Source: Labilibaculum sp. (GTDB taxonomy: Bacteria; Bacteroidota; Bacteroidia; Bacteroidales; Marinifilaceae). Taken from it: a stretch of DNA of 64,000 nt. Made by a program: the position numbers and the translations under genes. Shown here in pieces: positions 1 to 64,000 of the stretch (the stretch's first letter is position 1; every line of letters starts with the position of its first letter). The notes under the pieces were generated by a model. The model ran no database searches, was not told the origin of the DNA, and saw only the letters and a program-made list of their open reading frames with translations. The stretch is from NCBI GenBank assembly GCA_016342745.1, contig JAEINT010000021.1, positions 1-64,000 of the forward strand. The letters run 5' to 3'.

Positions 1-77
1 TCGGCAGCAAATTCATGATATAGCTTTTTTGCTGTATCGGTCTCAAGGATAAAATCTTTATCTAAAAACTTTTTCAT
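1..77 (-). CDS. uxaC: Glucuronate isomerase, N-terminal fragment
   Basis: Only the first 25 codons lie in the window; the gene continues past position 1. Reading leftward from the ATG at 77-75, the product begins MKKFLDKDFILETDTAKKL and then YHEFAA. This closely resembles the start of Bacteroidota uronate isomerases (UxaC), which in the full protein is followed by a metal-binding HxH motif. The enzyme converts D-glucuronate to D-fructuronate (or D-galacturonate to D-tagaturonate) in the cytoplasm. Two palindromic operator-like sites lie 26 and 116 bp upstream of the ATG. The identification rests on a short N-terminus only. Confidence 0.7.
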   Translation of the reverse strand, partial: MKKFLDKDFILETDTAKKLYHEFAA

Positions 78-102
78 TCTTGTTATATTAGAATCTTGTT
101 CA

Positions 103-120
103 ACCGTTGCCGAACACGGA
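103..120. promoter_or_regulatory. Degenerate copy of the operator-like palindrome
   Basis: ACCGTTGCCGAACACGGA shares the CGAACACG half of the site at 193-210 and is an imperfect palindrome of the same length. The centres are 90 bp apart, about 8.6 helical turns. It sits 26 bp upstream of the uxaC ATG, where a bound repressor could block transcription. Confidence 0.4.
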
Positions 121-192
121 GCTTAGGCAAATAAAAATTTAAATCGATTGTTTATTGAAAATATTGTGCTTTGATTTAAATCGTGCATTACG

Positions 193-210
193 TTCGTGTT
201 CGAACACGAA
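193..210. promoter_or_regulatory. Perfect 18-bp palindrome, probable operator for uxaC
   Basis: TTCGTGTTCGAACACGAA is identical to its reverse complement. It lies 116 bp upstream of the uxaC start codon. Size and perfect symmetry fit a dimeric repressor site of the LacI or GntR type (inference). A degenerate copy sits 90 bp closer to the gene. Confidence 0.5.
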
Positions 211-623
211 GATAGGTGGTATTTACATTTTTTACAAGTTTCAAAATCAGATTTAAACTGAAACCAAGGCCGAAATAGGAAATATAAAAATAGCTATACT
301 CCTTTAAATCAGCGAGAGAATAGCTATTTCTATTGAATTATATGTCCTAAGTTGTTAAGGTGTTGAAACATGCTTATTTAGATAGGGTCTACGGAGTTTT
401 ATAAGGTAATCCCAGTTTTAAAGATGGCAAATTCTCAAAATCCAGTTTTTTCGTGTTTCAATTCTTTGCCATTTGTCGTTTCAATTGCCTAATTAAGAAA
501 GGATTCGGTTAATAATTTCATATCTCCAGTTCTGAGAATTGTTCCAGCATCAAAATCGATCTAGTGCGATTGCATTAAGAGAAAATCTGTTTGGAGGAAA
601 GTTCCCGCTTCTAATGGTATAAA

Positions 624-661
624 TAAAGGTCCCATAAATCAGTTGAATTATGGGACCTTTA
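624..661 (-). terminator. Intrinsic terminator downstream of hrpB
   Basis: A perfect 14-bp stem (624-637 with 648-661) encloses a 10-nt loop. It is about 100 bp past the hrpB stop codon. The stem is A/T-flanked on both sides, so it could work in either direction. Confidence 0.7.
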
Positions 662-759
662 TATTGGATTAAACCAATCCTACTAAAGAACAATTATTAT
701 TGCTGATTTCGTTTAAATAACTTCTTTCATCAATATCTAATGTATTTATTAGATGAGTT

Positions 760-3249
760 TTATTTTTGATTCTTTCTTTTTACCCCACGCAAAGCTTCTG
801 CTTGCAAAGGATTATCAGGCCAATGATGTTTTGGATAGCGTGCTTTTAATTCTTTACGAACTTCGAAATATGCATTGCCCCAAAAACTTGCCAAATCATT
901 CGTGATTTGAACCGGTTTAAAGCCCGGAGAAAGAAGATGCAACAGGATGTTTATTTTTCCATTGTTTACTTTTGGCGTTTCGAGCAAGCCAAATACCTCT
1001 TGAAGACGAACCGAAAGAATAGGAGCTTGCCCTTTTAGCTGGTAATTCAATTTGATATTGGATCCACTGGATACCTTTATTTTATCGGGAGCTAGTCGTT
1101 CTAGTTCTGATTGCAACTTATAATCTATATGATGTTGCAAAACGGTCTTCAGATCAATTTTTTTCAGATCCTCAGGTTTTTTGATATTGCTTAAATAGGG
1201 TGCCAGCCATTTCGAATTGGTTTCCAATAAATTCTTGGTGCTCACATCTGGCCAATTTTGTTCCGGATTCCAAATCTGTAAACTATTCACACGATTTTGC
1301 CATTGTTCCACTTCTTTATTAAAATCCAATAACCAAGCACCTTCTTTTGTAATTGCATCTGATATGGCTTGTACTTTTAATTCAGGATTAAAATTACGAA
1401 GCGGTTTGGTTTGCAGAATAATACTTCCAATTTTTAAATCGGAACTTGCCTGAAAACCTCCTTTTTTAGTATCCCAACTTACCGTTTCGATAGATTTAAC
1501 CATCGGAACCAAATCTTGTGGATTTAGAGGAGAGGCCAAAAAGATTTTACCAACTCCATCGTGAGCATGCATATTAGCAATTGCGAGCCATTCCTCATGT
1601 GCAAGATCATCTCGGTGACCAGCAGCGGCAATTTTCCCGTTTGCCAATTTAAATTGAGCATTATTGCCCGGAGTAGCATGTGCAATTCGTTCGGGATAGG
1701 CAAAAACCAAAATTAAGCCCGTTTCAAATGGATCTACTGTGCCATTATCCTCCTGAATATGGAGCATCTTTTGGTATTGTTTTGCACTTTTTGCAATTCG
1801 CATCAGCTTTTTATTTTTCAGATCTCCGCTTCGGTATCTTCTTAAAGCTTCAATTCTAAGATTGATATCTATACCAACCTCTCTGCCTAAGGGATCGCGT
1901 TCTTCAAGAATGGCTGCCACATCGCAGGCTAGAGCCGATAAACCTTCTTCTTTTGCCATTAGAAGCATATGAGCCAAACGAGGATGACATGGCAATTGAT
2001 GAATGGTTTTTCCATGCTTGGTGATCTGACCATTATTCAAAGCATCTAATTGATGTAATAATTCTCGTGCTTGCGCTATACTTCCTTTTGGAGGAGGGCT
2101 TAACCAAGTCAGACTGTTAATATCATCTACGCCCCATTTAGCCATTTCCAGTACCAACGAAGTCAAATCTGCTTGCTCTATTTCGGGTACGCGGTGTTCT
2201 TTTAATCTTAAATGAGTAGCCTTTGTCCACATGCGATAACAAACACCGGGTGCAAGTCTTCCAGCACGCCCTGCTCTCTGATCAGCCGAATCGCATGTAA
2301 TCTCTACTGTTTCAAGTTTTGATAAACCTGTATTCGGATTAAATTGTAATGTTCTGCCAAAACCACAATCCACAACACTTGTAATCCCCTCTATGGTTAA
2401 ACTGGTTTCGGCAATTGATGTGGACAATATAATTTTACGTTTGCCTTCTTTATGAGGCATAATGGCCGCATATTGTTTGCCTGCAGGTAACTGCCCATAT
2501 AATGGATGAATAGAAATGCCGCTGTGTTTTCTCTTTAGGATTTCTTCACATGATTTGATTTCTGCTTCACCAGGAAGAAAGACCAAAATATCTCCAGATT
2601 GTTCATTTACAGCTTTGCCAACTACACTTGCTGTTAATTCGGCTAATAGATAGGGATCGGTTTCTCCTGTATATTTAATTTCTACAGGATATTGTCGACC
2701 TTCACTCACAATGGATGGAGCATTTAATATATTTTTCAATTTGGGCATGTCTAAAGTAGCAGACATGATTAGTAAGCGCAAATCAGGACGTAAAACTTGC
2801 TGCGCCTCTCTCGCTAGTGCCAAAGCTACATCTGCAAATAGACTGCGTTCATGAAATTCATCAAAAATAACCAAACCAACACCTTCCAAGGCATTATCAG
2901 ATTGCAGCATTCTTGTTAAAATCCCCTCGGTAACTACTTCCAGCTGAGTGTTTGCTCTGGTGCAATTATCAAATCGAATTCTGTATCCAACCCGTTCACC
3001 AACTTTTTCACCAAGTAATTCGGACAAACGCATAGCAATGGAACGAGCAGCCAAACGACGAGGTTCAAGCATGATGATTTTTTGTCCGTTCAACCAGTTT
3101 TCCTCGAGCAAAGCAAGCGGCAATAATGTACTTTTACCGGCTCCAGGAGGCGCATTTACAAGTAAGGTATTGGTTTCCGATAATTGTTCTTTTACCTCTT
3201 CAATAACCTCAGTAATGGGCAAGTCAAATGTGTATGGATCGAATTTCAA
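760..3249 (-). CDS. hrpB: ATP-dependent RNA helicase HrpB
   Basis: 829 aa, the usual length for bacterial HrpB, a superfamily 2 DEAH-type helicase of unclear cellular role. The N-terminus carries the P-loop PPGAGKST (about residues 34-41). Further on are FDEFHERS (motif II with the DEFH variant typical of HrpB), MSATLD (motif III), STSIAETSLTIEGI, and QRAGRAGR (motif VI). The C-terminal half has the HrpB-specific extension, including NPLQAEALRG near the end. It is transcribed alone on the minus strand and ends at a strong terminator. It is probably core chromosome and lies just outside the putative island boundary at 3724. Confidence 0.95.
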   Translation of the reverse strand: MKFDPYTFDLPITEVIEEVKEQLSETNTLLVNAPPGAGKSTLLPLALLEENWLNGQKIIMLEPRRLAARSIAMRLSELLGEKVGERVGYRIRFDNCTRANTQLEVVTEGILTRMLQSDNALEGVGLVIFDEFHERSLFADVALALAREAQQVLRPDLRLLIMSATLDMPKLKNILNAPSIVSEGRQYPVEIKYTGETDPYLLAELTASVVGKAVNEQSGDILVFLPGEAEIKSCEEILKRKHSGISIHPLYGQLPAGKQYAAIMPHKEGKRKIILSTSIAETSLTIEGITSVVDCGFGRTLQFNPNTGLSKLETVEITCDSADQRAGRAGRLAPGVCYRMWTKATHLRLKEHRVPEIEQADLTSLVLEMAKWGVDDINSLTWLSPPPKGSIAQARELLHQLDALNNGQITKHGKTIHQLPCHPRLAHMLLMAKEEGLSALACDVAAILEERDPLGREVGIDINLRIEALRRYRSGDLKNKKLMRIAKSAKQYQKMLHIQEDNGTVDPFETGLILVFAYPERIAHATPGNNAQFKLANGKIAAAGHRDDLAHEEWLAIANMHAHDGVGKIFLASPLNPQDLVPMVKSIETVSWDTKKGGFQASSDLKIGSIILQTKPLRNFNPELKVQAISDAITKEGAWLLDFNKEVEQWQNRVNSLQIWNPEQNWPDVSTKNLLETNSKWLAPYLSNIKKPEDLKKIDLKTVLQHHIDYKLQSELERLAPDKIKVSSGSNIKLNYQLKGQAPILSVRLQEVFGLLETPKVNNGKINILLHLLSPGFKPVQITNDLASFWGNAYFEVRKELKARYPKHHWPDNPLQAEALRGVKRKNQK

Positions 3250-3671
3250 GTTTCTTTAGATTTTGTATTCTGCAAAAATAGTTAAATGAAATAAAGGAGT
3301 TGGCGCGGAACACAATGAATGTTACAGGAAATATACAAGGCTTTCAGTTTAAATCGTTTACTGATGCATATAAGCAGCGACTCTATTGAAAATTGGTGCT
3401 AAAAAATAAAAAGGTGAAAGCCTCAGAGCTTTCACAAGCGAAAAAGCTAATCCTGTAAAGCAACAAAAGAGAAATAGTTTGTCTCATTTCCACAAGTTTT
3501 TAAGTGCTTTAAATCTAGCAAATGCGTCATTTTTGAGCGGGGCAAAATAGTTTGTTGCAGTGTATTAGCAACTGTGTGCGGTGTGGTGTTTTTCAACTTT
3601 CTAATCTACACCTTTCAAAACACCATTACAATGCACTTTTTGGTGTTTAAATCGCCTGGAGCTAAATGAAG

Positions 3672-3703
3672 AAAGCCTTGTAAACGTTAGTTTACAAGGC
3701 TTT
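3672..3703 (-). terminator. Hairpin next to the tRNA-Ser 3'-end copy
   Basis: A 14-bp stem (3672-3685 with 3690-3703) closes a GTTA loop. On the minus strand it lies 21 bp past the tRNA-like fragment at 3724-3741. The intact tRNA-Ser gene has a hairpin of the same size about 20 bp beyond its own 3' end. The left hairpin may therefore be the original terminator of the tRNA gene, displaced when the island inserted (inference). Confidence 0.55.
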
Positions 3704-3723
3704 TCTTTCTGTTGCATTTCTGC

Positions 3724-3741
3724 GTGGCGGAGAAAGAGGGA
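3724..3741. repeat. 18-bp direct repeat of the tRNA-Ser 3' end (putative distal att site)
   Basis: GTGGCGGAGAAAGAGGGA is identical to 34954-34971, which covers the last 17 nt of the tRNA-Ser gene plus one base. It has the same orientation as that copy. Identity stops sharply on both sides. Chance occurrence of an 18-bp match is very unlikely. The natural reading is the far attachment site of an element integrated at the tRNA 3' end. Confidence 0.65.
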
Positions 3742-3932
3742 GTATATTGATTGTGTTAAAGCATCATATTTATAGTCTTTAAGAGCACTGTGGTTGGTTA
3801 GTGTTCACTTGGGAGTTCACTCATGTTGATAACTAAGTATTGTCATATTCTCCAAGGGTCTTTTTAAATTCACCAATTTGGTTGTTATCCTAGCTTAAGC
3901 CCAAAAGAAGAACATCTCCCGCATTGGTATGC

Positions 3933-4310
3933 TTAGTCATATTTCCAAATACAGTTCTTGTGATCATCGACGAATTGTGAATAAGCATAGTTATGACCAA
4001 ATACATGTATGTTTTCAATTATTTCGGTATGATGTTGATGTTTAAATATTTTTACTATGAAATTTGCTCGTCCATTCATACAACCAACAGTTGAAATGAT
4101 CCAAAGCTCATCACGAATCCTAACATCTCCATTTTTGTATTTATATCCTTTCAAAATCTTACCTCAGGGACCAATGTTGAGTTCTTTAAATTTAGGAGGA
4201 TACTCATATTCCATGCAGACCGACAAATTCAGTTTTACATTTTGAACATGAACATTTTCGCCAGAATGAATATTGATCAAGGTGGATGATTTAATAATGA
4301 TCGGATTGAG
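3933..4310 (-). pseudogene. Decayed reading frame of unknown function
   Basis: Reading leftward from about 4310, one frame stays open for roughly 125 codons except for a single TGA at 4166-4164. The part after the stop (73 codons) has a protein-like composition and ends with stretches such as NIHVFGHNYAYS and DDHKNCIWKYD. The part before it includes MEYEYPPKFKELNIGP. I recognise no family. It could also be a chance frame; the continuity across the stop is the only argument for a former gene. Confidence 0.3.
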
Positions 4311-4899
4311 ATGATTTCATGAGTTATACAACTTCTTTTTTTTGCGATTTGAGGCGGTAAGGTAAATAATCCATCAAAATATGAAGGAGGGGAATCCTTT
4401 CTTTCTTTTTTGAAAAATTAATCTTAAATCTCCAAATCTAATAGTTGCATTTACTAATTTAATTTGGGATATATTGAATCAGGTGGTGTTAGTTGGGGAG
4501 ATCATTTGGATTCTGAGATGATACTCGATCAAAACATTTGGAGAACCCTGCGAGTCTAAATGTTGAAGATAATTTGTATTCCATTATAAGGTTAACTATA
4601 TCTGTTTATTCTCTCAAAGATACTTTTGTTAAAGTATTACAGCTTTAAAGCTTGCTACTATTTGCTTAATTGTTTAATTCAAAAATATTACCTATTGTAT
4701 TTAGGGATCTTTTAATTGCAAATTAGAGTTTAATCATTTGTAAGTCTTTTTATGTGGCTGATAATGTGTGTGGTATTGTGTTTTTTAGTCTTCCTGAATT
4801 AACATTTATAGCATAGGATGGTAACATTAGTAACATGTCTGTTATCATTTAAACCCTTAATCGTTAACAAATTTTAACATGTAAGAATAAGACCCGTAA

Positions 4900-4907
4900 T
4901 ATATTTG
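4900..4907 (+). promoter_or_regulatory. Promoter -7 element for susC
   Basis: TATATTTG matches the Bacteroidota TAnnTTTG consensus and lies 41 bp before the susC ATG. No TTTG is found at the expected -33 position (around 4877), which fits a promoter needing an activator such as the locus's own hybrid two-component protein. TAACAT/AACATGT motifs recur around it (4822, 4831, 4875, 4909). Confidence 0.5.
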
Positions 4908-4948
4908 CAACATGTTTAATAACCGAGTTTTATTTAAATCTGATTTCT

Positions 4949-7900
4949 ATGATGATTAAAAAAGCGAAACAAAAGATTCCGGTGCAATCCTTATCAAGGC
5001 AGTTGCTTATTTTTACTGGAATTGCGCTAATGTTGCTTTCTGCAACTGTGGCATATGGGCAGACAGAACGAACCGTAACTGGTGTTGTTGTATCTGCGAC
5101 AGACAATACGCCAATACCAGGTACGAATGTAGTTATAAAAGGAACTACGATTGGTGGAAGTACCGATATCGATGGAAACTTTTCTATTCAAGTTAACGAA
5201 AACGATGTCGTAGTTTTTTCTTTTATTGGTTTTAGATCTCAAGAAGTTCTTATTTCCAATCAGCAGGTAGTAAATATTATATTGGTTGAAGATGTATCCA
5301 GTCTTGATGAAGTCATCGTTGTTGGTTATGGTGTTCAACAGAAAAAATTAGTGACTGGTGCTACTTCTCAGATGAAGGGAGATGCAATTCAAAAGCAAAA
5401 TGCAACTAACCCTTTACAAGCCATGCAGGGGCAAACGGCCGGTGTTAATATTGCGTCTACTTCTGGGCAACCAGGATCTGACATGAGAGTAACAATTCGG
5501 GGTATTGGTACGGTTGGGGACTCTCAACCACTCTATATTATTGATGGAGTTCAAGGAGATATCACAACGGTTAATGCTTCGGATATTGAAAGTCTGGATG
5601 TGTTAAAAGATGCTGCGTCTGCCGCCATTTATGGTTCTCAGGCCGCTAATGGTGTAGTTTTGGTTACTACAAAACAAGGAAAAGCAGGAAAGGCTCAAAT
5701 TTCCTTTGATGCTTATTATGGTGTGCAAAATGTAGCAAGAACCACTGATATGCTGAACAGTAATGAATACATTTCAATCATGCAGGAGCAAGCCTTAAAC
5801 TCAGGGTCTGCTTTGTACGATGCAAGTGTTTTTGAAGGTGGGGCCGATACCGATTGGGTGAATCAAATGTTTGATGACAATGCTGTTACTGAGAATTATT
5901 CACTTGGAATTACCGGAGGAACAGATGCTTCTGTTTATGCTATTTCCTTATCCTATATTGATCAGGAAGGTGTTGTAGGCGGAGCAGATGTATCGAATTA
6001 TGAACGATATGGATTCCGTGTTAATACAGAGCACAAATTGTATGAAAATATTTTAAAGATTGGCCAGCACATGAACTTCAATTATATTAAGAATAATGGA
6101 GTTGCAGTTGGCAATCAATACAGCAATAGCTTAAGAGGTGCGTTTGGTACGTCTCCTTTATCACCAGTTTATAGTGATAATAATATTTATGAGAGTCCTT
6201 ATAACGACACATCTAATTCACAATGGAATACTGGCGATGGTAATCCTTACGGAGCATTAATGACTAACAATAAAAATGCTAATGATCAGCAAAAGATGCT
6301 TGCTGATATTTATGCGGAGTTAGAGCCTGTTAAAAATTTAAAAATCAAATCATTGTTTGGTTTTAACTATTATGCTTCTGAATATAGAAGTTATTCACCA
6401 TTGTATCAGTTCTCTATTTATTCGTACAACAATGATCACACCACAGTGAATCAAAGTATGAGTAAAGGACATACCATGACTTGGACCAATACAGCAAGTT
6501 ATAGTTTTGATATTAATGAAGTGCATAAGTTTGATGTGTTGGCAGGTATGGAAGTTGTTCGATTTCAGGGAAGTGATTTAAATGGCTCGAACTGGGATTT
6601 GCTCTCACAGTTTAATAATTTCGGAGGAGCTTATCTTAATAATACAAGTGGACAAGCAGAGTTAGATAAAGATCCGGAAACTGGTGACGTAAAAGGAGTT
6701 ATTGAGAAACGTACAGTTGGAGGTGGACCGGCGGTAAAATCACGTCGTCAATCCTATTTTGGTCGTTTGGGATACAACTACAAAGAGAAATATATGCTAA
6801 ATGCGACTTTGCGTGCAGATGCTTCATCAAAGTTTACCAAAGGCAATCGTTGGGGGTATTTCCCATCTGTTTCAGCAGGTTGGGTGGCAACAAATGAGTC
6901 GTTTATGGAAGGTGCTAATGAGTGGATGGACTTTTTAAAGGTTCGCGTAAGTTGGGGACAAGTAGGGAACCAGTCTATTGATGATTTTCAATATGCAGCA
7001 CCTATTAATACATCAACTAATTTTTCAGGATCTGATCCAGCGGCTAATTATGTGTTTGGTACTGCATTGGTAAATACACCGGGAGCTTATCCAAGTAGAT
7101 TATCCAACCCGAATGTAAAGTGGGAAACCTCAGAACAAACCAATATTGGTGTAGATGCTTATTTTATGAATAGTCGTTTGGGTGTTAATGCTGATTTTTA
7201 TGTAAAAACAACTAAGGACTGGCTGGTTACAGCACCAATTTTAGCAACTGCAGGCGCATCTGCTCCTGTTATTAATGGTGGTGATGTTAAAAATACCGGG
7301 ATTGAGTTAGCCTTGTCTTGGTCTGATCATATAGGCGATTTACACTACCATATAGGTGTTAATGGAGCTTATAATAAAAACGAGGTGGGGCAAATTCCTA
7401 CTGATGATGGAATTATTCATGGCTTATCAAATATGTTGTATGATAATTCACCAGAGTTTTACCGGGCTGAGAATGGTCATGCTATTGGATATTTCTGGGG
7501 CTATGAAACAGCAGGGATATTCCAAAATGAAGCTGAGATACAAGCCTGGCGCGATGCGGGCAATGGGATTTTGCAGGACGGCGTAAAACCAGGTGATGTG
7601 AAATATGTAGATCAGGATAAAGATGGAATTGTAAATTCTGACGATAAAATAGATTTAGGTAGTGGTATTCCCGATTTGACTTATGGTTTTAATTTTAATT
7701 TGGACTACAAAGGATTTGATTTGGCAATTTCTGCTAATGGTGTTGTAGGTAATGAAATTGTACAGTCGTACCGGAACCAGGGAAATAAGAAATCAAATTA
7801 CACAACAGCCATATTGCAGCGCTGGACTGGTGAAGGAACCTCCAATAACATGCCACGTGTTTCAGAAACTAATGTAAACTGGCAATTCTCTGATCTTTAT

Positions 7901-8149
7901 ATTCAAAATGGAGACTTCTTGCGAATTAGCAATATTGCACTGGGATATGATTTTAGCAGATTAACTCAAAACTCACTATTCAGTCAGTTAAGATTATATG
8001 CCGCTGTTCAGAACGCCTTTACTTTTACAAAGTATGATGGTATGGATCCGGAAATAGGATATGGAACAGAAAGTTGGGTGTCGGGTGTTGATTTGGGATA
8101 CTACCCACGTCCTCGTACTTTCCTGATAGGTGTTAATCTTAAGTTTTAA
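4949..8149 (+). CDS. susC: SusC-like TonB-dependent outer-membrane glycan transporter
   Basis: 1066 aa. A signal peptide ends near AYGQ (about residue 38). It is followed by a CarboxypepD_reg-like domain (about 45-125), the linker LDEVIVVGYG typical of SusC proteins, a plug domain containing IRGIGTVGDSQPLYIIDG and LKDAASAAIYGSQAANG, and a long 22-strand-type barrel ending in an aromatic-poor VNLKF. SusC imports oligosaccharides across the outer membrane in a complex with SusD. First gene of the locus, 21 bp before susD. The first ATG (4949) is followed at once by a second (4952); either may start the protein. From the enzymes around it, the cargo is probably xyloglucan oligosaccharides (inference). 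Confidence 0.95.
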   Translation: MMIKKAKQKIPVQSLSRQLLIFTGIALMLLSATVAYGQTERTVTGVVVSATDNTPIPGTNVVIKGTTIGGSTDIDGNFSIQVNENDVVVFSFIGFRSQEVLISNQQVVNIILVEDVSSLDEVIVVGYGVQQKKLVTGATSQMKGDAIQKQNATNPLQAMQGQTAGVNIASTSGQPGSDMRVTIRGIGTVGDSQPLYIIDGVQGDITTVNASDIESLDVLKDAASAAIYGSQAANGVVLVTTKQGKAGKAQISFDAYYGVQNVARTTDMLNSNEYISIMQEQALNSGSALYDASVFEGGADTDWVNQMFDDNAVTENYSLGITGGTDASVYAISLSYIDQEGVVGGADVSNYERYGFRVNTEHKLYENILKIGQHMNFNYIKNNGVAVGNQYSNSLRGAFGTSPLSPVYSDNNIYESPYNDTSNSQWNTGDGNPYGALMTNNKNANDQQKMLADIYAELEPVKNLKIKSLFGFNYYASEYRSYSPLYQFSIYSYNNDHTTVNQSMSKGHTMTWTNTASYSFDINEVHKFDVLAGMEVVRFQGSDLNGSNWDLLSQFNNFGGAYLNNTSGQAELDKDPETGDVKGVIEKRTVGGGPAVKSRRQSYFGRLGYNYKEKYMLNATLRADASSKFTKGNRWGYFPSVSAGWVATNESFMEGANEWMDFLKVRVSWGQVGNQSIDDFQYAAPINTSTNFSGSDPAANYVFGTALVNTPGAYPSRLSNPNVKWETSEQTNIGVDAYFMNSRLGVNADFYVKTTKDWLVTAPILATAGASAPVINGGDVKNTGIELALSWSDHIGDLHYHIGVNGAYNKNEVGQIPTDDGIIHGLSNMLYDNSPEFYRAENGHAIGYFWGYETAGIFQNEAEIQAWRDAGNGILQDGVKPGDVKYVDQDKDGIVNSDDKIDLGSGIPDLTYGFNFNLDYKGFDLAISANGVVGNEIVQSYRNQGNKKSNYTTAILQRWTGEGTSNNMPRVSETNVNWQFSDLYIQNGDFLRISNIALGYDFSRLTQNSLFSQLRLYAAVQNAFTFTKYDGMDPEIGYGTESWVSGVDLGYYPRPRTFLIGVNLKF

Positions 8150-8170
8150 TGTTGATAAAGATTTAGAATT

Positions 8171-9805
8171 ATGAACAAAATAAAATTAAATATTCTAACA
8201 TTAGGAATGGCGGGTCTGGGATTATTCTCTTGCTCAGAATCATTCCTGGATGTAGAACCGGAGACCTCCATTTTTGATAGTAACTTTTACAAAACAGAGG
8301 CTGATTTTGAAATGGCTTTGGTCGGTTGTTACGACGGATATCAGAGAACAACATCCGATGGAGGAACAGCTTTCTACATAGCTTCAGAGCTTCTATCAGA
8401 TGAATGTTTTGGTGGAGCAGGTGCGGGGGATGATCGAAACAATCAACTTTTAGATCGATTTGATTTAAGTCAGGCACCTTCCTACAACGATATTTTTAAC
8501 GAGACATGGAAATCCTATTATGCTGGAATTTTTCGTTGTAATAAGTTGCTAACGAAACTGGATGGTATTAGCTGGGAAGGAAAAGAAGATACTCGTAACA
8601 GAATAGAAGGTGAGACTCGTTATTTACGTGCGGTATTGTATTTCGATTTAGTACGATTATTTAATAAAGTGCCTTTGCTGCTTGAACCTACTACCGATAA
8701 TGTGGTACAATCGGAACCATCAGCTATTTATAAAGTAATTGCTGAAGATTTAAAGTTTGCTGCTGAAAATATTAATCAGCCTGCCTATTCAGCTTCATGG
8801 GCTGCCTCAAATGATGGCCGAGCTACACAATGGGCTGCTAAAGCCGTGTTGGGAAGAGTATTCTTATTTTATACAGGTTATTATGGTACTGCCGATTTAG
8901 AGGGAGTGGTTGATAAAACCTATGTGTTGGCAGGTCTTGAGAATGTGATATCAGAAGGTGGATTTTCTCTTATTTTAGATTATAAAAATCTATGGCAAGC
9001 AGCATCTAGTATACCTGATATAGAAAACAATACGTTGGTTAGTACTTGGGCTGGAAGAGGAAACTCGGAAGCTGTATTTACGCAAAAATTCAACTATACT
9101 TCCGATTATAATGGAAATGTTGATGGAAACAGATGGTTGGTAATGATGGGATTGAGAGAAACCACCTCTTCACCTTATGGATACGGATGGGGATTATGCA
9201 CAGTAAATCCTAAAACTTTCCAGAGTTTTGATACTGATGATCAGCGGAAAACAGCCTCAGTTATTGATTTTGTTTCGGAAGGGGTTATAGATGCTCTTGA
9301 TTTATCCAAATGCCGTGAATATACCGGATATTGTAATAAAAAATACATCCCTCTTGCTCTTCCTGATGGAACTTATGTTGTTGAAGGTTTAGGTGAAGGT
9401 GATAACCAAATTTCACAATTTCAGGATTTTATTGTGATGCGCTATTCTGATGTTTTATTAATGGCTGCTGAGTTGGGCAGTGCAAAGGCTCAAACATACT
9501 TTGATGAAGTAAGAGGACGGGCAGGTTTAGGTACTAAAACTGTAACGAAGGAAGCCATTATGGCAGAACGTCGAGTAGAGTTTGCTTTTGAAGGAATTAG
9601 ATATTGGGATTTATTGCGTCAGGGAATTGATGTAGCCGCGGCTGCGATTGCAGAAGATGGATCAGAAGTATTAAGTGCTAATGTTGCTGATTTTATTACG
9701 ATCACAGAGGCAAACATCAAAAAAACGAATGGTTTTATGCAAATTCCAAATACACAAATTACTCTTTCGAATGGTGTCTTGAAGCAAAATGCAGGATGGG
9801 AGTAG
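8171..9805 (+). CDS. susD: SusD-like surface glycan-binding lipoprotein
   Basis: 544 aa. The signal peptide ends in a lipobox with the lipid-bearing cysteine at residue 21 (GLFSCSES). Then comes FLDVEPETS, typical of the SusD N-terminus, and the helical TPR-like region that embraces SusC. The C-terminal RagB/SusD domain contains DVLLMAAELGSAKAQTYFDEVRGRAG and EFAFEGIRYWDLLRQG, which are hallmark motifs. It forms the lid of the SusC channel on the cell surface and binds the incoming oligosaccharide. It is cotranscribed with susC. Confidence 0.95.
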   Translation: MNKIKLNILTLGMAGLGLFSCSESFLDVEPETSIFDSNFYKTEADFEMALVGCYDGYQRTTSDGGTAFYIASELLSDECFGGAGAGDDRNNQLLDRFDLSQAPSYNDIFNETWKSYYAGIFRCNKLLTKLDGISWEGKEDTRNRIEGETRYLRAVLYFDLVRLFNKVPLLLEPTTDNVVQSEPSAIYKVIAEDLKFAAENINQPAYSASWAASNDGRATQWAAKAVLGRVFLFYTGYYGTADLEGVVDKTYVLAGLENVISEGGFSLILDYKNLWQAASSIPDIENNTLVSTWAGRGNSEAVFTQKFNYTSDYNGNVDGNRWLVMMGLRETTSSPYGYGWGLCTVNPKTFQSFDTDDQRKTASVIDFVSEGVIDALDLSKCREYTGYCNKKYIPLALPDGTYVVEGLGEGDNQISQFQDFIVMRYSDVLLMAAELGSAKAQTYFDEVRGRAGLGTKTVTKEAIMAERRVEFAFEGIRYWDLLRQGIDVAAAAIAEDGSEVLSANVADFITITEANIKKTNGFMQIPNTQITLSNGVLKQNAGWE

Positions 9806-9821
9806 TTTTAAAAAATATGAT

Positions 9822-11675
9822 ATGATGAAAAAACTATATAATATATTAACATTTCTGATTCTATCAGTAGTAGTGTATACGAGTTGTACACCTGATAACT
9901 ATGATCTGGAAAAAATAGATGTCAAATCTGGAGATTTAGTGGAAGGCATAGCCTATAAAATAGAGCACGATGCCACAAATCCAAACATCGTTTATTTGAC
10001 AAGTTTGATGGATTCCAAATATCAAGTTCTTTGGAATCATTCACAGGGCAGAAGTCAAGAGAGTAAGGTAACTCTAAAAATACCTTTCCCTGGGATTTAT
10101 GATGTTCAGTTTGGAGTACAAACACGTGGAGGATACGTATATGGTGATTCTACAAATTTTGAAGTAGAAGATATGTACACTGGTTTTATCGAAGATGAAT
10201 TATGGTCGTTTTTAACTGGTGGTGTTGGACAATCGAAATCATGGCGCTTGGATTATGGCGACTATGGTCTTGCTGCCGGCCCTATAACTTATTGTGCACC
10301 GGAGACAACATGGACTGAGTGGCAAGCCGGTACTGCTTCAATTGGTTGGGCTCCGGCATGGAGTGGTAATACCTGGATTATTGAAGAAGCTGATAAAGAC
10401 AGTAGAATGACTTTTAGTCTGATTGGTGGTGCTGTGATGACTACGCATAAAGTTACCGAAGGAGTGGATGAGTCAGGAACCTTTTCTTTGGATGTAGATA
10501 ATCATACTCTAACTACTACAGATGCAACCATTCTTCGTTCCAACAATTTTATTGCCAATGCAACTAACTGGAACCAGAATTTGGTTATTTTGGAACTAAC
10601 AGAAAATCAATTAATGGTAGGTGTAAGAAGAACAAATGATGAGGGTGATTACCTGTACGTTTGGAACTTTGTATCGGATGAATACGCTGAAAATTATGTG
10701 CCGGAAGATCTACCTGATCCTGAACCAATATTACCAGATGGCTGGCAGGAAGATGTTTCTAAAGTAGTGAGTTATGACATTAAATGGGTGTTATCTCCTG
10801 AAACCCCTTTTAACTGGGCTAATTTAGATGGTTCCTTAATGAATGGTGATTGGGTTTCTCCTGAAACATATCCCGACTGGACAGGTTTTAATGCCACGAT
10901 TCCGGAAACGTACAGTAATTTCTCGTTAACGATTAATTCTCAGGATAATAGTTTGGCAATGGTATTGCCTGATGGCACAGAGTCTAGTGGAACGTATGAG
11001 TTAGATGAGAAAGGTGTCTATACATTTACTGGTGTTACTCCTGAATTCAATATTTGCTCTTGGGTAAACCTATCAACAACAGCAGAAAATCAATGGCGAA
11101 TTCTTTCCATTGAAAAAGATCTTTCAGGCACTGTATCAGGAATGTGGGTTGGTGCTTTATCAACAGAAAATCCAGAATATATGTGTTATAAATTGATCCC
11201 TCAATTTGTAGGAAGTGGCGATAATGATCCTCAAGGTACTGAACTAGACTTTGATAACTCGAAATTGGTATTTGGTAATCTGGAAGATAATAATGATAAG
11301 TTTCGTATTGAAATATATAGTGACTATGGTGATACAAAAGCTAATCCTCCAGTTGTTCCTACCGATATTATATTCGGAAATCGTGTTGAAATAACATTTA
11401 CTCTTGGGGGAATTACATTGCTTGATGGTGCGGTTGGCAGCTATAAAACAGCTATTCAAATGGCAGATAACGATTGGTCTATTTCAGATTGGGGTGATGG
11501 AACAGGTGCTGGTGAAGCAACGATTACCGGGGACGGTACCTATACTGTGACTTGGGCGCCTTCAAGTCCTTATGATACTGCTTTGGTATTTTGTGTGGAC
11601 ATTATTGATTTAGTACCAGATCTCTCAGATCTAACTGCAGTAACTGCAACTATAGATAAGATCGTTATGTATTAG
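9822..11675 (+). CDS. Surface glycan-binding lipoprotein in the SusE position
   Basis: About 617 aa from the ATG at 9822. An upstream in-frame ATG at 9789 lies inside susD and would push the signal peptide away from the N-terminus. The sequence MMKKLYNILTFLILSVVVYT is followed by SC, giving a lipid cysteine at residue 22. An N-terminal PKD/Ig-like segment comes next (about 25-110, with a YDVQFGVQTRGGY strand). After it are repeated tryptophan-rich regions (WSFLTGG, SKSWRLDYG, WAPAWSGNTW, DWGDGTGAG) of the kind that pack against glucan rings. Position and architecture match the non-SusD surface glycan-binding protein of other loci. Sequence-level specificity cannot be read. Confidence 0.75.
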   Translation: MMKKLYNILTFLILSVVVYTSCTPDNYDLEKIDVKSGDLVEGIAYKIEHDATNPNIVYLTSLMDSKYQVLWNHSQGRSQESKVTLKIPFPGIYDVQFGVQTRGGYVYGDSTNFEVEDMYTGFIEDELWSFLTGGVGQSKSWRLDYGDYGLAAGPITYCAPETTWTEWQAGTASIGWAPAWSGNTWIIEEADKDSRMTFSLIGGAVMTTHKVTEGVDESGTFSLDVDNHTLTTTDATILRSNNFIANATNWNQNLVILELTENQLMVGVRRTNDEGDYLYVWNFVSDEYAENYVPEDLPDPEPILPDGWQEDVSKVVSYDIKWVLSPETPFNWANLDGSLMNGDWVSPETYPDWTGFNATIPETYSNFSLTINSQDNSLAMVLPDGTESSGTYELDEKGVYTFTGVTPEFNICSWVNLSTTAENQWRILSIEKDLSGTVSGMWVGALSTENPEYMCYKLIPQFVGSGDNDPQGTELDFDNSKLVFGNLEDNNDKFRIEIYSDYGDTKANPPVVPTDIIFGNRVEITFTLGGITLLDGAVGSYKTAIQMADNDWSISDWGDGTGAGEATITGDGTYTVTWAPSSPYDTALVFCVDIIDLVPDLSDLTAVTATIDKIVMY

Positions 11676-11702
11676 AAATATTTTATAGAACTAATGAATT
11701 TT

Positions 11703-11735
11703 AATTATCCCGCCCCGTTTGCGGGCGGGATAATT
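11703..11735 (+). terminator. GC-rich hairpin between the binding-protein and GH5 genes
   Basis: A perfect 13-bp stem (11703-11715 with 11723-11735) closes a 7-nt loop with TTTATA after it. It follows the upstream stop codon by 27 bp. No clear promoter lies between it and the next gene, so it probably acts as a partial terminator or mRNA-stabilising end within the operon. Confidence 0.65.
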
Positions 11736-11756
11736 TTATAATCAAAATCACAAACA

Positions 11757-13439
11757 ATGAAATTACATCATATGTTACTATCCATTTTAATTGGGTTAAT
11801 GGTTTTTGGAGGATGTTCGAAGAATGAAACTAGTGTAGATCCGGAATTGGTAGTTTCTGTTGATAAGCTTGATATCTCAAAGGCTGGGGAAACAAAAACC
11901 ATTCATGTTAAAAGTAATGTGGATTGGACTATCGAAAGTTCAGAATCGTGGTGTAATGTTACTCCAACATCGGGTGGTGCCGCAACAAATCCGGTCCAAA
12001 TTACTATCGAGGCCAATACCAGTACCGATGAAAGATCTGCAATTCTTACTGTAAAAGCAGATGATTTGATTAAAGAAATTCCGGTTGTGCAGGCTCCGAG
12101 TTATGTATTATTACTGAAACAAAGCACTTTCAGTCTTGATGCTGATGCTCAGGAAATAAGCATAGAATTTCAAACATCCGGAACGGTAGAAATTGCTATT
12201 GATGGAGATTGGATTACAAAGAAAGAAGTAAAAAGTATAGTTGATGGATCTCAGACCTTTACAATAAGTGCAAACGAATCTTCTATTGCACGCGAAGGCA
12301 GTATTACCTTTACTTTAGATGATATTACAGAAATTGCCACGGTAAATCAGGAGGGAGTTGATGTAAGCATTCCTGCTGACAATACCGGTGTTGAAAGCAA
12401 TGCCATGACTTTAGCTGGAAAAATGATAGCTGGATGGAATATTGGGAATTCAATGGAAGTGCCCGGAGGAGAAACAGGATGGGGTAATCCGGTTGTTTCC
12501 AAACAACTAATAGATGGAGTAAAAGCCGCAGGTTTTAATGCGATCCGTATTCCTTGTGCATGGGATGGTTATATTACAGATCAAGAGGTCTTTAAGGTTT
12601 CTGATATCTGGTTTGCCAGAGTAAAAGAGGTTGTAGATTATTGTTACGAAAATGAAATGTATGCCATCTTAAATATTCATTGGGATGGAGGATGGTTGGA
12701 GAACAATCCAACTAGCGATAAGCAAGAAGAAGTAAATAAAGAACAATATGCCTTGTGGCAACAAATTGCAGTGTATTTCAGGGACTATGATGAACGTTTG
12801 CTGTTTGCAGGAACCAACGAAGTTCATGCGGATTATGGAACTCCTTCAACCGAAAATATTACCGTTCAGCAATCATTTAATCAAAGCTTTGTTGATGCAG
12901 TTCGTTCAACGGGAGGCAAGAATGCTTACCGAAACTTAGTTGTACAAACCTACAATACAAACATAGCTCATGGTGTTAATTTTCATGAAATGCCAACCGA
13001 TGAAGTTGCTGATCGATTAATGCTTGAAGTGCATTATTATGATCCTTGGGATTTTTGCGGACAGGAGGAAAGCGGTTTTAAAACCCAATGGGGAAATGGA
13101 TATACGGATGTTTCGAGTTACGGACAGGAAGATGACCTAAATGAACAATTCGGGTCAATGAAAACCAACTATTCGGATAAAGGTATTCCTGTAATTTTAG
13201 GTGAGTATGGAGCCATGTTACGTGCTGATTTGACTGGAGATGCATTAACAACCCATATAGAATCGAGGAATTATTATTTAAAAACAGTTACCCATGTTGC
13301 TAAAGCAAATGGGATGATCCCTTTTATTTGGGATAATGGAGCTACTGGTAACAATAGTTTTGGTTTGTTCGATCGCAGTACGGGGAATGAGGTTCATTCT
13401 GATGCAATTGATGCAATTATTGAAGGTGCAACAAATTAA
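11757..13439 (+). CDS. GH5 endo-glucanase lipoprotein with BACON domains (probable xyloglucanase, GH5_4-like)
   Basis: 560 aa. Lipoprotein signal with cysteine 20 (VFGGCSKN). Two BACON modules follow (about 30-115 and 115-205; DWTIESSESWCNVTPTSGG is characteristic). The C-terminal GH5 barrel starts at WNIGNSME, with GFNAIRIPCAWDGY, an acid/base glutamate at 355 (AGTNEVHA) and a nucleophile glutamate at 483 (ILGEYGA). BACON plus GH5 is the architecture of the cell-surface endo-xyloglucanase of the known Bacteroides xyloglucan locus. It would make the first backbone cuts outside the cell. The exact subfamily would need a phylogeny. Confidence 0.85.
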   Translation: MKLHHMLLSILIGLMVFGGCSKNETSVDPELVVSVDKLDISKAGETKTIHVKSNVDWTIESSESWCNVTPTSGGAATNPVQITIEANTSTDERSAILTVKADDLIKEIPVVQAPSYVLLLKQSTFSLDADAQEISIEFQTSGTVEIAIDGDWITKKEVKSIVDGSQTFTISANESSIAREGSITFTLDDITEIATVNQEGVDVSIPADNTGVESNAMTLAGKMIAGWNIGNSMEVPGGETGWGNPVVSKQLIDGVKAAGFNAIRIPCAWDGYITDQEVFKVSDIWFARVKEVVDYCYENEMYAILNIHWDGGWLENNPTSDKQEEVNKEQYALWQQIAVYFRDYDERLLFAGTNEVHADYGTPSTENITVQQSFNQSFVDAVRSTGGKNAYRNLVVQTYNTNIAHGVNFHEMPTDEVADRLMLEVHYYDPWDFCGQEESGFKTQWGNGYTDVSSYGQEDDLNEQFGSMKTNYSDKGIPVILGEYGAMLRADLTGDALTTHIESRNYYLKTVTHVAKANGMIPFIWDNGATGNNSFGLFDRSTGNEVHSDAIDAIIEGATN

Positions 13440-13471
13440 AATACTTGATGTATAGAAATTACTTATATCGG

Positions 13472-13490
13472 CTCTTTCGGTGCGAAAGAG
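13472..13490 (+). terminator. Hairpin between GH5 and GH31 genes
   Basis: CTCTTTCG and CGAAAGAG form an 8-bp stem with a GTG loop, followed by TTTTGT. It lies 33 bp after the GH5 stop and may trim or partly terminate the operon transcript. Confidence 0.6.
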
Positions 13491-13520
13491 TTTTGTAATA
13501 GGTATTTAAAATAAGATTTT

Positions 13521-16379
13521 ATGATTATTGATAAAAAGAAATTAACTATATTTTGTGCAGGTCTGGGGATGTTGGGAGTGCTTGCTTCTTGTTCGCAGCC
13601 AAAATATGAAAAGTTGGAGAACGGAGTAGTTATTTCTCTTAATAAGACGGAAAAAACAGATGCTGCATTGGTCAAATTGGAGGTTGTTTCCAACGAAATT
13701 ATTCGCGTTAGTTCTACTCCTGAAAAATCATTTCCCTCCAGGGAGAGTTTGGTTGTTTTACCTCAATTGAGTAAAACAGATTATACCGTTGAAGAGGATC
13801 AAAACCAAATAATACTTTCCACTGCAACTATCAAAGCTAAGGTTTCTCTTGCAACAGGCAGGGTGGCGTTTTATGATTTGGATGGCAATGTGCTTTTAAA
13901 AGAAGCCGATGGAGTATCTAAAGGATTTACGCCTATTGAAGCGGATGGTTTTAAAGGATATTCTTTTCAACAGGTTTTTGATTCGCCAAAAGAGGAAGCT
14001 TTTTATGGTTTGGGTCAGCACCAAAGTGATGAATGGAATTACAAAGGTAAAAATGAGGAGTTGTACCAGTACAATACAAAGGTTTCGGTTCCATTTGTAG
14101 TCTCAAATAAGAACTACGGTATTTTATGGGATAACTATTCGTTAACGCGCTTTGGCAATCCTGATGATTACGGTCAATTGTCACAGTTTAAACTGTATAG
14201 TAAGGATGGAAAAGAAGGTGCTTTAACTGCTACTTATACAACAGGAAAAGGTGAAGAGTTTGTAAAAAGGGATGAATCAGATATTGATTATGAAAATTTG
14301 GAGACTGTGAAGAAGTTTCCTGCAGATTTTCCATTTAATAATTCCAAAATTGTTTGGGAAGGAGAGATTGAAGCTAAGGAATCAGGTATTTATCATTTTA
14401 AATTGTATTATGCCGGATATACCAGTGTTTCTATTGGTGGTAAAGAAGTAGTTGAGGAACGTTGGAGAACAGCATGGAATCCAAATACTTATAAGTTTAC
14501 AGTTGAGCTTAAAAAAGGGGAACGAGTTCCTGTTAAGTTGGATTGGAAACCGGATGGTGGTATTTCCTATATCAGCCTAAAAGCATTAAGTCCTCGTCCG
14601 GAAGAAGAACAAAGCAAATTGGCTTTATGGTCGGAGATGGGACAGGAGCTTGATTATTACTTTATCCATGGCGATAATATGGACAAGGTAATTAGTGGAT
14701 ACCGTCAGTTAACAGGGAAAGCAACTATTCTACCTCGTTGGGCATATGGTTTTTGGCAAAGCCGCGAGCGTTATAAAACACAAGAAGAAGTAGTAGGCAC
14801 TTTAGCCGAATTTCGTAAACGTAAAATTCCTATCGATAATATTGTGATCGACTGGTCGTACTGGGAAGAGGATCAGTGGGGAAGTCATAAATTTGATGCT
14901 TCACGTTTTCCCGATCCGAAAAAGATGATGGATGATATTCATGCGATGAATGGACGGGCTATGATTTCTGTATGGCCTAAGTTTTATACAAACACTGATA
15001 ATTACAAGGAGCTGGATGCAAAAGGATTTATGTATCAGCAAGCAGTAAAAGATAGTGTTAGAGATTGGATTGGAAAAGGACACATCGGCTCATTCTACGA
15101 TCCATATAGTAAAGAGGCGCGCCAGCTTTTCTGGGATCAGATGAAAAAGAATATTTATGATTTTGGAATGGATGCATGGTGGATGGATGCTTCGGAACCT
15201 GATATTGTATCTAATTCAAGCATGGAATACCGTAAAAAGTTAATGACTCCAACTGCTATTGGTTCATCAACAGAGTTTTTTAACACCTATGCGCTAATGA
15301 ATGCAAAGGCCATTTATAACGGACAGCGTAGAGTCGATCCAAATAAACGGGTTTTCTTATTAACTCGTTCTGGTTTTGCAGGATTGCAACGATACAGTAC
15401 CGCAACGTGGAGTGGTGATATTGGTACGCGATGGGAAGATATGAAAGCACAGATTACAGCAGGTATGAATTTTGCTATATCGGGGATTCCATATTGGACT
15501 ATGGATATTGGTGGCTTTTGCGTTGAGAAACGTTATGAAACGGCTAAAGAAGGCAGCAAAGATTTGGAAGAGTGGCGTGAGTTAAATGCACGTTGGTATC
15601 AGTTTGGTTCCTTTGTTCCTTTGTTCCGTGCGCATGGGCAGTACCCATTTCGTGAAGTTTATAATATTGCACCCGAATCACATAAAGCTTATCAGAGTAT
15701 ATTGTATTATAACAAGTTAAGATATCGTTTAATGCCATATATCTATTCTTTGGCAGGACATGTTTATTTTGATGACTACACCATTATGCGTGCATTGGTA
15801 ATGGATTTCACTAAGGATACCAAGGTAAATGATATTGATGACCAATACATGTTCGGGCCTTCAATAATGGTGTGTCCGGTTTCTAAATTTAAAGCACGTG
15901 AGCGTCAGGTATATTTACCTGAAGGAAGCGATTGGTATGATGCATATAATGGCTCACTTTTAAAAGGCGGACAAACAATTACTGCAAAGGCTCCCTATGA
16001 AACAATGCCTCTTTTTGTAAAAGCAGGATCAATTTTACCCGTAGGACCAGAGATTGAGTACACTGGTCAAAAGTTAAATGCGCCAATTAAGTTGATTGTT
16101 TATACTGGTGCTGATGCTCAGTTTGAATTGTATGAAGATGAAGGCTTAAACTTTAATTACGAAAAAGGTAAGTTTAGTACAATTTCTGTCAAGTGGTCTG
16201 AAACATACAGGAAGCTAACCATTGGAGATCGTGAAGGTGAATTTAACGGAATGGCTCAGGATCGAACATTTAATATTGTGTTTGCATCAGAAACGAGTAA
16301 GGTAGATTTCAATTTTGATAGCTATAAAGGCCAAGAAGTTAAGTATAAGGGGAACGCAATTCAAATCGAATTGAAATAG
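13521..16379 (+). CDS. GH31 alpha-xylosidase lipoprotein with PA14 insert
   Basis: 952 aa. Lipoprotein signal with cysteine 24 (VLASCSQ). A GH31 N-terminal beta-domain (about 30-225) is interrupted by a PA14 domain (about 233-351; ALTATYTTGKG, IYHFKLYYAGYTSVSIGG). The catalytic barrel then runs from about 400: VIDWSYWEEDQWG, nucleophile Asp 556 in WWMDASEPDI, acid/base Asp 633 in WSGDIGTRWED. The PA14 insert and these motifs match alpha-xylosidases of xyloglucan loci, which remove alpha-1,6-xylose from the non-reducing end of xylogluco-oligosaccharides. An alpha-glucosidase activity is the alternative, but the context favours xylosidase. Confidence 0.85.
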   Translation: MIIDKKKLTIFCAGLGMLGVLASCSQPKYEKLENGVVISLNKTEKTDAALVKLEVVSNEIIRVSSTPEKSFPSRESLVVLPQLSKTDYTVEEDQNQIILSTATIKAKVSLATGRVAFYDLDGNVLLKEADGVSKGFTPIEADGFKGYSFQQVFDSPKEEAFYGLGQHQSDEWNYKGKNEELYQYNTKVSVPFVVSNKNYGILWDNYSLTRFGNPDDYGQLSQFKLYSKDGKEGALTATYTTGKGEEFVKRDESDIDYENLETVKKFPADFPFNNSKIVWEGEIEAKESGIYHFKLYYAGYTSVSIGGKEVVEERWRTAWNPNTYKFTVELKKGERVPVKLDWKPDGGISYISLKALSPRPEEEQSKLALWSEMGQELDYYFIHGDNMDKVISGYRQLTGKATILPRWAYGFWQSRERYKTQEEVVGTLAEFRKRKIPIDNIVIDWSYWEEDQWGSHKFDASRFPDPKKMMDDIHAMNGRAMISVWPKFYTNTDNYKELDAKGFMYQQAVKDSVRDWIGKGHIGSFYDPYSKEARQLFWDQMKKNIYDFGMDAWWMDASEPDIVSNSSMEYRKKLMTPTAIGSSTEFFNTYALMNAKAIYNGQRRVDPNKRVFLLTRSGFAGLQRYSTATWSGDIGTRWEDMKAQITAGMNFAISGIPYWTMDIGGFCVEKRYETAKEGSKDLEEWRELNARWYQFGSFVPLFRAHGQYPFREVYNIAPESHKAYQSILYYNKLRYRLMPYIYSLAGHVYFDDYTIMRALVMDFTKDTKVNDIDDQYMFGPSIMVCPVSKFKARERQVYLPEGSDWYDAYNGSLLKGGQTITAKAPYETMPLFVKAGSILPVGPEIEYTGQKLNAPIKLIVYTGADAQFELYEDEGLNFNYEKGKFSTISVKWSETYRKLTIGDREGEFNGMAQDRTFNIVFASETSKVDFNFDSYKGQEVKYKGNAIQIELK

Positions 16380-16400
16380 TTAACGTACGGGACGCAATAT

Positions 16401-16430
16401 AATCCCGGCAGACGAATGTTTGCCGGGATT
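16401..16430 (+). terminator. Rho-independent terminator after GH31
   Basis: AATCCCGGCA (16401-16410) pairs perfectly with 16421-16430, loop 10 nt, then TTTTT. It is 21 bp past the GH31 stop and 14 bp before the GH95 start. Confidence 0.75.
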
Positions 16431-16444
16431 TTTTTAAGATAAAT

Positions 16445-18865
16445 ATGATGAATATCAAAACAATATTTTTTTTATGGTTGGCAATGTTAATTCAATTGTC
16501 AGCTTATGCACAAAAGGAAAGTGCGCCCGAAAAAGGATTCGTAAGTTGGTTGCCCGCAGCCAAATGGGAAGATGCGTTATTGTCAGGTAATGGAACAATG
16601 GGAGCTATGGTGATGGGGAATCCGTTCGAAGAAACGATCATTCTCAATCATGCATTGTTGTACTTGCCCAATGACGCTCCTGTAACACCTCCTGATATGA
16701 CTCCTTATTTGGATACAATTAAGAAGTTGTCTTTTGAAGGAAAATATCAAGAAGTGGCCGAATTAGGTGTGAAAATTTGGAAAGATACCGGATATGGCGA
16801 AAAAAAATGGACAGATTCTTATGTGCCTGCGGCCAACCTAACTATTGATATGCCAGCTTCAAATGTTGAAAGCTATCGACGGATGGTTAATTACGAAACA
16901 GCTGAAACTATTGTTGAATGGACTGATCAAAAAGGAACTTTTTGTCGAAAAACCTTTGTGTCAAGAGCAGATGGTGTTGTTGTAACTCAAATTAAAGGAA
17001 CAGCACCAATAAATGCTAATATTTCTTTGCATAAACATCCGCATACATGGGAGCAAAATGGTTTAATCAATTCGCTGATTAAAAAATCGGAAACTAATAT
17101 TGAAAGTGGTTTGATGCATTATCATGTTGAGTATGGTAAGCCACATTCGCATTCTCCAGATGGTTATGATGGTCTTTTAAAAGTGATTAACAAAGGCGGT
17201 AAGCTTTCAAAAATTAAGGACTGTTATAAAATTGAAAATGCGCAGGAAGTAATTATTCTTACCTGCATTGAACCTTATAAAGGAAGCAACGAAGAATCAT
17301 TGTTAGCCATTCAAAACAGATTGAATAATGCCGGCAATGATTATAATGTTTTGCTGAACAGGCAAATAGATAGTCATGGCGAATTGTACGATAGAGCTTC
17401 TTTAAAATTGAACGTTTCGGAAGAGGAAAAAGAAATGACTTCAGAGACATTGGTTTCAACAGTGAGAGATGGCACTAGCGCAGGTATTATGCAGCGTCAG
17501 TTTGAAGCAGCACGTTACAATATTCTATGTTCTACGGGAACTAATCCACCAAATTTGCAAGGTATTTGGAGTGGAACATGGACACCACCATGGTCGGCTG
17601 ATTTTACTCACGATGGTAATGTGGAAGTGGCTGTTTCCAATCTGCTGAATGGCAATATGCCCGAGTTGATGATGGCTTATTTTGATTATCATGAACGAAT
17701 GATGGATGATTACCGAACAAATGCAAAACAATTTTATGGAGCGAGAGGTATCCATATTGCGGCTCATACCAGTACGCATGGTTTCAATAATCATTACGAT
17801 GAAACATGGTGTATGGAGTATTGGAATGGTGGAGCTGGTTGGACTGCTTCTTATTTTTACGATTACTATTTGTACACAAAAGACAAAGAGTTTCTGAAGA
17901 AGAGAGCTTTTCCTTTCATGAATGAAGCATTACAATTTTGGGAAGATTTTTTAACAATGGGAGCTGATGGCAAATACATAGTAGTTCCTTCGTACTCTCC
18001 TGAAAATAATCCATTGGAGCATTCTTGGCAAAATTGTATCAATGCAACAATGGATGTCATGATTATTAAGGAACTAACCCGTAATTGGATAGCTGCAGCT
18101 AAGATTTTGGGTCTTAGTCGAAAAGAGATCCTGAAGAAAGAAGATTTTTTAAGCCATTTACCAGATTATCAGATCAGTAAAGATGGTGTTTTGCGGGAAT
18201 GGCTTTGGGATGGATTAACTGACAATCAGGCACATCGTCATGCTTCTCATTTATATGGATTATACGAAGTACCTGATGAGGATATATTGGCGTCTGAAGC
18301 TTTACAAACAGCAGCTAAAAAAACCATTACTGAACGCATGAAAATTAGAAAGCAGCATCAAGGGGGTGAAATGGCTTTTGGAATGTGTCATTTGGGTTTT
18401 GCGGCTGTTAACATGAAGGATAAAGCAACAGCATCAGAGATCCTCGAATATTTATCACGTTTTTACTGGACGAATGGAATGGCAACAACTCATAATCCAG
18501 GTCATCTTTTTAATATGGATATTAGCGGAGGTATTCCCTCCTTAATGACCCGTATGATTGTGAACAGCAGACCGGGATATATTACTGTTTTTCCTACTTT
18601 GCCTGATGATTGGAAAAATGGTGAGTTAACTGGGGTATTAGCACGAGGGAATATTAAAGTAAACCGTATTAAATGGGATGAAGAACAAGTTCAAATTCAA
18701 TTCTCATCACAGAATAAACAAAAAGTTATATTAGAAATTGGAAATCAGATTCAATTGAAGAATTTTAGTGTAAATGGAGCAAAATATAAAGTAAAAGATG
18801 GTAAATTAATGCTCGATTTAAGTAAAGATAAAATGGTCGAAATTGAGATTTCCTGTTTACAATAA
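16445..18865 (+). CDS. GH95 family glycoside hydrolase (alpha-L-fucosidase or alpha-L-galactosidase)
   Basis: 806 aa with a type I signal peptide ending near AYAQ. The N-terminal GH95 domain has WEDALLSGNGTMGAMVMGN. The (alpha/alpha)6 barrel has NLQGIWSGTW, AHRHASHLYGLY and FNMDISGG, and a C-terminal sheet contains PGYITVFPTLPDDW. In well-studied GH95 fucosidases the motif after PPW has two catalytic asparagines (N-x-N); here it reads DGN (residues 390-392), so the first is Asp. The family acts by inversion on terminal alpha-L-fucose or, in some members, L-galactose. Here it would remove the fucose cap of the galactosyl side chain (inference). It overlaps the next reading frame slightly. Confidence 0.8.
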   Translation: MMNIKTIFFLWLAMLIQLSAYAQKESAPEKGFVSWLPAAKWEDALLSGNGTMGAMVMGNPFEETIILNHALLYLPNDAPVTPPDMTPYLDTIKKLSFEGKYQEVAELGVKIWKDTGYGEKKWTDSYVPAANLTIDMPASNVESYRRMVNYETAETIVEWTDQKGTFCRKTFVSRADGVVVTQIKGTAPINANISLHKHPHTWEQNGLINSLIKKSETNIESGLMHYHVEYGKPHSHSPDGYDGLLKVINKGGKLSKIKDCYKIENAQEVIILTCIEPYKGSNEESLLAIQNRLNNAGNDYNVLLNRQIDSHGELYDRASLKLNVSEEEKEMTSETLVSTVRDGTSAGIMQRQFEAARYNILCSTGTNPPNLQGIWSGTWTPPWSADFTHDGNVEVAVSNLLNGNMPELMMAYFDYHERMMDDYRTNAKQFYGARGIHIAAHTSTHGFNNHYDETWCMEYWNGGAGWTASYFYDYYLYTKDKEFLKKRAFPFMNEALQFWEDFLTMGADGKYIVVPSYSPENNPLEHSWQNCINATMDVMIIKELTRNWIAAAKILGLSRKEILKKEDFLSHLPDYQISKDGVLREWLWDGLTDNQAHRHASHLYGLYEVPDEDILASEALQTAAKKTITERMKIRKQHQGGEMAFGMCHLGFAAVNMKDKATASEILEYLSRFYWTNGMATTHNPGHLFNMDISGGIPSLMTRMIVNSRPGYITVFPTLPDDWKNGELTGVLARGNIKVNRIKWDEEQVQIQFSSQNKQKVILEIGNQIQLKNFSVNGAKYKVKDGKLMLDLSKDKMVEIEISCLQ

Positions 18866-18893
18866 GCGAAAGAAGAAAATTAAAGGAACGAAT

Positions 18894-21071
18894 ATGAAAA
18901 AAATACTATTATATATAGGATTAACACTTGGAGTGATGACCAATGTAAATGCACAAAGTGATGCTAAAGTTGAAAAGCAAATTGATAAAATAATAAATCA
19001 ATTGACTCTAAAAGAGAAAGTGGCAATGTGTCATGCGCAATCAAAATTTAGTTCTCCAGGTATTCCTCGTTTGGGAGTTCCTGAGTTGTGGATGTCTGAT
19101 GGTCCTCATGGAGTTCGAGGCGAAATAAATTGGGACGATTGGGGATATGCTAATTGGACAAATGATTCGATAACTGCGTTTCCAGCACTAACTTGTTTGG
19201 CTGCAACTTTTAATCCGGAACTTTCGCATGAATATGGTGTAGCCATTGGTGAGGAAGCACGTTTTAGAAAAAAGGATGTTTTGTTGGGACCTGGTGTCAA
19301 TATTTATCGAACACCGCTTAATGGCCGTAACTTCGAATACATGGGAGAAGATCCTTATTTGGCATCGCTTATGGTTGTTCCATATATTAAAGGAGTGCAA
19401 GAGAATGGCGTTGCTGCATGTGTTAAGCATTACGCACTAAATAATCAGGAAGAATGGCGTGGGCATATTAATGTGAATCTTAGTGATAGAGCTCTTTATG
19501 AGATTTATCTGCCAGCCTTTAAAGCTGCAGTTGAGAAAGGCAATGTTTGGTCTATAATGGGAGCCTATAATCAGCTTAGGGGAGAGCATTGTTGTCACAG
19601 TGATTTGTTACTTAATAAGATATTGAAAGAAGAATGGAATTTCGATGGAACTGTAATTACCGATTGGGGAGGAACTCATGATACCAAACAAGCTGCTTTA
19701 AATGGATTGGATATTGAAATGGGAACATGGACCAATGGCTTAACTGCTTCTGCTAAGTTTGCTTACGACAATTATTTTTTAGCTGATCCATTTTTGAAAA
19801 TGATTCAAGATGGCGAAATTGACGAATCGGTAGTCGATGATAAAGCTAGGCGTATTTTGCGATTGATGTACAGAACTAATATGAACTCAAATCGTTCTCT
19901 TGGTCGAATGAATAATGCTGAGCATACTCAGGTAGCTCGAAACGTGGCTGCTGAAGGTATTGTATTATTGAAAAATAAGAATGATTTTTTTCCAATTAAT
20001 CCGGACACGAATATTAAGATTGCTGTAATTGGCGAAAATGCAACTCGTTCAATGACTGTTGGCGGAGGTTCATCAGAATTGAAAGCGAAATATGAAATAT
20101 CACCATTGGATGGCATTAAAAATCGTTTCAAAAATGCGACTATTCTTTATTCAATGGGTTATGCTTCCGGACCATCAGCTTATGGTCGTGAAATACCCTC
20201 TGAATTGAATGCTGATTCGTTGGTGAAAGCCGCTGTTGATGTGGCTTCAAAAGCAGATGTTGTTTTATTTATTGGAGGACTCAACAAAAATCATTTTCAG
20301 GATTGTGAAGGTGGTGACCGCAAGCATTTTGAATTGCCATTTGGGCAAAATGAATTGATTACTGATTTATTAAAGGCAAATAGCAATCTAGGGCTTGTAC
20401 TGGTAAGTGGAAATGCCGTTGAGATGCCTTGGCTAAAGCAGGTTAACGGATTAATGCAGTCATGGTACAATGGCAGTGAGGCCGGAAATGCCTTGGCTGA
20501 TGTTATTTCAGGTGATGTGAATCCTTCTGGAAAACTACCCTACTCATATCCGGTTAAACTAAAAGATAATGCGGCTCATTATTTTGGAGAACTTTCATAC
20601 CCGGGCGATAGTATTAATCAGTACTACAAAGAGGATATTTTAGTTGGTTATCGTTGGCACGACACAAAAAAAATTAAACCTTTGTTTGCCTTTGGCTATG
20701 GTTTATCCTATACGAATTTTAAGATATCGGATCTCACTACAGATAAGCAGACTTACGCTAAAGGGGATAAGATAAATGTTAGCTGTATGCTTGCAAATAC
20801 AGGAGATGTAAAAGGTGCTGAAGTAATTCAGGTGTATATAGGGAAACCAAAATCAAAAGTTAAGCGGGCTCTAAAAGAGCTGAAAGGTTTTAGAAAGGTT
20901 TCTTTGGATTCAGGTAAGGAAAAACAGGTAGAGATTGAAATATCTGTTGATGATTTAGCTTTTTACGATGAATCAATATCAGATTGGAATCTGGAAAAAG
21001 GTTCGTACGTGATTTATGTGGGCAATGCATCTGATAAGATTGTTCAAAAACATAAAATAAATATAAAATAA
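18894..21071 (+). CDS. GH3 beta-glucosidase
   Basis: 725 aa from the ATG at 18894. A frame-compatible ATG at 18843 lies inside the GH95 gene and would precede the signal peptide MKKILLYIGLTLGVMTNVNA by 17 residues. The N-terminal barrel has LTLKEKVAMCHA, MSDGPHGVRGE, GPGVNIYRTPLNGRNFEYMGEDP and the nucleophile Asp 257 in VITDWGGTHD. An alpha/beta sandwich follows, and a fibronectin III-like C-terminus (about 630-725). Its role would be to release glucose from de-branched cello-oligosaccharides in the periplasm. Start is 28 bp after the GH95 stop. Confidence 0.88.
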   Translation: MKKILLYIGLTLGVMTNVNAQSDAKVEKQIDKIINQLTLKEKVAMCHAQSKFSSPGIPRLGVPELWMSDGPHGVRGEINWDDWGYANWTNDSITAFPALTCLAATFNPELSHEYGVAIGEEARFRKKDVLLGPGVNIYRTPLNGRNFEYMGEDPYLASLMVVPYIKGVQENGVAACVKHYALNNQEEWRGHINVNLSDRALYEIYLPAFKAAVEKGNVWSIMGAYNQLRGEHCCHSDLLLNKILKEEWNFDGTVITDWGGTHDTKQAALNGLDIEMGTWTNGLTASAKFAYDNYFLADPFLKMIQDGEIDESVVDDKARRILRLMYRTNMNSNRSLGRMNNAEHTQVARNVAAEGIVLLKNKNDFFPINPDTNIKIAVIGENATRSMTVGGGSSELKAKYEISPLDGIKNRFKNATILYSMGYASGPSAYGREIPSELNADSLVKAAVDVASKADVVLFIGGLNKNHFQDCEGGDRKHFELPFGQNELITDLLKANSNLGLVLVSGNAVEMPWLKQVNGLMQSWYNGSEAGNALADVISGDVNPSGKLPYSYPVKLKDNAAHYFGELSYPGDSINQYYKEDILVGYRWHDTKKIKPLFAFGYGLSYTNFKISDLTTDKQTYAKGDKINVSCMLANTGDVKGAEVIQVYIGKPKSKVKRALKELKGFRKVSLDSGKEKQVEIEISVDDLAFYDESISDWNLEKGSYVIYVGNASDKIVQKHKINIK

Positions 21072-21074
21072 AGA

Positions 21075-21102
21075 AAAAGGGATGGTATTTGCCATCCCTT
21101 TT
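21075..21102 (+). terminator. Rho-independent terminator after GH3
   Basis: AAAAGGGATGG pairs perfectly with CCATCCCTTTT around a 6-nt loop, directly after the GH3 stop codon. It probably ends the susC-to-GH3 transcript ahead of the regulator gene. Confidence 0.8.
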
Positions 21103-21139
21103 GTATTTTAATGCGATAGGAACTTCACAATAGCTTATC

Positions 21140-24100
21140 ATGAAATCATTTGGTATAATTCTATTTTTTGTTTTATCCTGTTTATCAATTCAGGCCGAAA
21201 GACAATACTCCTTTCTGAAGGTTAATAATGTTGATGGATTGGTTAATAACCATGTTAATTGTATTTATAAGGATACAAGAGGCTTTATTTGGATCGGAAC
21301 AAGAGCTGGGTTAAGTCGATTTGATGGCTTTGAATTTGTTAATTATAGACACACAACAAAAGATTCAACAACAATAATAGATAACTACATTGAAAACATA
21401 CAGGAAGATGCTGATGGAAATTTGTGGATTGGGACTTTACAAGGGTATGTTGTTTTTGATGTAAATAAGGAAAAGTTTTATCGGGATTTATCATTATTTA
21501 TTGGACAAAAAAACTCTTCGCCAAATATAGAGGTTTTATACATTGATAAGAATAAACAGAAATGGATTAAGCCATATAATCAGAATTATTATCAGCGAGT
21601 TGATTCTGTTACGGGCAAATTGATAAGTGTTTTTCCTGAACATGAAAAAGAAGAATGTTGTGTTGTGAATTTTCAACAAGCCAATGGAGATTATTATTAC
21701 CTTTTAAGTAATGGTATTATTGAATGTTACGATGGTGAGAATTACAATCTTAAATTTAGAAATGATCATTTGTTAGGGCAGTTAGGAGCTGATAGTTTAA
21801 GTACAGCCATATTTGTTGATACGGATAATGATATTTGGTTATACGGAAATAACGATGGACTCTATCAATACCAAACATCAAATGAGAATTGGAATCATTA
21901 CACGATTCATTCAAATAAAATACGTTTAACAAGTAACATTGTAAAAAGAGTTATACAAGATGATAAAGGACTTATTTGGGTGGGCACCGATCATGGAGGT
22001 ATAGACATAATTAATAAGTTTTCCGGAGAAGTAACTCAAATATATCATCAATCCGATAACGATAAAAGTATAGCTCAGAATTCAATTACTGAATTATATA
22101 TTGATAATAATAACATAGTTTGGATTGGGACATTTAAAAATGGTTTAAGTTATTATCATGAGAGTATTCATAAATTTCCTCATTACAGACACCTACTGTC
22201 TGACCCATCAAGCCTGCCATATAACGATGTAAACTGTTTCGTTGAAGATAAAAAGGGGAATTTATGGATAGGAACAAATGGAGGAGGACTTATTTATTTC
22301 AATCGTCAGGAAGATACTTTTAAAAAATATCAATATGACGAAGACAACCCAAACTCCTTAAGTAATAATATTGTTGTTAGTTTGTTTATTGATAGTAAAA
22401 ATGAACTGTGGGTTGGAACATTTACGGGAGGACTAAATCGTTTTAATGGGAAATCTTTTAAACGATATCAATACGATAAAAAATCTGTAGGTGGAATTTT
22501 AGGTAATAATATATGGTCCATTAATGAAGATCGTAATTCTAACCTTTGGATAGGAATTCTGGGAGGTGGGATTGTCATTTACGATCGAACTGAAGATATT
22601 TTTAAACCTGTTCCGAATAAAGGAAATGTAAATTTGCCGACTAAATTTGTCAAGCAGATTTATAAATTAAACAATGGCAATTTCTTAATTGCAACAGAGA
22701 GAGGTGTGGTGTTTTACGACCTTAAAGAACAACGTTATAAACATCATCCATTGCTTGCAGGATCAACATCTCTTCCTATTAGTAATAAGACTGTTAATGC
22801 AGTTTATGAAGATACTCGCGGTTTGCTTTGGATTGCTTCCCGTGAAGGTCTTATTGTTGTGAATCCAAATACAGATTTCGTTAAGAATTTTACTGTCTCA
22901 GATGGCTTATCTGAAGATTTTATTAGTTGTATTTTAGAAGATGAGTTTCAATCGATTTGGGTTAGCAAATCAAGTGGTTTAAGTCAAGTAGTAGTTAATC
23001 AGACTTTACCAGGAGAGGAATATTCATTTTCGATTTTTGATTACACCGAGGAGGACGGTCTGCAGGGAAAAGAGTTTAACACACAAGCTGCATATAAAAC
23101 GTCTAAAAACGAACTGATTTTTGGAGGGAGCAATGGGTTTAATATGTTTCAATCCAAGAATATCAAATACAATCAAATTTCACCAAAAGTTGTATTTACC
23201 GACTTTGAAATTTTTAATAAAAGCATCAAACCCAATAGCCTAGTTAATAACAAAATTATCCTTAAAGAATCGATTACCTCAGCTAAATCTGTTGAGATAA
23301 AGTACTCGATGAATGTTTTTTCAATTGATTTTACAGCACTTAACTTTTTTATTCCGAATAAAATTAAATATCAATATAAGTTAGATGGATTCAATGATAA
23401 CTGGATGTCATTAGACGCTAATCGAAATCGGGTTACCTACACGAATCTTTCTCCAGGAGACTATTATTTTAAAGTTAAAGCATCCAACAATGATGGAATT
23501 TGGCTTGACAATTATGCTGAATTACATATAATAGTGCTGCCGCCTTTATATGCAACACCAGTAGCTTATTTTATATATATTCTTTTAATTATTGGGATTT
23601 TAGTGTTTTTCAGATATTCAATGCTTCGTAAAGAACGACTTAAGTTTGCTATTGAGCAAGAACAGTTACAAGCAAAGCGTAATCACGAAATGGATGAGAT
23701 GAAACTAAGATTCTTAACAAATGTTAGTCATGAATTTCGCACTCCATTAACATTGATTTTAACGCCATTGGATAAGTTGTTGAAACAAACCAAATCATTA
23801 TCGGATAAAAAACTGCTTGATACAATTGAAAGAAATGCCAAGCAACTACTTAATTTAGTGAATCAGCTGTTGGATTTTCGTAAGTTGGAGCTTCATGGCT
23901 TACGATACAATCCATCATATGGAGATATTGTTATTTTTTTAAATGAGGTGATTCATAACTTTGAAGATGCCTTTAATAAAAAGGATATTGCATTCACGTT
24001 TGAGCATTCAATTGATCATTTTATATTCAATTTTGATAAGGAAAAATTGGAGAAGATCATGATGAATCTTTTATCCAATGCTTTAAAATTTACTCATGAA

Positions 24101-25234
24101 AAAGGGATTGTAATACTAAAGTTAGAAGTAGATGATGAAGAAGGAATTGTTACCATTATTGTTCAGGATAATGGTATTGGAATAAATGAAGAAGATATCG
24201 ATAAAATATTCGTTCGTTTTTATCAATCTGAGAGTAATAAGAAACTTGGATTGTCGGGGAGTGGAATTGGTTTGAACCTTGCCCGAGAGATGATTCAATT
24301 GCACAAAGGAGTTATTGAAGTAGAAAGCAAGCGAGGCGAGGGAGCCAAATTTAAAGTGAGCTTACCAATTGATAAAACAGTTAAAATAGATCATGAAGCT
24401 TTGGAAAAAGTAGATGAAGATTTCATTAGGTTGGAACAAGAGTCTGAAAGTAATGAGAAAAACAAAAAGCCAATTGTCTTATTGGTTGAGGATAATGTTG
24501 ATTTCAGATCATTTATGAAAGAGACATTGCAAGAACAGTTTAAGATTTACGAGGCTCAGGATGGTCAAAAAGGATACGATACAGTTCATAAAGTACATCC
24601 TGATTTAATTATTAGCGATGTAATGATGCCTAATGTTGATGGGCTTGAATTATGTACGATGCTTCGTAAAGACATTCGAACATCTCATATTCCGTTTATC
24701 CTTTTAACTGCACGAACTGCCGATGAGGATAAAATTAAAGGACTGGAAATTGGTGCTGATGATTATATAACAAAACCCTTTAATATGGACTTACTGCTTT
24801 TACGGGTTCATAAGTTGTTGGATAAGAGAAGTAAACTGCAAAAGAAGTTTCAAAAAACGGTCGATATAAGCCCGAGTGAAGTTCAAATCACCTCGATGGA
24901 TGAGAAATTAATTAAAAAGGCAATTGTAACTGTCGAAAAAAACATATCAGAAGCTGGTTTTTCAGTAGAAGACTTAAGTAAGGAGTTAGGGATGAGTCGT
25001 GTTTATCTTTATAAAAAACTAGTCTCCATTACAGGAAAATCTCCGGTAGAGTTTATTCGTATCATTAGATTAAAAAGAGGTGCCCAGCTTCTTGAAAAAA
25101 GTCAAATGAATATTTCTGAAGTTGCTTACGAAGTCGGTTTTAATAGCCCGCGATATTTTAGCAAGTATTTCAAAGAAGAGTTTGGTATGCTGCCAACGGC
25201 CTATGTGAAAAAACATGAGGAAGATACTGAATAG
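21140..25234 (+). CDS. Hybrid two-component system sensor/regulator (HTCS)
   Basis: 1364 aa. Signal peptide (to about residue 19), then a periplasmic double beta-propeller of Reg_prop repeats (GFIWIGTRAGLSRFDG, NLWIGTNGGGL, LLWIASREG) and a Y_Y_Y domain (about 730-795). One membrane segment lies near 803-825. In the cytoplasm are a HisKA domain (phospho-acceptor His 864 in NVSHEFRTPL), a HATPase with GSGIGLNLA, a receiver domain (phospho-acceptor Asp 1160 in IISDVMMPN) and a C-terminal AraC-type HTH pair (about 1255-1355). Such proteins bind an oligosaccharide cue in the periplasm and activate the adjacent susC promoter. It lies in the middle of the locus on the same strand. Confidence 0.95.
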   Translation: MKSFGIILFFVLSCLSIQAERQYSFLKVNNVDGLVNNHVNCIYKDTRGFIWIGTRAGLSRFDGFEFVNYRHTTKDSTTIIDNYIENIQEDADGNLWIGTLQGYVVFDVNKEKFYRDLSLFIGQKNSSPNIEVLYIDKNKQKWIKPYNQNYYQRVDSVTGKLISVFPEHEKEECCVVNFQQANGDYYYLLSNGIIECYDGENYNLKFRNDHLLGQLGADSLSTAIFVDTDNDIWLYGNNDGLYQYQTSNENWNHYTIHSNKIRLTSNIVKRVIQDDKGLIWVGTDHGGIDIINKFSGEVTQIYHQSDNDKSIAQNSITELYIDNNNIVWIGTFKNGLSYYHESIHKFPHYRHLLSDPSSLPYNDVNCFVEDKKGNLWIGTNGGGLIYFNRQEDTFKKYQYDEDNPNSLSNNIVVSLFIDSKNELWVGTFTGGLNRFNGKSFKRYQYDKKSVGGILGNNIWSINEDRNSNLWIGILGGGIVIYDRTEDIFKPVPNKGNVNLPTKFVKQIYKLNNGNFLIATERGVVFYDLKEQRYKHHPLLAGSTSLPISNKTVNAVYEDTRGLLWIASREGLIVVNPNTDFVKNFTVSDGLSEDFISCILEDEFQSIWVSKSSGLSQVVVNQTLPGEEYSFSIFDYTEEDGLQGKEFNTQAAYKTSKNELIFGGSNGFNMFQSKNIKYNQISPKVVFTDFEIFNKSIKPNSLVNNKIILKESITSAKSVEIKYSMNVFSIDFTALNFFIPNKIKYQYKLDGFNDNWMSLDANRNRVTYTNLSPGDYYFKVKASNNDGIWLDNYAELHIIVLPPLYATPVAYFIYILLIIGILVFFRYSMLRKERLKFAIEQEQLQAKRNHEMDEMKLRFLTNVSHEFRTPLTLILTPLDKLLKQTKSLSDKKLLDTIERNAKQLLNLVNQLLDFRKLELHGLRYNPSYGDIVIFLNEVIHNFEDAFNKKDIAFTFEHSIDHFIFNFDKEKLEKIMMNLLSNALKFTHEKGIVILKLEVDDEEGIVTIIVQDNGIGINEEDIDKIFVRFYQSESNKKLGLSGSGIGLNLAREMIQLHKGVIEVESKRGEGAKFKVSLPIDKTVKIDHEALEKVDEDFIRLEQESESNEKNKKPIVLLVEDNVDFRSFMKETLQEQFKIYEAQDGQKGYDTVHKVHPDLIISDVMMPNVDGLELCTMLRKDIRTSHIPFILLTARTADEDKIKGLEIGADDYITKPFNMDLLLLRVHKLLDKRSKLQKKFQKTVDISPSEVQITSMDEKLIKKAIVTVEKNISEAGFSVEDLSKELGMSRVYLYKKLVSITGKSPVEFIRIIRLKRGAQLLEKSQMNISEVAYEVGFNSPRYFSKYFKEEFGMLPTAYVKKHEEDTE

Positions 25235-25333
25235 AATTTGTTTATTGAAAGATTAATATTTTATGCCTTTTGGGGAAATGATTGCTTAAAAGAAAGACAA
25301 AGGGCGGTACTACTTTAGCTATAAAATAAAAAT

Positions 25334-26731
25334 ATGTGTTTAAAATCTGTAATTAGGGTAAGCCTTGTGCTTATTGTTGTATGCTTATTTTCTAAGCTCT
25401 CTTATTCGAATGTTTCAATACCTGCAATTTTTGGGAATCATATGGTAATGCAACAAAATTCTGAGGTGAAACTCTGGGGCTGGGGCAAGCCGATGGAAAA
25501 AGTAAAGATAACTACTTCTTGGAGTAATGATACTCTTGAAACTGTTACGAGTAATAATGCGAAATGGGCAGTAGTTCTAAAAACTCCTGATGCTGGTGGT
25601 CCGCATAGCATAAAAATAGATGGATACAACTCTGTTGTGATTGAAGATATTTTGATGGGAGAAGTATGGTTGCTTTCAGGGCAGTCGAATATGGAATGGA
25701 AAACCAGTTTTGGAATTAATAATGTTGGGGAAGAGGTTCTAAATGCCAACAAAAACGAAATTCGTTTCTTTTCAGTAACACTTAAAACATCGCCAACAAA
25801 ATGCATTGATGTTTCAGGTAAATGGGTTAAATGTACACCGGAAAGCATGAAAGATTTCAGTGCAATTGGTTACTTTTTTGGAAAAAAACTGAATGAAAAA
25901 CTTCAAATTCCTGTTGGCTTAATCAGTTCTAACTGGGGAGGAACGCCGATTGAAACATGGATTCCAGAAAAGGAAATTTTGGCTTCGAATGAGTTAACAG
26001 AATCTGCCCAAAAAGTACCTTATTTTCCATGGGCACCCAATATGCCGGGCTGTGTTTACAATGCTATGATTGCGCCAATTATGCCTTTCCCTATAAAAGG
26101 AGTTTTATGGTATCAAGGAGAAGCTAATGTAGATAATTCAGCAACATATACGCAATCACTTGAAACCATGGTAAGAAGCTGGCGGAAAGGGTTTAAAACT
26201 GATTTTGCTTTTTATTTTGCTCAAATTGCTCCCTATAAACACTATGCACCGGGTGCCGGAGTTAAAGTTCGTGAAGCTCAACGTCGGGCATTGGCATCAA
26301 TTGCAAAATCGGGCATGGTAGTTTTGAGTGATATTGGTGATACACTTAATATTCATCCAGCTAATAAAATTGATGCCGGAGAACGCTTTGCAAGTCTGGC
26401 ACTTAATAAATCTTACGGATTAGCTGAATTTCCTTCATCAGGACCGCTATTCAAAGATTTCACAATCAAAGGAGCAGAAGTTGAAGTTGTTTTTGATTAT
26501 GCTGAAGGCTTGCATTGTATTGAGGATGAGGTGAAATGTTTTGAATTAGCCGCTGAAGATGGAATCTGGTATACAGCGGATGCCCGTATAAAAAATGATA
26601 AAATAATTATTCAGTCGAAAGCCGTAAAGCATCCCGTAAATGTAAGGTTTGCGTGGACTAACACTGCTACACCTAAGCTTTTTAACAAAAATAATTTACC
26701 AGCTTCTTGTTTTACGACATCGAATTTTTAA
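25334..26731 (+). CDS. SGNH-type carbohydrate O-acetylesterase, sialate-O-acetylesterase-like (CE20-like)
   Basis: 465 aa with a type I signal peptide (to about residue 25). The fold starts with a beta-domain (IPAIFGNHMVMQQNSEVKLWGWG). The block I serine is Ser 118 in LLSGQSNMEW. Further blocks are SSNWGGTPIETW, IKGVLWYQGEANV, and DIGDTLNIHP with the catalytic Asp/His pair. Proteins of this type occur in xyloglucan loci, where the founding CE20 member deacetylates xyloglucan oligosaccharides. Sialic acid chemistry is unlikely in this setting. It starts a second gene block after the regulator. Confidence 0.75.
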   Translation: MCLKSVIRVSLVLIVVCLFSKLSYSNVSIPAIFGNHMVMQQNSEVKLWGWGKPMEKVKITTSWSNDTLETVTSNNAKWAVVLKTPDAGGPHSIKIDGYNSVVIEDILMGEVWLLSGQSNMEWKTSFGINNVGEEVLNANKNEIRFFSVTLKTSPTKCIDVSGKWVKCTPESMKDFSAIGYFFGKKLNEKLQIPVGLISSNWGGTPIETWIPEKEILASNELTESAQKVPYFPWAPNMPGCVYNAMIAPIMPFPIKGVLWYQGEANVDNSATYTQSLETMVRSWRKGFKTDFAFYFAQIAPYKHYAPGAGVKVREAQRRALASIAKSGMVVLSDIGDTLNIHPANKIDAGERFASLALNKSYGLAEFPSSGPLFKDFTIKGAEVEVVFDYAEGLHCIEDEVKCFELAAEDGIWYTADARIKNDKIIIQSKAVKHPVNVRFAWTNTATPKLFNKNNLPASCFTTSNF

Positions 26732-26762
26732 AATGAAAAATAACAATTTATAACAGGGAATT

Positions 26763-27839
26763 ATGTTGAGAAATTTTATTTATCTGTCTTTGATTTTTGT
26801 TTTGGGATCTTGCTCTGTTCAAAACAAGAATATCACATTTGACAATCCAAATATTAGTTACGAAGGTCGAGTTGGGTTTCGTTCTGATGCTGCAGAGCTT
26901 TCCTGGTCAGGAACATCTGTAAATATACAATTTGAGGGAAGTGGTATTGCTGCCACTTTTCAGGATTTAGATACTGCAAATTATTACAATGTAATTATTG
27001 ACAATCAGGTAATTTCAAAATTGCATACCGATACGCTGAAAAGAAAATACATACTTGCCTCCGGTTTGGCGGAGGGAAAACATCAGGTGGAATTGTTTAA
27101 GCGCACAGAATGGGATAAGGGGAAAACATTGTTTTATGGTTTTGAATTGCATGAGGGTGCAAAACTTCTTCCTCCGGCTGAACCTAAAAAGAGAAAGATA
27201 GAATTTTACGGTAATTCTATTACAAGTGGTTATGGAAACGAAGATTATAGTGGAAAAGATCGCTCATATGGATATTTTCAGAATAACTTTGAAACATATG
27301 CAGCAATAACAGCTCGTCATTTTGATGCGCAATACCATTGTATTTCAAAAAGTGGTATTGGTATTGTTGTTAGTTGGTTTCCATTGATTATGCCTGAAAT
27401 GTATGATCGAATCGATCCAAACGACGCAACATCGAAGTGGGATTTTTCCAAATATATACCCGATGTGGTAGTCATCAATCTCTTTCAAAATGATTCGTGG
27501 ATAGTTAATATTCCAAAAAATGAGCAGTTTAAAAATAGGTTTGGGACGCAAGCACCGGATTCAACTACTATTATTGCCGCTTATGCTGATTTCGTAAGTT
27601 CCATTCGAGGTAAATACCCTAATGCAACTATTGTTTGTGCATTGGGTAGTATGGATGCAACCAAAGAAGGATCTGTATGGCCAGAGTATGTGAAGAGTGC
27701 TGTTCATCAATTGAATGATTCTAAGATACACACCTGTTTTTTTCCATTTAAAAATTCAGGAGGACATCCAAATGTTAATGAACATCATGCAATGGCTGAC
27801 AAATTAATAGGGTTTATTGAAGACAATGTTGAATGGTAA
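26763..27839 (+). CDS. CE2-type acetyl esterase lipoprotein
   Basis: 358 aa. Lipoprotein signal with cysteine 17 (VLGSCSVQ). An N-terminal jelly-roll domain (about 20-140) is followed by an SGNH hydrolase domain with the nucleophile Ser 152 in FYGNSITSGYG and the C-terminal histidine in GGHPNVNEHHAMAD. This two-domain build is that of carbohydrate esterase family 2, which removes acetyl groups from xylan, glucomannan and related glycans. It is 31 bp downstream of the CE20-like gene. Together they would clear acetyl groups that block the glycosidases. Confidence 0.78.
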   Translation: MLRNFIYLSLIFVLGSCSVQNKNITFDNPNISYEGRVGFRSDAAELSWSGTSVNIQFEGSGIAATFQDLDTANYYNVIIDNQVISKLHTDTLKRKYILASGLAEGKHQVELFKRTEWDKGKTLFYGFELHEGAKLLPPAEPKKRKIEFYGNSITSGYGNEDYSGKDRSYGYFQNNFETYAAITARHFDAQYHCISKSGIGIVVSWFPLIMPEMYDRIDPNDATSKWDFSKYIPDVVVINLFQNDSWIVNIPKNEQFKNRFGTQAPDSTTIIAAYADFVSSIRGKYPNATIVCALGSMDATKEGSVWPEYVKSAVHQLNDSKIHTCFFPFKNSGGHPNVNEHHAMADKLIGFIEDNVEW

Positions 27840-28302
27840 TTTCTATTTAATTCATCCCTGATTTAGAGTGAAAGCATCATTTTAACATACTTTGTTAACA
27901 TTTGGGACAGTAGGCTCCAGGCTTAGCTTTGTAATTTTGCCGTAGATAAATCTAAAATATTATAATATCATATTTTTAGATTGATCTTATTAGTAAATTT
28001 ATAGGACCAAAGTAATAAAAGGTAGTATTGGGAAATCGGTACTGCCTTTTATTCTGTTTAAGCAAGATTGCTTGTGTTAAGCAAATGGAATGGAAAAGAT
28101 GGAGTTGAGAACTTGTCCAGCGAAAGCCAAAGAAAGAAAAGGATATCTTTTTACTTTAAGATGAAAAAACAAGGCTTAATAAAAGCGAGGAATTCAGATA
28201 GGAAATTGACTTTGGCGGATGTTCAGGAAATTCCTAACATGAAATAGGATATTGTATTAAAAAGGAAATTAGAATAAAGAGGTTGCCTCATAAAGCTATA
28301 AT
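27840..28302. other. Intergenic region between CE2 and GH42 genes
   Basis: The region contains a possible -7 promoter element TAATTTTG (27932-27939), an AT-rich imperfect hairpin (about 27948-27984) and a terminator-like hairpin (28017-28050). A 28-codon frame, 28161-28247 (starting MKKQGLIKARNSDRKL), is open but has no recognisable match. The GH42 and GH43 genes therefore probably form a separate transcript with a long leader. Confidence 0.5.
28017..28050 (+). terminator. Hairpin downstream of CE2 gene
   Basis: AAAAGGTAGTA (28017-28027) pairs with TACTGCCTTTT (28040-28050) with one G-U pair, loop 12 nt. It lies in the leader of GH42 as well, so it could act as an attenuator rather than a simple terminator. 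Confidence 0.55.
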
Positions 28303-30381
28303 ATGGTAAAGAAAGTCAATTTAGCAGTTTTATTAATCGTTGGTTGTATCGCGTGTTTATCGGCACAGGAATATTTCCCTAAGAAGGATTTGATGTCTGT
28401 TGGTGTGTATTATTATCCGGAGCAATGGTCACCTGAACAATGGGAGAGAGACATTAAAAATATTGCCGATAATGGATTCGAATTTATTCATATGGCTGAA
28501 TTTGCCTGGGCTCAGATGGAACCATCTGAAGGCAAGTATGATTTTTCATGGCTTGATAAAGTAATTGAGTTGGCTGATAAAAATAAGCTGAAAGTGATTT
28601 TGGGGACACCGACCCCTTGTCCTCCGGTATGGCTCGGAATTAAGTATCCCGAAATATACATGCAAGATGGTAATTATCAATCTAAAGAACATGGAACCCG
28701 TGCAAATCTGTCATTATCCAACCCGATTGTTTTGGAGTATACACAAAAAATTGTTGATGCAATGGCTAAGCATTATGCACACAACAAAGCTGTGTTTGGT
28801 TGGCAAATCGATAACGAGCCGGAAGCCAAAGAGGATTACAGTCCGTCTGCACAATTGGCATTTCAGGAATGGTTGCAAAATAAATATGCAAATATTACGG
28901 TACTGAATAAGGCATGGGGAACATCCTTTTGGAGTCAATTGTATTCATCTTTTGAAGAAGTTAGAATTCATAACGCTCAAAATGTAGGTTGGTGGGGTGC
29001 AAATCCTATTGCTTTATTGGATTTTAAACGTTTTACAGCGGATACGCAAGCATCTTTTTTAGATTTTCAGGCAGAAGAATTGCGGAGATATATTGATGAA
29101 TCACAGTTTGTAACCACAAACTATGTAGCAAAAGGCAACCAGACGGATCCGCGGAGAAGTAAAAAACTTGATTTTGCTTCATTTACGGCTTATCCAAATT
29201 ATGGAAGCAGTAATCTGGGAGACTTGGGTTTTCGATTAGGTGACCATTCGGTGTTAATGTATGCCAATGACTATTATAAGTCGATAAATGGTATTACAGG
29301 AGTAATGGAATTGCAGCCAGGACAGGTAAATTGGGCCAATTATAATTCGTTGTTGCAGCCCGGAACAGTTCGCATGTGGTTGTGGCATTGTTTTGCCGGA
29401 GGGAGTTCTTTCGCATGCACCTATCGCTACAGGCAAGTACTTTACGGTGCCGAGCAATATCATCATGGTGTAGTTCAAACCGATGGGCTTACTTTGAGTC
29501 AGGGTGGAGAAGAGTATGTTCAGGTTATTAATGAAATTAATAAGTTAAGGAAGAAGTACAGTAAGAATTCGCAAATACCGGTAAGTAGTAAGATGAGGAA
29601 AACGGCTATTATGTGGTCGTTTGATAACCTTTGGAATCTGGAAAGACAGAAGCAAACGAACCAATGGGATACATGGAAACACATGCAGCGCTATCAGGAA
29701 ATTCTTCATTCGTTTGGTGCACCTGTTAGTTTTATATCCGAAGAAGACAATTTTGATGATTATGAGTTTATTGTAGTTCCTGCTTATGAAATGGTTGATG
29801 AGGAACTGGTGAATAAATGGAAAAAGTATGTTGCAAAAGGTGGTAAGCTTATTATTTCACCACGAACCGGAGCTAAAGATAAAAATGCGCATCTGTGGGA
29901 GCGTAATTTGTCTGGAATTATGAATGATCTTATTGGTGGTAAAATCCATTCCTTCGATATGCTTCCATCTGGTAAGCAAGCTACTATTTTAATGGATGGA
30001 CAAAATTATCAATGGAGTTCATGGGGAGATTTAATTACACCGGAAGATAAAACAGAGGTTGTAGCAAGTTATGCCGATCAATTTTATAAAGGAACTGCCT
30101 GTATATTAAAAAATGAAATTGGAAAAGGGCAAGTATGGTATATTGGTGTTGAATCGGCTGATGGTAAATTGGAACGGGATGTTTTAAAAAGTGTTTTTAA
30201 GCAAAATAAAGTACCCGTAGAAAATTATCCCAAAGGTGTTTTTGTTCAGTATCGCGATGGTTTTATGGTGGCCGTTAATTACTCTTCTGAAGAGTTTGTC
30301 TTAGATTTTAATGGAGATTACCTAATAGGAGATAGGGTATTGAAACCAGCAGATGTTGCCGTGTGGATTATGAAGGAGTAG
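28303..30381 (+). CDS. GH42 beta-galactosidase, secreted
   Basis: 692 aa with a signal peptide ending near LSAQ. The GH42 barrel starts with VGVYYYPEQWSPEQWERDIKNI and has the acid/base Glu 172 in WQIDNEPEAK and the nucleophile Glu 336 in GVMELQPGQVNW. A trimerisation/GATase-like domain (about 415-600, VVPAYEMVDEEL) and a C-terminal beta-domain complete the family length. It would remove beta-1,2-galactose from xylosyl side chains. Known Bacteroides xyloglucan loci use GH2, and others GH35, for this step, so GH42 would be a functional substitute (inference). Confidence 0.88.
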   Translation: MVKKVNLAVLLIVGCIACLSAQEYFPKKDLMSVGVYYYPEQWSPEQWERDIKNIADNGFEFIHMAEFAWAQMEPSEGKYDFSWLDKVIELADKNKLKVILGTPTPCPPVWLGIKYPEIYMQDGNYQSKEHGTRANLSLSNPIVLEYTQKIVDAMAKHYAHNKAVFGWQIDNEPEAKEDYSPSAQLAFQEWLQNKYANITVLNKAWGTSFWSQLYSSFEEVRIHNAQNVGWWGANPIALLDFKRFTADTQASFLDFQAEELRRYIDESQFVTTNYVAKGNQTDPRRSKKLDFASFTAYPNYGSSNLGDLGFRLGDHSVLMYANDYYKSINGITGVMELQPGQVNWANYNSLLQPGTVRMWLWHCFAGGSSFACTYRYRQVLYGAEQYHHGVVQTDGLTLSQGGEEYVQVINEINKLRKKYSKNSQIPVSSKMRKTAIMWSFDNLWNLERQKQTNQWDTWKHMQRYQEILHSFGAPVSFISEEDNFDDYEFIVVPAYEMVDEELVNKWKKYVAKGGKLIISPRTGAKDKNAHLWERNLSGIMNDLIGGKIHSFDMLPSGKQATILMDGQNYQWSSWGDLITPEDKTEVVASYADQFYKGTACILKNEIGKGQVWYIGVESADGKLERDVLKSVFKQNKVPVENYPKGVFVQYRDGFMVAVNYSSEEFVLDFNGDYLIGDRVLKPADVAVWIMKE

Positions 30382-30447
30382 ACTATATTGTAAGGTTTTT
30401 AAATATGAAACAAGGATAGTTAGATTGGTAATTAATAAATTATACTG

Positions 30448-32067
30448 ATGAAAAATATAAAAATGAGACATGTTAGGTTTGTAATTAGTGCCATAATATT
30501 TTTCTTTTTTTATCATATTGTTACTGCACAAACGCCAGATAAATTTAGGAATCCGATATTACCAGGATATCATCCAGATCCTTCAATATGCAGGGTAGGT
30601 GATGATTATTATTTGGTTAATTCCTCTTTTGTGTGGTATCCGGGAATTCCAGTATTTCATAGTAAAGATTTGGTGAATTGGGATCTAATTGGGCATGCTA
30701 TTAATCGCCCTGATCAACTTGATTTTAGTGGATTGCCAGATAAATTAGGTGTGTTTGCTCCAACAATTCGTCATCATAATGGCGTGTTTTATATTATCAA
30801 TACATGTGTGGCATGTAAAATGAACTTTTACATCACAGCGACTAATCCTGCCGGCCCCTGGTCTGATCCTATTTGGTTGCCAGAAGCAGAGGGCATTGAT
30901 CCATCATTGTTTTGGGATGATGATGGGAAGTGCTATTATACTGGCATGAAAGGCCCTAAAAAGAAGCAATGGAAAGATCAGTGTGTGATATACAATCAGG
31001 AGCTTGATTTGGAGAAGCAAAAGCTGGTTGGAGAAGAACAGATCTTAACTTATGGACATGCTAACAATGCTTCGTATCCAGAAGGTCCACACCTTTACAA
31101 AATAAATGGAAAATATATGTTGATGATATCGGAAGGAGGAACTGGTATGTATCATGCATTAACAGTTCACCATAGTGATTCTATTAATGGACCATTTATT
31201 TCAAATTACATTAATCCTGTTTTATCGCATCGTCAGTTTGGGGAGAATTACCCATTACAGGCAATTGGGCATGGCGATTTGGTACAGACACAGAACGGTG
31301 AGTGGTGGTGCGTTTTACTTGGAAAAAGGCGAATTGAAAGGTTTACAACATTAGGGCGGGAAACTTTTCTTGCAAAAGTCGAGTTTGAAGGAAATACACC
31401 CGTTTTTAATCCTGGCTACGGTAAAGTATTGAATGTACAAAAAAGACCAAACTTACCTTGGACACCTGTTGAAAAAGATCCTGTAAGAGATGATTTTAAT
31501 GGAACAAAAATAGGATTAAAGTGGTGTACGATTAGAACACCGCTAAAAGAGTTTTATAAGCTTGAAAATGGAAAACTAAGCATCGATCTACGTCCTGAGT
31601 TAATGGATAGTTTGGTGAATTCTTCAATATTGTTGCAGCGAATTGTAGATCACAAATTTGAATGCATGACAAAAATGCGTTTTAACACTACTAAAGTTAA
31701 CGAGCAAGCTGGTTTGACTATTTATAGAACCAATGAAAATCATTACAAGCTATTAAAGAGTAAAAATTCATTGGTGTTAATAAAATCATTTGAAGGTGTA
31801 AAAACAGAAGTTGCAAGAGTACCATATGTTAATAAAGAGGTTTACCTAAAGGTGGAAGGCAACAATTTGGATGTTCAATTTAGTTATGGAGAATCAAAAG
31901 AGGATTTGAAATCAATTGGTGGAATACAAAGTTTAAAGGTAATTGCTGATGGACATGGAAATCAATTCAATGGACCAGGTGTTGGTGTTTACGCTACTAG
32001 TAATGGTAAAAAAACAAAGGCGTTTGCAAACTTTGAATGGTTTGATTATCAAGACTTAACGGAATGA
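30448..32067 (+). CDS. GH43 family glycosidase (alpha-L-arabinofuranosidase/beta-xylosidase)
   Basis: 539 aa. Signal peptide ends near VTAQ; either the ATG at 30448 or that at 30463 may be used. The five-bladed propeller opens with NPILPGYHPDPSICRVGDDYYLV; general base Asp 44, pKa-modulating Asp 151 (GIDPSLFWD) and general acid Glu 212 (YPEGPHLYK) are all present. A C-terminal beta-sandwich (about 350-535) is typical of GH43_12-like enzymes, the subfamily found in the B. ovatus xyloglucan locus, where it removes arabinofuranose. Last enzyme gene of the island, 66 bp behind GH42. Confidence 0.85.
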   Translation: MKNIKMRHVRFVISAIIFFFFYHIVTAQTPDKFRNPILPGYHPDPSICRVGDDYYLVNSSFVWYPGIPVFHSKDLVNWDLIGHAINRPDQLDFSGLPDKLGVFAPTIRHHNGVFYIINTCVACKMNFYITATNPAGPWSDPIWLPEAEGIDPSLFWDDDGKCYYTGMKGPKKKQWKDQCVIYNQELDLEKQKLVGEEQILTYGHANNASYPEGPHLYKINGKYMLMISEGGTGMYHALTVHHSDSINGPFISNYINPVLSHRQFGENYPLQAIGHGDLVQTQNGEWWCVLLGKRRIERFTTLGRETFLAKVEFEGNTPVFNPGYGKVLNVQKRPNLPWTPVEKDPVRDDFNGTKIGLKWCTIRTPLKEFYKLENGKLSIDLRPELMDSLVNSSILLQRIVDHKFECMTKMRFNTTKVNEQAGLTIYRTNENHYKLLKSKNSLVLIKSFEGVKTEVARVPYVNKEVYLKVEGNNLDVQFSYGESKEDLKSIGGIQSLKVIADGHGNQFNGPGVGVYATSNGKKTKAFANFEWFDYQDLTE

Positions 32068-33433
32068 TGGTCTTTGATTATAGAAATCGTGTTATAATAA
32101 CTTCTTGTATGTATTTTTCTTTTTTAAGGCCATTCTAAGAGCCTTCACTATATTTTTGCACATATATTATCAATTTAATTCATAACCTATTATCCTATGA
32201 TTGTAAGCATCGGTAGCTAATGAATATGCAAATTTAAATCTTATCATCTTAAAATATATTTTGCTAATTTATTTAATCTTTTAAATTGAGATATAAGTGA
32301 GTTTTGTTAATTTCTATATTATCAATTTCTTGTTGGTTTCTGCTTCCGTTGTAATCTGGTTTTTATCTATTATCTTGAATATTAAGAATTATATTTTTTA
32401 ACAATTACAATTGAACGGATTTACTATAAGTTGATCTATTTAGGGATTAATTTAAATGAAAATTTAAGTCTAAAAAAGATTCTAACCTCAATCTTAAGAG
32501 GGTAATGCAAGATGTGTTTTTGTTCCACAAAAACTCTTGTGCCTTCCAGCAGGGACTTTTCATCCCAGGATGAAAAGCTTGATTGTCCAAAGGACAAAGT
32601 AAGGAGATAAGAGTTGGTGATTTATATATTTACTTGATAATAAAAATACCTGTGTGATAGATAATTTATTTTTACAGAAGATGGATGGCTGCCGAAACCT
32701 TAGTGATATTTTAATTCGCATTCAGGTTTCCAAAGCCTATTAAAGCCATATGATCTTCGTTTATCACTTCAGATCAGATGGTGTTTTTTGAGGTTTTTAT
32801 ATTCCCAAAAGATTTAAGGTAGCATTAATGGTTTGCATCCGTTAATTCCTTCTTTCTGAGAGACAAAGTTATTTCCATTTTGAAACCAATTTGAATAATG
32901 GTATAAAACCGAATCGAATTGTAAGATACAGACCTTAATACATGCGTTGGCAAAGTTGGAATCGGTCGTGGATTGACAAAAGCGTTCGGCATAAACGCGC
33001 TCAATCATTTCAAAGCGTTTTTTTTCTTGCGCACAGGCCAGGCAGCAAAGAGCTTTGTATTGATTGCATTCTGCAAAATACAAAGCCCATTGCCAGCCTG
33101 CTTAAAACACATTGAAATGATTTTCACAGCCGGCGCACAGGCCATTTATTCCGTTTCCTTTTGGCCATTCATGACCTGAAATTAAAAAGGGATGCTTACG
33201 CAAGTATGAAGGCCTCCTTGTATGAAAATAAGATGAAAATAAAATGGTTGATTTACAAGTTAAGTTATCACTTTGAAGATGTACTAAGCAAGTTTATGTT
33301 TTGGTGCGACCAAAACCTTAATAACATCCCGTTGGTCTTTATTTAGAAATTGTATAGTAAAAGAATATTAAAAAGGGGAGAGTTAAAATGGGAGAACAAT
33401 CTTATTCTATGGTAGTGGAATAGGTCAAGTAAA
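32068..33433. other. Gene-poor 1.37-kb stretch between GH43 and the integrase
   Basis: No intact gene is convincing. Three short hairpins sit close together at 32515-32598 (GTTTTTG...CAAAAAC; CTTTTCATCC and GGATGAAAAG; TTGTCCAAAGGACAA). A minus-strand open stretch (about 32814-33100) encodes a Cys-rich sequence (YKALCCLACAQEKKRFE), but frames on both strands are open here and the start is not an ATG. The segment 32973-33180 looks richer in G+C than its surroundings. It may be a decayed gene or a non-coding repeat. Confidence 0.5.
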
Positions 33434-34648
33434 TTATAATATTTTTCTAAGTTTGTTCATATCCCTACTTACTTTTTCATTGACCACCTTCGAATAGATT
33501 TGAGTAGTACGGATATTTTTATGACCAAGCATAGAACTAATTGATTCGATAGGTACACCATTGGCTAAGGTTACTGTAGTTGCAAATGTATGTCTGGCGA
33601 TATGGAAGGTTAAGTTTTTGTCTATAGAAGCCAAGTCTGCCAGTTCTTTTAAATAAGCATTTAATTTTTGGTTACTCAAATGTGGGAGAATATGCTCCTC
33701 TGTTTTTTTTGCAGGGAACAATTTGTATTTATCAATTAGCTGTATTGCCTTTGGAAGCAAAGGAATGTTAGAAGGTACCTTGGTTTTCTTTCGTTGTGTA
33801 ATAATCCATAGATTACCATCTATACCATTTCTAATGTTATTTGTTGTAAGATTTATAACATCAATATATGCTAATCCTGAATAGCAGGAAAAAACAAATA
33901 GGTCTCGAACAATATCTAAACGAGGTGTCGATAGTTTTAAATTCTGAAGTTTTAGCAATTCTTCTTTGTTTAAGTATTCACGCTTAACTTCTACTAAAGT
34001 GGTTTTGTATTTAGAGAAAGGATCTTTGCTTAGCCAATCATTTTTGATCGCAATATTAATTATTTTTTTTAAATTTTTGATGTACTTATAAGTGGTGTTG
34101 TTATTGCATTTCCGAACAGTTTTAAAATAGTGATCCAAATCGACTATAAATGAATACTTAATCCTAAATAAATCAATATCCGTTAGCTTGTATTGATGTT
34201 TTAGAAAACTCTTAATATGATCTAATGTCGTAATATACCTTTGAATAGTAGCAGGAGCATATGAAATACCTATTAACTCTGAAATTTGCTTGTTATGGTA
34301 TTCAAATACCTGTATCAGAGTTTTTTTGTTTTCATCAACGCCAAGAAATCGAGCTTTCAATTTTTTAGCAGAAATAAATTCACCATTTTTCACCATTTCA
34401 GTATGATGCTCATAGATTGCATTTTTAAGAGCATCTAAAAATTGATTGATTTGAATACCACCTTTCTTTTTAGGAAAAGCTTTATTCAATTTGCTATTCC
34501 AATTTTGGAGATTAATGTATCTGCCTGTTGCAATCTCCACACGCTCCTCATCTACAGAGATACGCATATAGATAGGAGCCTCACCCTGTTTGTTAGAGCG
34601 ATTCTTTCGAATTAAGAAGCTGATATTAAGTGTCGAAAAGGTGTTCAT
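33434..34648 (-). CDS. Tyrosine recombinase (site-specific integrase) of the island
   Basis: 404 aa. An N-terminal arm-binding domain (FLIRKNRSNKQGEAPIYMRI, about 10-90) is followed by a SAM-like core-binding domain (about 105-205) and the catalytic domain (about 220-400). Visible catalytic residues are His 349 and Arg 352 in HIARH, His 376 in MLGHKNIRTT and the nucleophile Tyr 385 in TQIYSKV. The box I motif reads CYSGLAYIDV, with Ala 260 where most tyrosine recombinases have Arg; this substitution is common in Bacteroidota integrases such as that of CTnDOT. The gene starts 306 bp from the 3' end of tRNA-Ser and reads away from it, as expected for the enzyme that inserted the island. Confidence 0.88.
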   Translation of the reverse strand: MNTFSTLNISFLIRKNRSNKQGEAPIYMRISVDEERVEIATGRYINLQNWNSKLNKAFPKKKGGIQINQFLDALKNAIYEHHTEMVKNGEFISAKKLKARFLGVDENKKTLIQVFEYHNKQISELIGISYAPATIQRYITTLDHIKSFLKHQYKLTDIDLFRIKYSFIVDLDHYFKTVRKCNNNTTYKYIKNLKKIINIAIKNDWLSKDPFSKYKTTLVEVKREYLNKEELLKLQNLKLSTPRLDIVRDLFVFSCYSGLAYIDVINLTTNNIRNGIDGNLWIITQRKKTKVPSNIPLLPKAIQLIDKYKLFPAKKTEEHILPHLSNQKLNAYLKELADLASIDKNLTFHIARHTFATTVTLANGVPIESISSMLGHKNIRTTQIYSKVVNEKVSRDMNKLRKIL

Positions 34649-34954
34649 GCTTTAATAAAATCAATTCATACTAAATGTGTATTTTTCAGAATCTTGATTA
34701 ATTATTGAATGATGTTTAATAAATTTACTAAAAATCAAGCACATTAAAAATTTTATTTTTGAGGTTGATGTGATTTAATCTGTTTTGATTCAGTTTGTTA
34801 TGTGGGTGTTGGTGAACAAGGAGGGTGTGTAGATTTGTTCACCGGAGAGTTCCCGTATCTAATGGTTTTATTTATACTAGAATGAATAGGGTGAAAACAA
34901 AAAAGACTGTAAATCAAGGGATTTACAGTCTTTTGGTTTAGGATAAATCCTAAG
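34649..34954. other. Region between integrase and tRNA-Ser
   Basis: It holds the tRNA terminator (34901-34934) and GTTCCCGTATCTAATGGT (34849-34866), which recurs near hrpB at 601-618 with two differences. AT-rich sequence at 34655-34800 may contain integrase arm sites, but I cannot define them. Confidence 0.45.
34901..34934 (-). terminator. Rho-independent terminator of tRNA-Ser
   Basis: A perfect 14-bp stem (34901-34914 with 34921-34934) around a 6-nt loop, 20 nt past the tRNA CCA end; on the minus strand it runs into TTTTTT. Confidence 0.8.
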
Positions 34955-34971
34955 TGGCGGAGAAAGAGGGA
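34954..34971. repeat. 18-bp direct repeat at the tRNA-Ser 3' end (putative proximal att site)
   Basis: Same 18 bp as 3724-3741. It comprises the 3' T-stem, the 3' acceptor strand, the discriminator base, CCA and one further base of tRNA-Ser. Insertion at such a site leaves the tRNA gene intact. Confidence 0.65.
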
Positions 34972-35042
34972 TTCGAACCCCCGGTACGTTGCCGCACAAT
35001 AGTTTTCAAGACTACCGCATTCGACCACTCTGCCATTTCTCC
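34955..35042 (-). tRNA. tRNA-Ser (anticodon UGA)
   Basis: 88 nt including an encoded CCA. The acceptor strands GGAGAAA and TTTCTCC pair fully, with G as the discriminator base. The anticodon loop is CTTGAAA on a GTAGT/ACTAT stem, giving UGA. A long variable arm (GTGC...GTAC) marks it as a class II tRNA. The T-loop is TTCGAAT. It is expressed from the promoter at 35093-35124. Confidence 0.95.
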
Positions 35043-35092
35043 AGTATGTTTTTGAGCTTTAATTGCTCTGCTATCTCTTGTGATAACGGGTG

Positions 35093-35124
35093 CAAATATA
35101 TGGCAAAAAATACTACTGACCAAA
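35093..35124 (-). promoter_or_regulatory. Promoter of tRNA-Ser
   Basis: On the minus strand TTTG (35124-35121) is followed after 20 bp by TATATTTG (35100-35093), an excellent match to the Bacteroidota housekeeping promoter. The -7 element ends 50 bp before the tRNA 5' end. Confidence 0.75.
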
Positions 35125-35188
35125 CATTATTTTGCAATAAGGTGTAAATAATTTGGAAGCCCTTGAACTTCAGTTCAATTAATTTTCA

Positions 35189-36130
35189 TTATCCATGCAA
35201 ATCCAGTTCATTTAGCATGTATAGGGAGTGTTCTACGGTTTTAAAAATCTCAGAACAGTACTCATTTACCGCTTTTGGACTACCAGGCATCGTATAAACT
35301 AAAGTTTTATTCATAACACCTGCAATCCCTCTACTCACAAGAGCATTTGGTTTCTCCATACCGTATTTTACACGTATTAATTCCATAATTCCAGGAATTT
35401 CTTTCGTTAGGTGTTTTTTAACAACATCTGGTGTAATATCTCTAGGACCAATACCTGTACCTCCAGTAGTGAAAACAGCATCGTAATTTTCTTTCTGAGC
35501 TTTTTTAAGCAGTTTACTTAAATCTTCTTCTTGGTCTGGAATAATCATTTTGTCAATATGGTAATGACGATTCTTGGATTTGAAAAAATCTTCAGCTAAT
35601 TTTTCCAATAAAGGGCCACTTTTATCTTCATATTCTCCTCGACTTGCCCGATCACTAAGTGTGATAATCATTGTCTTTATAATTCGTGGATGATAGACAA
35701 GTACATCTCCAGCCTTTAAATTTCCATCTTTTAAAACCCTACAGAATATTCCTTCTTTGGGCATTACACAATTACCAATTTCGCGGAAAATACTGCAATT
35801 ATCGCCATGGCATTTTTTACCAATTTGAGTCACTTCTAACTCCAAATCACCGAAAAGGAAACGATCAAGTGGGGCTGTGTGATGAAGTAGAATGCCTTCT
35901 GTAGTAATGTTTTCTGCAAATTCACCAAAGTCAATTTTTCGTTTGGCTTTTATTGAGAATTTATCAACACTTTCCTTTGCTAATAAACTTACCTGTCGAT
36001 GCCAGTTGCCCGAATGAGCATCGTTCGCTACTCCTTTTGAGTTTAACTCGATAGAATCAACAGGTTTTTTTATGGTGCCTTTTTTCTCAGATATATTTAC
36101 AGACAGTACTGCTACTTTTTTATCGCTCAT
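35189..36130 (-). CDS. MOSC domain / MoaB-MogA molybdopterin adenylyltransferase fusion
   Basis: 313 aa with two halves. Residues 1-148 are a MOSC domain (VAVLSVNISEKKGTIKKPVD, then FGEFAENITTEG, and KCHGDNCSIFREIGNCVMPKEGIFCRV with the conserved cysteine region). Residues 150-313 are a MoaB/MogA domain (MIITLSDRASRGEYEDKSGPLL, TTGGTGIGPRDITPD, VYTMPGSPKAV). MoaB/MogA proteins adenylylate molybdopterin before metal insertion; MOSC domains bind or transfer sulfur or Moco. The fusion would couple the two in one polypeptide. It is the last gene of the Moco operon, 14 bp after moaC. Confidence 0.88.
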   Translation of the reverse strand: MSDKKVAVLSVNISEKKGTIKKPVDSIELNSKGVANDAHSGNWHRQVSLLAKESVDKFSIKAKRKIDFGEFAENITTEGILLHHTAPLDRFLFGDLELEVTQIGKKCHGDNCSIFREIGNCVMPKEGIFCRVLKDGNLKAGDVLVYHPRIIKTMIITLSDRASRGEYEDKSGPLLEKLAEDFFKSKNRHYHIDKMIIPDQEEDLSKLLKKAQKENYDAVFTTGGTGIGPRDITPDVVKKHLTKEIPGIMELIRVKYGMEKPNALVSRGIAGVMNKTLVYTMPGSPKAVNEYCSEIFKTVEHSLYMLNELDLHG

Positions 36131-36144
36131 AATTATCGGCTTTC

Positions 36145-36600
36145 TTATTTTATATCGATCTTGGTTTTCTCCAATAGAGTTATTCCTACTATTATCATGG
36201 ATTTATCAACTGCCTTACACATATCGTAAACGGTCAATAGTGCAACACTGGCAGCTGTTAATGCTTCCATTTCAACACCTGTTTGACCGATACATTTAAC
36301 TCTAGTGTTGGCTTGAACTCCATTTTCTACAATTGTACATTTCACTTCAGCTTTTGTAATTTGAAGTGTATGGCAAAGAGGAATTAGGTCGCTTGTTTTT
36401 TTTGCAGCCTGAATTCCTGCTATTTCGGCAATGGTTAATACATCACCTTTTTTAAGCGCATTTTCTTTTATTAATTCAATGGTTCTTGGTTCAAGTTGAA
36501 TGATACCAGTTGCTTTTGCTTCTCGCATTTGTGGCGTTTTATCACCTACATCAACCATGTTGGCTTTCCCATCCTTATCTATATGACTAAATTCTCCCAT
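36145..36600 (-). CDS. moaC: Cyclic pyranopterin monophosphate synthase
   Basis: 151 aa from the ATG at 36600; a GTG at 36612 is a less likely start. Motifs are FSHIDKDGKANMVDVGDK, KKTSDLIPLCHTL (with the active-site histidine) and VKCIGQTGVEMEALTAASVALLTVYDMCKAVDK. MoaC turns the MoaA product into cyclic pyranopterin monophosphate. Length and motifs are those of a complete MoaC. It lies between moaA and the MOSC-MoaB fusion. Confidence 0.95.
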   Translation of the reverse strand: MGEFSHIDKDGKANMVDVGDKTPQMREAKATGIIQLEPRTIELIKENALKKGDVLTIAEIAGIQAAKKTSDLIPLCHTLQITKAEVKCTIVENGVQANTRVKCIGQTGVEMEALTAASVALLTVYDMCKAVDKSMIIVGITLLEKTKIDIK

Positions 36601-36652
36601 TTTACTGATCACTGTTTACTAATAATTGTTCACTGACCTCTGATGACTTTAC

Positions 36653-37453
36653 TTACCCTCCAATACCGTAAAAGCTACCATCCTTATTTTTGGTTCCAGC
36701 TTTTGGTTTGTGGTTAATCGATTTGTCAATTGCTTTCTTATTGCCCAATTCGTTAATGTCAAATTCACTAGCATTAAAAAGGCATGGTTTAACTTTTCCG
36801 TTAGCCGTTAAACGAATCCGATTACATTCAACACAGTTGCCGCCTTTTCCACCTTCTACAATCGAAAACTCACCACTGGCTAAATCCATTTGTTTAATGA
36901 AACGCAGCTCTAGATTATTTTGTTTACAATATTTGTGCAAATGCTCTAGGTCATCTAGGTCAGCATTTGGCATACGAACACAATTAATTTTTACCGGATG
37001 TAAACCAGCTTCTTGCGCGGCCTTTATTCCTTTAAAAACATCTTCAATATTACCCAATCGGGTTAATTCCTTATACCTTTTAGGATTCATTGTGTCCAGA
37101 CTGATATTTACTCTACACAAACCAGCCTCGGCTAATTGTTTGGCAAATTTATCGAGTAAGATACCATTGGTAGTCATTGCGATTTCTTCTATCCCTGAAA
37201 TTTCAGCTATTATTTTTACTAAATCAACAATCCCTTTACGGACCAAGGGTTCTCCACCTGTTAGTCTCACTTTGGTAATTCCTGTAGCGACAGCTTCTTT
37301 TACGAAATCGCCTATTTGTTCAAAGCTCAAAACTTCATCATGAGCCATCAAATCAACGCCATCTTCGGGCATACAATAAGTGCATCGAAGATTACATCGA
37401 TCTGTAACAGATATTCGTAAGTAATTAATATTTCTGTTATAATTGTCTAACAT
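36653..37453 (-). CDS. moaA: GTP 3',8-cyclase, short variant
   Basis: 266 aa from the ATG at 37453, which puts the radical-SAM cluster motif CNLRCTYC near residue 21 as in other MoaA proteins. VRLTGGEPLVRKG and NISLDTMNPKRY are also canonical. The usual length is about 320-340 aa. Here the segment between RFIKQMDLASG and the second Fe-S cluster motif (GNCVECNRIRLTANGKVKPC) is about 50 residues shorter, and the GPxxxYR-type stretch is absent. The C-terminal IGG that helps bind GTP is kept. It overlaps the end of moeA by 17 bp, so the two are translationally coupled. Confidence 0.88.
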   Translation of the reverse strand: MLDNYNRNINYLRISVTDRCNLRCTYCMPEDGVDLMAHDEVLSFEQIGDFVKEAVATGITKVRLTGGEPLVRKGIVDLVKIIAEISGIEEIAMTTNGILLDKFAKQLAEAGLCRVNISLDTMNPKRYKELTRLGNIEDVFKGIKAAQEAGLHPVKINCVRMPNADLDDLEHLHKYCKQNNLELRFIKQMDLASGEFSIVEGGKGGNCVECNRIRLTANGKVKPCLFNASEFDINELGNKKAIDKSINHKPKAGTKNKDGSFYGIGG

Positions 37454-38612
37454 GTACAAATTCTCCTTCCATAAATTCATCAACTTCACGCGGAACCGCC
37501 ATAATTCCGTTTGCCATGGTAAAGGCATTTATATGCGCTGAACCGTGATAATTAATCGGAACAACTTTATTGTTGGCATTAAATCGAACAGGTATAAATT
37601 CCAATCGATCAGTTCTTTTTCTTTTGTACTCAGATGCTATTGGCATGCGCACCATTGGGGCATTATAATCGTGACCCATTAAGCGGTAAAGCATTGGTTT
37701 TCCCAATAACTCAAATTGGACAAATGAGGATACTGGATTTCCTGGTAATCCCAATACATATTTTCCTTTGCTAGTAGCAAAAACAGTATGCTTTCCTGGT
37801 TTAACAGCTAGAGTGTGAAACCAGATATTGAATCCTAACTCTTTAAGAATTTGTGGGATATAGTCGAAATCTCCCACGGAAACACCTCCAGAAATAATTA
37901 AAACATCATTTTCTTCCAGACACTTAACCATAGCTTCTTTGGTTGCTTCTTTTGAGTCAGCAACAATACCATGGTTATAACCCTTAATTCCCATTTTTTG
38001 CAATTGTGCATTTAATTGCCACGAGTTTACATTTCTTATTTGGGATTTATTTGGTTTGTCTTGTGGCTCTACCAATTCACTCCCAGTTGCGATAGTTGCA
38101 ACTTTTGGTTGGCGGTAAACAGCAGGACTTGAGCACCCAACAGATGCTAAAACCGAAATGTGTTGTGCTTTTAGTCGTGTTCCTTTTGTTAAAACCACAT
38201 CGTTTTTTAAAATATCTTCCCCTTTAAGGCAAATATTCGATTTTGTTTTTTCTTTCGTAAAACGAATGTGTCCTTCATCAACTTCTTCCGTGTGCTCAAT
38301 CATGATAACAGTATCTGCACCTTCTGGAACCATTGCTCCAGTCATTATTTTGGAGCATTGTTTATCTCCAATATTTAAAGTTGGAGCCGAACCAGCAGCA
38401 ATAACTTCTAGGACTTCAAGATTTTCACTTAAATCAGACTGTTTACAGGCATAACCATCCATAGCTGATTTATTAAACGGAGGTAGCGACATATCAGAAA
38501 GTACATCTTCGGCTAATACTCGATTCAAACAATCCGAAAGATCAATAATCTCTCTGTCTAATTTAGTTGTGGCATGTTTAACTGTTTTCAATGCCTCGTG
38601 AAACGTAATCAT
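37437..38612 (-). CDS. moeA: Molybdopterin molybdenumtransferase
   Basis: 391 aa, normal length. It contains LPPFNKSAMDGYA near residue 50, MTGAMVPEGADTVIMIEHTEE, the MPT-binding region IATGSELVEP, ISGGVSVGDFDYI and VFGLPGNPVS-type VLGLPGNPVSSFV. MoeA inserts molybdate into adenylylated molybdopterin. It lies 4 bp after the MobB-like gene and overlaps moaA. Confidence 0.95.
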   Translation of the reverse strand: MITFHEALKTVKHATTKLDREIIDLSDCLNRVLAEDVLSDMSLPPFNKSAMDGYACKQSDLSENLEVLEVIAAGSAPTLNIGDKQCSKIMTGAMVPEGADTVIMIEHTEEVDEGHIRFTKEKTKSNICLKGEDILKNDVVLTKGTRLKAQHISVLASVGCSSPAVYRQPKVATIATGSELVEPQDKPNKSQIRNVNSWQLNAQLQKMGIKGYNHGIVADSKEATKEAMVKCLEENDVLIISGGVSVGDFDYIPQILKELGFNIWFHTLAVKPGKHTVFATSKGKYVLGLPGNPVSSFVQFELLGKPMLYRLMGHDYNAPMVRMPIASEYKRKRTDRLEFIPVRFNANNKVVPINYHGSAHINAFTMANGIMAVPREVDEFMEGEFVHVRQL

Positions 38613-38616
38613 ATTG

Positions 38617-39162
38617 TTAGTTTTTTATTAACCAGCCATTTTCGGTAAAAGCAATTTTATTACTGTCAAAATCGAATTTTTCACCATTAAATTCAATCTT
38701 TTTGTCAGCCAATTGTTTGTACTTAATAGCTCTGGATTTTATTTGGTTATTGTTTTTTTTATCAATCATTAAAAATAGACCTGGTACAATCAGGTCCCGC
38801 AATCCTCCCGATTCACAAATAATTGGATTTTCTGGGGGGATAACCTTTTCAAAATAAGAAAGAATATCTGGAAGAGTATCATCTTTTCCTTGAACGTAAT
38901 AGACCTCTTTGCTTCCAGCTCTGAATAATCGATTACTATCTTTATTTCCTTTTTTGCTGTATTCTTTTGTAATCACATAATCAGCGGTTTCTTTAATAAG
39001 CTCTAATTTATCACTTATTTTATGAAAATGAGGTGATATTTTAATACAAATGAGATTACTTTTGCATTTCAAATTGTTAATTAATTGGCATGCAAACAGG
39101 GTTTTACCAACATTTCTGCCAGTTCCTGCAATTAGTAATATGTTTTTTCTGATATTATTCAT
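38617..39162 (-). CDS. MobB-like P-loop GTPase of the Moco operon
   Basis: 181 aa from the ATG at 39162; an ATG at 39189 falls inside the terminator hairpin of the leader, so it is rejected. The Walker A motif is GTGRNVGKT near residue 13, after the hydrophobic strand ILLIA. The protein resembles MobB, the GTP-binding partner in molybdopterin guanine dinucleotide synthesis, in its N-terminal half, with CESGGLRD as a likely later nucleotide-binding motif. The rest is weakly conserved. First gene of the Moco operon. Confidence 0.7.
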   Translation of the reverse strand: MNNIRKNILLIAGTGRNVGKTLFACQLINNLKCKSNLICIKISPHFHKISDKLELIKETADYVITKEYSKKGNKDSNRLFRAGSKEVYYVQGKDDTLPDILSYFEKVIPPENPIICESGGLRDLIVPGLFLMIDKKNNNQIKSRAIKYKQLADKKIEFNGEKFDFDSNKIAFTENGWLIKN

Positions 39163-39174
39163 TCTAAAAAATAA

Positions 39175-39207
39175 AAACCTCCAACTCATGTCTTGAATTG
39201 GAGGTTT
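39175..39207 (-). terminator. Leader terminator immediately before the Moco operon
   Basis: AAACCTCCAA pairs with TTGGAGGTTT around a 13-nt loop and continues on the minus strand into a T-rich tract that ends just before the ATG at 39162. If it formed constitutively the operon would be silent, so it is probably conditional. Confidence 0.7.
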
Positions 39208-39420
39208 ATGTTTTAAGAAAGAATAGCGTGCAATTTACCATGGCAGGATAAACGAGACAATCTATTCTTCAGACCTAAATCACAATACTCCTTTCCAATT
39301 TTGGGTCTATGCCCAGCGGGAGACAAACTCGTTTCCAAGTTTACCTATCGGTTTACAATCCTTTCCAATTATTTTATTGGTGAAGTAACTGACAACTCGG
39401 AGATTATTTAATAGTGGTAA
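39175..39420 (-). promoter_or_regulatory. Structured mRNA leader with terminator upstream of the Moco operon (riboswitch candidate)
   Basis: On the minus strand the roughly 250 nt before the MobB-like gene can form several helices. One is a 7-bp stem capped by a GAAA tetraloop (39342-39325). Another pairs AGACC (39308-39304) with GGTCT (39275-39271), and a third pairs CCAAT with ATTGG (39380-39365). It ends in a perfect 10-bp hairpin (39207-39198 with 39184-39175) followed by TTTTTATTTTTT and then directly the start codon. A terminator before the first codon points to attenuation. The setting and the GNRA hairpin recall the Moco riboswitch class, but I cannot prove the match. Confidence 0.5.
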
Positions 39421-39660
39421 AGATATTAATATTAATGAATCTACAAATGTGTATGTGTGCGGATTTGTGATATCCTATAATCTTCAAAATCGTTATTGTT
39501 TTGCGCTATTTTCGGAAAGGCCTGTGTACTTTGACTTTTTAGATGAAAACGTTTGTGTTATTGTTTATTGGTAATTAAATAAGATAGTCTTATTTATATT
39601 TGGTTTGATTAAAAAATAAAATACATTCTTATCTTTATATAGGATATTAAATGAAAGTAA

Positions 39661-40596
39661 ATGGGGAATCATAGTCACGGCCATGCTCATCACGACCATG
39701 GAGATTTAAAAGGGAAGAACCTAGGGATTGCAATATTACTGAATGTTGGAATTACTGTTGCTCAAGTAATAGGTGGTTTCATCTCAGGAAGTTTGGCCTT
39801 GTTATCAGATGCAATGCATAATTTTAGCGATGTTCTTGCTTTAATTATTAGTTGGTATGCAAGTAAATTGTCGGGGCGAAAGCAAACCGCAGAACAGACC
39901 TTTGGTTATAAAAGAGCTGAGATTCTAGCTGCTCTTATAAACGCTATTTCTTTAATTGTTATTGCCTTTTTTCTTTTCAAAGAAGCTATTGAACGTATTA
40001 AAGAACCCCAAGAGGTTGGTGCTGGAATTGTTATGGCATTAGGAGGACTTTCAATTCTTTTGAATTGGCTAAGTATGCTGTTGGTTAAAAAGGGTGCAAA
40101 AGATAATATGAATATGCGTGCTGCTTACCTTCATTTGCTTTCTGATATGATTTCGTCAGTAGCAGTTGTTTTAGGAGGCTTAGCAATGTATTTATGGGAA
40201 ATACCTTGGGTTGATAGCATTATTTCTATTGTGATTGCTCTTTATTTGGTCTATTCAAGTTGGGGCTTAGTGAAAGAAAGCGTACGCATTTTAATGCAGT
40301 TTGCTCCATTGCATATTAATTTAGATGATATTCACGAGAAAATTCAAGAGTTGGATGGAATAGAAAATATGCATCATGTACATGTATGGCAATTAGATGA
40401 TAAACAAGTTAATTTTGAGGCCCATATCAGTTTTAAACAGGATTTAAAGCTAAGTGAGGTCAACTTGATTTTGCATCAATTAGAGCATATTTTACATGAT
40501 GATTTTGAGATAAATCATGTAACCCTTCAGCCTGAATTAAATGGTTCGTGCGATGACGAGAGTATCGTGATTCAGGAGAAAGGGCACACGCATTAA
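39661..40596 (+). CDS. Cation diffusion facilitator metal exporter
   Basis: 311 aa. A His-rich N-terminus (GNHSHGHAHHDHGD) precedes six membrane segments. Metal-binding motifs are LLSDAMHNFSDV in helix 2 and HLLSDMISSVAVV in helix 5, both HxxxD-like or DxxxD-like sites for zinc. The C-terminal cytoplasmic domain has MHHVHVWQLDDKQVNFEAHI. The family exports Zn(II), Co(II) or Cd(II) by proton exchange. The closest named type is CzcD/ZitB. A TATATTTG element at 39595-39602 may be its promoter. It diverges from the Moco operon. Confidence 0.9.
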   Translation: MGNHSHGHAHHDHGDLKGKNLGIAILLNVGITVAQVIGGFISGSLALLSDAMHNFSDVLALIISWYASKLSGRKQTAEQTFGYKRAEILAALINAISLIVIAFFLFKEAIERIKEPQEVGAGIVMALGGLSILLNWLSMLLVKKGAKDNMNMRAAYLHLLSDMISSVAVVLGGLAMYLWEIPWVDSIISIVIALYLVYSSWGLVKESVRILMQFAPLHINLDDIHEKIQELDGIENMHHVHVWQLDDKQVNFEAHISFKQDLKLSEVNLILHQLEHILHDDFEINHVTLQPELNGSCDDESIVIQEKGHTH

Positions 40597-40605
40597 TTTA
40601 ATCTT

Positions 40606-41256
40606 TTAATCAAGAGATTGGATTAGATCCATTGGATGATGTATGATGGTTTGAGCACCGTTTTCTAAAAGTTCTTCCATATCTCGAAATCCCCATAGAA
40701 CACCAACGGCATGCATGCCTGAATTGTTTGCCGTTTCCATATCAACTCCCGAATCACCAACATACATTAATTCTTCAGGTGCAATGCCCATTTTTTCACT
40801 AATTAATAATGCACCTTTTGGATCAGGTTTACGTGGGATATCACCTCCGGCACCAATTACCATTTCAAGTTGCCAGTTGGCAAGTAATACATTTACAACT
40901 TTTTGTGTTAGTTCGTTGGCTTTGTTGGAGAAAATAGCAATTTTAAGATTGCGATCTCTCAAGGAGTTAAGTAAATCGGAAATGCCTGGGTATAGAGCCG
41001 TTTTTGCGATACAATTATCATCGTAAACTTTCATCATTCTTTGAAAACTTTCTTCTATAAATGATGCATCGCGATGTGATTTAGGAAGTGCATTTTCTAC
41101 CAAGCTTTTTATGCCTCGACCAACAAATGTTTTGTAGGTAATATAATCATGTGTGTCCAAGTTTTTTTCTTGCAATACCTTATTCATTGAATCAGCAATA
41201 TCTTCTATTGAATTAGCTAATGTGCCATCCAGATCAAAAACAACTCCTTTATACAT
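40606..41256 (-). CDS. HAD-superfamily phosphatase, phosphoglycolate phosphatase-like
   Basis: 216 aa. HAD motif I is FDLDGTLANS at the N-terminus (nucleophile Asp, residue 8). Motif II is AIFSNKANELT, the lysine is in RKPDPKGALL and motif IV is YVGDSGVDMETANNSG. The helical cap between motifs I and II is of the C1 type found in Gph. The probable reaction is hydrolysis of 2-phosphoglycolate or a similar small phosphate ester. It is convergent with the metal exporter, with 9 bp between the stop codons. Confidence 0.85.
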   Translation of the reverse strand: MYKGVVFDLDGTLANSIEDIADSMNKVLQEKNLDTHDYITYKTFVGRGIKSLVENALPKSHRDASFIEESFQRMMKVYDDNCIAKTALYPGISDLLNSLRDRNLKIAIFSNKANELTQKVVNVLLANWQLEMVIGAGGDIPRKPDPKGALLISEKMGIAPEELMYVGDSGVDMETANNSGMHAVGVLWGFRDMEELLENGAQTIIHHPMDLIQSLD

Positions 41257-41346
41257 ATCTATTTCTTTAGGTTTATTCTATGCAAATATTCAAAACTCAA
41301 ATTAAGTTTACAAAGAGAAATGACGTTTTTTTTTTGCATAAAAAAA

Positions 41347-41373
41347 CAGCCAATTAATTCATTTAATTGACTG
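41347..41373 (-). terminator. Terminator of the 41389-42120 gene
   Basis: An 11-bp stem with one mismatch (41347-41357 with 41363-41373), just past the stop codon on the minus strand and followed there by TTTTTTT. Confidence 0.65.
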
Positions 41374-41388
41374 CTTTAAGAATATAGC

Positions 41389-42120
41389 TTATTTTATTAT
41401 TGTACGTAGTTCTGCATCATAGTCTTCTATAACATCCATCCATTCATCGTACATGTTTTGCCACGATCCTTCTCCATAAATTTCTTCAAATGCCTTTTTA
41501 TAACCTTGGTCTTTTGACCAATCAGCATAATTGTCAAAGTTCCATACCATTCCAACATCAGCACTTTTAGTAGTGTGAAGAGGATTATTGAAAACTAAGA
41601 ATGCAAAACCCAGTTTTTCAGAAGTCTTCATAAGCTTTTTAGCAATGGATTTAAAACGATAATATTGCCCCTTTTTAAGGTGAATTGCCCAAGCTTCATA
41701 ATATTTTGATTTTACAAGGATATCTTTTCCAAAAGACAATTTTTCATTGTAATTCCAAAGTGAGACGGAACCATATTTTTCAACAAGAGGATCAACATTT
41801 TTTTTCCAATCATCTTGATGTCCTCCTTCTTCCATTGGTCTCGAGTCTAGCGCGGAATAGGTTGTTGGTCCCATAATCCATACATACCATCCAGCTCTGT
41901 CGCCATAATCAACTCTTCGTAAGCCTGCTACGTGGTCACCTTTTTGATGGAATTTATCATTGTGAGCTTTAATTGCTTTTTCAAATTCTTGGTTCATTCC
42001 TTTTTTTGGTAACATGTAAACACTCTCAACTACTGTTTGCTCTTTTTCCTCATTGGTTTGAGCAACAATTGTAAAACTGAAAAATAATGCAATTGCTAAA
42101 CCAATTATTCGTTTTTTCAT
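41389..42120 (-). CDS. Secreted protein of unknown function, possible tandem dimeric alpha/beta-barrel domains
   Basis: 243 aa. A signal peptide ends near TIVAQ (about residue 21). The mature protein seems to have two similar halves, about 30-130 (VVESVYMLPKKGMNQEFEKAI... WYVWIMGP) and 135-240 (KYYEAWAIHLKKGQYYRFKSI... VGMVWNFDNYADW). Each has a strand, a helix with a K/E-rich face and a W-containing strand. This suggests two copies of a ferredoxin-like (NIPSNAP/ABM type) domain. I do not recognise the family by name. It is a single-gene transcript. Confidence 0.6.
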   Translation of the reverse strand: MKKRIIGLAIALFFSFTIVAQTNEEKEQTVVESVYMLPKKGMNQEFEKAIKAHNDKFHQKGDHVAGLRRVDYGDRAGWYVWIMGPTTYSALDSRPMEEGGHQDDWKKNVDPLVEKYGSVSLWNYNEKLSFGKDILVKSKYYEAWAIHLKKGQYYRFKSIAKKLMKTSEKLGFAFLVFNNPLHTTKSADVGMVWNFDNYADWSKDQGYKKAFEEIYGEGSWQNMYDEWMDVIEDYDAELRTIIK

Positions 42121-42388
42121 GTTAATAAGGTTTTGGTGAATAATGACTTAAGATACAATATTTATTTGGACTAAATCTAACTAACTTTTATTAAACTGCT
42201 TATGTAGAGGGTTTAGTGAGTTTGCGTAATGTTGTAAAATGAAAAAGAATTGATGTGAAAAGAAGGGTGTTGTATTGAAAAAAGTAGACGTTATTTTTGA
42301 TCTTGCTATTCTGATGGAGGGCAAAAGAAAAAAAACTGAAAAAAAAGAAAAGAATCCCTCCTTGCTAGTGCTATTAAGAAAAAAACCA

Positions 42389-42396
42389 TATATTTG
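42389..42396 (+). promoter_or_regulatory. Candidate -7 promoter element for the threonine operon
   Basis: TATATTTG matches TAnnTTTG exactly, 58 bp before the leader-peptide ATG. A TTG at 42362-42364 is at a rather wide spacing (24 bp) for the -33 element. Confidence 0.5.
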
Positions 42397-42454
42397 ATCT
42401 ACTTAAAGATGGAGAATAGATTTTTTGAAACAAATAAATAACATAGCAACCGAA

Positions 42455-42550
42455 ATGAACATGTTGAATACCAACATGCGAATGTCTATGTCTGAAAATT
42501 TTATTTGTACTATTTCTACCATTATCGCAACTACCACAACAACCCTTTAG
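42455..42550 (+). CDS. thrL: Threonine-operon leader peptide
   Basis: 31 codons. The C-terminal half reads FICTISTIIATTTTTL, with seven Thr and four Ile codons in 16 residues. Several in-frame ATGs (42455, 42461, 42476, 42482, 42488) could start it; all keep the Thr/Ile run. The stop codon lies in a hairpin (AACCC with GGGTT, 42541-42556). The layout equals that of attenuator leader peptides, as in enterobacterial thrL: ribosome stalling at Thr/Ile codons when charged tRNA is scarce would change folding downstream and allow thrABC transcription. The name is by analogy; there is no sequence homology to claim. Confidence 0.75.
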   Translation: MNMLNTNMRMSMSENFICTISTIIATTTTTL

Positions 42551-42756
42551 GGGGTTAAATTATTACATATCGCCATAGGTGAGTAGTTGATTACTCAAAA
42601 ATCAGTAAGGTATTTTGTACCATGTGCAAAAATATTAGATAGATACTTAATTGTATTTTATCATTTTGCATCAAGATATCTTTTAACCAAAATTATATCA
42701 ATCGATAGCTGACTCGACATTTGTAGGGAGAGAAGGCTATTTAAAGGAAATTAAAA

Positions 42757-45192
42757 ATGAAGGTTTTAAAATTTGGAGGAAGCTCAGTTTCTAATGCAGG
42801 GAATTGTAAGCGTGTTCAGGAAATTATTAAGAGGGATTATGCCAACTGTAAGCAAGTTGTAGTTGTTTCAGCATTTGGTGGGGTTACCGATGAGTTGGAA
42901 AGGTGCATTAATCTTGCAAGTCAGCGGAACAAAGAGTATGAAATTGCTCTCTTAAAATTAAGGGAAAGACACGATCAGGTAACGAATGAATTAAATGTTC
43001 CTGATGAAATAAAAACAAAGGTCTCGAAAAAGTTTGATGAGCTAGAGGAGCTACTTCAGGGTGTGTATCTGCTTGAGGAGATATCCGAGAAGATAAAAAA
43101 TGCCGTGATGGGAACAGGAGAAGTCTTGTCATCGCTAATTTTTTCAGCTTATCTTATTGAGTCTGGCATGAAGGCAAAGTGTTTCGATTCTAGAAAATAC
43201 ATTAAAACTCAGAATGGGAAGGGTGTATTCTTAAATAGTAAAGAAACCAACGAGAATCTAAAATCAATAAAAGAGGAAGATTTTCAAGTTGCAGTTTTCC
43301 CTGGCTTTATTGCTTCAGGCAAAAAAGGAGAGTTAACCTTATTGGGTCGTGGAGGATCTGATTATACTGCTTCTATTTTAGCCGCAGGCTTGAATTGCTC
43401 TGAATTAGAAATTTGGACTGATGTTAGTGGAATGTACACTGCAGATCCAAGGTTAGTATCTCAAGCGATTCCTATCGAACAAATGTCTTTTCAGGAAGCG
43501 ATGGAGCTTTCGCATTTTGGCGCGAAGGTAATTTATCCTCCAACATTAATTCCGGTATTGCAAAATAAGATAAACGTTCGAATTAAGAACACATTTGCAC
43601 CTGATGACAATGGAACCTTAATAACTACGAACCCTAAAAGTGAGCGATCCATTGTAAGAGGATTGTCTTCTGTAAATCACGTTAACCTATTTACCTTGTC
43701 TGGTAGTGGAATGGTTGGAATTAGTGGATTTGCTTCTCGTTTTTTTACATGTTTGGCTCAAAATAAAATTAATGTAATTCTAATTACTCAGGCTTCATCG
43801 GAGCACAGTATGAGTGTTGGTATTCATGAAGATGATAAAGATTTAGCGATAGAAGCTGTTCGTTCTGAATTCGAAATGGAAATTGGAATGAATTTGGTAA
43901 ATGAACCATTGGTAGAGGAAAACTTATCAATTGTTGCTGTTGTTGGTGAAGATATGGGATTTACGCCTGGTATTTCTGGGAAAGTATTTAGTGTACTTGG
44001 TAAAAATGGTGTGAACATTCGCGCCATGGCTCAAGGAGGAAATGAGCTAAACATTACCTTTATGGTTCCAACCTACGATGTGAAAAAGGTCTTGAATGTT
44101 ATTCATGAGGATTTTTTCATTTCAACACATAAGAAAATCAATTTATACATTGCTGGAGTAGGTAATGTTGGGAAAAAATTATTGGAGTTTATTGATCATC
44201 AGTACAACTATTTAATAGAAGAGAAAGGATTACAATTAGTTGTGCGTGCAGTTACCAACAGTCGTAAAATGTATTTTGCGGATGATGAAAATATGCTTCA
44301 AGATTGGCAGCAAAAGTTAGAGCATGAATCGGAAACTGCCAATTTGCAGGAGTTTGTAAAAAGAATGGATCAAGCCAATCTACGTAACTCTGTATTTATC
44401 GATATTACAGCTAGCGAGCAGGTGAGTAAAGTTTATCAGCAAGTCTTAAATTCAACGGTTTCTATTGTAGCTTGTAATAAAATTGCTGCATCTTCCGATT
44501 TTGAGAACTATTTAAGAATTAAGGCTGCAGCAAGAAAGCACAATGTCGAATTCATGTTCGAAAGTAATGTAGGTGCAGGATTGCCCGTAATTAGTACTAT
44601 TAATAGCTTGATAAATACAGGAGATCAAGTGGTTGGTATACAGGCTGTTGTTTCAGGTAGTCTTAATTTTATAATGAATGAGTTTAACAATGGTAAATCA
44701 TTTGTAGAAGCTGTTAAAATGGCTATGGAGCAAGGATTTACAGAGCCAGATCCAAAGATTGATTTAAGCGGAATGGATGTCTTAAGAAAGCTGCTTATCC
44801 TATCTAGAGAAGCTGGTTATGCTTTGGAAGAAAAAGATGTTGAGCATGAACCAATGATTCCATTATCATGCTTAAATGGTGAGACTGCTGAAGATTTGAT
44901 TCGCGATCTTGAAGAGAATAATGATTATTTTGAAGCATGGCGAACTGTCATGGCTGAGAAGAATATTCGATATCGTTACATCGCTTCTTTTAAAGATGGT
45001 AAAGCAAATGTGAGTTTGCAAGAGGTGAAACCAGATCATCCATTTTATGACGTACATGGAAAGGATAATGTGATTTCCCTAAATACAAAATGGTATGACG
45101 ATCAGCCTTTGATTATTAAAGGTGCCGGTGCGGGTGCAGAAGTTACAGCATCAGGTATTTTTGGAGATATCATTAGAATTACAAGCAATTAA
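42757..45192 (+). CDS. thrA: Bifunctional aspartokinase / homoserine dehydrogenase
   Basis: 811 aa, the usual length. The kinase starts MKVLKFGGSSVSNAG and contains GRGGSDYTASILAAG and EIWTDVSGMYTADPR. ACT domains (about 305-450) contain VGEDMGFTPGISGKVF and are the site of feedback by threonine. The C-terminal homoserine dehydrogenase begins near INLYIAGVGNVGKK (NAD(P)-binding) and includes ESNVGAGLPVISTI, NSLINTGDQV and SGSLNFIMNEF. It catalyses the first and third steps from aspartate to threonine. It heads thrABC and is preceded by a leader peptide. Confidence 0.95.
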   Translation: MKVLKFGGSSVSNAGNCKRVQEIIKRDYANCKQVVVVSAFGGVTDELERCINLASQRNKEYEIALLKLRERHDQVTNELNVPDEIKTKVSKKFDELEELLQGVYLLEEISEKIKNAVMGTGEVLSSLIFSAYLIESGMKAKCFDSRKYIKTQNGKGVFLNSKETNENLKSIKEEDFQVAVFPGFIASGKKGELTLLGRGGSDYTASILAAGLNCSELEIWTDVSGMYTADPRLVSQAIPIEQMSFQEAMELSHFGAKVIYPPTLIPVLQNKINVRIKNTFAPDDNGTLITTNPKSERSIVRGLSSVNHVNLFTLSGSGMVGISGFASRFFTCLAQNKINVILITQASSEHSMSVGIHEDDKDLAIEAVRSEFEMEIGMNLVNEPLVEENLSIVAVVGEDMGFTPGISGKVFSVLGKNGVNIRAMAQGGNELNITFMVPTYDVKKVLNVIHEDFFISTHKKINLYIAGVGNVGKKLLEFIDHQYNYLIEEKGLQLVVRAVTNSRKMYFADDENMLQDWQQKLEHESETANLQEFVKRMDQANLRNSVFIDITASEQVSKVYQQVLNSTVSIVACNKIAASSDFENYLRIKAAARKHNVEFMFESNVGAGLPVISTINSLINTGDQVVGIQAVVSGSLNFIMNEFNNGKSFVEAVKMAMEQGFTEPDPKIDLSGMDVLRKLLILSREAGYALEEKDVEHEPMIPLSCLNGETAEDLIRDLEENNDYFEAWRTVMAEKNIRYRYIASFKDGKANVSLQEVKPDHPFYDVHGKDNVISLNTKWYDDQPLIIKGAGAGAEVTASGIFGDIIRITSN

Positions 45193-45215
45193 TTACCATT
45201 TAGAAAAAGAATAAG

Positions 45216-46142
45216 ATGTCAGATAGTGTAAAAGTTTTTGCTCCAGGTAGTGTTTCTAACGTTGGCTGTGGTTTCGATATATTAGGATTCGCCATTGATG
45301 GGGTAGGTGATGAAATGATTGTTAAGAAAAATGATCAAAACAAAATAGTAATAGCGCCAATTAAAGATTATGAGAATCTGCCTACAGATCCAAAGAAGAA
45401 TGTAGCTAGTGTCGCCATTCAGGCTTTATTAGACGATTTAGGAAGCGATCAAGGTTTCGATGTTGAGATTATTAAGAATATTAAACCTGGAAGCGGAATT
45501 GGATCGAGTGCAGCTAGTGCAGCGGGTGGAGTAGTTGCAGTTAATGAATTGTTAGGAAATCCTTATTCTCGTTTGCAGTTGGTTGATTTTGCTATGAAGG
45601 GTGAAGAAGTTGCATCAGGAGATGTTCATGCTGATAATGTGGCACCAGCAACTTTAGGTGGCTTCTGTCTAATTAGAGGCTACGATCCTTTGGATGTAAT
45701 TCACATTCAGCAGCCAGAGAATCTTTGGTGTACGGTAATTCATCCGCAAATTGAAATTAAAACAAAAGAATCTCGTGAATTGTTATCTCCAGAAATTCCT
45801 TTGAAAAAAGCGATTCGACAGTGGGGAAATGTAGCAGGATTAATGTCTGGACTTTATACTTCTAATTACGAATTAATTGGGCGTTCGCTAGAAGATCATA
45901 TTGTAGAGCCACAAAGAAAAGTACTAATTCCTGAATTTGATGAATTAAAGCTGTCCGTAATGGAGGCTGGTGCTCTTGGATGTAGTATTTCAGGATCGGG
46001 TCCTTCTGTTTTTGCTTTGGCAAATGGAAGAGAAACGGCCGATGTTATTGCAGCAGCTATGGATACTGTTTTTAAACGTACCGATTTAGATTACAAAATA
46101 TATGTGTCTAAAGTCAGCGATGGAGGAGTTAAAATCCTATAG
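45216..46142 (+). CDS. thrB: Homoserine kinase
   Basis: 308 aa GHMP kinase. It begins with VKVFAPGSVSNVGCGFDILGFAID, and the ATP-binding loop is KPGSGIGSSAASAAGGV (about residues 90-106). The C-terminal motif is ALGCSISGSGPSVFAL. It phosphorylates homoserine for ThrC. The gene begins 23 bp after thrA. Confidence 0.95.
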   Translation: MSDSVKVFAPGSVSNVGCGFDILGFAIDGVGDEMIVKKNDQNKIVIAPIKDYENLPTDPKKNVASVAIQALLDDLGSDQGFDVEIIKNIKPGSGIGSSAASAAGGVVAVNELLGNPYSRLQLVDFAMKGEEVASGDVHADNVAPATLGGFCLIRGYDPLDVIHIQQPENLWCTVIHPQIEIKTKESRELLSPEIPLKKAIRQWGNVAGLMSGLYTSNYELIGRSLEDHIVEPQRKVLIPEFDELKLSVMEAGALGCSISGSGPSVFALANGRETADVIAAAMDTVFKRTDLDYKIYVSKVSDGGVKIL

Positions 46143-46198
46143 TGCTCGCAGTGATAGATAAATGAAAGATTGATTTAAATTCAGGAAAGGAACTACCA

Positions 46199-47497
46199 GT
46201 GAAATATTTTAGTACAAATAATACAGAGTTACGATACAGCTTTAAAGAAGCTGTTATAAAAGGCCTTGCGCCTGATAAGGGATTGTTTTTCCCAGTTTCA
46301 ATACCCAAATTAAGTGATGCATTTTTTAAGAATTTACCTAATTTAAGTTTGCCGGAAATTGGTTTTGAGGTAGCTAAGCATTTTGTTGGAGACGATATTT
46401 CAGATGCTAACCTTAGGGAAATTACGGAAGAGGTTCTAAACTTTCCAATCCCTGTTGTACCAGTAGAAGAAGGAATCAGTACATTGGAATTGTTCCACGG
46501 ACCTACTTGTGCCTTTAAAGATGTTGGTGCTCGTTTCATGTCTCGATGTTTAAGTGCATTTGCGAAGAAAAGTCAGGAAGATGTTACCATTTTAGTTGCA
46601 ACCTCAGGTGACACGGGCAGTGCTGTAGCAAATGGATTTCTTGGTGTTGAAGGTGTACAGGTTATTATATTGTATCCTGCAGGCAAGGTGAGTAAAATTC
46701 AGGAGCAACAATTGACAACAATGGGACAGAACATTACTGCTCTCGAAGTTGATGGTACTTTTGACGATTGTCAGGCATTGGTTAAAACCGCTTTCGCGGA
46801 TAAAGAATTAAATGAGAAGTTGAACTTAACATCAGCTAATTCAATTAATATTGCTCGATTGTTGCCTCAAAGCTTTTATTATTTTTATGCTTGGGCACAA
46901 ATGCAGCCAACCAATAAGAAATTGGTGTTTTCTGTGCCAAGTGGAAACTACGGAAATTTAACGGGAGGATTGTTGGCTAAACAAATGGGTTTACCAATTC
47001 ATTCTTTTGTTGCAGCTGCAAACAAAAACAAAGTAGTACCAGATTATTTGGCTTCGGGTAAATACGAGCCAAAGGCATCGGTCCAAACCATTTCCAATGC
47101 AATGGATGTTGGTGCACCAAGTAATTTTGCTAGAATGATGGAAATGTATCAAGATCGCCATGCTGATGTAATTAAAGATGTAAATGGAGCTTGGAACACT
47201 GATGAGGAGACCGAAGAAGCGATGTTGGATGTATATAATAGGACTAAATACATTTTAGATCCTCATGGGGCAGTTGCTTATCTCGGATTGAAGAAATACC
47301 TTAATGTGAAAGATGAGCTTGGTATTTTCCTTGAAACAGCACATCCAGCGAAATTTAAAGATACGGTGGAGGCAGTATTAAATACCGAAATAAAGATTCC
47401 AGACTATTTACAGGAGTGTTTAGGGAAAAAAAAGTTAAGTTTTTTAATTAGTAAAGAATTTAATGATTTTAAGGCATATCTTTTAAAAATAGATTAA
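46199..47497 (+). CDS. thrC: Threonine synthase
   Basis: 432 aa, PLP-dependent. The start is a GTG at 46199, preceded by AGGAAAGGAA about 10 bp upstream; it gives MKYFSTNNTELRYSFKEAV. Motifs are FHGPTCAFKDVGARF (PLP lysine), VATSGDTGSAVANGFLG and FSVPSGNYGNLTGG. It converts O-phosphohomoserine to threonine. Last gene of the operon, followed by a strong terminator. Confidence 0.95.
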   Translation: MKYFSTNNTELRYSFKEAVIKGLAPDKGLFFPVSIPKLSDAFFKNLPNLSLPEIGFEVAKHFVGDDISDANLREITEEVLNFPIPVVPVEEGISTLELFHGPTCAFKDVGARFMSRCLSAFAKKSQEDVTILVATSGDTGSAVANGFLGVEGVQVIILYPAGKVSKIQEQQLTTMGQNITALEVDGTFDDCQALVKTAFADKELNEKLNLTSANSINIARLLPQSFYYFYAWAQMQPTNKKLVFSVPSGNYGNLTGGLLAKQMGLPIHSFVAAANKNKVVPDYLASGKYEPKASVQTISNAMDVGAPSNFARMMEMYQDRHADVIKDVNGAWNTDEETEEAMLDVYNRTKYILDPHGAVAYLGLKKYLNVKDELGIFLETAHPAKFKDTVEAVLNTEIKIPDYLQECLGKKKLSFLISKEFNDFKAYLLKID

Positions 47498-47503
47498 ATA
47501 TTC

Positions 47504-47535
47504 AAAATGCTGTCTCCTATTCGAGACAGCATTTT
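47504..47535 (+). terminator. Rho-independent terminator of thrABC
   Basis: A perfect 13-bp stem (47504-47516 with 47523-47535), 6-nt loop, then a T run. It starts 7 bp after the thrC stop. Confidence 0.9.
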
Positions 47536-47884
47536 TTCTAAGCATCTCATAATGATGTATATCATTCTGTTTTGCATCTCTAGTAATATTAAGGTGTTTG
47601 TAGATTTGAATAGAATGTATTGATTGCTAGTGCTTATTTGGTTGATAGATAGTTTTTTGACTTGCTTTTTGTTTTGTTTTAATTCAAGTGAGGAGTTTAA
47701 TATAATTGAATATTAGTAATCAGAACTTTTGCTATAATGGTTAAATAAAATTACCATTTAAATACTGTTATGATTTAATTAATATTCTGCATTTAATGGT
47801 TTACGGGGAGTACCGTAAATTTTGTCTCATTTATTATGTTGTACTCATTGAAAGATTAAAATTGTTATTTTTTCTTATTGGAAA

Positions 47885-47915
47885 TTTGCAAACCATCAGA
47901 AATCCTTTATATTTG
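47885..47915 (+). promoter_or_regulatory. Promoter of the HU gene
   Basis: TTTG (47885-47888), 19-bp spacer, TATATTTG (47908-47915): a full match to the Bacteroidota housekeeping promoter consensus. It lies 51 bp before the ATG. Confidence 0.85.
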
Positions 47916-47966
47916 TATATGATTCAAATTTAAAAACAATTTTTAACCCTAAAATTTTATAAAGTT

Positions 47967-48239
47967 ATGAACAAAGCTCAATTAATTGATGCAATTGCTA
48001 GCAAAGCTGGTTTGACTAAAGCTGATTCTAAAAAAGCATTAGATGCTTTCATTGAAACTACTACTGAAGCATTAAAAGGTGATGATAGAGTAGCACTTGT
48101 AGGATTTGGTTCATTTTCTGTTTCTAAGCGTGATGCTAGAACTGGTAGAAATCCTCAAACTGGTAAGCCAATTAATATTCCAGCTAAAAAAGTTATCAAA
48201 TTTAAAGCTGGTTCTGAATTAGCAGACTCTGTACAATAG
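47967..48239 (+). CDS. hup: HU-family DNA-binding protein
   Basis: 90 aa, the exact family size. It starts [21 protein letters not shown] and carries the DNA-binding arm [28 protein letters not shown] with the intercalating proline, then [15 protein letters not shown] bends DNA and organises the nucleoid as a dimer. It has its own strong promoter and terminator, consistent with high expression. Confidence 0.95.
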
Positions 48240-48263
48240 ATAATTGTAAGTCAAAAATATTAG

Positions 48264-48288
48264 AGGGGGTGTATTTATACTACCTCCT
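48264..48288 (+). terminator. Rho-independent terminator of the HU gene
   Basis: An imperfect G-rich/C-rich stem with one bulge around a TTTA loop, followed by a run of eight T. It starts 25 bp after the stop codon. Confidence 0.75.
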
Positions 48289-48313
48289 TTTTTTTGCACC
48301 TAATTTTTTGTGA

Positions 48314-48997
48314 ATGGAGAGAAAAACTTTACAACAAGCAGTTCAATTTTTAGAAGGGTTTATTAGTGATCATCGGAAAGAAATAATTGATAAAAATGTG
48401 GCGAATCGAACACGCTATATTAAGATTGTGCTTGAAGATATTTTTCAACCTCAAAATGCAAGTGCTGTAATGCGTTCATGTGATTGTTTTGGAGTGCAGG
48501 ATTTACACGTGATCGAAAATAGAAACGAATACAATTTAAATCCAGATGTCGTAATGGGCTCCTCGAAATGGGTTCATTTGCATCGACACAATCAAGAAGA
48601 AAAAAACACCTTAAGTACGATTTCGCAATTAAAGGAGGAAGGATATCGTATAATTGCTACTACTCCTCATACAAATGACATTCTTTTACCTGATTTTAAT
48701 CTGGAAAAAGGTAAAGCTGCCTTTTTCTTTGGGACAGAATTGACAGGATTATCGCAAGAGGTAATGGATCATGCTGATGAATTTGTAAAAATTCCAATGT
48801 ATGGCTTTACTGAAAGCTTTAATATTTCAGTCTGTGCAGCTTTGGTTTTAAATCATTTGTCGACAGAGCTTCGTCGTTCAAAAATTGATTGGCAATTGTC
48901 TGACAATGAAACGTTAGAACTTAAATTGGATTGGTTAAAGAAATCGGTGCGAGCAAGTGATAAACTCTTGGTTGAATTCTTTAAAAAGAATAAATAG
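48314..48997 (+). CDS. trmH: TrmH-type (SpoU) RNA 2'-O-ribose methyltransferase
   Basis: 227 aa. SPOUT motifs are present: motif 1 IFQPQNASAVMRSCDCFGV (with the conserved N and R), motif 2 AAFFFGTELTGLS, and motif 3 IPMYGFTESFNISVCAALVL, which forms the knotted SAM site. An N-terminal helical part (1-45) matches TrmH, which methylates G18 of tRNAs. An rRNA target cannot be excluded. It is a single gene between HU and the response regulator. Confidence 0.88.
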   Translation: MERKTLQQAVQFLEGFISDHRKEIIDKNVANRTRYIKIVLEDIFQPQNASAVMRSCDCFGVQDLHVIENRNEYNLNPDVVMGSSKWVHLHRHNQEEKNTLSTISQLKEEGYRIIATTPHTNDILLPDFNLEKGKAAFFFGTELTGLSQEVMDHADEFVKIPMYGFTESFNISVCAALVLNHLSTELRRSKIDWQLSDNETLELKLDWLKKSVRASDKLLVEFFKKNK

Positions 48998-49173
48998 AAC
49001 AAAATTCTAGTTCGAATTCATTCGTAATACATTAGGTTAAATATTTGGCGGATGATTATTTTGCGCAAATATTTCGGAAATGGTAAAAAGATTATTATTT
49101 TTGATCAAAACTACCTAGCCGTAGATAAATACGATGTTTTCGCATACTTTGAATAAAAATTAACTACCACTAT

Positions 49174-49881
49174 ATGAATTGTGTTGTAATTGACGATGAT
49201 AAACTTTCAAGAAAAGTTGTTGAGAGTTATATTGAAAGAACCGACTTTTTATCATTTGGAGCATCCTACCCAAGTGCAATAGATGCGATTAATAACATCA
49301 AGAAAAATGAGCCGATTGATTTAATATTTTTGGATATTGAAATGCCGGAGATGAGTGGTATGGAATTTTTGAATAGCTTAAATTCTACTCCTCAAATTAT
49401 TATCATTTCTTCTAAAGAGCAATATGCTTTAGAGGCCTTTGAATATGATGTTACGGATTACCTTTTAAAGCCAATTAGTTATAGCCGTTTCTTTAAGGCG
49501 GTTAGCAAGGCAAATCGTCGTTACAAGAACAGTGAAGGATTCATGCAGGATAAAAATGAAATTTTTATCAAGAGCAACTCTTCTTTGGTTCGTTTAAATT
49601 ACGATGATATATTATGGATTGAAGCATTGGAGAATTATGTGGTTGTAAACACATACCAAGAAAAATATACAATTCACTTTACGATGAAGGCCATTGAAGA
49701 AAAGATGCCTGCTGCACGATTCTCTCGAATCCATCGTTCTTATATTGTGAATCTAAGTAAAATTGAACTTATTGAGGACAATTCGGTTGTGATTGAAACA
49801 GATGGAGGACCAAAGTCTATTCCAATTGGAAAATCATATCGCGATAAATTAATGGGAGACATTAATTTAATGACCCGATAG
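49174..49881 (+). CDS. LytTR-family response regulator
   Basis: 235 aa. Receiver domain (1-120) with acidic residues Asp 7-9 and the phospho-acceptor Asp 54 in LIFLDIEMPEMSG; DYLLKPI provides the conserved lysine. The LytTR DNA-binding domain (about 135-230) contains ILWIEALENYVVV and FSRIHRSYIVNLSKIE. No LytS-type sensor kinase gene is adjacent, so its partner lies elsewhere. A TATTTTTG element at 49096-49103 may be its promoter. Confidence 0.92.
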   Translation: MNCVVIDDDKLSRKVVESYIERTDFLSFGASYPSAIDAINNIKKNEPIDLIFLDIEMPEMSGMEFLNSLNSTPQIIIISSKEQYALEAFEYDVTDYLLKPISYSRFFKAVSKANRRYKNSEGFMQDKNEIFIKSNSSLVRLNYDDILWIEALENYVVVNTYQEKYTIHFTMKAIEEKMPAARFSRIHRSYIVNLSKIELIEDNSVVIETDGGPKSIPIGKSYRDKLMGDINLMTR

Positions 49882-49935
49882 TTTTTTAATGGCAGGATTT
49901 TTTTTGAATTTTGTAGTTCAATAAAAATCCTGTTT

Positions 49936-51129
49936 ATGATTACGAATCGACAATTATTTCTACAACACGTAGCGACAACTTCTGACTATCCTATTTCATT
50001 AGAAATTGAGAGAGCGGAAGGGATATATATGTACAGCCCGGACGGTAAGCCTTATTTGGATCTCGTGTCGGGTGTTTCTGTTAGTAACCTAGGACACGGA
50101 CACCCTCGTGTTCGTCAGGCAGTAAAAGATCAGGTAGACAAATACATGCACTTGATGGTGTATGGAGAGTTTATCGAAACACCTCAAGTTCAATTAGCTA
50201 AATTGCTTAGCGATAACTTACCAGAGAGTTTAAATTCCGTTTATTTTGTTAATTCAGGTAGTGAGGCTATTGAAGGCGCACTAAAATTGGGAAAGCGCTA
50301 TACTGGAAGATCAGAAATTATCACCTTTAAAAATGCATATCATGGAAGTACTCATGGAGCCCTAAGTGTTTTGGGTGATGAGGAAATGAAAAATGCTTTC
50401 AGACCATTGTTGCCAGATATTCGTATTATTGAATTTGGAAATGTTATAGACCTAGAGCAAATTACAGAACGTACTGCTTGCGTTATTCTAGAGCCAATCC
50501 AATCAGAAGGTGGGATGATCATTCCATCTAAAGAATTTATTCAAACTTTACGTGCTCGGTGTACAGAAAAAGGTGCGTTGTTGATATTCGATGAGGTTCA
50601 AATGGGCTTTGGAAGAACGGGTAAATTGTTTGCCTTTGAGCATTTTGGTGTTGTGCCGGATATTCTTTGCTTGGCAAAAGCTATGGGTGGAGGTATGCCA
50701 ATAGGAGCTTTCATATCCGATAAGAAAATACTTGATTCTTTTAAGAGTAATCCAATGCTTGGACACATAACAACTTTTGGAGGTCATCCGGTTTGTTGTG
50801 CGGCAGCAAATGCTTCTTTAGAAGTGTTATTAGAAGAAAATATTGTAGCTGATGTCCAACGTAAAGGTGAGCTTTTTGTTGACTTGCTAAAAGATCACCC
50901 TATGGTAAAAGGTTTTCGTCAGTTAGGGCTTTTTATTGCAGTGATAGTAGAATCGAAAGAAATTATGCTTGAGATTATGAAGGAAGCATATGAAATTGGA
51001 GTGGTTATGGATGCTTTTCTTTTCTGTGATGATGCATACAGAATTGCACCACCTTTAAACATTACGGACGAAGAAATTCACAAAGCTTCAGAAATGCTTA
51101 TCCAAGCTATGGATAAAGTAAATAAATAG
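49936..51129 (+). CDS. Class III (ornithine/acetylornithine-type) aminotransferase
   Basis: 397 aa, PLP-dependent. Motifs are YLDLVSGVSVSNLGHGHP, FVNSGSEAIEGALKLGKR, ILEPIQSEGGMIIP, IFDEVQMGFGRTGKLFAFEH and the Schiff-base Lys 248 in CLAKAMGGGMPIG. The family includes acetylornithine, ornithine and 4-aminobutyrate aminotransferases; the substrate cannot be assigned from the sequence by eye. No arginine-biosynthesis genes are nearby. It ends 3 bp before a secreted hypothetical protein and is probably cotranscribed with it and the peptidase after it. Confidence 0.88.
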   Translation: MITNRQLFLQHVATTSDYPISLEIERAEGIYMYSPDGKPYLDLVSGVSVSNLGHGHPRVRQAVKDQVDKYMHLMVYGEFIETPQVQLAKLLSDNLPESLNSVYFVNSGSEAIEGALKLGKRYTGRSEIITFKNAYHGSTHGALSVLGDEEMKNAFRPLLPDIRIIEFGNVIDLEQITERTACVILEPIQSEGGMIIPSKEFIQTLRARCTEKGALLIFDEVQMGFGRTGKLFAFEHFGVVPDILCLAKAMGGGMPIGAFISDKKILDSFKSNPMLGHITTFGGHPVCCAAANASLEVLLEENIVADVQRKGELFVDLLKDHPMVKGFRQLGLFIAVIVESKEIMLEIMKEAYEIGVVMDAFLFCDDAYRIAPPLNITDEEIHKASEMLIQAMDKVNK

Positions 51130-51132
51130 TCT

Positions 51133-51942
51133 ATGAGAAAGTTTTTGCTAGTTGTTTTTGTTTTTTTTTCAGGCTTAAATGCTTTTGCTCAAGTTGATTT
51201 AGTAGTAAAAGAGAAAGAACTTGCTTCTAATTTTGAGCTTTTACTAAAGGCAGATACAGATTCGCTTAAGTTGAGTGTTTGTGGGGATATTGAAGACCAA
51301 TTTCTCGAGTTGTTGTCGAATGAGGAGAGCTTTGTCTATCCTTTTTCGGGATTAGCAAACATGGGCAAATTAACTTCACCAGATGAATTGTTACGAATAT
51401 TCAACTGGAACTGTGTACTAAGTGATGGTACTTATCGATATTTTGGAATTCTTCAAATCAAAGAGAAGAAAGCTATTCGTGTTGAAAAATTGGTTGATTC
51501 TACTGCTGATACGGATATGATGAAGCAATACTCCATTTCCAATTGGGGAGGAGCATTATATTACCAGATTATTCCGATTAAGCAAAAAGGTTCGCGTTCC
51601 TATTTCTTGTTAGGATGGGACGGGAATAATTATCAGACAAGCAAAAAAATAATTGAAATACTAAATATTGATAAGGAAGGCAAGCTTAGTTTTGGCTCGC
51701 CCGTAATTTTGTGGAGAGGTAAAGTACTGAATCGAGTTGTTTTTGAATATGCTAAGCAGGCAAGAATGACTATTCAATATGAGGAAAAAGCCAAGCGTTT
51801 TGTATTTGATCATTTGGCTCCTTCTAAGCCGATTTACCAAAATCAATTTGAATATTATGGCCCCGATTTCTCTTATGATGCTTTAGAGTATCGCAAAGGA
51901 AAATGGGAACTAGTTGAAAATGTAGATGTAAGAAATAAATAA
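51133..51942 (+). CDS. Secreted protein of unknown function
   Basis: 269 aa with a signal peptide ending near AFAQ (about residue 20). No family is recognised. Visible features are LLRIFNWNCVLSDGTYRYFG, YFLLGWDGNNYQTSKKI and KRFVFDHLAPSKPIY. The alternating strands and absence of membrane segments suggest a beta-rich periplasmic protein. It sits tightly between the aminotransferase and dipeptidyl peptidase III genes (3 bp and 1 bp gaps), so all three are probably translated from one mRNA. Confidence 0.65.
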   Translation: MRKFLLVVFVFFSGLNAFAQVDLVVKEKELASNFELLLKADTDSLKLSVCGDIEDQFLELLSNEESFVYPFSGLANMGKLTSPDELLRIFNWNCVLSDGTYRYFGILQIKEKKAIRVEKLVDSTADTDMMKQYSISNWGGALYYQIIPIKQKGSRSYFLLGWDGNNYQTSKKIIEILNIDKEGKLSFGSPVILWRGKVLNRVVFEYAKQARMTIQYEEKAKRFVFDHLAPSKPIYQNQFEYYGPDFSYDALEYRKGKWELVENVDVRNK

Positions 51943-51943
51943 A

Positions 51944-53908
51944 ATGAGCGATACATTCCAATATCAAACCGAACAGTTTGCCGACATTAAAATATTAAGA
52001 TATCAAGTTCCTGGATTTGAGGATTTGAGTTTACACCAAAAAGAATTAATTTATTATTTGGCGGAAGCTGCTCGTTGTGGTCGTGATATTTTATTCGATC
52101 AAAACAATAAGAATAACCTGAGTATTCGTCGTACTATGGAAGCAATTCTTAAGTCTTACGATGGAGATAGGGAATGTGAAGAATTTAAAAGTTTCATCGT
52201 CTATACCAAACGTGTTTGGTTCTCAAACGGAATTCATCATCATTATTCAATGGATAAGTTCATGCCAAAATTCTCAGAGGAGTATTTTGGAGAATTGTTG
52301 AGCAATACGAATCATGAGTTACTGCCTTTGCTAAAAGGAGAGGATGTTGTTGGATTAATTAGCAGATTGGTTCCGGTTTTATTTGATGAGAACGTGGATG
52401 CTAAAAGGGTTGTATTGGATCCTGATTTGGATTTAATTCAAGACTCGGCTAACAATTATTACGAAGGGGTTTGTGAGAAGGAAGTGGAAGACTTTTATGC
52501 CAAAATGGAGAAGGGTGATTCGGAAAGGCCAATATCTGCAGGTTTGAATTCCAAGTTGGTAAAGGAAGATGGGAAGTTGATTGAAAAAACATGGAAAGTT
52601 GGAGGGATGTACACCGAAGCAATCGAGAAGATTGTGTTTTGGTTGGAAAAGGCAATTCCTGTTGCTGATAGTGACCTACAGAAAGAATCCTTAATTAAGC
52701 TGGTTGATTTTTACAAGACTGGAGATTTAAAAACTTTCGATGAATATTCAATTTTGTGGGTGAAAGATTTAGATGCTCATATTGATGTTGTAAATGGATT
52801 CATTGAAGTTTATGGAGATGCATTAGCAGTTAAAGCTAGTTGGGAATCGATCGTGAACTTTAAAGATATTGAAGCTACAAAAAGAGCTGTGATCATTTCT
52901 GATAATGCACAATGGTTTGAAGATCATTCTCCTGTTGATGAACGATTCAAAAAAGATGAGGTGAAAGGTGTTAGTGCCAAGGTAATTACGGTTGCGATGT
53001 TGGGTGGTGATTGTCATCCAGCAACACCAATTGGAGTCAATTTGCCAAATGCAGAGTGGATTCGTAAAGAACATGGAAGCAAGTCGGTTACCATTGATAA
53101 CATTACACATGCATATCATCAGTCTTCTTTAAAAGGCGGTATGGTTGAAGAATTTGCTTTCAGTAAAGAAGAAGTCGCAAGAGCAAAAGAGCATGGATAT
53201 TTAGGCGGAAACTTACATACAGATTTACACGAATGCCTTGGGCATGGTTCGGGGCAATTGTTGCCAGGTGTTGGAATGGATGCATTAAAGAATTACCATT
53301 CTACTTTAGAGGAGGCTAGGGCAGATCTTTTTGCTTTGTACTACATGATGGATCCAAAAATGGTCGACTTGACCTTGATGCCTAGTTTGGATGTTGCCAA
53401 AGCCGAATACGATGGTTATATCCGCAATGGATTAATTACGCAGCTTACTAGAATAGAACTAGGTAAAGATATTGAGGAATCTCACATGAGAAATCGTCAG
53501 CTAATTGCCAAATGGGTATTTGAAAAAGGCGAATCCGATAAGGTAATTGAGAAAGTGCAAAAGGATGGGAAAACCTATTTTGTTGTAAATGATTATCAGA
53601 AATTAAGAGAACTTTTTGGTGATTTGCTGAGAGAAGTTCAGCGCATTAAATCGGAAGGTGATTTTGTAGTTGGAAAAGCTCTTGTTGAAGATTACGCCGT
53701 AAAAGTAGATACTGTATTGCACAAGGAAGTAAAGGAGCGATTTGAGAAATTGAATTTGGCTGCTTATGCTGGTTTTATCAATCCTGACTATCATCCAGTA
53801 ATGGAAGATGGTAAAGTAGTGGATGTGAAAATATCGTATCCAGATGATTTTACAAAACAAATGCTTGAATATGGAGAGAAGTATTCTTTTCTTCCACATC
53901 AGAATTAA
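51944..53908 (+). CDS. Dipeptidyl peptidase III (family M49)
   Basis: 654 aa. The zinc site is HECLGH at residues 429-434 (the HExxGH motif unique to M49) and the second motif is EEARAD (456-461), where the second glutamate binds zinc; many family members have EECRAE. It has no signal peptide, so it is probably cytoplasmic and removes dipeptides from peptide N-termini. It starts 1 bp after the upstream stop codon and is followed by a terminator. Confidence 0.9.
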   Translation: MSDTFQYQTEQFADIKILRYQVPGFEDLSLHQKELIYYLAEAARCGRDILFDQNNKNNLSIRRTMEAILKSYDGDRECEEFKSFIVYTKRVWFSNGIHHHYSMDKFMPKFSEEYFGELLSNTNHELLPLLKGEDVVGLISRLVPVLFDENVDAKRVVLDPDLDLIQDSANNYYEGVCEKEVEDFYAKMEKGDSERPISAGLNSKLVKEDGKLIEKTWKVGGMYTEAIEKIVFWLEKAIPVADSDLQKESLIKLVDFYKTGDLKTFDEYSILWVKDLDAHIDVVNGFIEVYGDALAVKASWESIVNFKDIEATKRAVIISDNAQWFEDHSPVDERFKKDEVKGVSAKVITVAMLGGDCHPATPIGVNLPNAEWIRKEHGSKSVTIDNITHAYHQSSLKGGMVEEFAFSKEEVARAKEHGYLGGNLHTDLHECLGHGSGQLLPGVGMDALKNYHSTLEEARADLFALYYMMDPKMVDLTLMPSLDVAKAEYDGYIRNGLITQLTRIELGKDIEESHMRNRQLIAKWVFEKGESDKVIEKVQKDGKTYFVVNDYQKLRELFGDLLREVQRIKSEGDFVVGKALVEDYAVKVDTVLHKEVKERFEKLNLAAYAGFINPDYHPVMEDGKVVDVKISYPDDFTKQMLEYGEKYSFLPHQN

Positions 53909-53914
53909 GATATA

Positions 53915-53934
53915 GGAGATGAGTGATCATCTCC
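53915..53934 (+). terminator. Rho-independent terminator after the M49 peptidase gene
   Basis: GGAGATGA pairs with TCATCTCC around GTGA, then TTTTTT. Confidence 0.85.
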
Positions 53935-53985
53935 TTTTTTCATCTTGAAAATTGAAGCCTTTGTCGAATAATTAGTAAAATAGAT

Positions 53986-54014
53986 TTTGCTTGAATGATC
54001 TTTTGCTAAATTTG
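53986..54014 (+). promoter_or_regulatory. Promoter of the M28 peptidase gene
   Basis: TTTG (53986-53989) and TAAATTTG (54007-54014) with a 17-bp spacer, 24 bp before the ATG at 54039. Confidence 0.6.
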
Positions 54015-54038
54015 GAGACAACCTAATAATGATACAAA

Positions 54039-55301
54039 ATGATAAAACAAATAAGCTTATTGCTCTGTCTGGGATTATGGTCTGTTGTAATCTGTGCTCA
54101 AGATATGAACTATACCAAGCAATTGGTGAATAAATTGAGTTCGCCAGAGTTTCATGGGCGAGGCTATGTAAATAGTGGTGACAGTATTGCTGCTGCTTAT
54201 TTATCGAAGGAAATGAACAGGATCGGATTAAAAGGCTTTACGGATAATTACTACCAATCGTATACTACTTCTATTAATACTTACCCAGAAAGCCCAAGAT
54301 TGGCTCTAGATGGCAAAGAGTTGGTATCGGCAAGTGAGTATATTGTAAACCCAAATGCGAAAACTTGTATTGGTGAGTCGGAATTGACCTGGATCACAAA
54401 GGATGTTTTAACAAACCAGAGAGTTTTGGGTGACTTCATGAAAAAAGATCTTTCCAATTCATTTTTGGCAATTGACTCGACCGGCTTAAATAATAAGGAC
54501 TTGTATAATTTTGCTCAAACTATGTTGAAAAAGAATGTGTTCGATGCAAAAGGGATTGTTTTAATAAATGGGAAACTGAAATTCTCAGCAAGAACAAAAT
54601 TGGTTGATTACCCAACCTTCATGGTGAAGACAAATGTTATTTCACCTGATGTAAAAAAGATCACTTACGACATCAAAAGTAAATTTATTGAGGAATATAA
54701 AACCCAGAATCTAATTGGTTACATCAAGGGGAAATCAGATACTTGCATTGTCTTTTCAGCCCATTACGACCATTTAGGCCATTTTGGCGATAAAATCTAT
54801 CCTGGTGCAAATGATAACGCGAGTGGTGTTGCCATGGTTTTGAATTTTGCCAAGCATTTTAAGGCTCAAAAAAAGAAGCCTCATTATACAATGGTATTTG
54901 CCTTGTTTAGCGGAGAAGAAGCAGGCTTGCTTGGTTCAAATCATTACGCAGATAATGCATTGATATCATTAGAAAAGACTAAAATGGTATTGAATTTTGA
55001 TATGGTTGCCACTGGAGATAAAGGAATTTACGTGATTAATGGCAAAAGTGTTCCTAGCGAAATGGCAAAGTTTAATGCGATTAATAAAGAGAAAGAATAT
55101 GTGTTTAAAATGTTTGGAACTGGTGAATCTTCATCTTCCGATCATGCTCCATTTCATGAAAAAGGAGTGAAGGCAGTATTTTTTTACACTCACAGTGCTA
55201 ATTCAGAATATCACGAAGTAACAGATACAGCAGATAAATTACAATACACCCAATTCGAAGGAATCTTTAAATTGGTGAGAGATTATGCCGAAATGAAGTA
55301 A
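54039..55301 (+). CDS. M28-family zinc aminopeptidase, secreted
   Basis: 420 aa with a signal peptide ending near VICAQ. Zinc and catalytic motifs appear in order: FSAHYDHLG, PGANDNASGVAMVL, FSGEEAGLLGSNHYA, LNFDMVATGD and SEYHEVTDTADKL. This is the standard set of the M28 di-zinc exopeptidases. A PA-like insertion occupies about residues 100-215. It probably trims peptides in the periplasm. Confidence 0.92.
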   Translation: MIKQISLLLCLGLWSVVICAQDMNYTKQLVNKLSSPEFHGRGYVNSGDSIAAAYLSKEMNRIGLKGFTDNYYQSYTTSINTYPESPRLALDGKELVSASEYIVNPNAKTCIGESELTWITKDVLTNQRVLGDFMKKDLSNSFLAIDSTGLNNKDLYNFAQTMLKKNVFDAKGIVLINGKLKFSARTKLVDYPTFMVKTNVISPDVKKITYDIKSKFIEEYKTQNLIGYIKGKSDTCIVFSAHYDHLGHFGDKIYPGANDNASGVAMVLNFAKHFKAQKKKPHYTMVFALFSGEEAGLLGSNHYADNALISLEKTKMVLNFDMVATGDKGIYVINGKSVPSEMAKFNAINKEKEYVFKMFGTGESSSSDHAPFHEKGVKAVFFYTHSANSEYHEVTDTADKLQYTQFEGIFKLVRDYAEMK

Positions 55302-55330
55302 GATATTTGTAGGATACTATTCTAACTATA

Positions 55331-55368
55331 AAAAAGAGCTTTTGTCGTTGACAAAGGCTCTTTTTTTG
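55331..55368 (+). terminator. Rho-independent terminator after the M28 peptidase gene
   Basis: A long stem with one internal mismatch joins AAAAGAGC/TTTGTC to GACAAA/GCTCTTTT across a GTT loop, followed by more T residues. Confidence 0.85.
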
Positions 55369-55382
55369 TACTTGATGCTCTT

Positions 55383-55520
55383 GGGATTCCGACTTGAGTT
55401 CGGATTCCCAGTAACAGTAGGGCAGATGTAGTTAGTCATACCCCGACATTTACAAGGTGCTTATAGTTGGAGTATGACTGCCAAAGAAAACCTGTCAGGA
55501 TTCAGAATCCTGACAGGTTT
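55383..55520. repeat. Cluster of three hairpins (non-coding repeat element)
   Basis: Three inverted repeats follow each other: GGGATTCCGA/TCGGATTCCC (55383-55409, one mismatch), AGTCATACCCC/GGAGTATGACT (about 55435-55480, one mismatch) and a near-perfect 16-bp stem at 55488-55520. The last is also the terminator of the gene that ends at 55536. A comparable three-palindrome group lies at 58581-58646, on the other side of the same gene. Confidence 0.5.
55488..55520 (-). terminator. Terminator hairpin of the DUF5686 gene
   Basis: AAACCTGTCAGGATTC (55488-55503) pairs with 55505-55520, giving a stem of at least 14 bp directly past the stop codon on the minus strand. Confidence 0.7.
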
Positions 55521-55535
55521 ATACTTCGTTGTTTT

Positions 55536-58169
55536 TTACAGATTAAACTTCAATTTAATACCAGTATCTCTGTGATTCTTTCCATCAAAACTCCAAACAA
55601 CTTCTACATCCAAAAGAAGAAATATCTGCGATAAGCTATAGCCAACTTCCCAGTAATTTTTCTTGTCAGCATGAGTTAAATAATTAGCAAATAGCTTTTC
55701 TTGAATGGCCAATGAATTATTCAAAATAGGCAATCGCTTTAACAGAAAACGATCGGATGTATATTGTAAGTGAGCTTCCAGATAATCTTCTGTCGTTGAG
55801 TGTTGGTAGTAATTCAATAATCGGAAGGTATCCCACGAGGTTCCAATCATTACAGTTGGTTTGCTGGTGTTAAAATGACGATAATCAGCAAAGAAACTTT
55901 GTTTGTTTGAAAGGAAACTACCAGCTTTAGCGCTATAGTTTATGCGATCGTTAAAACCAATATCGAATGCTTGTTTTATCGAGGCTTCTAATAAGGAATA
56001 ATCTGTTTCTGAATCGAGCACATCATTAATTCCTTTTTTGTAGAGTAAAGAAAATGTTGGTTGAGAATGATAGTTTACCATGCGTTTAACGCCTTTTTTC
56101 ACAGTGTATCTGTGTCGAGGTGTATAATCCAATTGGGCTGTAAAGGTTAGTGCCTTGTTGTCACGAACTAATTCTGGTGAAACCCCTTTTGGAATATTCG
56201 ATGAATAATCTTGATTATCAGGGTCGGAAATGTACCATTTGTTGGTATTGTACAGTTGTTTTCTGTTTGAATATTCCAGTTCTGTATAAAGGTTTAAGCC
56301 ATTTGCAAGATCGGTTTCATGCCATACACTCACATAGTTTTTATCGTATAATTTCAAATAATTATCCTTAAAATATAAGCTTGTGATATCATTTAGCATT
56401 GGGTTTATACCTGAATCGTCATTAAAATCGATTGCTTTGCTACCTGCCTCGAAAGCGATCCAAGCACGTTTTATTCCATTGTAACGATATCTACTGCCAA
56501 TCGAAAAATCAAGATGCTTTCTTGAGAAAGCATAGCTTACCTCTGGCGAAATATCAAAATAATGTCCGATGGTATCGCTTTTTACATATCGGAAAGGAGC
56601 TTTAAATGTAAAGCCTTGAACTGTATTGTAAGATATTTTATCGAAGGCAAATAGACCTGGTGTTTCAAGCCTTGCATTCTCTTCTTTGTATCTGTATGTT
56701 TTACCAAACAGAATATGCTTAAACTTAAATTTCCGATTTGCCTGACGTACAGAATCCTTATATTCAGGTGTGCTTCTTACAATTTCAATGGAGTCCTTTT
56801 TTAAGAAACTGATATTTTCGTCCTTTGAAAGCGGAATGGGTCTCATTTGTGCCCAATACAAGGAGTCTTTGTTTTTTGCATCCTTAGCAATCTTTAATTT
56901 TTCTATTTTGATTTCCAGTGGCTCCTTAATTTTTTCTTTGCGTTTTTCCTGGTTTTCTTTTTCCATTAATCGGTATAGCTTTCGCATGTCCGAATTATTC
57001 ATATCCTCTTTTGCCAAAAGATTTTGAATTTCGTCCTTCCGCTTTTTTTCCTTAACCGATAGAATTTCTGATTTTTCGGAATTGGTTAAATCATTTATGC
57101 TTTCAGCTTCTTGTTTTTGAGCTAATTCTTGTTGCCTTAAATAATCATGATCCAAATCTGGATTCAAAACAATTTTATAATCTTTAATGGAAGCCACATA
57201 AATCATATTCATGCCAAAGCCCATACCTTTAAAATTCACATCGAAATCGAAACTTACCGGCATCCAAACGCTTTCGCTAACAGGAGCATATAGTTGATGC
57301 ATATGCACATCAGTCATTGGAAGCGTGAGTTTTAAATCGGCAGAATGTATGTTCCAGAAGTTTTCGGCAATATTAAGGAAACCACGAAACAAATCTTTTC
57401 CTTTTCGTTTGGGCGTTACTTTAATTCTGTTGATCATTCTTCCCTGATCCTCAAAAACAGATTCCAACTGAAATTTGTAAACAGAAAATGCTGTTTTATC
57501 CAAGGGTGATATGAAGCCATCTTCTTTGGTGTCGTATAAGTTGGCAGTTATAAATTGCATTGGGTTGGCCTGCTTATCTAAATTAGATGAACGGATGGAA
57601 ATTACCTCTTCTTCAATTTTATCAGGAAGTTCAAAGTGGATTTTTGAAATGTTTTCGGTTACAAAAGTTTTACCTTCTACAATGTCATCTTCAGCCAGTT
57701 TCTTTTTTAAAAGTCGTGGAACACTGGTAATCTTTCCAGATCCTTTTAAGTAGACTGTATTGTCGTATTCGCTAACTTGCTTGGTGTAATAATCGCCCAT
57801 GGCAATTGCCTTACGCATTACATAGTAAGCTGGATCTTCACCACTAGCCAATACTTTCACTTCTTTTAGTTGATAGGTTTGAGAAGCCAAAGCAACATCC
57901 ATTTCGATGTCATTGTCACTCATGCTTACTTGAACTTCTTTGGTTTTGAAGCCCAAGTATCTGTATTGAAGATTCCATTCACCTTTTGGGAGGTTTAGTT
58001 GGTATTGACCTTCAATATTTGATGTTGTACCAGTAGCCAGTTCCTTAATATAAATGTTGGCAAAGGGAATTGCTTTTCCATCGGTATCACTTATTTTTCC
58101 AGTAATTTGTTGAGAATATCCTAAAAAAGATAAAAGGCAAAAAAATAGAAGGAGTAAATTTTTTGTCAT
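55536..58169 (-). CDS. DUF5686 outer-membrane protein with carboxypeptidase-regulatory-like domain
   Basis: 877 aa. Signal peptide (to about residue 19, GYSQQ), a CarboxypepD_reg-like domain (about 21-100; GKISDTDGKAIPFANIYIKEL) and the DUF5686 region (VKVLASGEDPAYYVMRKAI). A strongly charged K/E-rich segment follows (about 350-450, with KRKDEIQNLLAKEDM) and a C-terminal beta-barrel-like part ending DTGIKLKFNL, as expected of an outer-membrane protein. Function is unknown in the family. It is transcribed alone on the minus strand between two palindrome clusters. Confidence 0.85.
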   Translation of the reverse strand: MTKNLLLLFFCLLSFLGYSQQITGKISDTDGKAIPFANIYIKELATGTTSNIEGQYQLNLPKGEWNLQYRYLGFKTKEVQVSMSDNDIEMDVALASQTYQLKEVKVLASGEDPAYYVMRKAIAMGDYYTKQVSEYDNTVYLKGSGKITSVPRLLKKKLAEDDIVEGKTFVTENISKIHFELPDKIEEEVISIRSSNLDKQANPMQFITANLYDTKEDGFISPLDKTAFSVYKFQLESVFEDQGRMINRIKVTPKRKGKDLFRGFLNIAENFWNIHSADLKLTLPMTDVHMHQLYAPVSESVWMPVSFDFDVNFKGMGFGMNMIYVASIKDYKIVLNPDLDHDYLRQQELAQKQEAESINDLTNSEKSEILSVKEKKRKDEIQNLLAKEDMNNSDMRKLYRLMEKENQEKRKEKIKEPLEIKIEKLKIAKDAKNKDSLYWAQMRPIPLSKDENISFLKKDSIEIVRSTPEYKDSVRQANRKFKFKHILFGKTYRYKEENARLETPGLFAFDKISYNTVQGFTFKAPFRYVKSDTIGHYFDISPEVSYAFSRKHLDFSIGSRYRYNGIKRAWIAFEAGSKAIDFNDDSGINPMLNDITSLYFKDNYLKLYDKNYVSVWHETDLANGLNLYTELEYSNRKQLYNTNKWYISDPDNQDYSSNIPKGVSPELVRDNKALTFTAQLDYTPRHRYTVKKGVKRMVNYHSQPTFSLLYKKGINDVLDSETDYSLLEASIKQAFDIGFNDRINYSAKAGSFLSNKQSFFADYRHFNTSKPTVMIGTSWDTFRLLNYYQHSTTEDYLEAHLQYTSDRFLLKRLPILNNSLAIQEKLFANYLTHADKKNYWEVGYSLSQIFLLLDVEVVWSFDGKNHRDTGIKLKFNL

Positions 58170-58580
58170 GATTTAGTTTTTGCTTGTAATTTTTATGTGA
58201 CGGCTTTGTTTTTAATTTTGTTACAGTTGTTTGCTGGTTATTTCTGTATTTCTAGACAAACATCATCAACTCTATGCAGTAACAATGCATTTTACATGAG
58301 TATGGTTGTCTGGCATGAGTTTAAAAATACACTTCTTAAAAATTCATATTGCTTATGTGTTAAGTGTAATAAAACAATATTAATTATAATGTAAAGTGTG
58401 AATTTATGGAAAAAGAAGATAGGGATTAAGCCGATTAATGTTCTTTATGTTTTTTTAACAGCTTTCAGTTCAAGGAGTCATTGTATGGTAAAGACTCTTT
58501 ATTAGGATGAAATTTCCAATATTAATAGTTGGAAAGCAGGATTCAGAAAAATTTAGGATTTAATTTTTTAAGGCTAAGTG

Positions 58581-58646
58581 TGACTCCGAAGGAGTCAGAT
58601 GTTTATAGAATTGTAATTCTATAAACCTACGACCCCAATGGGGTCG
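58581..58646. repeat. Tripartite palindromic repeat
   Basis: Three back-to-back hairpins: TGACTCC-GAA-GGAGTCA (58581-58597), GTTTATAGAATT-GT-AATTCTATAAAC (58601-58626) and CGACCCC-AAT-GGGGTCG (58630-58646). Such units are known as dispersed non-coding repeats in Bacteroidota genomes. All stems are perfect, which suggests selection or recent spread. Confidence 0.75.
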
Positions 58647-58870
58647 AATTACATTTAAATTAGAGAAGAATTTTTATTTTATTAGGACAAGTTTATCATT
58701 AAAAGGAAAACCTGTCATGATTATTATTATTCATTAAATATTTTTTTAAGTTTAATTCTAGCATCATGCTATTATCTGGATCGTGTTTAACATGAATATT
58801 GAAGGGAAAAGTGAAGTTTTTACACGTTTTAAGTAAAACTACTGACAGTATTCTGCAATTTTTTCGCATT

Positions 58871-58889
58871 TTCTGTCATTAAGACAGAA
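58871..58889. promoter_or_regulatory. Inverted repeat upstream of the htpG promoter
   Basis: TTCTGTC and GACAGAA flank ATTAA. A related CTGACAG is at about 58852. The repeat ends 9 bp before the sigma-54-like -24 element and may bind a heat-shock or stress regulator (inference). Confidence 0.4.
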
Positions 58890-58897
58890 TTTACTTC

Positions 58898-58914
58898 TTG
58901 GCATAAGCTTTGAC
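58898..58914 (+). promoter_or_regulatory. Sigma-54-like promoter of htpG
   Basis: TTGGCATAAGCTTTGAC has the GG of the -24 element and a TTG-A -12 element at the correct 10-bp separation; the consensus is TGGCAC-N5-TTGC, so the last base differs. It lies 50 bp before the ATG at 58964. Confidence 0.45.
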
Positions 58915-58963
58915 TATAGCACTTCTGAAAAATTGTAATTCAAAATTTAAAAACGATATAAAT

Positions 58964-61015
58964 ATGTCAACAGGAAAAATTGGTGTTACTAGTAACGATC
59001 TGTTTCCAATTATCAAGAAATTTTTGTACTCAGATCACGATATCTTTTTGCGTGAGATTGTTTCCAATGCAGTAGATGCTACTCAAAAATTAAAAACATT
59101 AGCTTCAACTGGAGAATTTACAGGTGATTTAGGTGATTTGAAAGTTAGCGTTGCGATCGATAAAGAGGCTAAAACCATTACGATTTCAGATAATGGTATT
59201 GGTATGACTCAAGAGGAGATTGAGAAGTACATTAATCAGATTGCATTTTCAGGAGCTGAAGAGTTTTTGGATAAATATAAAGATCAGGCTAACGCTATTA
59301 TTGGTCATTTTGGATTGGGATTTTATTCTTCATTTATGGTATCCGATAAGGTGGATATTGTTACTCTTTCGCACAAAGAAGGCGCTGAAGCTATAAAATG
59401 GAGTTGTGAAGGTAATCCTGAGTATACAGTTGAAAAAGTTGAAAAAGCGGAACGTGGTACGGATATCGTAATGCACATTTCTGAAGAGGAAGAGTCTTTC
59501 CTTGAAGAAAGCCGTATTCAAGAGCTTTTGAACAAGTACTGTAAATTTTTACCTATCGAGATTGCTTTTGGAAAGAAAAAGGATTTTAAAGAGGGTAAGG
59601 AAGAAGAGACAGAAGAGGATAACATTATTAACGATACAAATCCTGCATGGACAAAGAAGCCTGCTGATTTGAAAGATGAAGATTACAATGATTTTTATCG
59701 TCAGTTATACCCAATGGGAGAGGATCCATTGTTTCACATTCACTTGAATGTTGATTTTCCTTTTAACCTAACTGGTGTATTGTATTTCCCAAAAATTAAG
59801 AACAGTGTAGAAGTTCAAAAGAACAAAATTCAATTGTATTGCAATCAGGTATTTGTTACTGATTCAGTAGAAGGAATTGTTCCAGAATTTTTAACACTTC
59901 TACATGGTGTTATCGATTCTCCGGATATTCCATTGAATGTATCTCGTTCTTACCTGCAGAGTGATGGTAATGTGAAGAAAATTGCGAATCATATTTCTAA
60001 GAAGGTTGCAGATAGCATGAACGATATCTTCAAGAATGATCGTGCAGATTTCGAAAAGAAATGGGATGATTTACGCATGTTCGTTCAGTACGGAATGTTA
60101 ACAGAAGAGAAGTTCTACGATCGTTCTAAGAAATTCATGTTGTTTAAAAATACCGAAGGAAAGTATTTTACAATTGAAGAATATGAAGCATTAATCAAAG
60201 AAAATCAGACCGATAAGGAAAGTAGTTTAATTACGCTTTATGCAACTGATGTTGATGCTCAATATACATACATTGAGGCTGCTAAGGCTAAAGGATATGA
60301 TGTTTTGGTAATGGATAGCCAGTTGGATAATCACTTGATTAACCATTTGGAGCAAAAAACACCTACAACAAAATATGTTCGTGTTGATTCTGATATCATC
60401 GACAAATTGATTCAAAAGGATGAAGTGAAAACTTCAAAATTAACAGAAGAGCAAAGAAATGATTTGATTCCTGTTTTCAATGCACATTTACCTGCTGAGA
60501 AAGTGAATTACATTGTGACTTTCGAATCGTTGGGAGAGGAAGCTCAGCCATTAATGATTACACAAGCTGAGTTTATGCGTCGTATGAAAGATATGGCTGC
60601 TATGAATGCTGGAATGGGCTTCTATGGCGAAATGCCAGACTCTTACAATTTGGTTGTAAATTCTGATCATGCTTTAATCGAAAATATCTTAAGCGATAAG
60701 GATGATAAAATGGGTGCTAATTTAACTGATGTTAATGCTAAATTGACTCCATTGTTCGAAGAAAGAGCGCAATTAGATGCTTTGAAAAAGGACAAGAAAG
60801 AAGAAGAAGTTCCTCAAGAGGAAAAAGATAAGATGGCTGATGTTCAGAAGCAAATTACTGAAGTGAATGCTGAAAAAGAAGAATTGCTAAAAGGATATGG
60901 TAAGGACAACCAATTGGTAAAACAATTAATCGATCTTGCATTGCTTGCCAACAATATGTTGAAAGGTGAAGAATTAGCAAAATTCGTAAAACGAAGTGTA
61001 GATATGATCAAGTAA
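58964..61015 (+). CDS. htpG: Molecular chaperone HtpG (Hsp90)
   Basis: 683 aa from the ATG at 58964 (MSTGKIGVTSNDLFPIIKK). An in-frame start at 58910 falls in the promoter and adds 18 unrelated residues. The N-terminal ATPase has FLREIVSNAVDATQKL, SDNGIGMTQEEI and GHFGLGFYSSFMVSD. The middle domain has FPFNLTGVLYFPKI and LPLNVSRSYLQ-like IPLNVSRSYLQSD. Hsp90 refolds stress-damaged proteins in the cytoplasm as a dimer. The insert near residues 590-650 (K/E-rich, DKKEEEVPQEEKDK) is a charged linker. It is a single-gene transcript. Confidence 0.95.
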   Translation: MSTGKIGVTSNDLFPIIKKFLYSDHDIFLREIVSNAVDATQKLKTLASTGEFTGDLGDLKVSVAIDKEAKTITISDNGIGMTQEEIEKYINQIAFSGAEEFLDKYKDQANAIIGHFGLGFYSSFMVSDKVDIVTLSHKEGAEAIKWSCEGNPEYTVEKVEKAERGTDIVMHISEEEESFLEESRIQELLNKYCKFLPIEIAFGKKKDFKEGKEEETEEDNIINDTNPAWTKKPADLKDEDYNDFYRQLYPMGEDPLFHIHLNVDFPFNLTGVLYFPKIKNSVEVQKNKIQLYCNQVFVTDSVEGIVPEFLTLLHGVIDSPDIPLNVSRSYLQSDGNVKKIANHISKKVADSMNDIFKNDRADFEKKWDDLRMFVQYGMLTEEKFYDRSKKFMLFKNTEGKYFTIEEYEALIKENQTDKESSLITLYATDVDAQYTYIEAAKAKGYDVLVMDSQLDNHLINHLEQKTPTTKYVRVDSDIIDKLIQKDEVKTSKLTEEQRNDLIPVFNAHLPAEKVNYIVTFESLGEEAQPLMITQAEFMRRMKDMAAMNAGMGFYGEMPDSYNLVVNSDHALIENILSDKDDKMGANLTDVNAKLTPLFEERAQLDALKKDKKEEEVPQEEKDKMADVQKQITEVNAEKEELLKGYGKDNQLVKQLIDLALLANNMLKGEELAKFVKRSVDMIK

Positions 61016-61036
61016 GGATCTTATTATTAATAATAT

Positions 61037-61070
61037 AAAACAGCCGAACTATTCATAGTTCGGCTGTTTT
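61037..61070 (+). terminator. Rho-independent terminator of htpG
   Basis: A perfect 15-bp stem (61037-61051 with 61056-61070) around TTCA, ending in TTTT, 21 bp after the stop codon. Confidence 0.9.
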
Positions 61071-61104
61071 GAATCAAATATTTTGCTCGGTATAGTGCAC
61101 AAAA

Positions 61105-61125
61105 AAAAGCCCTTAACGGGCTTTT
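61105..61125 (-). terminator. Rho-independent terminator of the DEAD-box helicase gene
   Basis: AAAAGCCC pairs with GGGCTTTT across a 5-nt loop, immediately after the helicase stop; on the minus strand it runs into TTTTTTTT. Confidence 0.85.
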
Positions 61126-61126
61126 C

Positions 61127-62467
61127 TTATTTCTTATTTTTAAGTTTTCGACCTTTCTTTCGGTTTCTCTTTTGAGCTTCCAGTTGTTTTTGTCGACCTT
61201 TCGACATGGAAGGAGTTTTAGAATTTTTAGCAGATTTTTTATGAAAAGCTCCACTTTTTAAATCCAAACGTACTGTATTTTTAATTTTGATATTTCGAGT
61301 TTGAATTTTTTCATCTTCAAGCAATTGACTTGTAAAGATTACTTCGATAGGAACGGCTCCAATTTCGATAGGCTTTTTAATTAAAGCTTCGATTTTTTCC
61401 ATCAATTCTTCTTCGCCTTTATTTACAAAGCTAATAGCAGTACCTTCTCGTTCGGCACGACCCGTACGACCAACACGGTGAACATACTCAACGTAGTTGC
61501 TAGGAATATCGAAGTTAATTACGTGACTGATGTTTTCAATATCAATACCACGGGCTGCAACATCCGATGCAATTAAAACTCTAGATCGACCTTCTTTGAA
61601 ATCGTTTAGAGCATTAATCCTTGTGTTCTGAGCTTTGTTCGAGTGAATTACACTTAGGTCGCCACCTAAGAAATCTTCCAAACGATCAACAATTCGATCT
61701 GCATTCTTTTTTGTCTCCGTAAAGATCATCACTTTATTAAAAGTCTCTTTATCTTTCAAAAGCTCTTTTAATAAGGCAATTTTACTTAGAATGTTTGGTG
61801 CCTGATATTGCAATTGATGAATGTTTTCTACAGTTGAAGCCTGTGGCGCTACTTCAATTCGCACCGGATTCAACAAGAAAGTTTCAGCCATTTGAGCTAT
61901 GGTATCTGAGAATGTTGCTGAGAACAATAAGTTCTGATGAACTTCTGGCAAAATCTCAAAAATGGCATTTAGCTGAGGCATGAAGCCCAAGTCCATCATT
62001 TTATCCGCTTCATCAATAACCAAAGTTTTAATGAGTGTGAATTTCACAATTCGCGTCATGTAGATATCCATTAAACGACCAGGAGTCGCCACAATGATAT
62101 CGATACCTTCATACAAATTTTCTTTTTGCGTATTGATGTTTACACCACCGTAAACACCTACAGCACGAAGATCCATGAAAGGAGTTAGTAGTTCAATGGT
62201 TTCTACCACCTGTAATACTAATTCGCGAGTTGGAACTACAATCAATGCTCTAGGATCATGTCCTTTTGCATAATTTAGTTTCATTAGAATCGGCATCAGA
62301 TAGGCTAGGGTTTTTCCTGTTCCTGTCTGGGCAATTCCAATTACGTCTTTACCTGCACGAATAGGAGAAAATACATCAGTCTGTATCTCTGTTGGTTTTT
62401 CGAATCCCGCTTCGTCAAGCGCCATTCGTATTTGTTTGCTTAATTTGATGTCGTCAAATGAAATCAT
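61127..62467 (-). CDS. DEAD-box ATP-dependent RNA helicase (RhlE-like)
   Basis: 446 aa from the ATG at 62467, giving MISFDDIKLSKQIRMALDEAGF; an ATG at 62494 adds nine residues without family support. The motifs are Q-motif (GFEKPTEIQ), AQTGTGKT, PTRELVLQ, ATPGRLMD, VIDEADKMMD, SATFS, ASDVAARGIDI and HRVGRTGR. A basic C-terminal tail (QKRNRKKGRKLKNKK) probably binds RNA. It belongs to the group used in ribosome assembly and mRNA turnover, often cold-induced. It is a single gene. Confidence 0.93.
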   Translation of the reverse strand: MISFDDIKLSKQIRMALDEAGFEKPTEIQTDVFSPIRAGKDVIGIAQTGTGKTLAYLMPILMKLNYAKGHDPRALIVVPTRELVLQVVETIELLTPFMDLRAVGVYGGVNINTQKENLYEGIDIIVATPGRLMDIYMTRIVKFTLIKTLVIDEADKMMDLGFMPQLNAIFEILPEVHQNLLFSATFSDTIAQMAETFLLNPVRIEVAPQASTVENIHQLQYQAPNILSKIALLKELLKDKETFNKVMIFTETKKNADRIVDRLEDFLGGDLSVIHSNKAQNTRINALNDFKEGRSRVLIASDVAARGIDIENISHVINFDIPSNYVEYVHRVGRTGRAEREGTAISFVNKGEEELMEKIEALIKKPIEIGAVPIEVIFTSQLLEDEKIQTRNIKIKNTVRLDLKSGAFHKKSAKNSKTPSMSKGRQKQLEAQKRNRKKGRKLKNKK

Positions 62468-62570
62468 TACTATGGTATTTGAAAATTTGTGCAAAAATAG
62501 GCAAATAAACCGACATTAAGGTCTTTTTGTTAATGTGGATCGCAATTAGTCTTAAAAAATCAATTCTAAT

Positions 62571-63095
62571 TTAACCCCAAAGCACTTGCACTTCAGCTTT
62601 AAGCGACGAAATTGCAATTTCGATTGCTGGTTTTTGTTGTTGCATATGCGATTCAATTACAGCTTTGCTCAACACAATAGATGGATCTTCCTTTGCAATT
62701 TGAGCAGCTTCTGTATTAATTAATTGAACAATGCTGTTTTTTGCATTTTTAATTTTTACCCATGATTCATCGGTGACATAAAGCTGTTGAGCCAAATTGT
62801 GCTCAAATTCGGTACGGATAGCAATGATCAGCTTCTGTTGAAATTGTAAGTTGTTGAGTCCGTTCGTGTTTTCTCTAATAATTAAAGACTCTGGATGAAT
62901 GCGCTCAAGAAAAAGAAGCAAACGTTCACATGCTTGTAAACGAATTGGAGTTATTTGCTTGTTATTCTTCAGTAAAATCTGATGTTGTATTTTTCGTTCC
63001 TCTTGCTTTAAAAAAGCCTTTATTAAAAGATAGGCTGTTGCAAAAACAACCAGCGATGGAATGATATACTTGAAAATTTCAATTAGGTCCTTCAT
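62571..63095 (-). CDS. Membrane-anchored protein of unknown function
   Basis: 174 aa. A single N-terminal membrane segment (IIPSLVVFATAYLLIKAFL, about residues 10-28) is followed by a mostly helical soluble part with ERLLLFLERIHPESLI, FQQKLIIAIRTEFEHNLAQQLYV and SWVKIKNAKNSIV. It resembles a conserved Bacteroidota hypothetical family, but no function is known to me. It diverges from the aminotransferase gene to the right. Confidence 0.7.
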   Translation of the reverse strand: MKDLIEIFKYIIPSLVVFATAYLLIKAFLKQEERKIQHQILLKNNKQITPIRLQACERLLLFLERIHPESLIIRENTNGLNNLQFQQKLIIAIRTEFEHNLAQQLYVTDESWVKIKNAKNSIVQLINTEAAQIAKEDPSIVLSKAVIESHMQQQKPAIEIAISSLKAEVQVLWG

Positions 63096-63154
63096 TTTTA
63101 TAATTTTCTTTTCGATTTTTATTTTTTATCAGTTCTCCGAATGTTTAAAAACAG

Positions 63155-63162
63155 TATATTTG
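63155..63162 (+). promoter_or_regulatory. Promoter -7 element of the aspartate aminotransferase gene
   Basis: TATATTTG, an exact TAnnTTTG match, 116 bp before the ATG at 63279. No clear TTTG lies at -33. Confidence 0.5.
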
Positions 63163-63278
63163 TTCAGTGAAATAATTGTTCTAAGATAGCTTAATCACAC
63201 AAACTATTTTGTTTACAAAGGGGGAATAATGATCACAAAAGTATTAACCAATTTACGAAATCCCTAAATTAATTTAGA

Positions 63279-64000
63279 ATGTTGAAAGTTTCGGATCGAA
63301 TTGCAGCTATGGAGATATCTCCAACACTTGCAATGTCACAGAAAAGTAGAGAAATGAAAGCTCAAGGGATTGATGTTATCAATCTGAGTGTTGGTGAACC
63401 GGATTTTAATACCCCTAACCACATTAAAGAAGCGGCGAAGAAGGCAATAGATGATAACTATTCGCACTATTCTCCAGTTCCTGGGTATGTAGAATTACGT
63501 CAAGCAGTTGTTCGTAAGCTAAAGCGCGAAAACGATCTTGACTTTACGGTAGATCAAATTGTGGTTTCTAATGGAGCCAAACAGTCTATTGCTAATGCGA
63601 TGATGAGTGTGGTTAACAAAGGTGATGAAGTAATCATTCCAACACCATTTTGGGTTAGTTACAGCGAAATTGTAAAGTTAGCAGAAGGTATAAATGTATT
63701 TGTTCCTGCAAGTATTGAGCAGGATTTTAAAATTTCACCAGAACAATTAGAAGCTGCTATCACACCAAAAACTAAAGCATTTTTGTTTAGTTCTCCAAGT
63801 AATCCAACGGGTAGCTTGTATTCTAAAGAAGAACTAAGAGCTTTAGCTGATGTTTTTGTAAAGTATCCAGATATTGTAATCATGTCTGATGAAATTTATG
63901 AACACATCAATTATGTTGGAACACACGAAAGCATTGCTCAATTTGAGGAATTGAAAGATCGTGTTGTTGTTATAAATGGTGTTTCGAAAGGATATGCTAT
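63279..64000 (+). CDS. aspC: Aspartate aminotransferase, class I/II (5' part)
   Basis: The first 240 codons are in the window; the gene runs off the right edge. It starts MLKVSDRIAAMEISPTLAMS and contains VINLSVGEPDFNTPNHIKEA, YSPVPGYVELRQAV, VVSNGAKQSIANAMM and FSSPSNPTGSLYS. MSDEIYEHINY and VVINGVSKGYA follow; the PLP lysine is the K of VSKGYA, at the edge of the window. This is the 1-beta type I aspartate aminotransferase group found in many bacteria. It makes aspartate from oxaloacetate, the start of the pathway served by thrABC. Confidence 0.92.
   Translation, partial: MLKVSDRIAAMEISPTLAMSQKSREMKAQGIDVINLSVGEPDFNTPNHIKEAAKKAIDDNYSHYSPVPGYVELRQAVVRKLKRENDLDFTVDQIVVSNGAKQSIANAMMSVVNKGDEVIIPTPFWVSYSEIVKLAEGINVFVPASIEQDFKISPEQLEAAITPKTKAFLFSSPSNPTGSLYSKEELRALADVFVKYPDIVIMSDEIYEHINYVGTHESIAQFEELKDRVVVINGVSKGYA

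Follow-up and report, generated by a model that had tools for sequence, protein, structure and literature searches.

The window analyzed in the present study, a 64,000-nucleotide stretch of DNA from Labilibaculum sp., contains a single tRNA, tRNA-Ser(TGA) (34955-35042, minus strand; ARAGORN and Rfam), the 18-bp 3' end of which, GTGGCGGAGAAAGAGGGA, is present at 34954-34971 and, as an exact copy in the same orientation, at 3724-3741 (both listed on the plus strand), with starts 31,230 bp apart. This repeat, which had been claimed in a first-pass annotation of the same DNA, was confirmed by scans of the window and genome. With up to three mismatches, these two att copies were the only matches in the window, against 0.00 expected from 100 shuffles; with up to one mismatch, the whole genome gave three matches, namely, the exact pair in the window and one at C40:37084 with one mismatch, and none on the other strand or for a reversed control pattern. 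The match at C40:37084 itself forms the distal boundary of a related element.

Directly behind the tRNA, an inverted repeat with a terminator hairpin (34900-34953, minus strand; z -8.28) forms an element end that is common to related elements. The adjoining gene (33434-34648, minus strand) encodes a tyrosine recombinase with Arm-DNA-bind_5, SAM-like, and Phage_integrase domains, as the first-pass annotation had proposed. This integrase is intact, 96% identical to that of G011, and under evident constraint, and the segment between the repeats, referred to here as the island, has the direct tRNA-end repeats and adjoining integrase of an integrative element. A CIME is an att-flanked element without a recombinase, which does not apply to an island with an intact integrase. 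A prophage or satellite identity was rejected because none of the 13 large island ORFs matched a phage-type gene in Pfam. No excisionase was identified among the island ORFs covered, chiefly the large ones, and G+C content gave no island signal (35.9% inside vs 37.4% and 35.0% in the flanks).

A xyloglucan-type cargo and its relatives

Twelve PUL genes lie on the plus strand between the repeats, of which all but the third matched Pfam families. The first encodes a SusC-like TonB-dependent transporter (4949-8149; Plug and CarbopepD_reg_2), followed by a SusD-like glycan-binding lipoprotein (8171-9805; 57 bits to the B. ovatus xyloglucan SusD) and a putative surface glycan-binding protein (9789-11675), which is assigned to the SGBP-B position from its location and lipoprotein-like start. 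The next four genes are predicted to encode a BACON- and GH5-containing endo-xyloglucanase (11757-13439; Cel5D 5oyc, E 1.1e-108; 3zmr, E 1.2e-99), a GH31 alpha-xylosidase with PA14 (13521-16379; BoGH31A 5jou, 1285 bits), a GH95 alpha-L-fucosidase (16445-18865), and a GH3 beta-glucosidase-like protein (18843-21071). A hybrid two-component system regulator (HTCS; 21140-25234; Reg_prop, Y_Y_Y, HisKA, HATPase_c, Response_reg, and HTH_18) precedes a SASA-type carbohydrate acetylesterase (25334-26731), a CE2 carbohydrate esterase (26763-27839), and a GH42 beta-galactosidase-like protein (28303-30381), which, similar to the GH95 protein, were assigned by Pfam and homology. The last is a GH43 protein with a C2 domain (30448-32067), the best match of which was the beta-xylosidase 5z5d, followed by BoGH43A and BoGH43B.

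The SusC/D pair, HTCS, and xyloglucan-type GH5 and GH31 enzymes support, by homology, the earlier proposal of a xyloglucan-type utilization locus within the island, and the broader wording of that proposal, a plant or algal glucan, is narrowed to xyloglucan by the homology of the GH5, GH31, GH95, and GH43 proteins. The xyloglucan PUL of B. ovatus contains SusC/D, GH5, GH31, GH3, GH43, and an HTCS, all of which are common to the island, and a GH2, which is replaced by GH42 in the island. GH31 and GH95 are also common to the Cellvibrio japonicus XyGUL as outlined in the available text of PMC4285296, the GH35 of which is likewise replaced by GH42; relative to these loci, GH9 is absent from the island and the SASA and CE2 esterases are added. 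Another glucan, such as mixed-linkage glucan or arabinoxylan, is an improbable target: GH5, GH3, GH43, and acetylesterases are also present in other PULs, the top GH43 match is a beta-xylosidase, and SusD is only distantly similar to its B. ovatus counterpart, but GH31 is nearest to an alpha-xylosidase, GH5 is nearest to Cel5D and BoGH5A-type enzymes, and the combination of GH95 and GH42 suits fucosyl-galactosyl side chains. This cargo may accordingly be expected to permit growth of this marine bacterium on xyloglucan, a sugar of plant cell walls.

Eleven of the 12 PUL genes, the exception being that for GH43, which has no orthologue there, recur in G055 and G060, which belong to another genus, next to diverged integrases and at other sites. 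DNA identity was 90% for the G055 PUL, located at tRNA-Ser(GGA), and 84-89% for the G060 PUL, located at tmRNA, vs 75-78% for the backbone. The stretch from SusC to the start of SusD (approximately 5.2-8.7 kb) shares 98-99% identity with G055, most of the remainder being 75-95% identical, which indicates that recombination within the PUL does occur.

Mobilization remnants beside the integrase

The first-pass annotation reported no relaxase or conjugation gene, which holds for intact genes: none of the 13 large island ORFs matched a relaxase or mating-pair gene in Pfam, and tblastn with two relaxases gave no match in the window. The island carries neither the relaxase and type IV secretion genes of an ICE nor the relaxase of a canonical IME, and shares with iOriT elements the lack of relaxase and mating-pair genes. 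The same statement does not hold for remnants, as two mobilization leaders and a truncated NikA-like gene are located at 32490-33379, and the label "integrative island" undersells the element for this reason, one of the leaders being oriT-like by several tests.

This leader, block A, is a 119-bp multi-hairpin DNA (32490-32608, plus strand; core 32506-32587) that elsewhere usually precedes mobC. In the island, it is located beside the integrase. Of 56 genomes, 13 contained block A, with 18 copies in total. At 12 of these copies, mobC was present and its ATG was 102-105 nt beyond the beginning of the hairpin; each of the nine close relaxases (E<1e-100) had block A 391-413 bp upstream. The hairpin was also located 46-83 bp ahead of annotated mobC in seven of nine plasmid loci inspected, the individual matches being weak (E 4e-3 to 7). 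In comparisons of mobC-bearing with gene-less copies (72 pairs), mean identity was 91.7% over the 82-nt core and 63.5% over the next 330 bp, the latter against a shuffle baseline of 61.8%.

Regarding the nature of block A, its fold was stronger than those of shuffles (z -4.39), its arms were invariant, and covariation was absent, with both partners altered in one of 32 pairs, which fits a protein-bound DNA site better than an RNA. A structured RNA is also disfavoured by an Rfam scan of the window, in which nothing but the tRNA and a Moco riboswitch was detected. A dispersed repeat (MITE) was rejected because only two genomic copies exist, both beside this integrase family, and relatives precede mobC; a pattern scan of viral contigs gave no matches. 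Block A looks like an oriT-like site that was kept without a relaxase, while it could instead be a promoter or leader.

The second leader, block B, comprises leader B (32906-33160, plus strand), which by homology lies elsewhere 5' of a nikA-like/relaxase operon, and the start of a plus-strand nikA-like gene (33161-33379), in which approximately 73 of 179 codons align and a stop occurs at about codon 62; the intact homologue of this gene matches NikA-like and MobC in Pfam. A minus-strand protein in block B was rejected, as Pfam returned no more than a weak match, attributable to chance, for the two short ORFs on that strand. Leader B is less conserved than block A and the NikA-like gene is truncated, and the mobilization region may, therefore, be plain debris. 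In its full form, this explanation regards the island as a decayed, immobile ICE or IME that once brought in the PUL, its mobilization and transfer genes having since been lost and the remainder, including blocks A and B as debris, having become fixed in the strain. Consistent with this, mobC is gone together with all relaxase and tra genes, and block A might merely be a recently shared fragment; however, the integrase is intact and constrained, both att sites are exact, and block A is more conserved than the integrase gene at three diverged gene-less loci (94 vs 79% for C40, 98 vs 79% for G055, and 87 vs 76% for G006), and we consider decay to be unlikely. The corresponding values for G011 were 97 vs 94%, and the DNA from block A to the integrase, with leader B inside, was 74-77% identical among gene-less copies (63% for shuffles).

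The attachment site and its neighbours

In G070, the sole other genome of the species (and genus) compared, the island is absent and hrpB and tRNA-Ser are joined exactly at a single att copy, with 17 of 18 bases identical. This is the empty site that had been predicted, and the two genes are adjacent rather than far apart, the arrangement named beforehand as contrary to the prediction. Taken together with the repeats and integrase, the empty site supports mobility and attachment at tRNA-Ser. Among 14 loci of the element family, defined by an integrase at least 69% identical, 11 are 3' of tRNA-Ser, tRNA-Arg, or tmRNA, two are at contig ends, and one is untyped. Repeats of the tRNA tail bound seven elements of 31-106 kb; in G060, the distal repeat was not found within the 80 kb examined.

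The role of hrpB as the neighbour of the site was only partly borne out, because, despite its position in G070, it is probably not ancestral there. The flank of the distal repeat (approximately 3422-3744, minus strand) lies outside the island and represents a scar left by an older element, with a terminator-bearing end and an integrase remnant from a second family (18 aa at 83%, E 3.6e-7), and a full-length hrpB orthologue was found in only two others among 39 relatives. The scar DNA is 84% identical to C40:36809-37104, next to another integrase, and its sequence also occurs 3' of tRNA-Ser in G021:C77 and G008:C2.

This scar raises the possibility of a tandem hot spot, with the island being carried mainly alongside neighbouring elements, or recombining into them, rather than moving by itself. 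Two tandem element ends are present in G055, and G011 and C40 share the same order, the island's integrase family and then the second one. Nevertheless, such accretion is rather doubtful as the main route because what is missing from G070 is precisely the repeat-bounded unit, with the scar and hrpB still in place, as expected for a unit that moves alone. Entry of the PUL by homologous recombination of large chromosomal segments, with the tRNA and integrase context being incidental, would suit the 98-99% stretch of SusC and SusD and the unusual similarity of the hrpB flank between strains (98.4 vs 92.9%), but is very improbable given an empty-site boundary that falls on the att repeats with single-base precision and a PUL for which the tRNA or tmRNA site differs among the three hosts.

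A possible route of transfer in trans

The 31.2-kb segment appears to be a mobile element of the integrative type that occupies the 3' end of tRNA-Ser(TGA), with a xyloglucan PUL as its cargo. Because block A precedes mobC and relaxases elsewhere and a second mobilization leader is present, we regard the island as a likely relaxase-less, oriT-bearing mobilizable element (iOriT), and the retention of an oriT-like site after the loss of the relaxase suggests that it hitch-hikes on other elements. Its ancestors were probably members of this family capable of mobilization or conjugation, the mob and tra genes of which were lost, with block A and leader B being kept. At integration, the recombinase would join attP to the tRNA, by which a complete tRNA is restored and the element supplies its own terminator behind it; for transfer, the island would be excised by its own integrase, nicked by a relaxase acting in trans, and exported through a type IV secretion system encoded by a conjugative element in the same cell. 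The first-pass view that a single recombination event moves the trait between strains may apply within a cell, whereas movement between cells would need helpers.

The iOriT elements and mobilizable genomic islands characterized in the available sections of PMC11389934 and PMC5704250 resemble the island in having an integrase, att repeats, and an oriT-like sequence, in lacking relaxase and mating-pair genes, and in their proposed dependence on helpers. As outlined in PMC5704250 (2017), relaxase-less elements occur in Firmicutes and Proteobacteria, and the few Bacteroidetes IMEs are termed canonical, i.e., relaxase-bearing; the island differs from its iOriT elements in its Bacteroidota host, PUL cargo, and putative oriT. 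Complete PULs on transferable elements are described for gut Bacteroides in the accessible parts of PMC8845570 (porphyran, agarose, and lambda-carrageenan PULs on an ICE, IME, or plasmid) and PMC6907783 (47 MGE-borne SusC/SusD loci), which name ICEs or mobilizable plasmids as the vehicles, whereas the island has no relaxase. The IME call outlined in PMC6907783 required a relaxase, and such a screen would miss this island as an IME. In the literature searched, chiefly open-access, we found no relaxase-less, oriT-bearing PUL element in Bacteroidota. PUL repertoires vary strongly across strains, and most of the variable PUL regions studied in PMC8845570 are noted there to lack mobile-DNA functions; the present PUL is complete, has a base-exact empty site, and retains no more than an integrase and an oriT-like block. 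As sequence markers, leader B and the hairpin of block A may allow seemingly immobile PUL islands to be re-examined.

Elements on C40 and C58, elsewhere in the same genome, are plausible candidate helpers in view of their gene content. A close type-1 relaxase is absent from this genome (best E 2.4e-12). We tentatively propose that three elements divide one transfer machine, with the island providing the integrase, the oriT of block A, and leader B, C40 secretion and coupling, and C58 the relaxase, which would be a concrete system for the trans-mobilization of a glycan trait. If so, many PUL islands of Bacteroidota that seem immobile for want of mobility genes could be hitchers with an oriT only, and the spread of PULs without visible vehicles would be explained in part. 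MOBP-type relaxases (PF03432), as in CTnDOT-type ICEs and NBU/Tn4555-type IMEs, are present in related elements, but not in the island. C40 carries a related 106-kb PUL element at a second tRNA-Ser(TGA), without a close relaxase, but with a CTnDOT-type conjugation operon that includes relatives of TraJ, TraK, TraM, and TraN, which the island itself lacks. The C58 element has a second relaxase type, and its leader B matches that of the island at 76%.

Boundaries of the island and its empty site

The last bases of tRNA-Ser(TGA) (34955-35042, minus strand) recur in the same orientation at 3724-3741 with 18/18 identity, and the integrase gene (33434-34648) is located 3' of the tRNA, as the first-pass annotation had described for a tRNA-integrated island. 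No further copy of this 18-bp repeat was found in the window with up to 3 mismatches allowed (0.00 expected by chance). The repeats enclose the 12 genes of the utilization locus (PUL) according to Pfam, namely SusC, SusD, a putative glycan-binding protein without a Pfam match, BACON-GH5, GH31, GH95, GH3, an HTCS regulator, an SASA esterase, a CE2 esterase, GH42, and GH43. The island is not distinguished by its G+C content (35.9% inside vs 37.4 and 35.0% outside).

The comparison within the genus consisted of one genome pair, G000 (the genome of the window) and G070, called the same species. An empty site with a single repeat copy had been predicted, and G070 possesses it: the equivalents of window 564-3741 and 34954-42982 adjoin, their overlap being precisely the 18-bp repeat, 60 bases to the left and 40 to the right show no difference from the window flanks, and the repeat copy carries one change (AAAG to GAGAG context; 17/18). 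No close copy of the PUL was found elsewhere in G070, the best match being approximately 70-73% over at most approximately 1 kb of DNA around a GH3 gene. In G070 the island may never have been gained or may have been lost, one genome pair being compatible with either.

The hrpB segment (window 564-3534) is 98.4% identical between both genomes vs 92.9% for the other flank, and was perhaps itself recently transferred. Past hrpB, G070 carries approximately 37 kb of extra DNA (HTCS, a GH115-like protein recognized by eye, and others) flanked by two copies of the 8-bp repeat GTGCGATT, of which the window has one (564-571). The two tRNA-Ser(TGA) genes of G000 (contigs C15 and C40) are occupied and contain an A-U pair in their acceptor stems (GGAGAAA/TTTCTCC); both genes of G070 (C1/C2), without this element, have G-C at that pair, and several occupied tRNA-Ser(GGA) genes have a G-U wobble. 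Possibly, 3' ends are exchanged upon integration and compensated for later. A molybdenum cofactor riboswitch precedes the Moco genes (39272-39414, minus strand), and the first 77 bases of the contig (window 1-77) are shared exactly with C26 (at its start) and C47 (at its end), representing a junction in the assembly graph.

Putative orphan mobilization DNA

Two conserved blocks lie between GH43 and the integrase gene. The oriT-like, multi-hairpin block A (32490-32608) occurs in 18 copies in 13 of the 56 family genomes; a mobC ORF follows in 12 copies, starting 102-105 nt past the hairpin start, and is absent from six, including those of the window, G011, G021 (C55), G055, C40, and G006. Each of the nine genes closely similar to that of the G040 relaxase (type 1; E<1e-100) is preceded by block A at a distance of 391-413 bp, the G011 copy of this relaxase containing an internal stop, and the next matches reach E 1e-26 or weaker. 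In four of these nine loci, TraM was searched for and found within approximately 5 kb of the relaxase (G070, G011, G021) or on another contig (G040); the gene order in G070 is tra genes, coupling protein, DUF3945 protein, block A, mobC, and relaxase.

The 82-nt core of block A shows a mean identity of 91.7% when gene-less copies are paired with mobC-bearing ones (72 pairs) and 90.4% within the mobC-bearing group (66 pairs), whereas the following 330 bp fall to 63.5% in the former comparison (shuffle, 61.8%) vs 74.9% in the latter. Identity is higher for block A than for the integrase gene at three diverged loci of the gene-less kind (94 vs 79, 98 vs 79, and 87 vs 76%), and in G011 the values are 97 vs 94%. 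Leader B (32906-33160), common to 11 aligned loci with a mean column identity of 75%, is followed in the window by a 5' fragment of a NikA-like gene (33161-33379) and in three loci (the G011 tmRNA element, G060, and contig C58 of G000) by complete NikA-like and relaxase genes, the intact proteins matching NikA-like, MobC, and Relaxase in Pfam. Block A and leader B in the island are putative orphan mobilization DNA.

Against plasmids, block A matched 18 records, all typed conjugative, over a 32-base stretch (E 8e-3), and the hairpin alone matched 51 (E<=10), comprising 30 conjugative, 4 mobilizable, and 17 non-mobilizable records by MOB-suite. Among nine hairpin loci inspected for annotated neighbours, seven have mobC in the same orientation, starting 46-83 bp downstream, one of them in Sphingobium, outside the phylum, and two typed non-mobilizable; in an Alistipes plasmid a hypothetical gene follows, succeeded by a relaxase, and the Fibrella locus has no annotated gene at the hairpin.

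IMEs with an oriT and without a relaxase have been termed iOriT (PMC11389934), a class that the island, with its putative oriT, resembles. In a 2017 account, elements lacking a relaxase are assigned to Firmicutes and Proteobacteria (PMC5704250), whereas the host of the island belongs to Bacteroidota, and PULs on ICEs or mobilizable plasmids are described in earlier reports (PMC8845570, PMC6907783); the new part is therefore that, in Bacteroidota, an iOriT-like element carries a PUL.

The element family and candidate helpers

The integrase was detected at E<=1e-120 at 14 loci in 10 of the 56 family genomes, 11 of them at the 3' end of tRNA-Ser(TGA or GGA), tRNA-Arg, or tmRNA, two at contig ends, and one (G056) not typed. 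Most share an inverted repeat and terminator hairpin directly behind the tRNA, and thus the element brings a replacement terminator. Seven elements have tRNA-tail repeats at both ends (31.2 kb in the window, and 63.4, 35.5, 40.1, 44.5, 47.2, and 105.8 kb); SusC homologues occur in four (window, G011 Ser-GGA, G055, and C40) and were not found in the two G006 elements or the G011 tmRNA element. The distal repeat of the G060 element was not found within the 80 kb examined. G040 has other cargo at the tRNA site of the window: an integrase of 77% identity comes after the Moco gene and tRNA-Ser(TGA), then block A, mobC, the relaxase, and CBASS-type genes (SMODS nucleotidyltransferase and SLATT_6; contig C85, locus L181, 2364-4325).

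No relaxase close to type 1 was found in the G000 genome. Its contig C40 has, at the second tRNA-Ser(TGA), an integrase of 84% identity, together with block A and a tra operon, in which TraG P-loop, TraM, and DUF4138/TraN exceed Pfam cut-offs and TraK passes that of NCBIfam; the matches for TraJ and for MobC, the coupling protein, fall below their cut-offs, yet reach E 4e-44 and 2e-249. On contig C58 the integrase is 37% identical, leader B 76%, and the NikA-like protein 71%, and the relaxase (74%) is of type 2, the kind following leader B. Judged from these genes, C40 and C58 are candidate helpers for the island within its own genome. The C40 element (106 kb; loci L117, L032, and neighbours) is of conjugative type and carries multiple PULs, comprising five SusC loci as well as several HTCS regulators.

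Substrate of the PUL and its other vehicles

In comparisons with solved structures, the nearest to GH31 was the BoGH31A alpha-xylosidase (1285 bits) and to GH5 C. japonicus Cel5D, then 3zmr. We take 3zmr to be BoGH5A and Cel5D to be a xyloglucanase. The title of PMC5816542 agrees with this. GH95 best matched an alpha-L-fucosidase, GH42 beta-galactosidases, and GH43 a beta-xylosidase followed by BoGH43A and BoGH43B, while the SASA protein was similar to carbohydrate esterases, 7kmm among them, and the CE2 protein to Cel5C/Axe2-type esterases labelled endoglucanase E and Axe2C. SusD showed only a distant likeness to the B. ovatus xyloglucan SusD (57 bits). The best reading of these similarities is that the substrate would be fucosylated, acetylated xyloglucan.

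Eleven of the 12 genes (all but GH43) also occur in G055, with proteins 82.5-99.4% identical, on an element at tRNA-Ser(GGA) whose integrase is 83% identical, and in G060, near a 70% integrase at tmRNA; a type-2 mobilization operon, which is complete, lies approximately 4 kb from the G060 copy of the PUL. DNA identity of the PUL is 90% over 23.4 kb vs G055 and 84-89% vs G060, and that of the backbone beyond the tRNA (13 kb), at 75-78%, is below these values. The nearest integrases, in G011 (96%) and G057 (95%), accompany other cargo or lie on a short contig. Vehicle and cargo thus reassort. The stretch from SusC to the start of SusD, 98-99% identical to G055, is an internal recombination tract. 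At the end of a G021 contig, a diverged xyloglucan-like PUL (GH31 59%, GH3 63%, GH42 51%) is found next to a block A of the window type.
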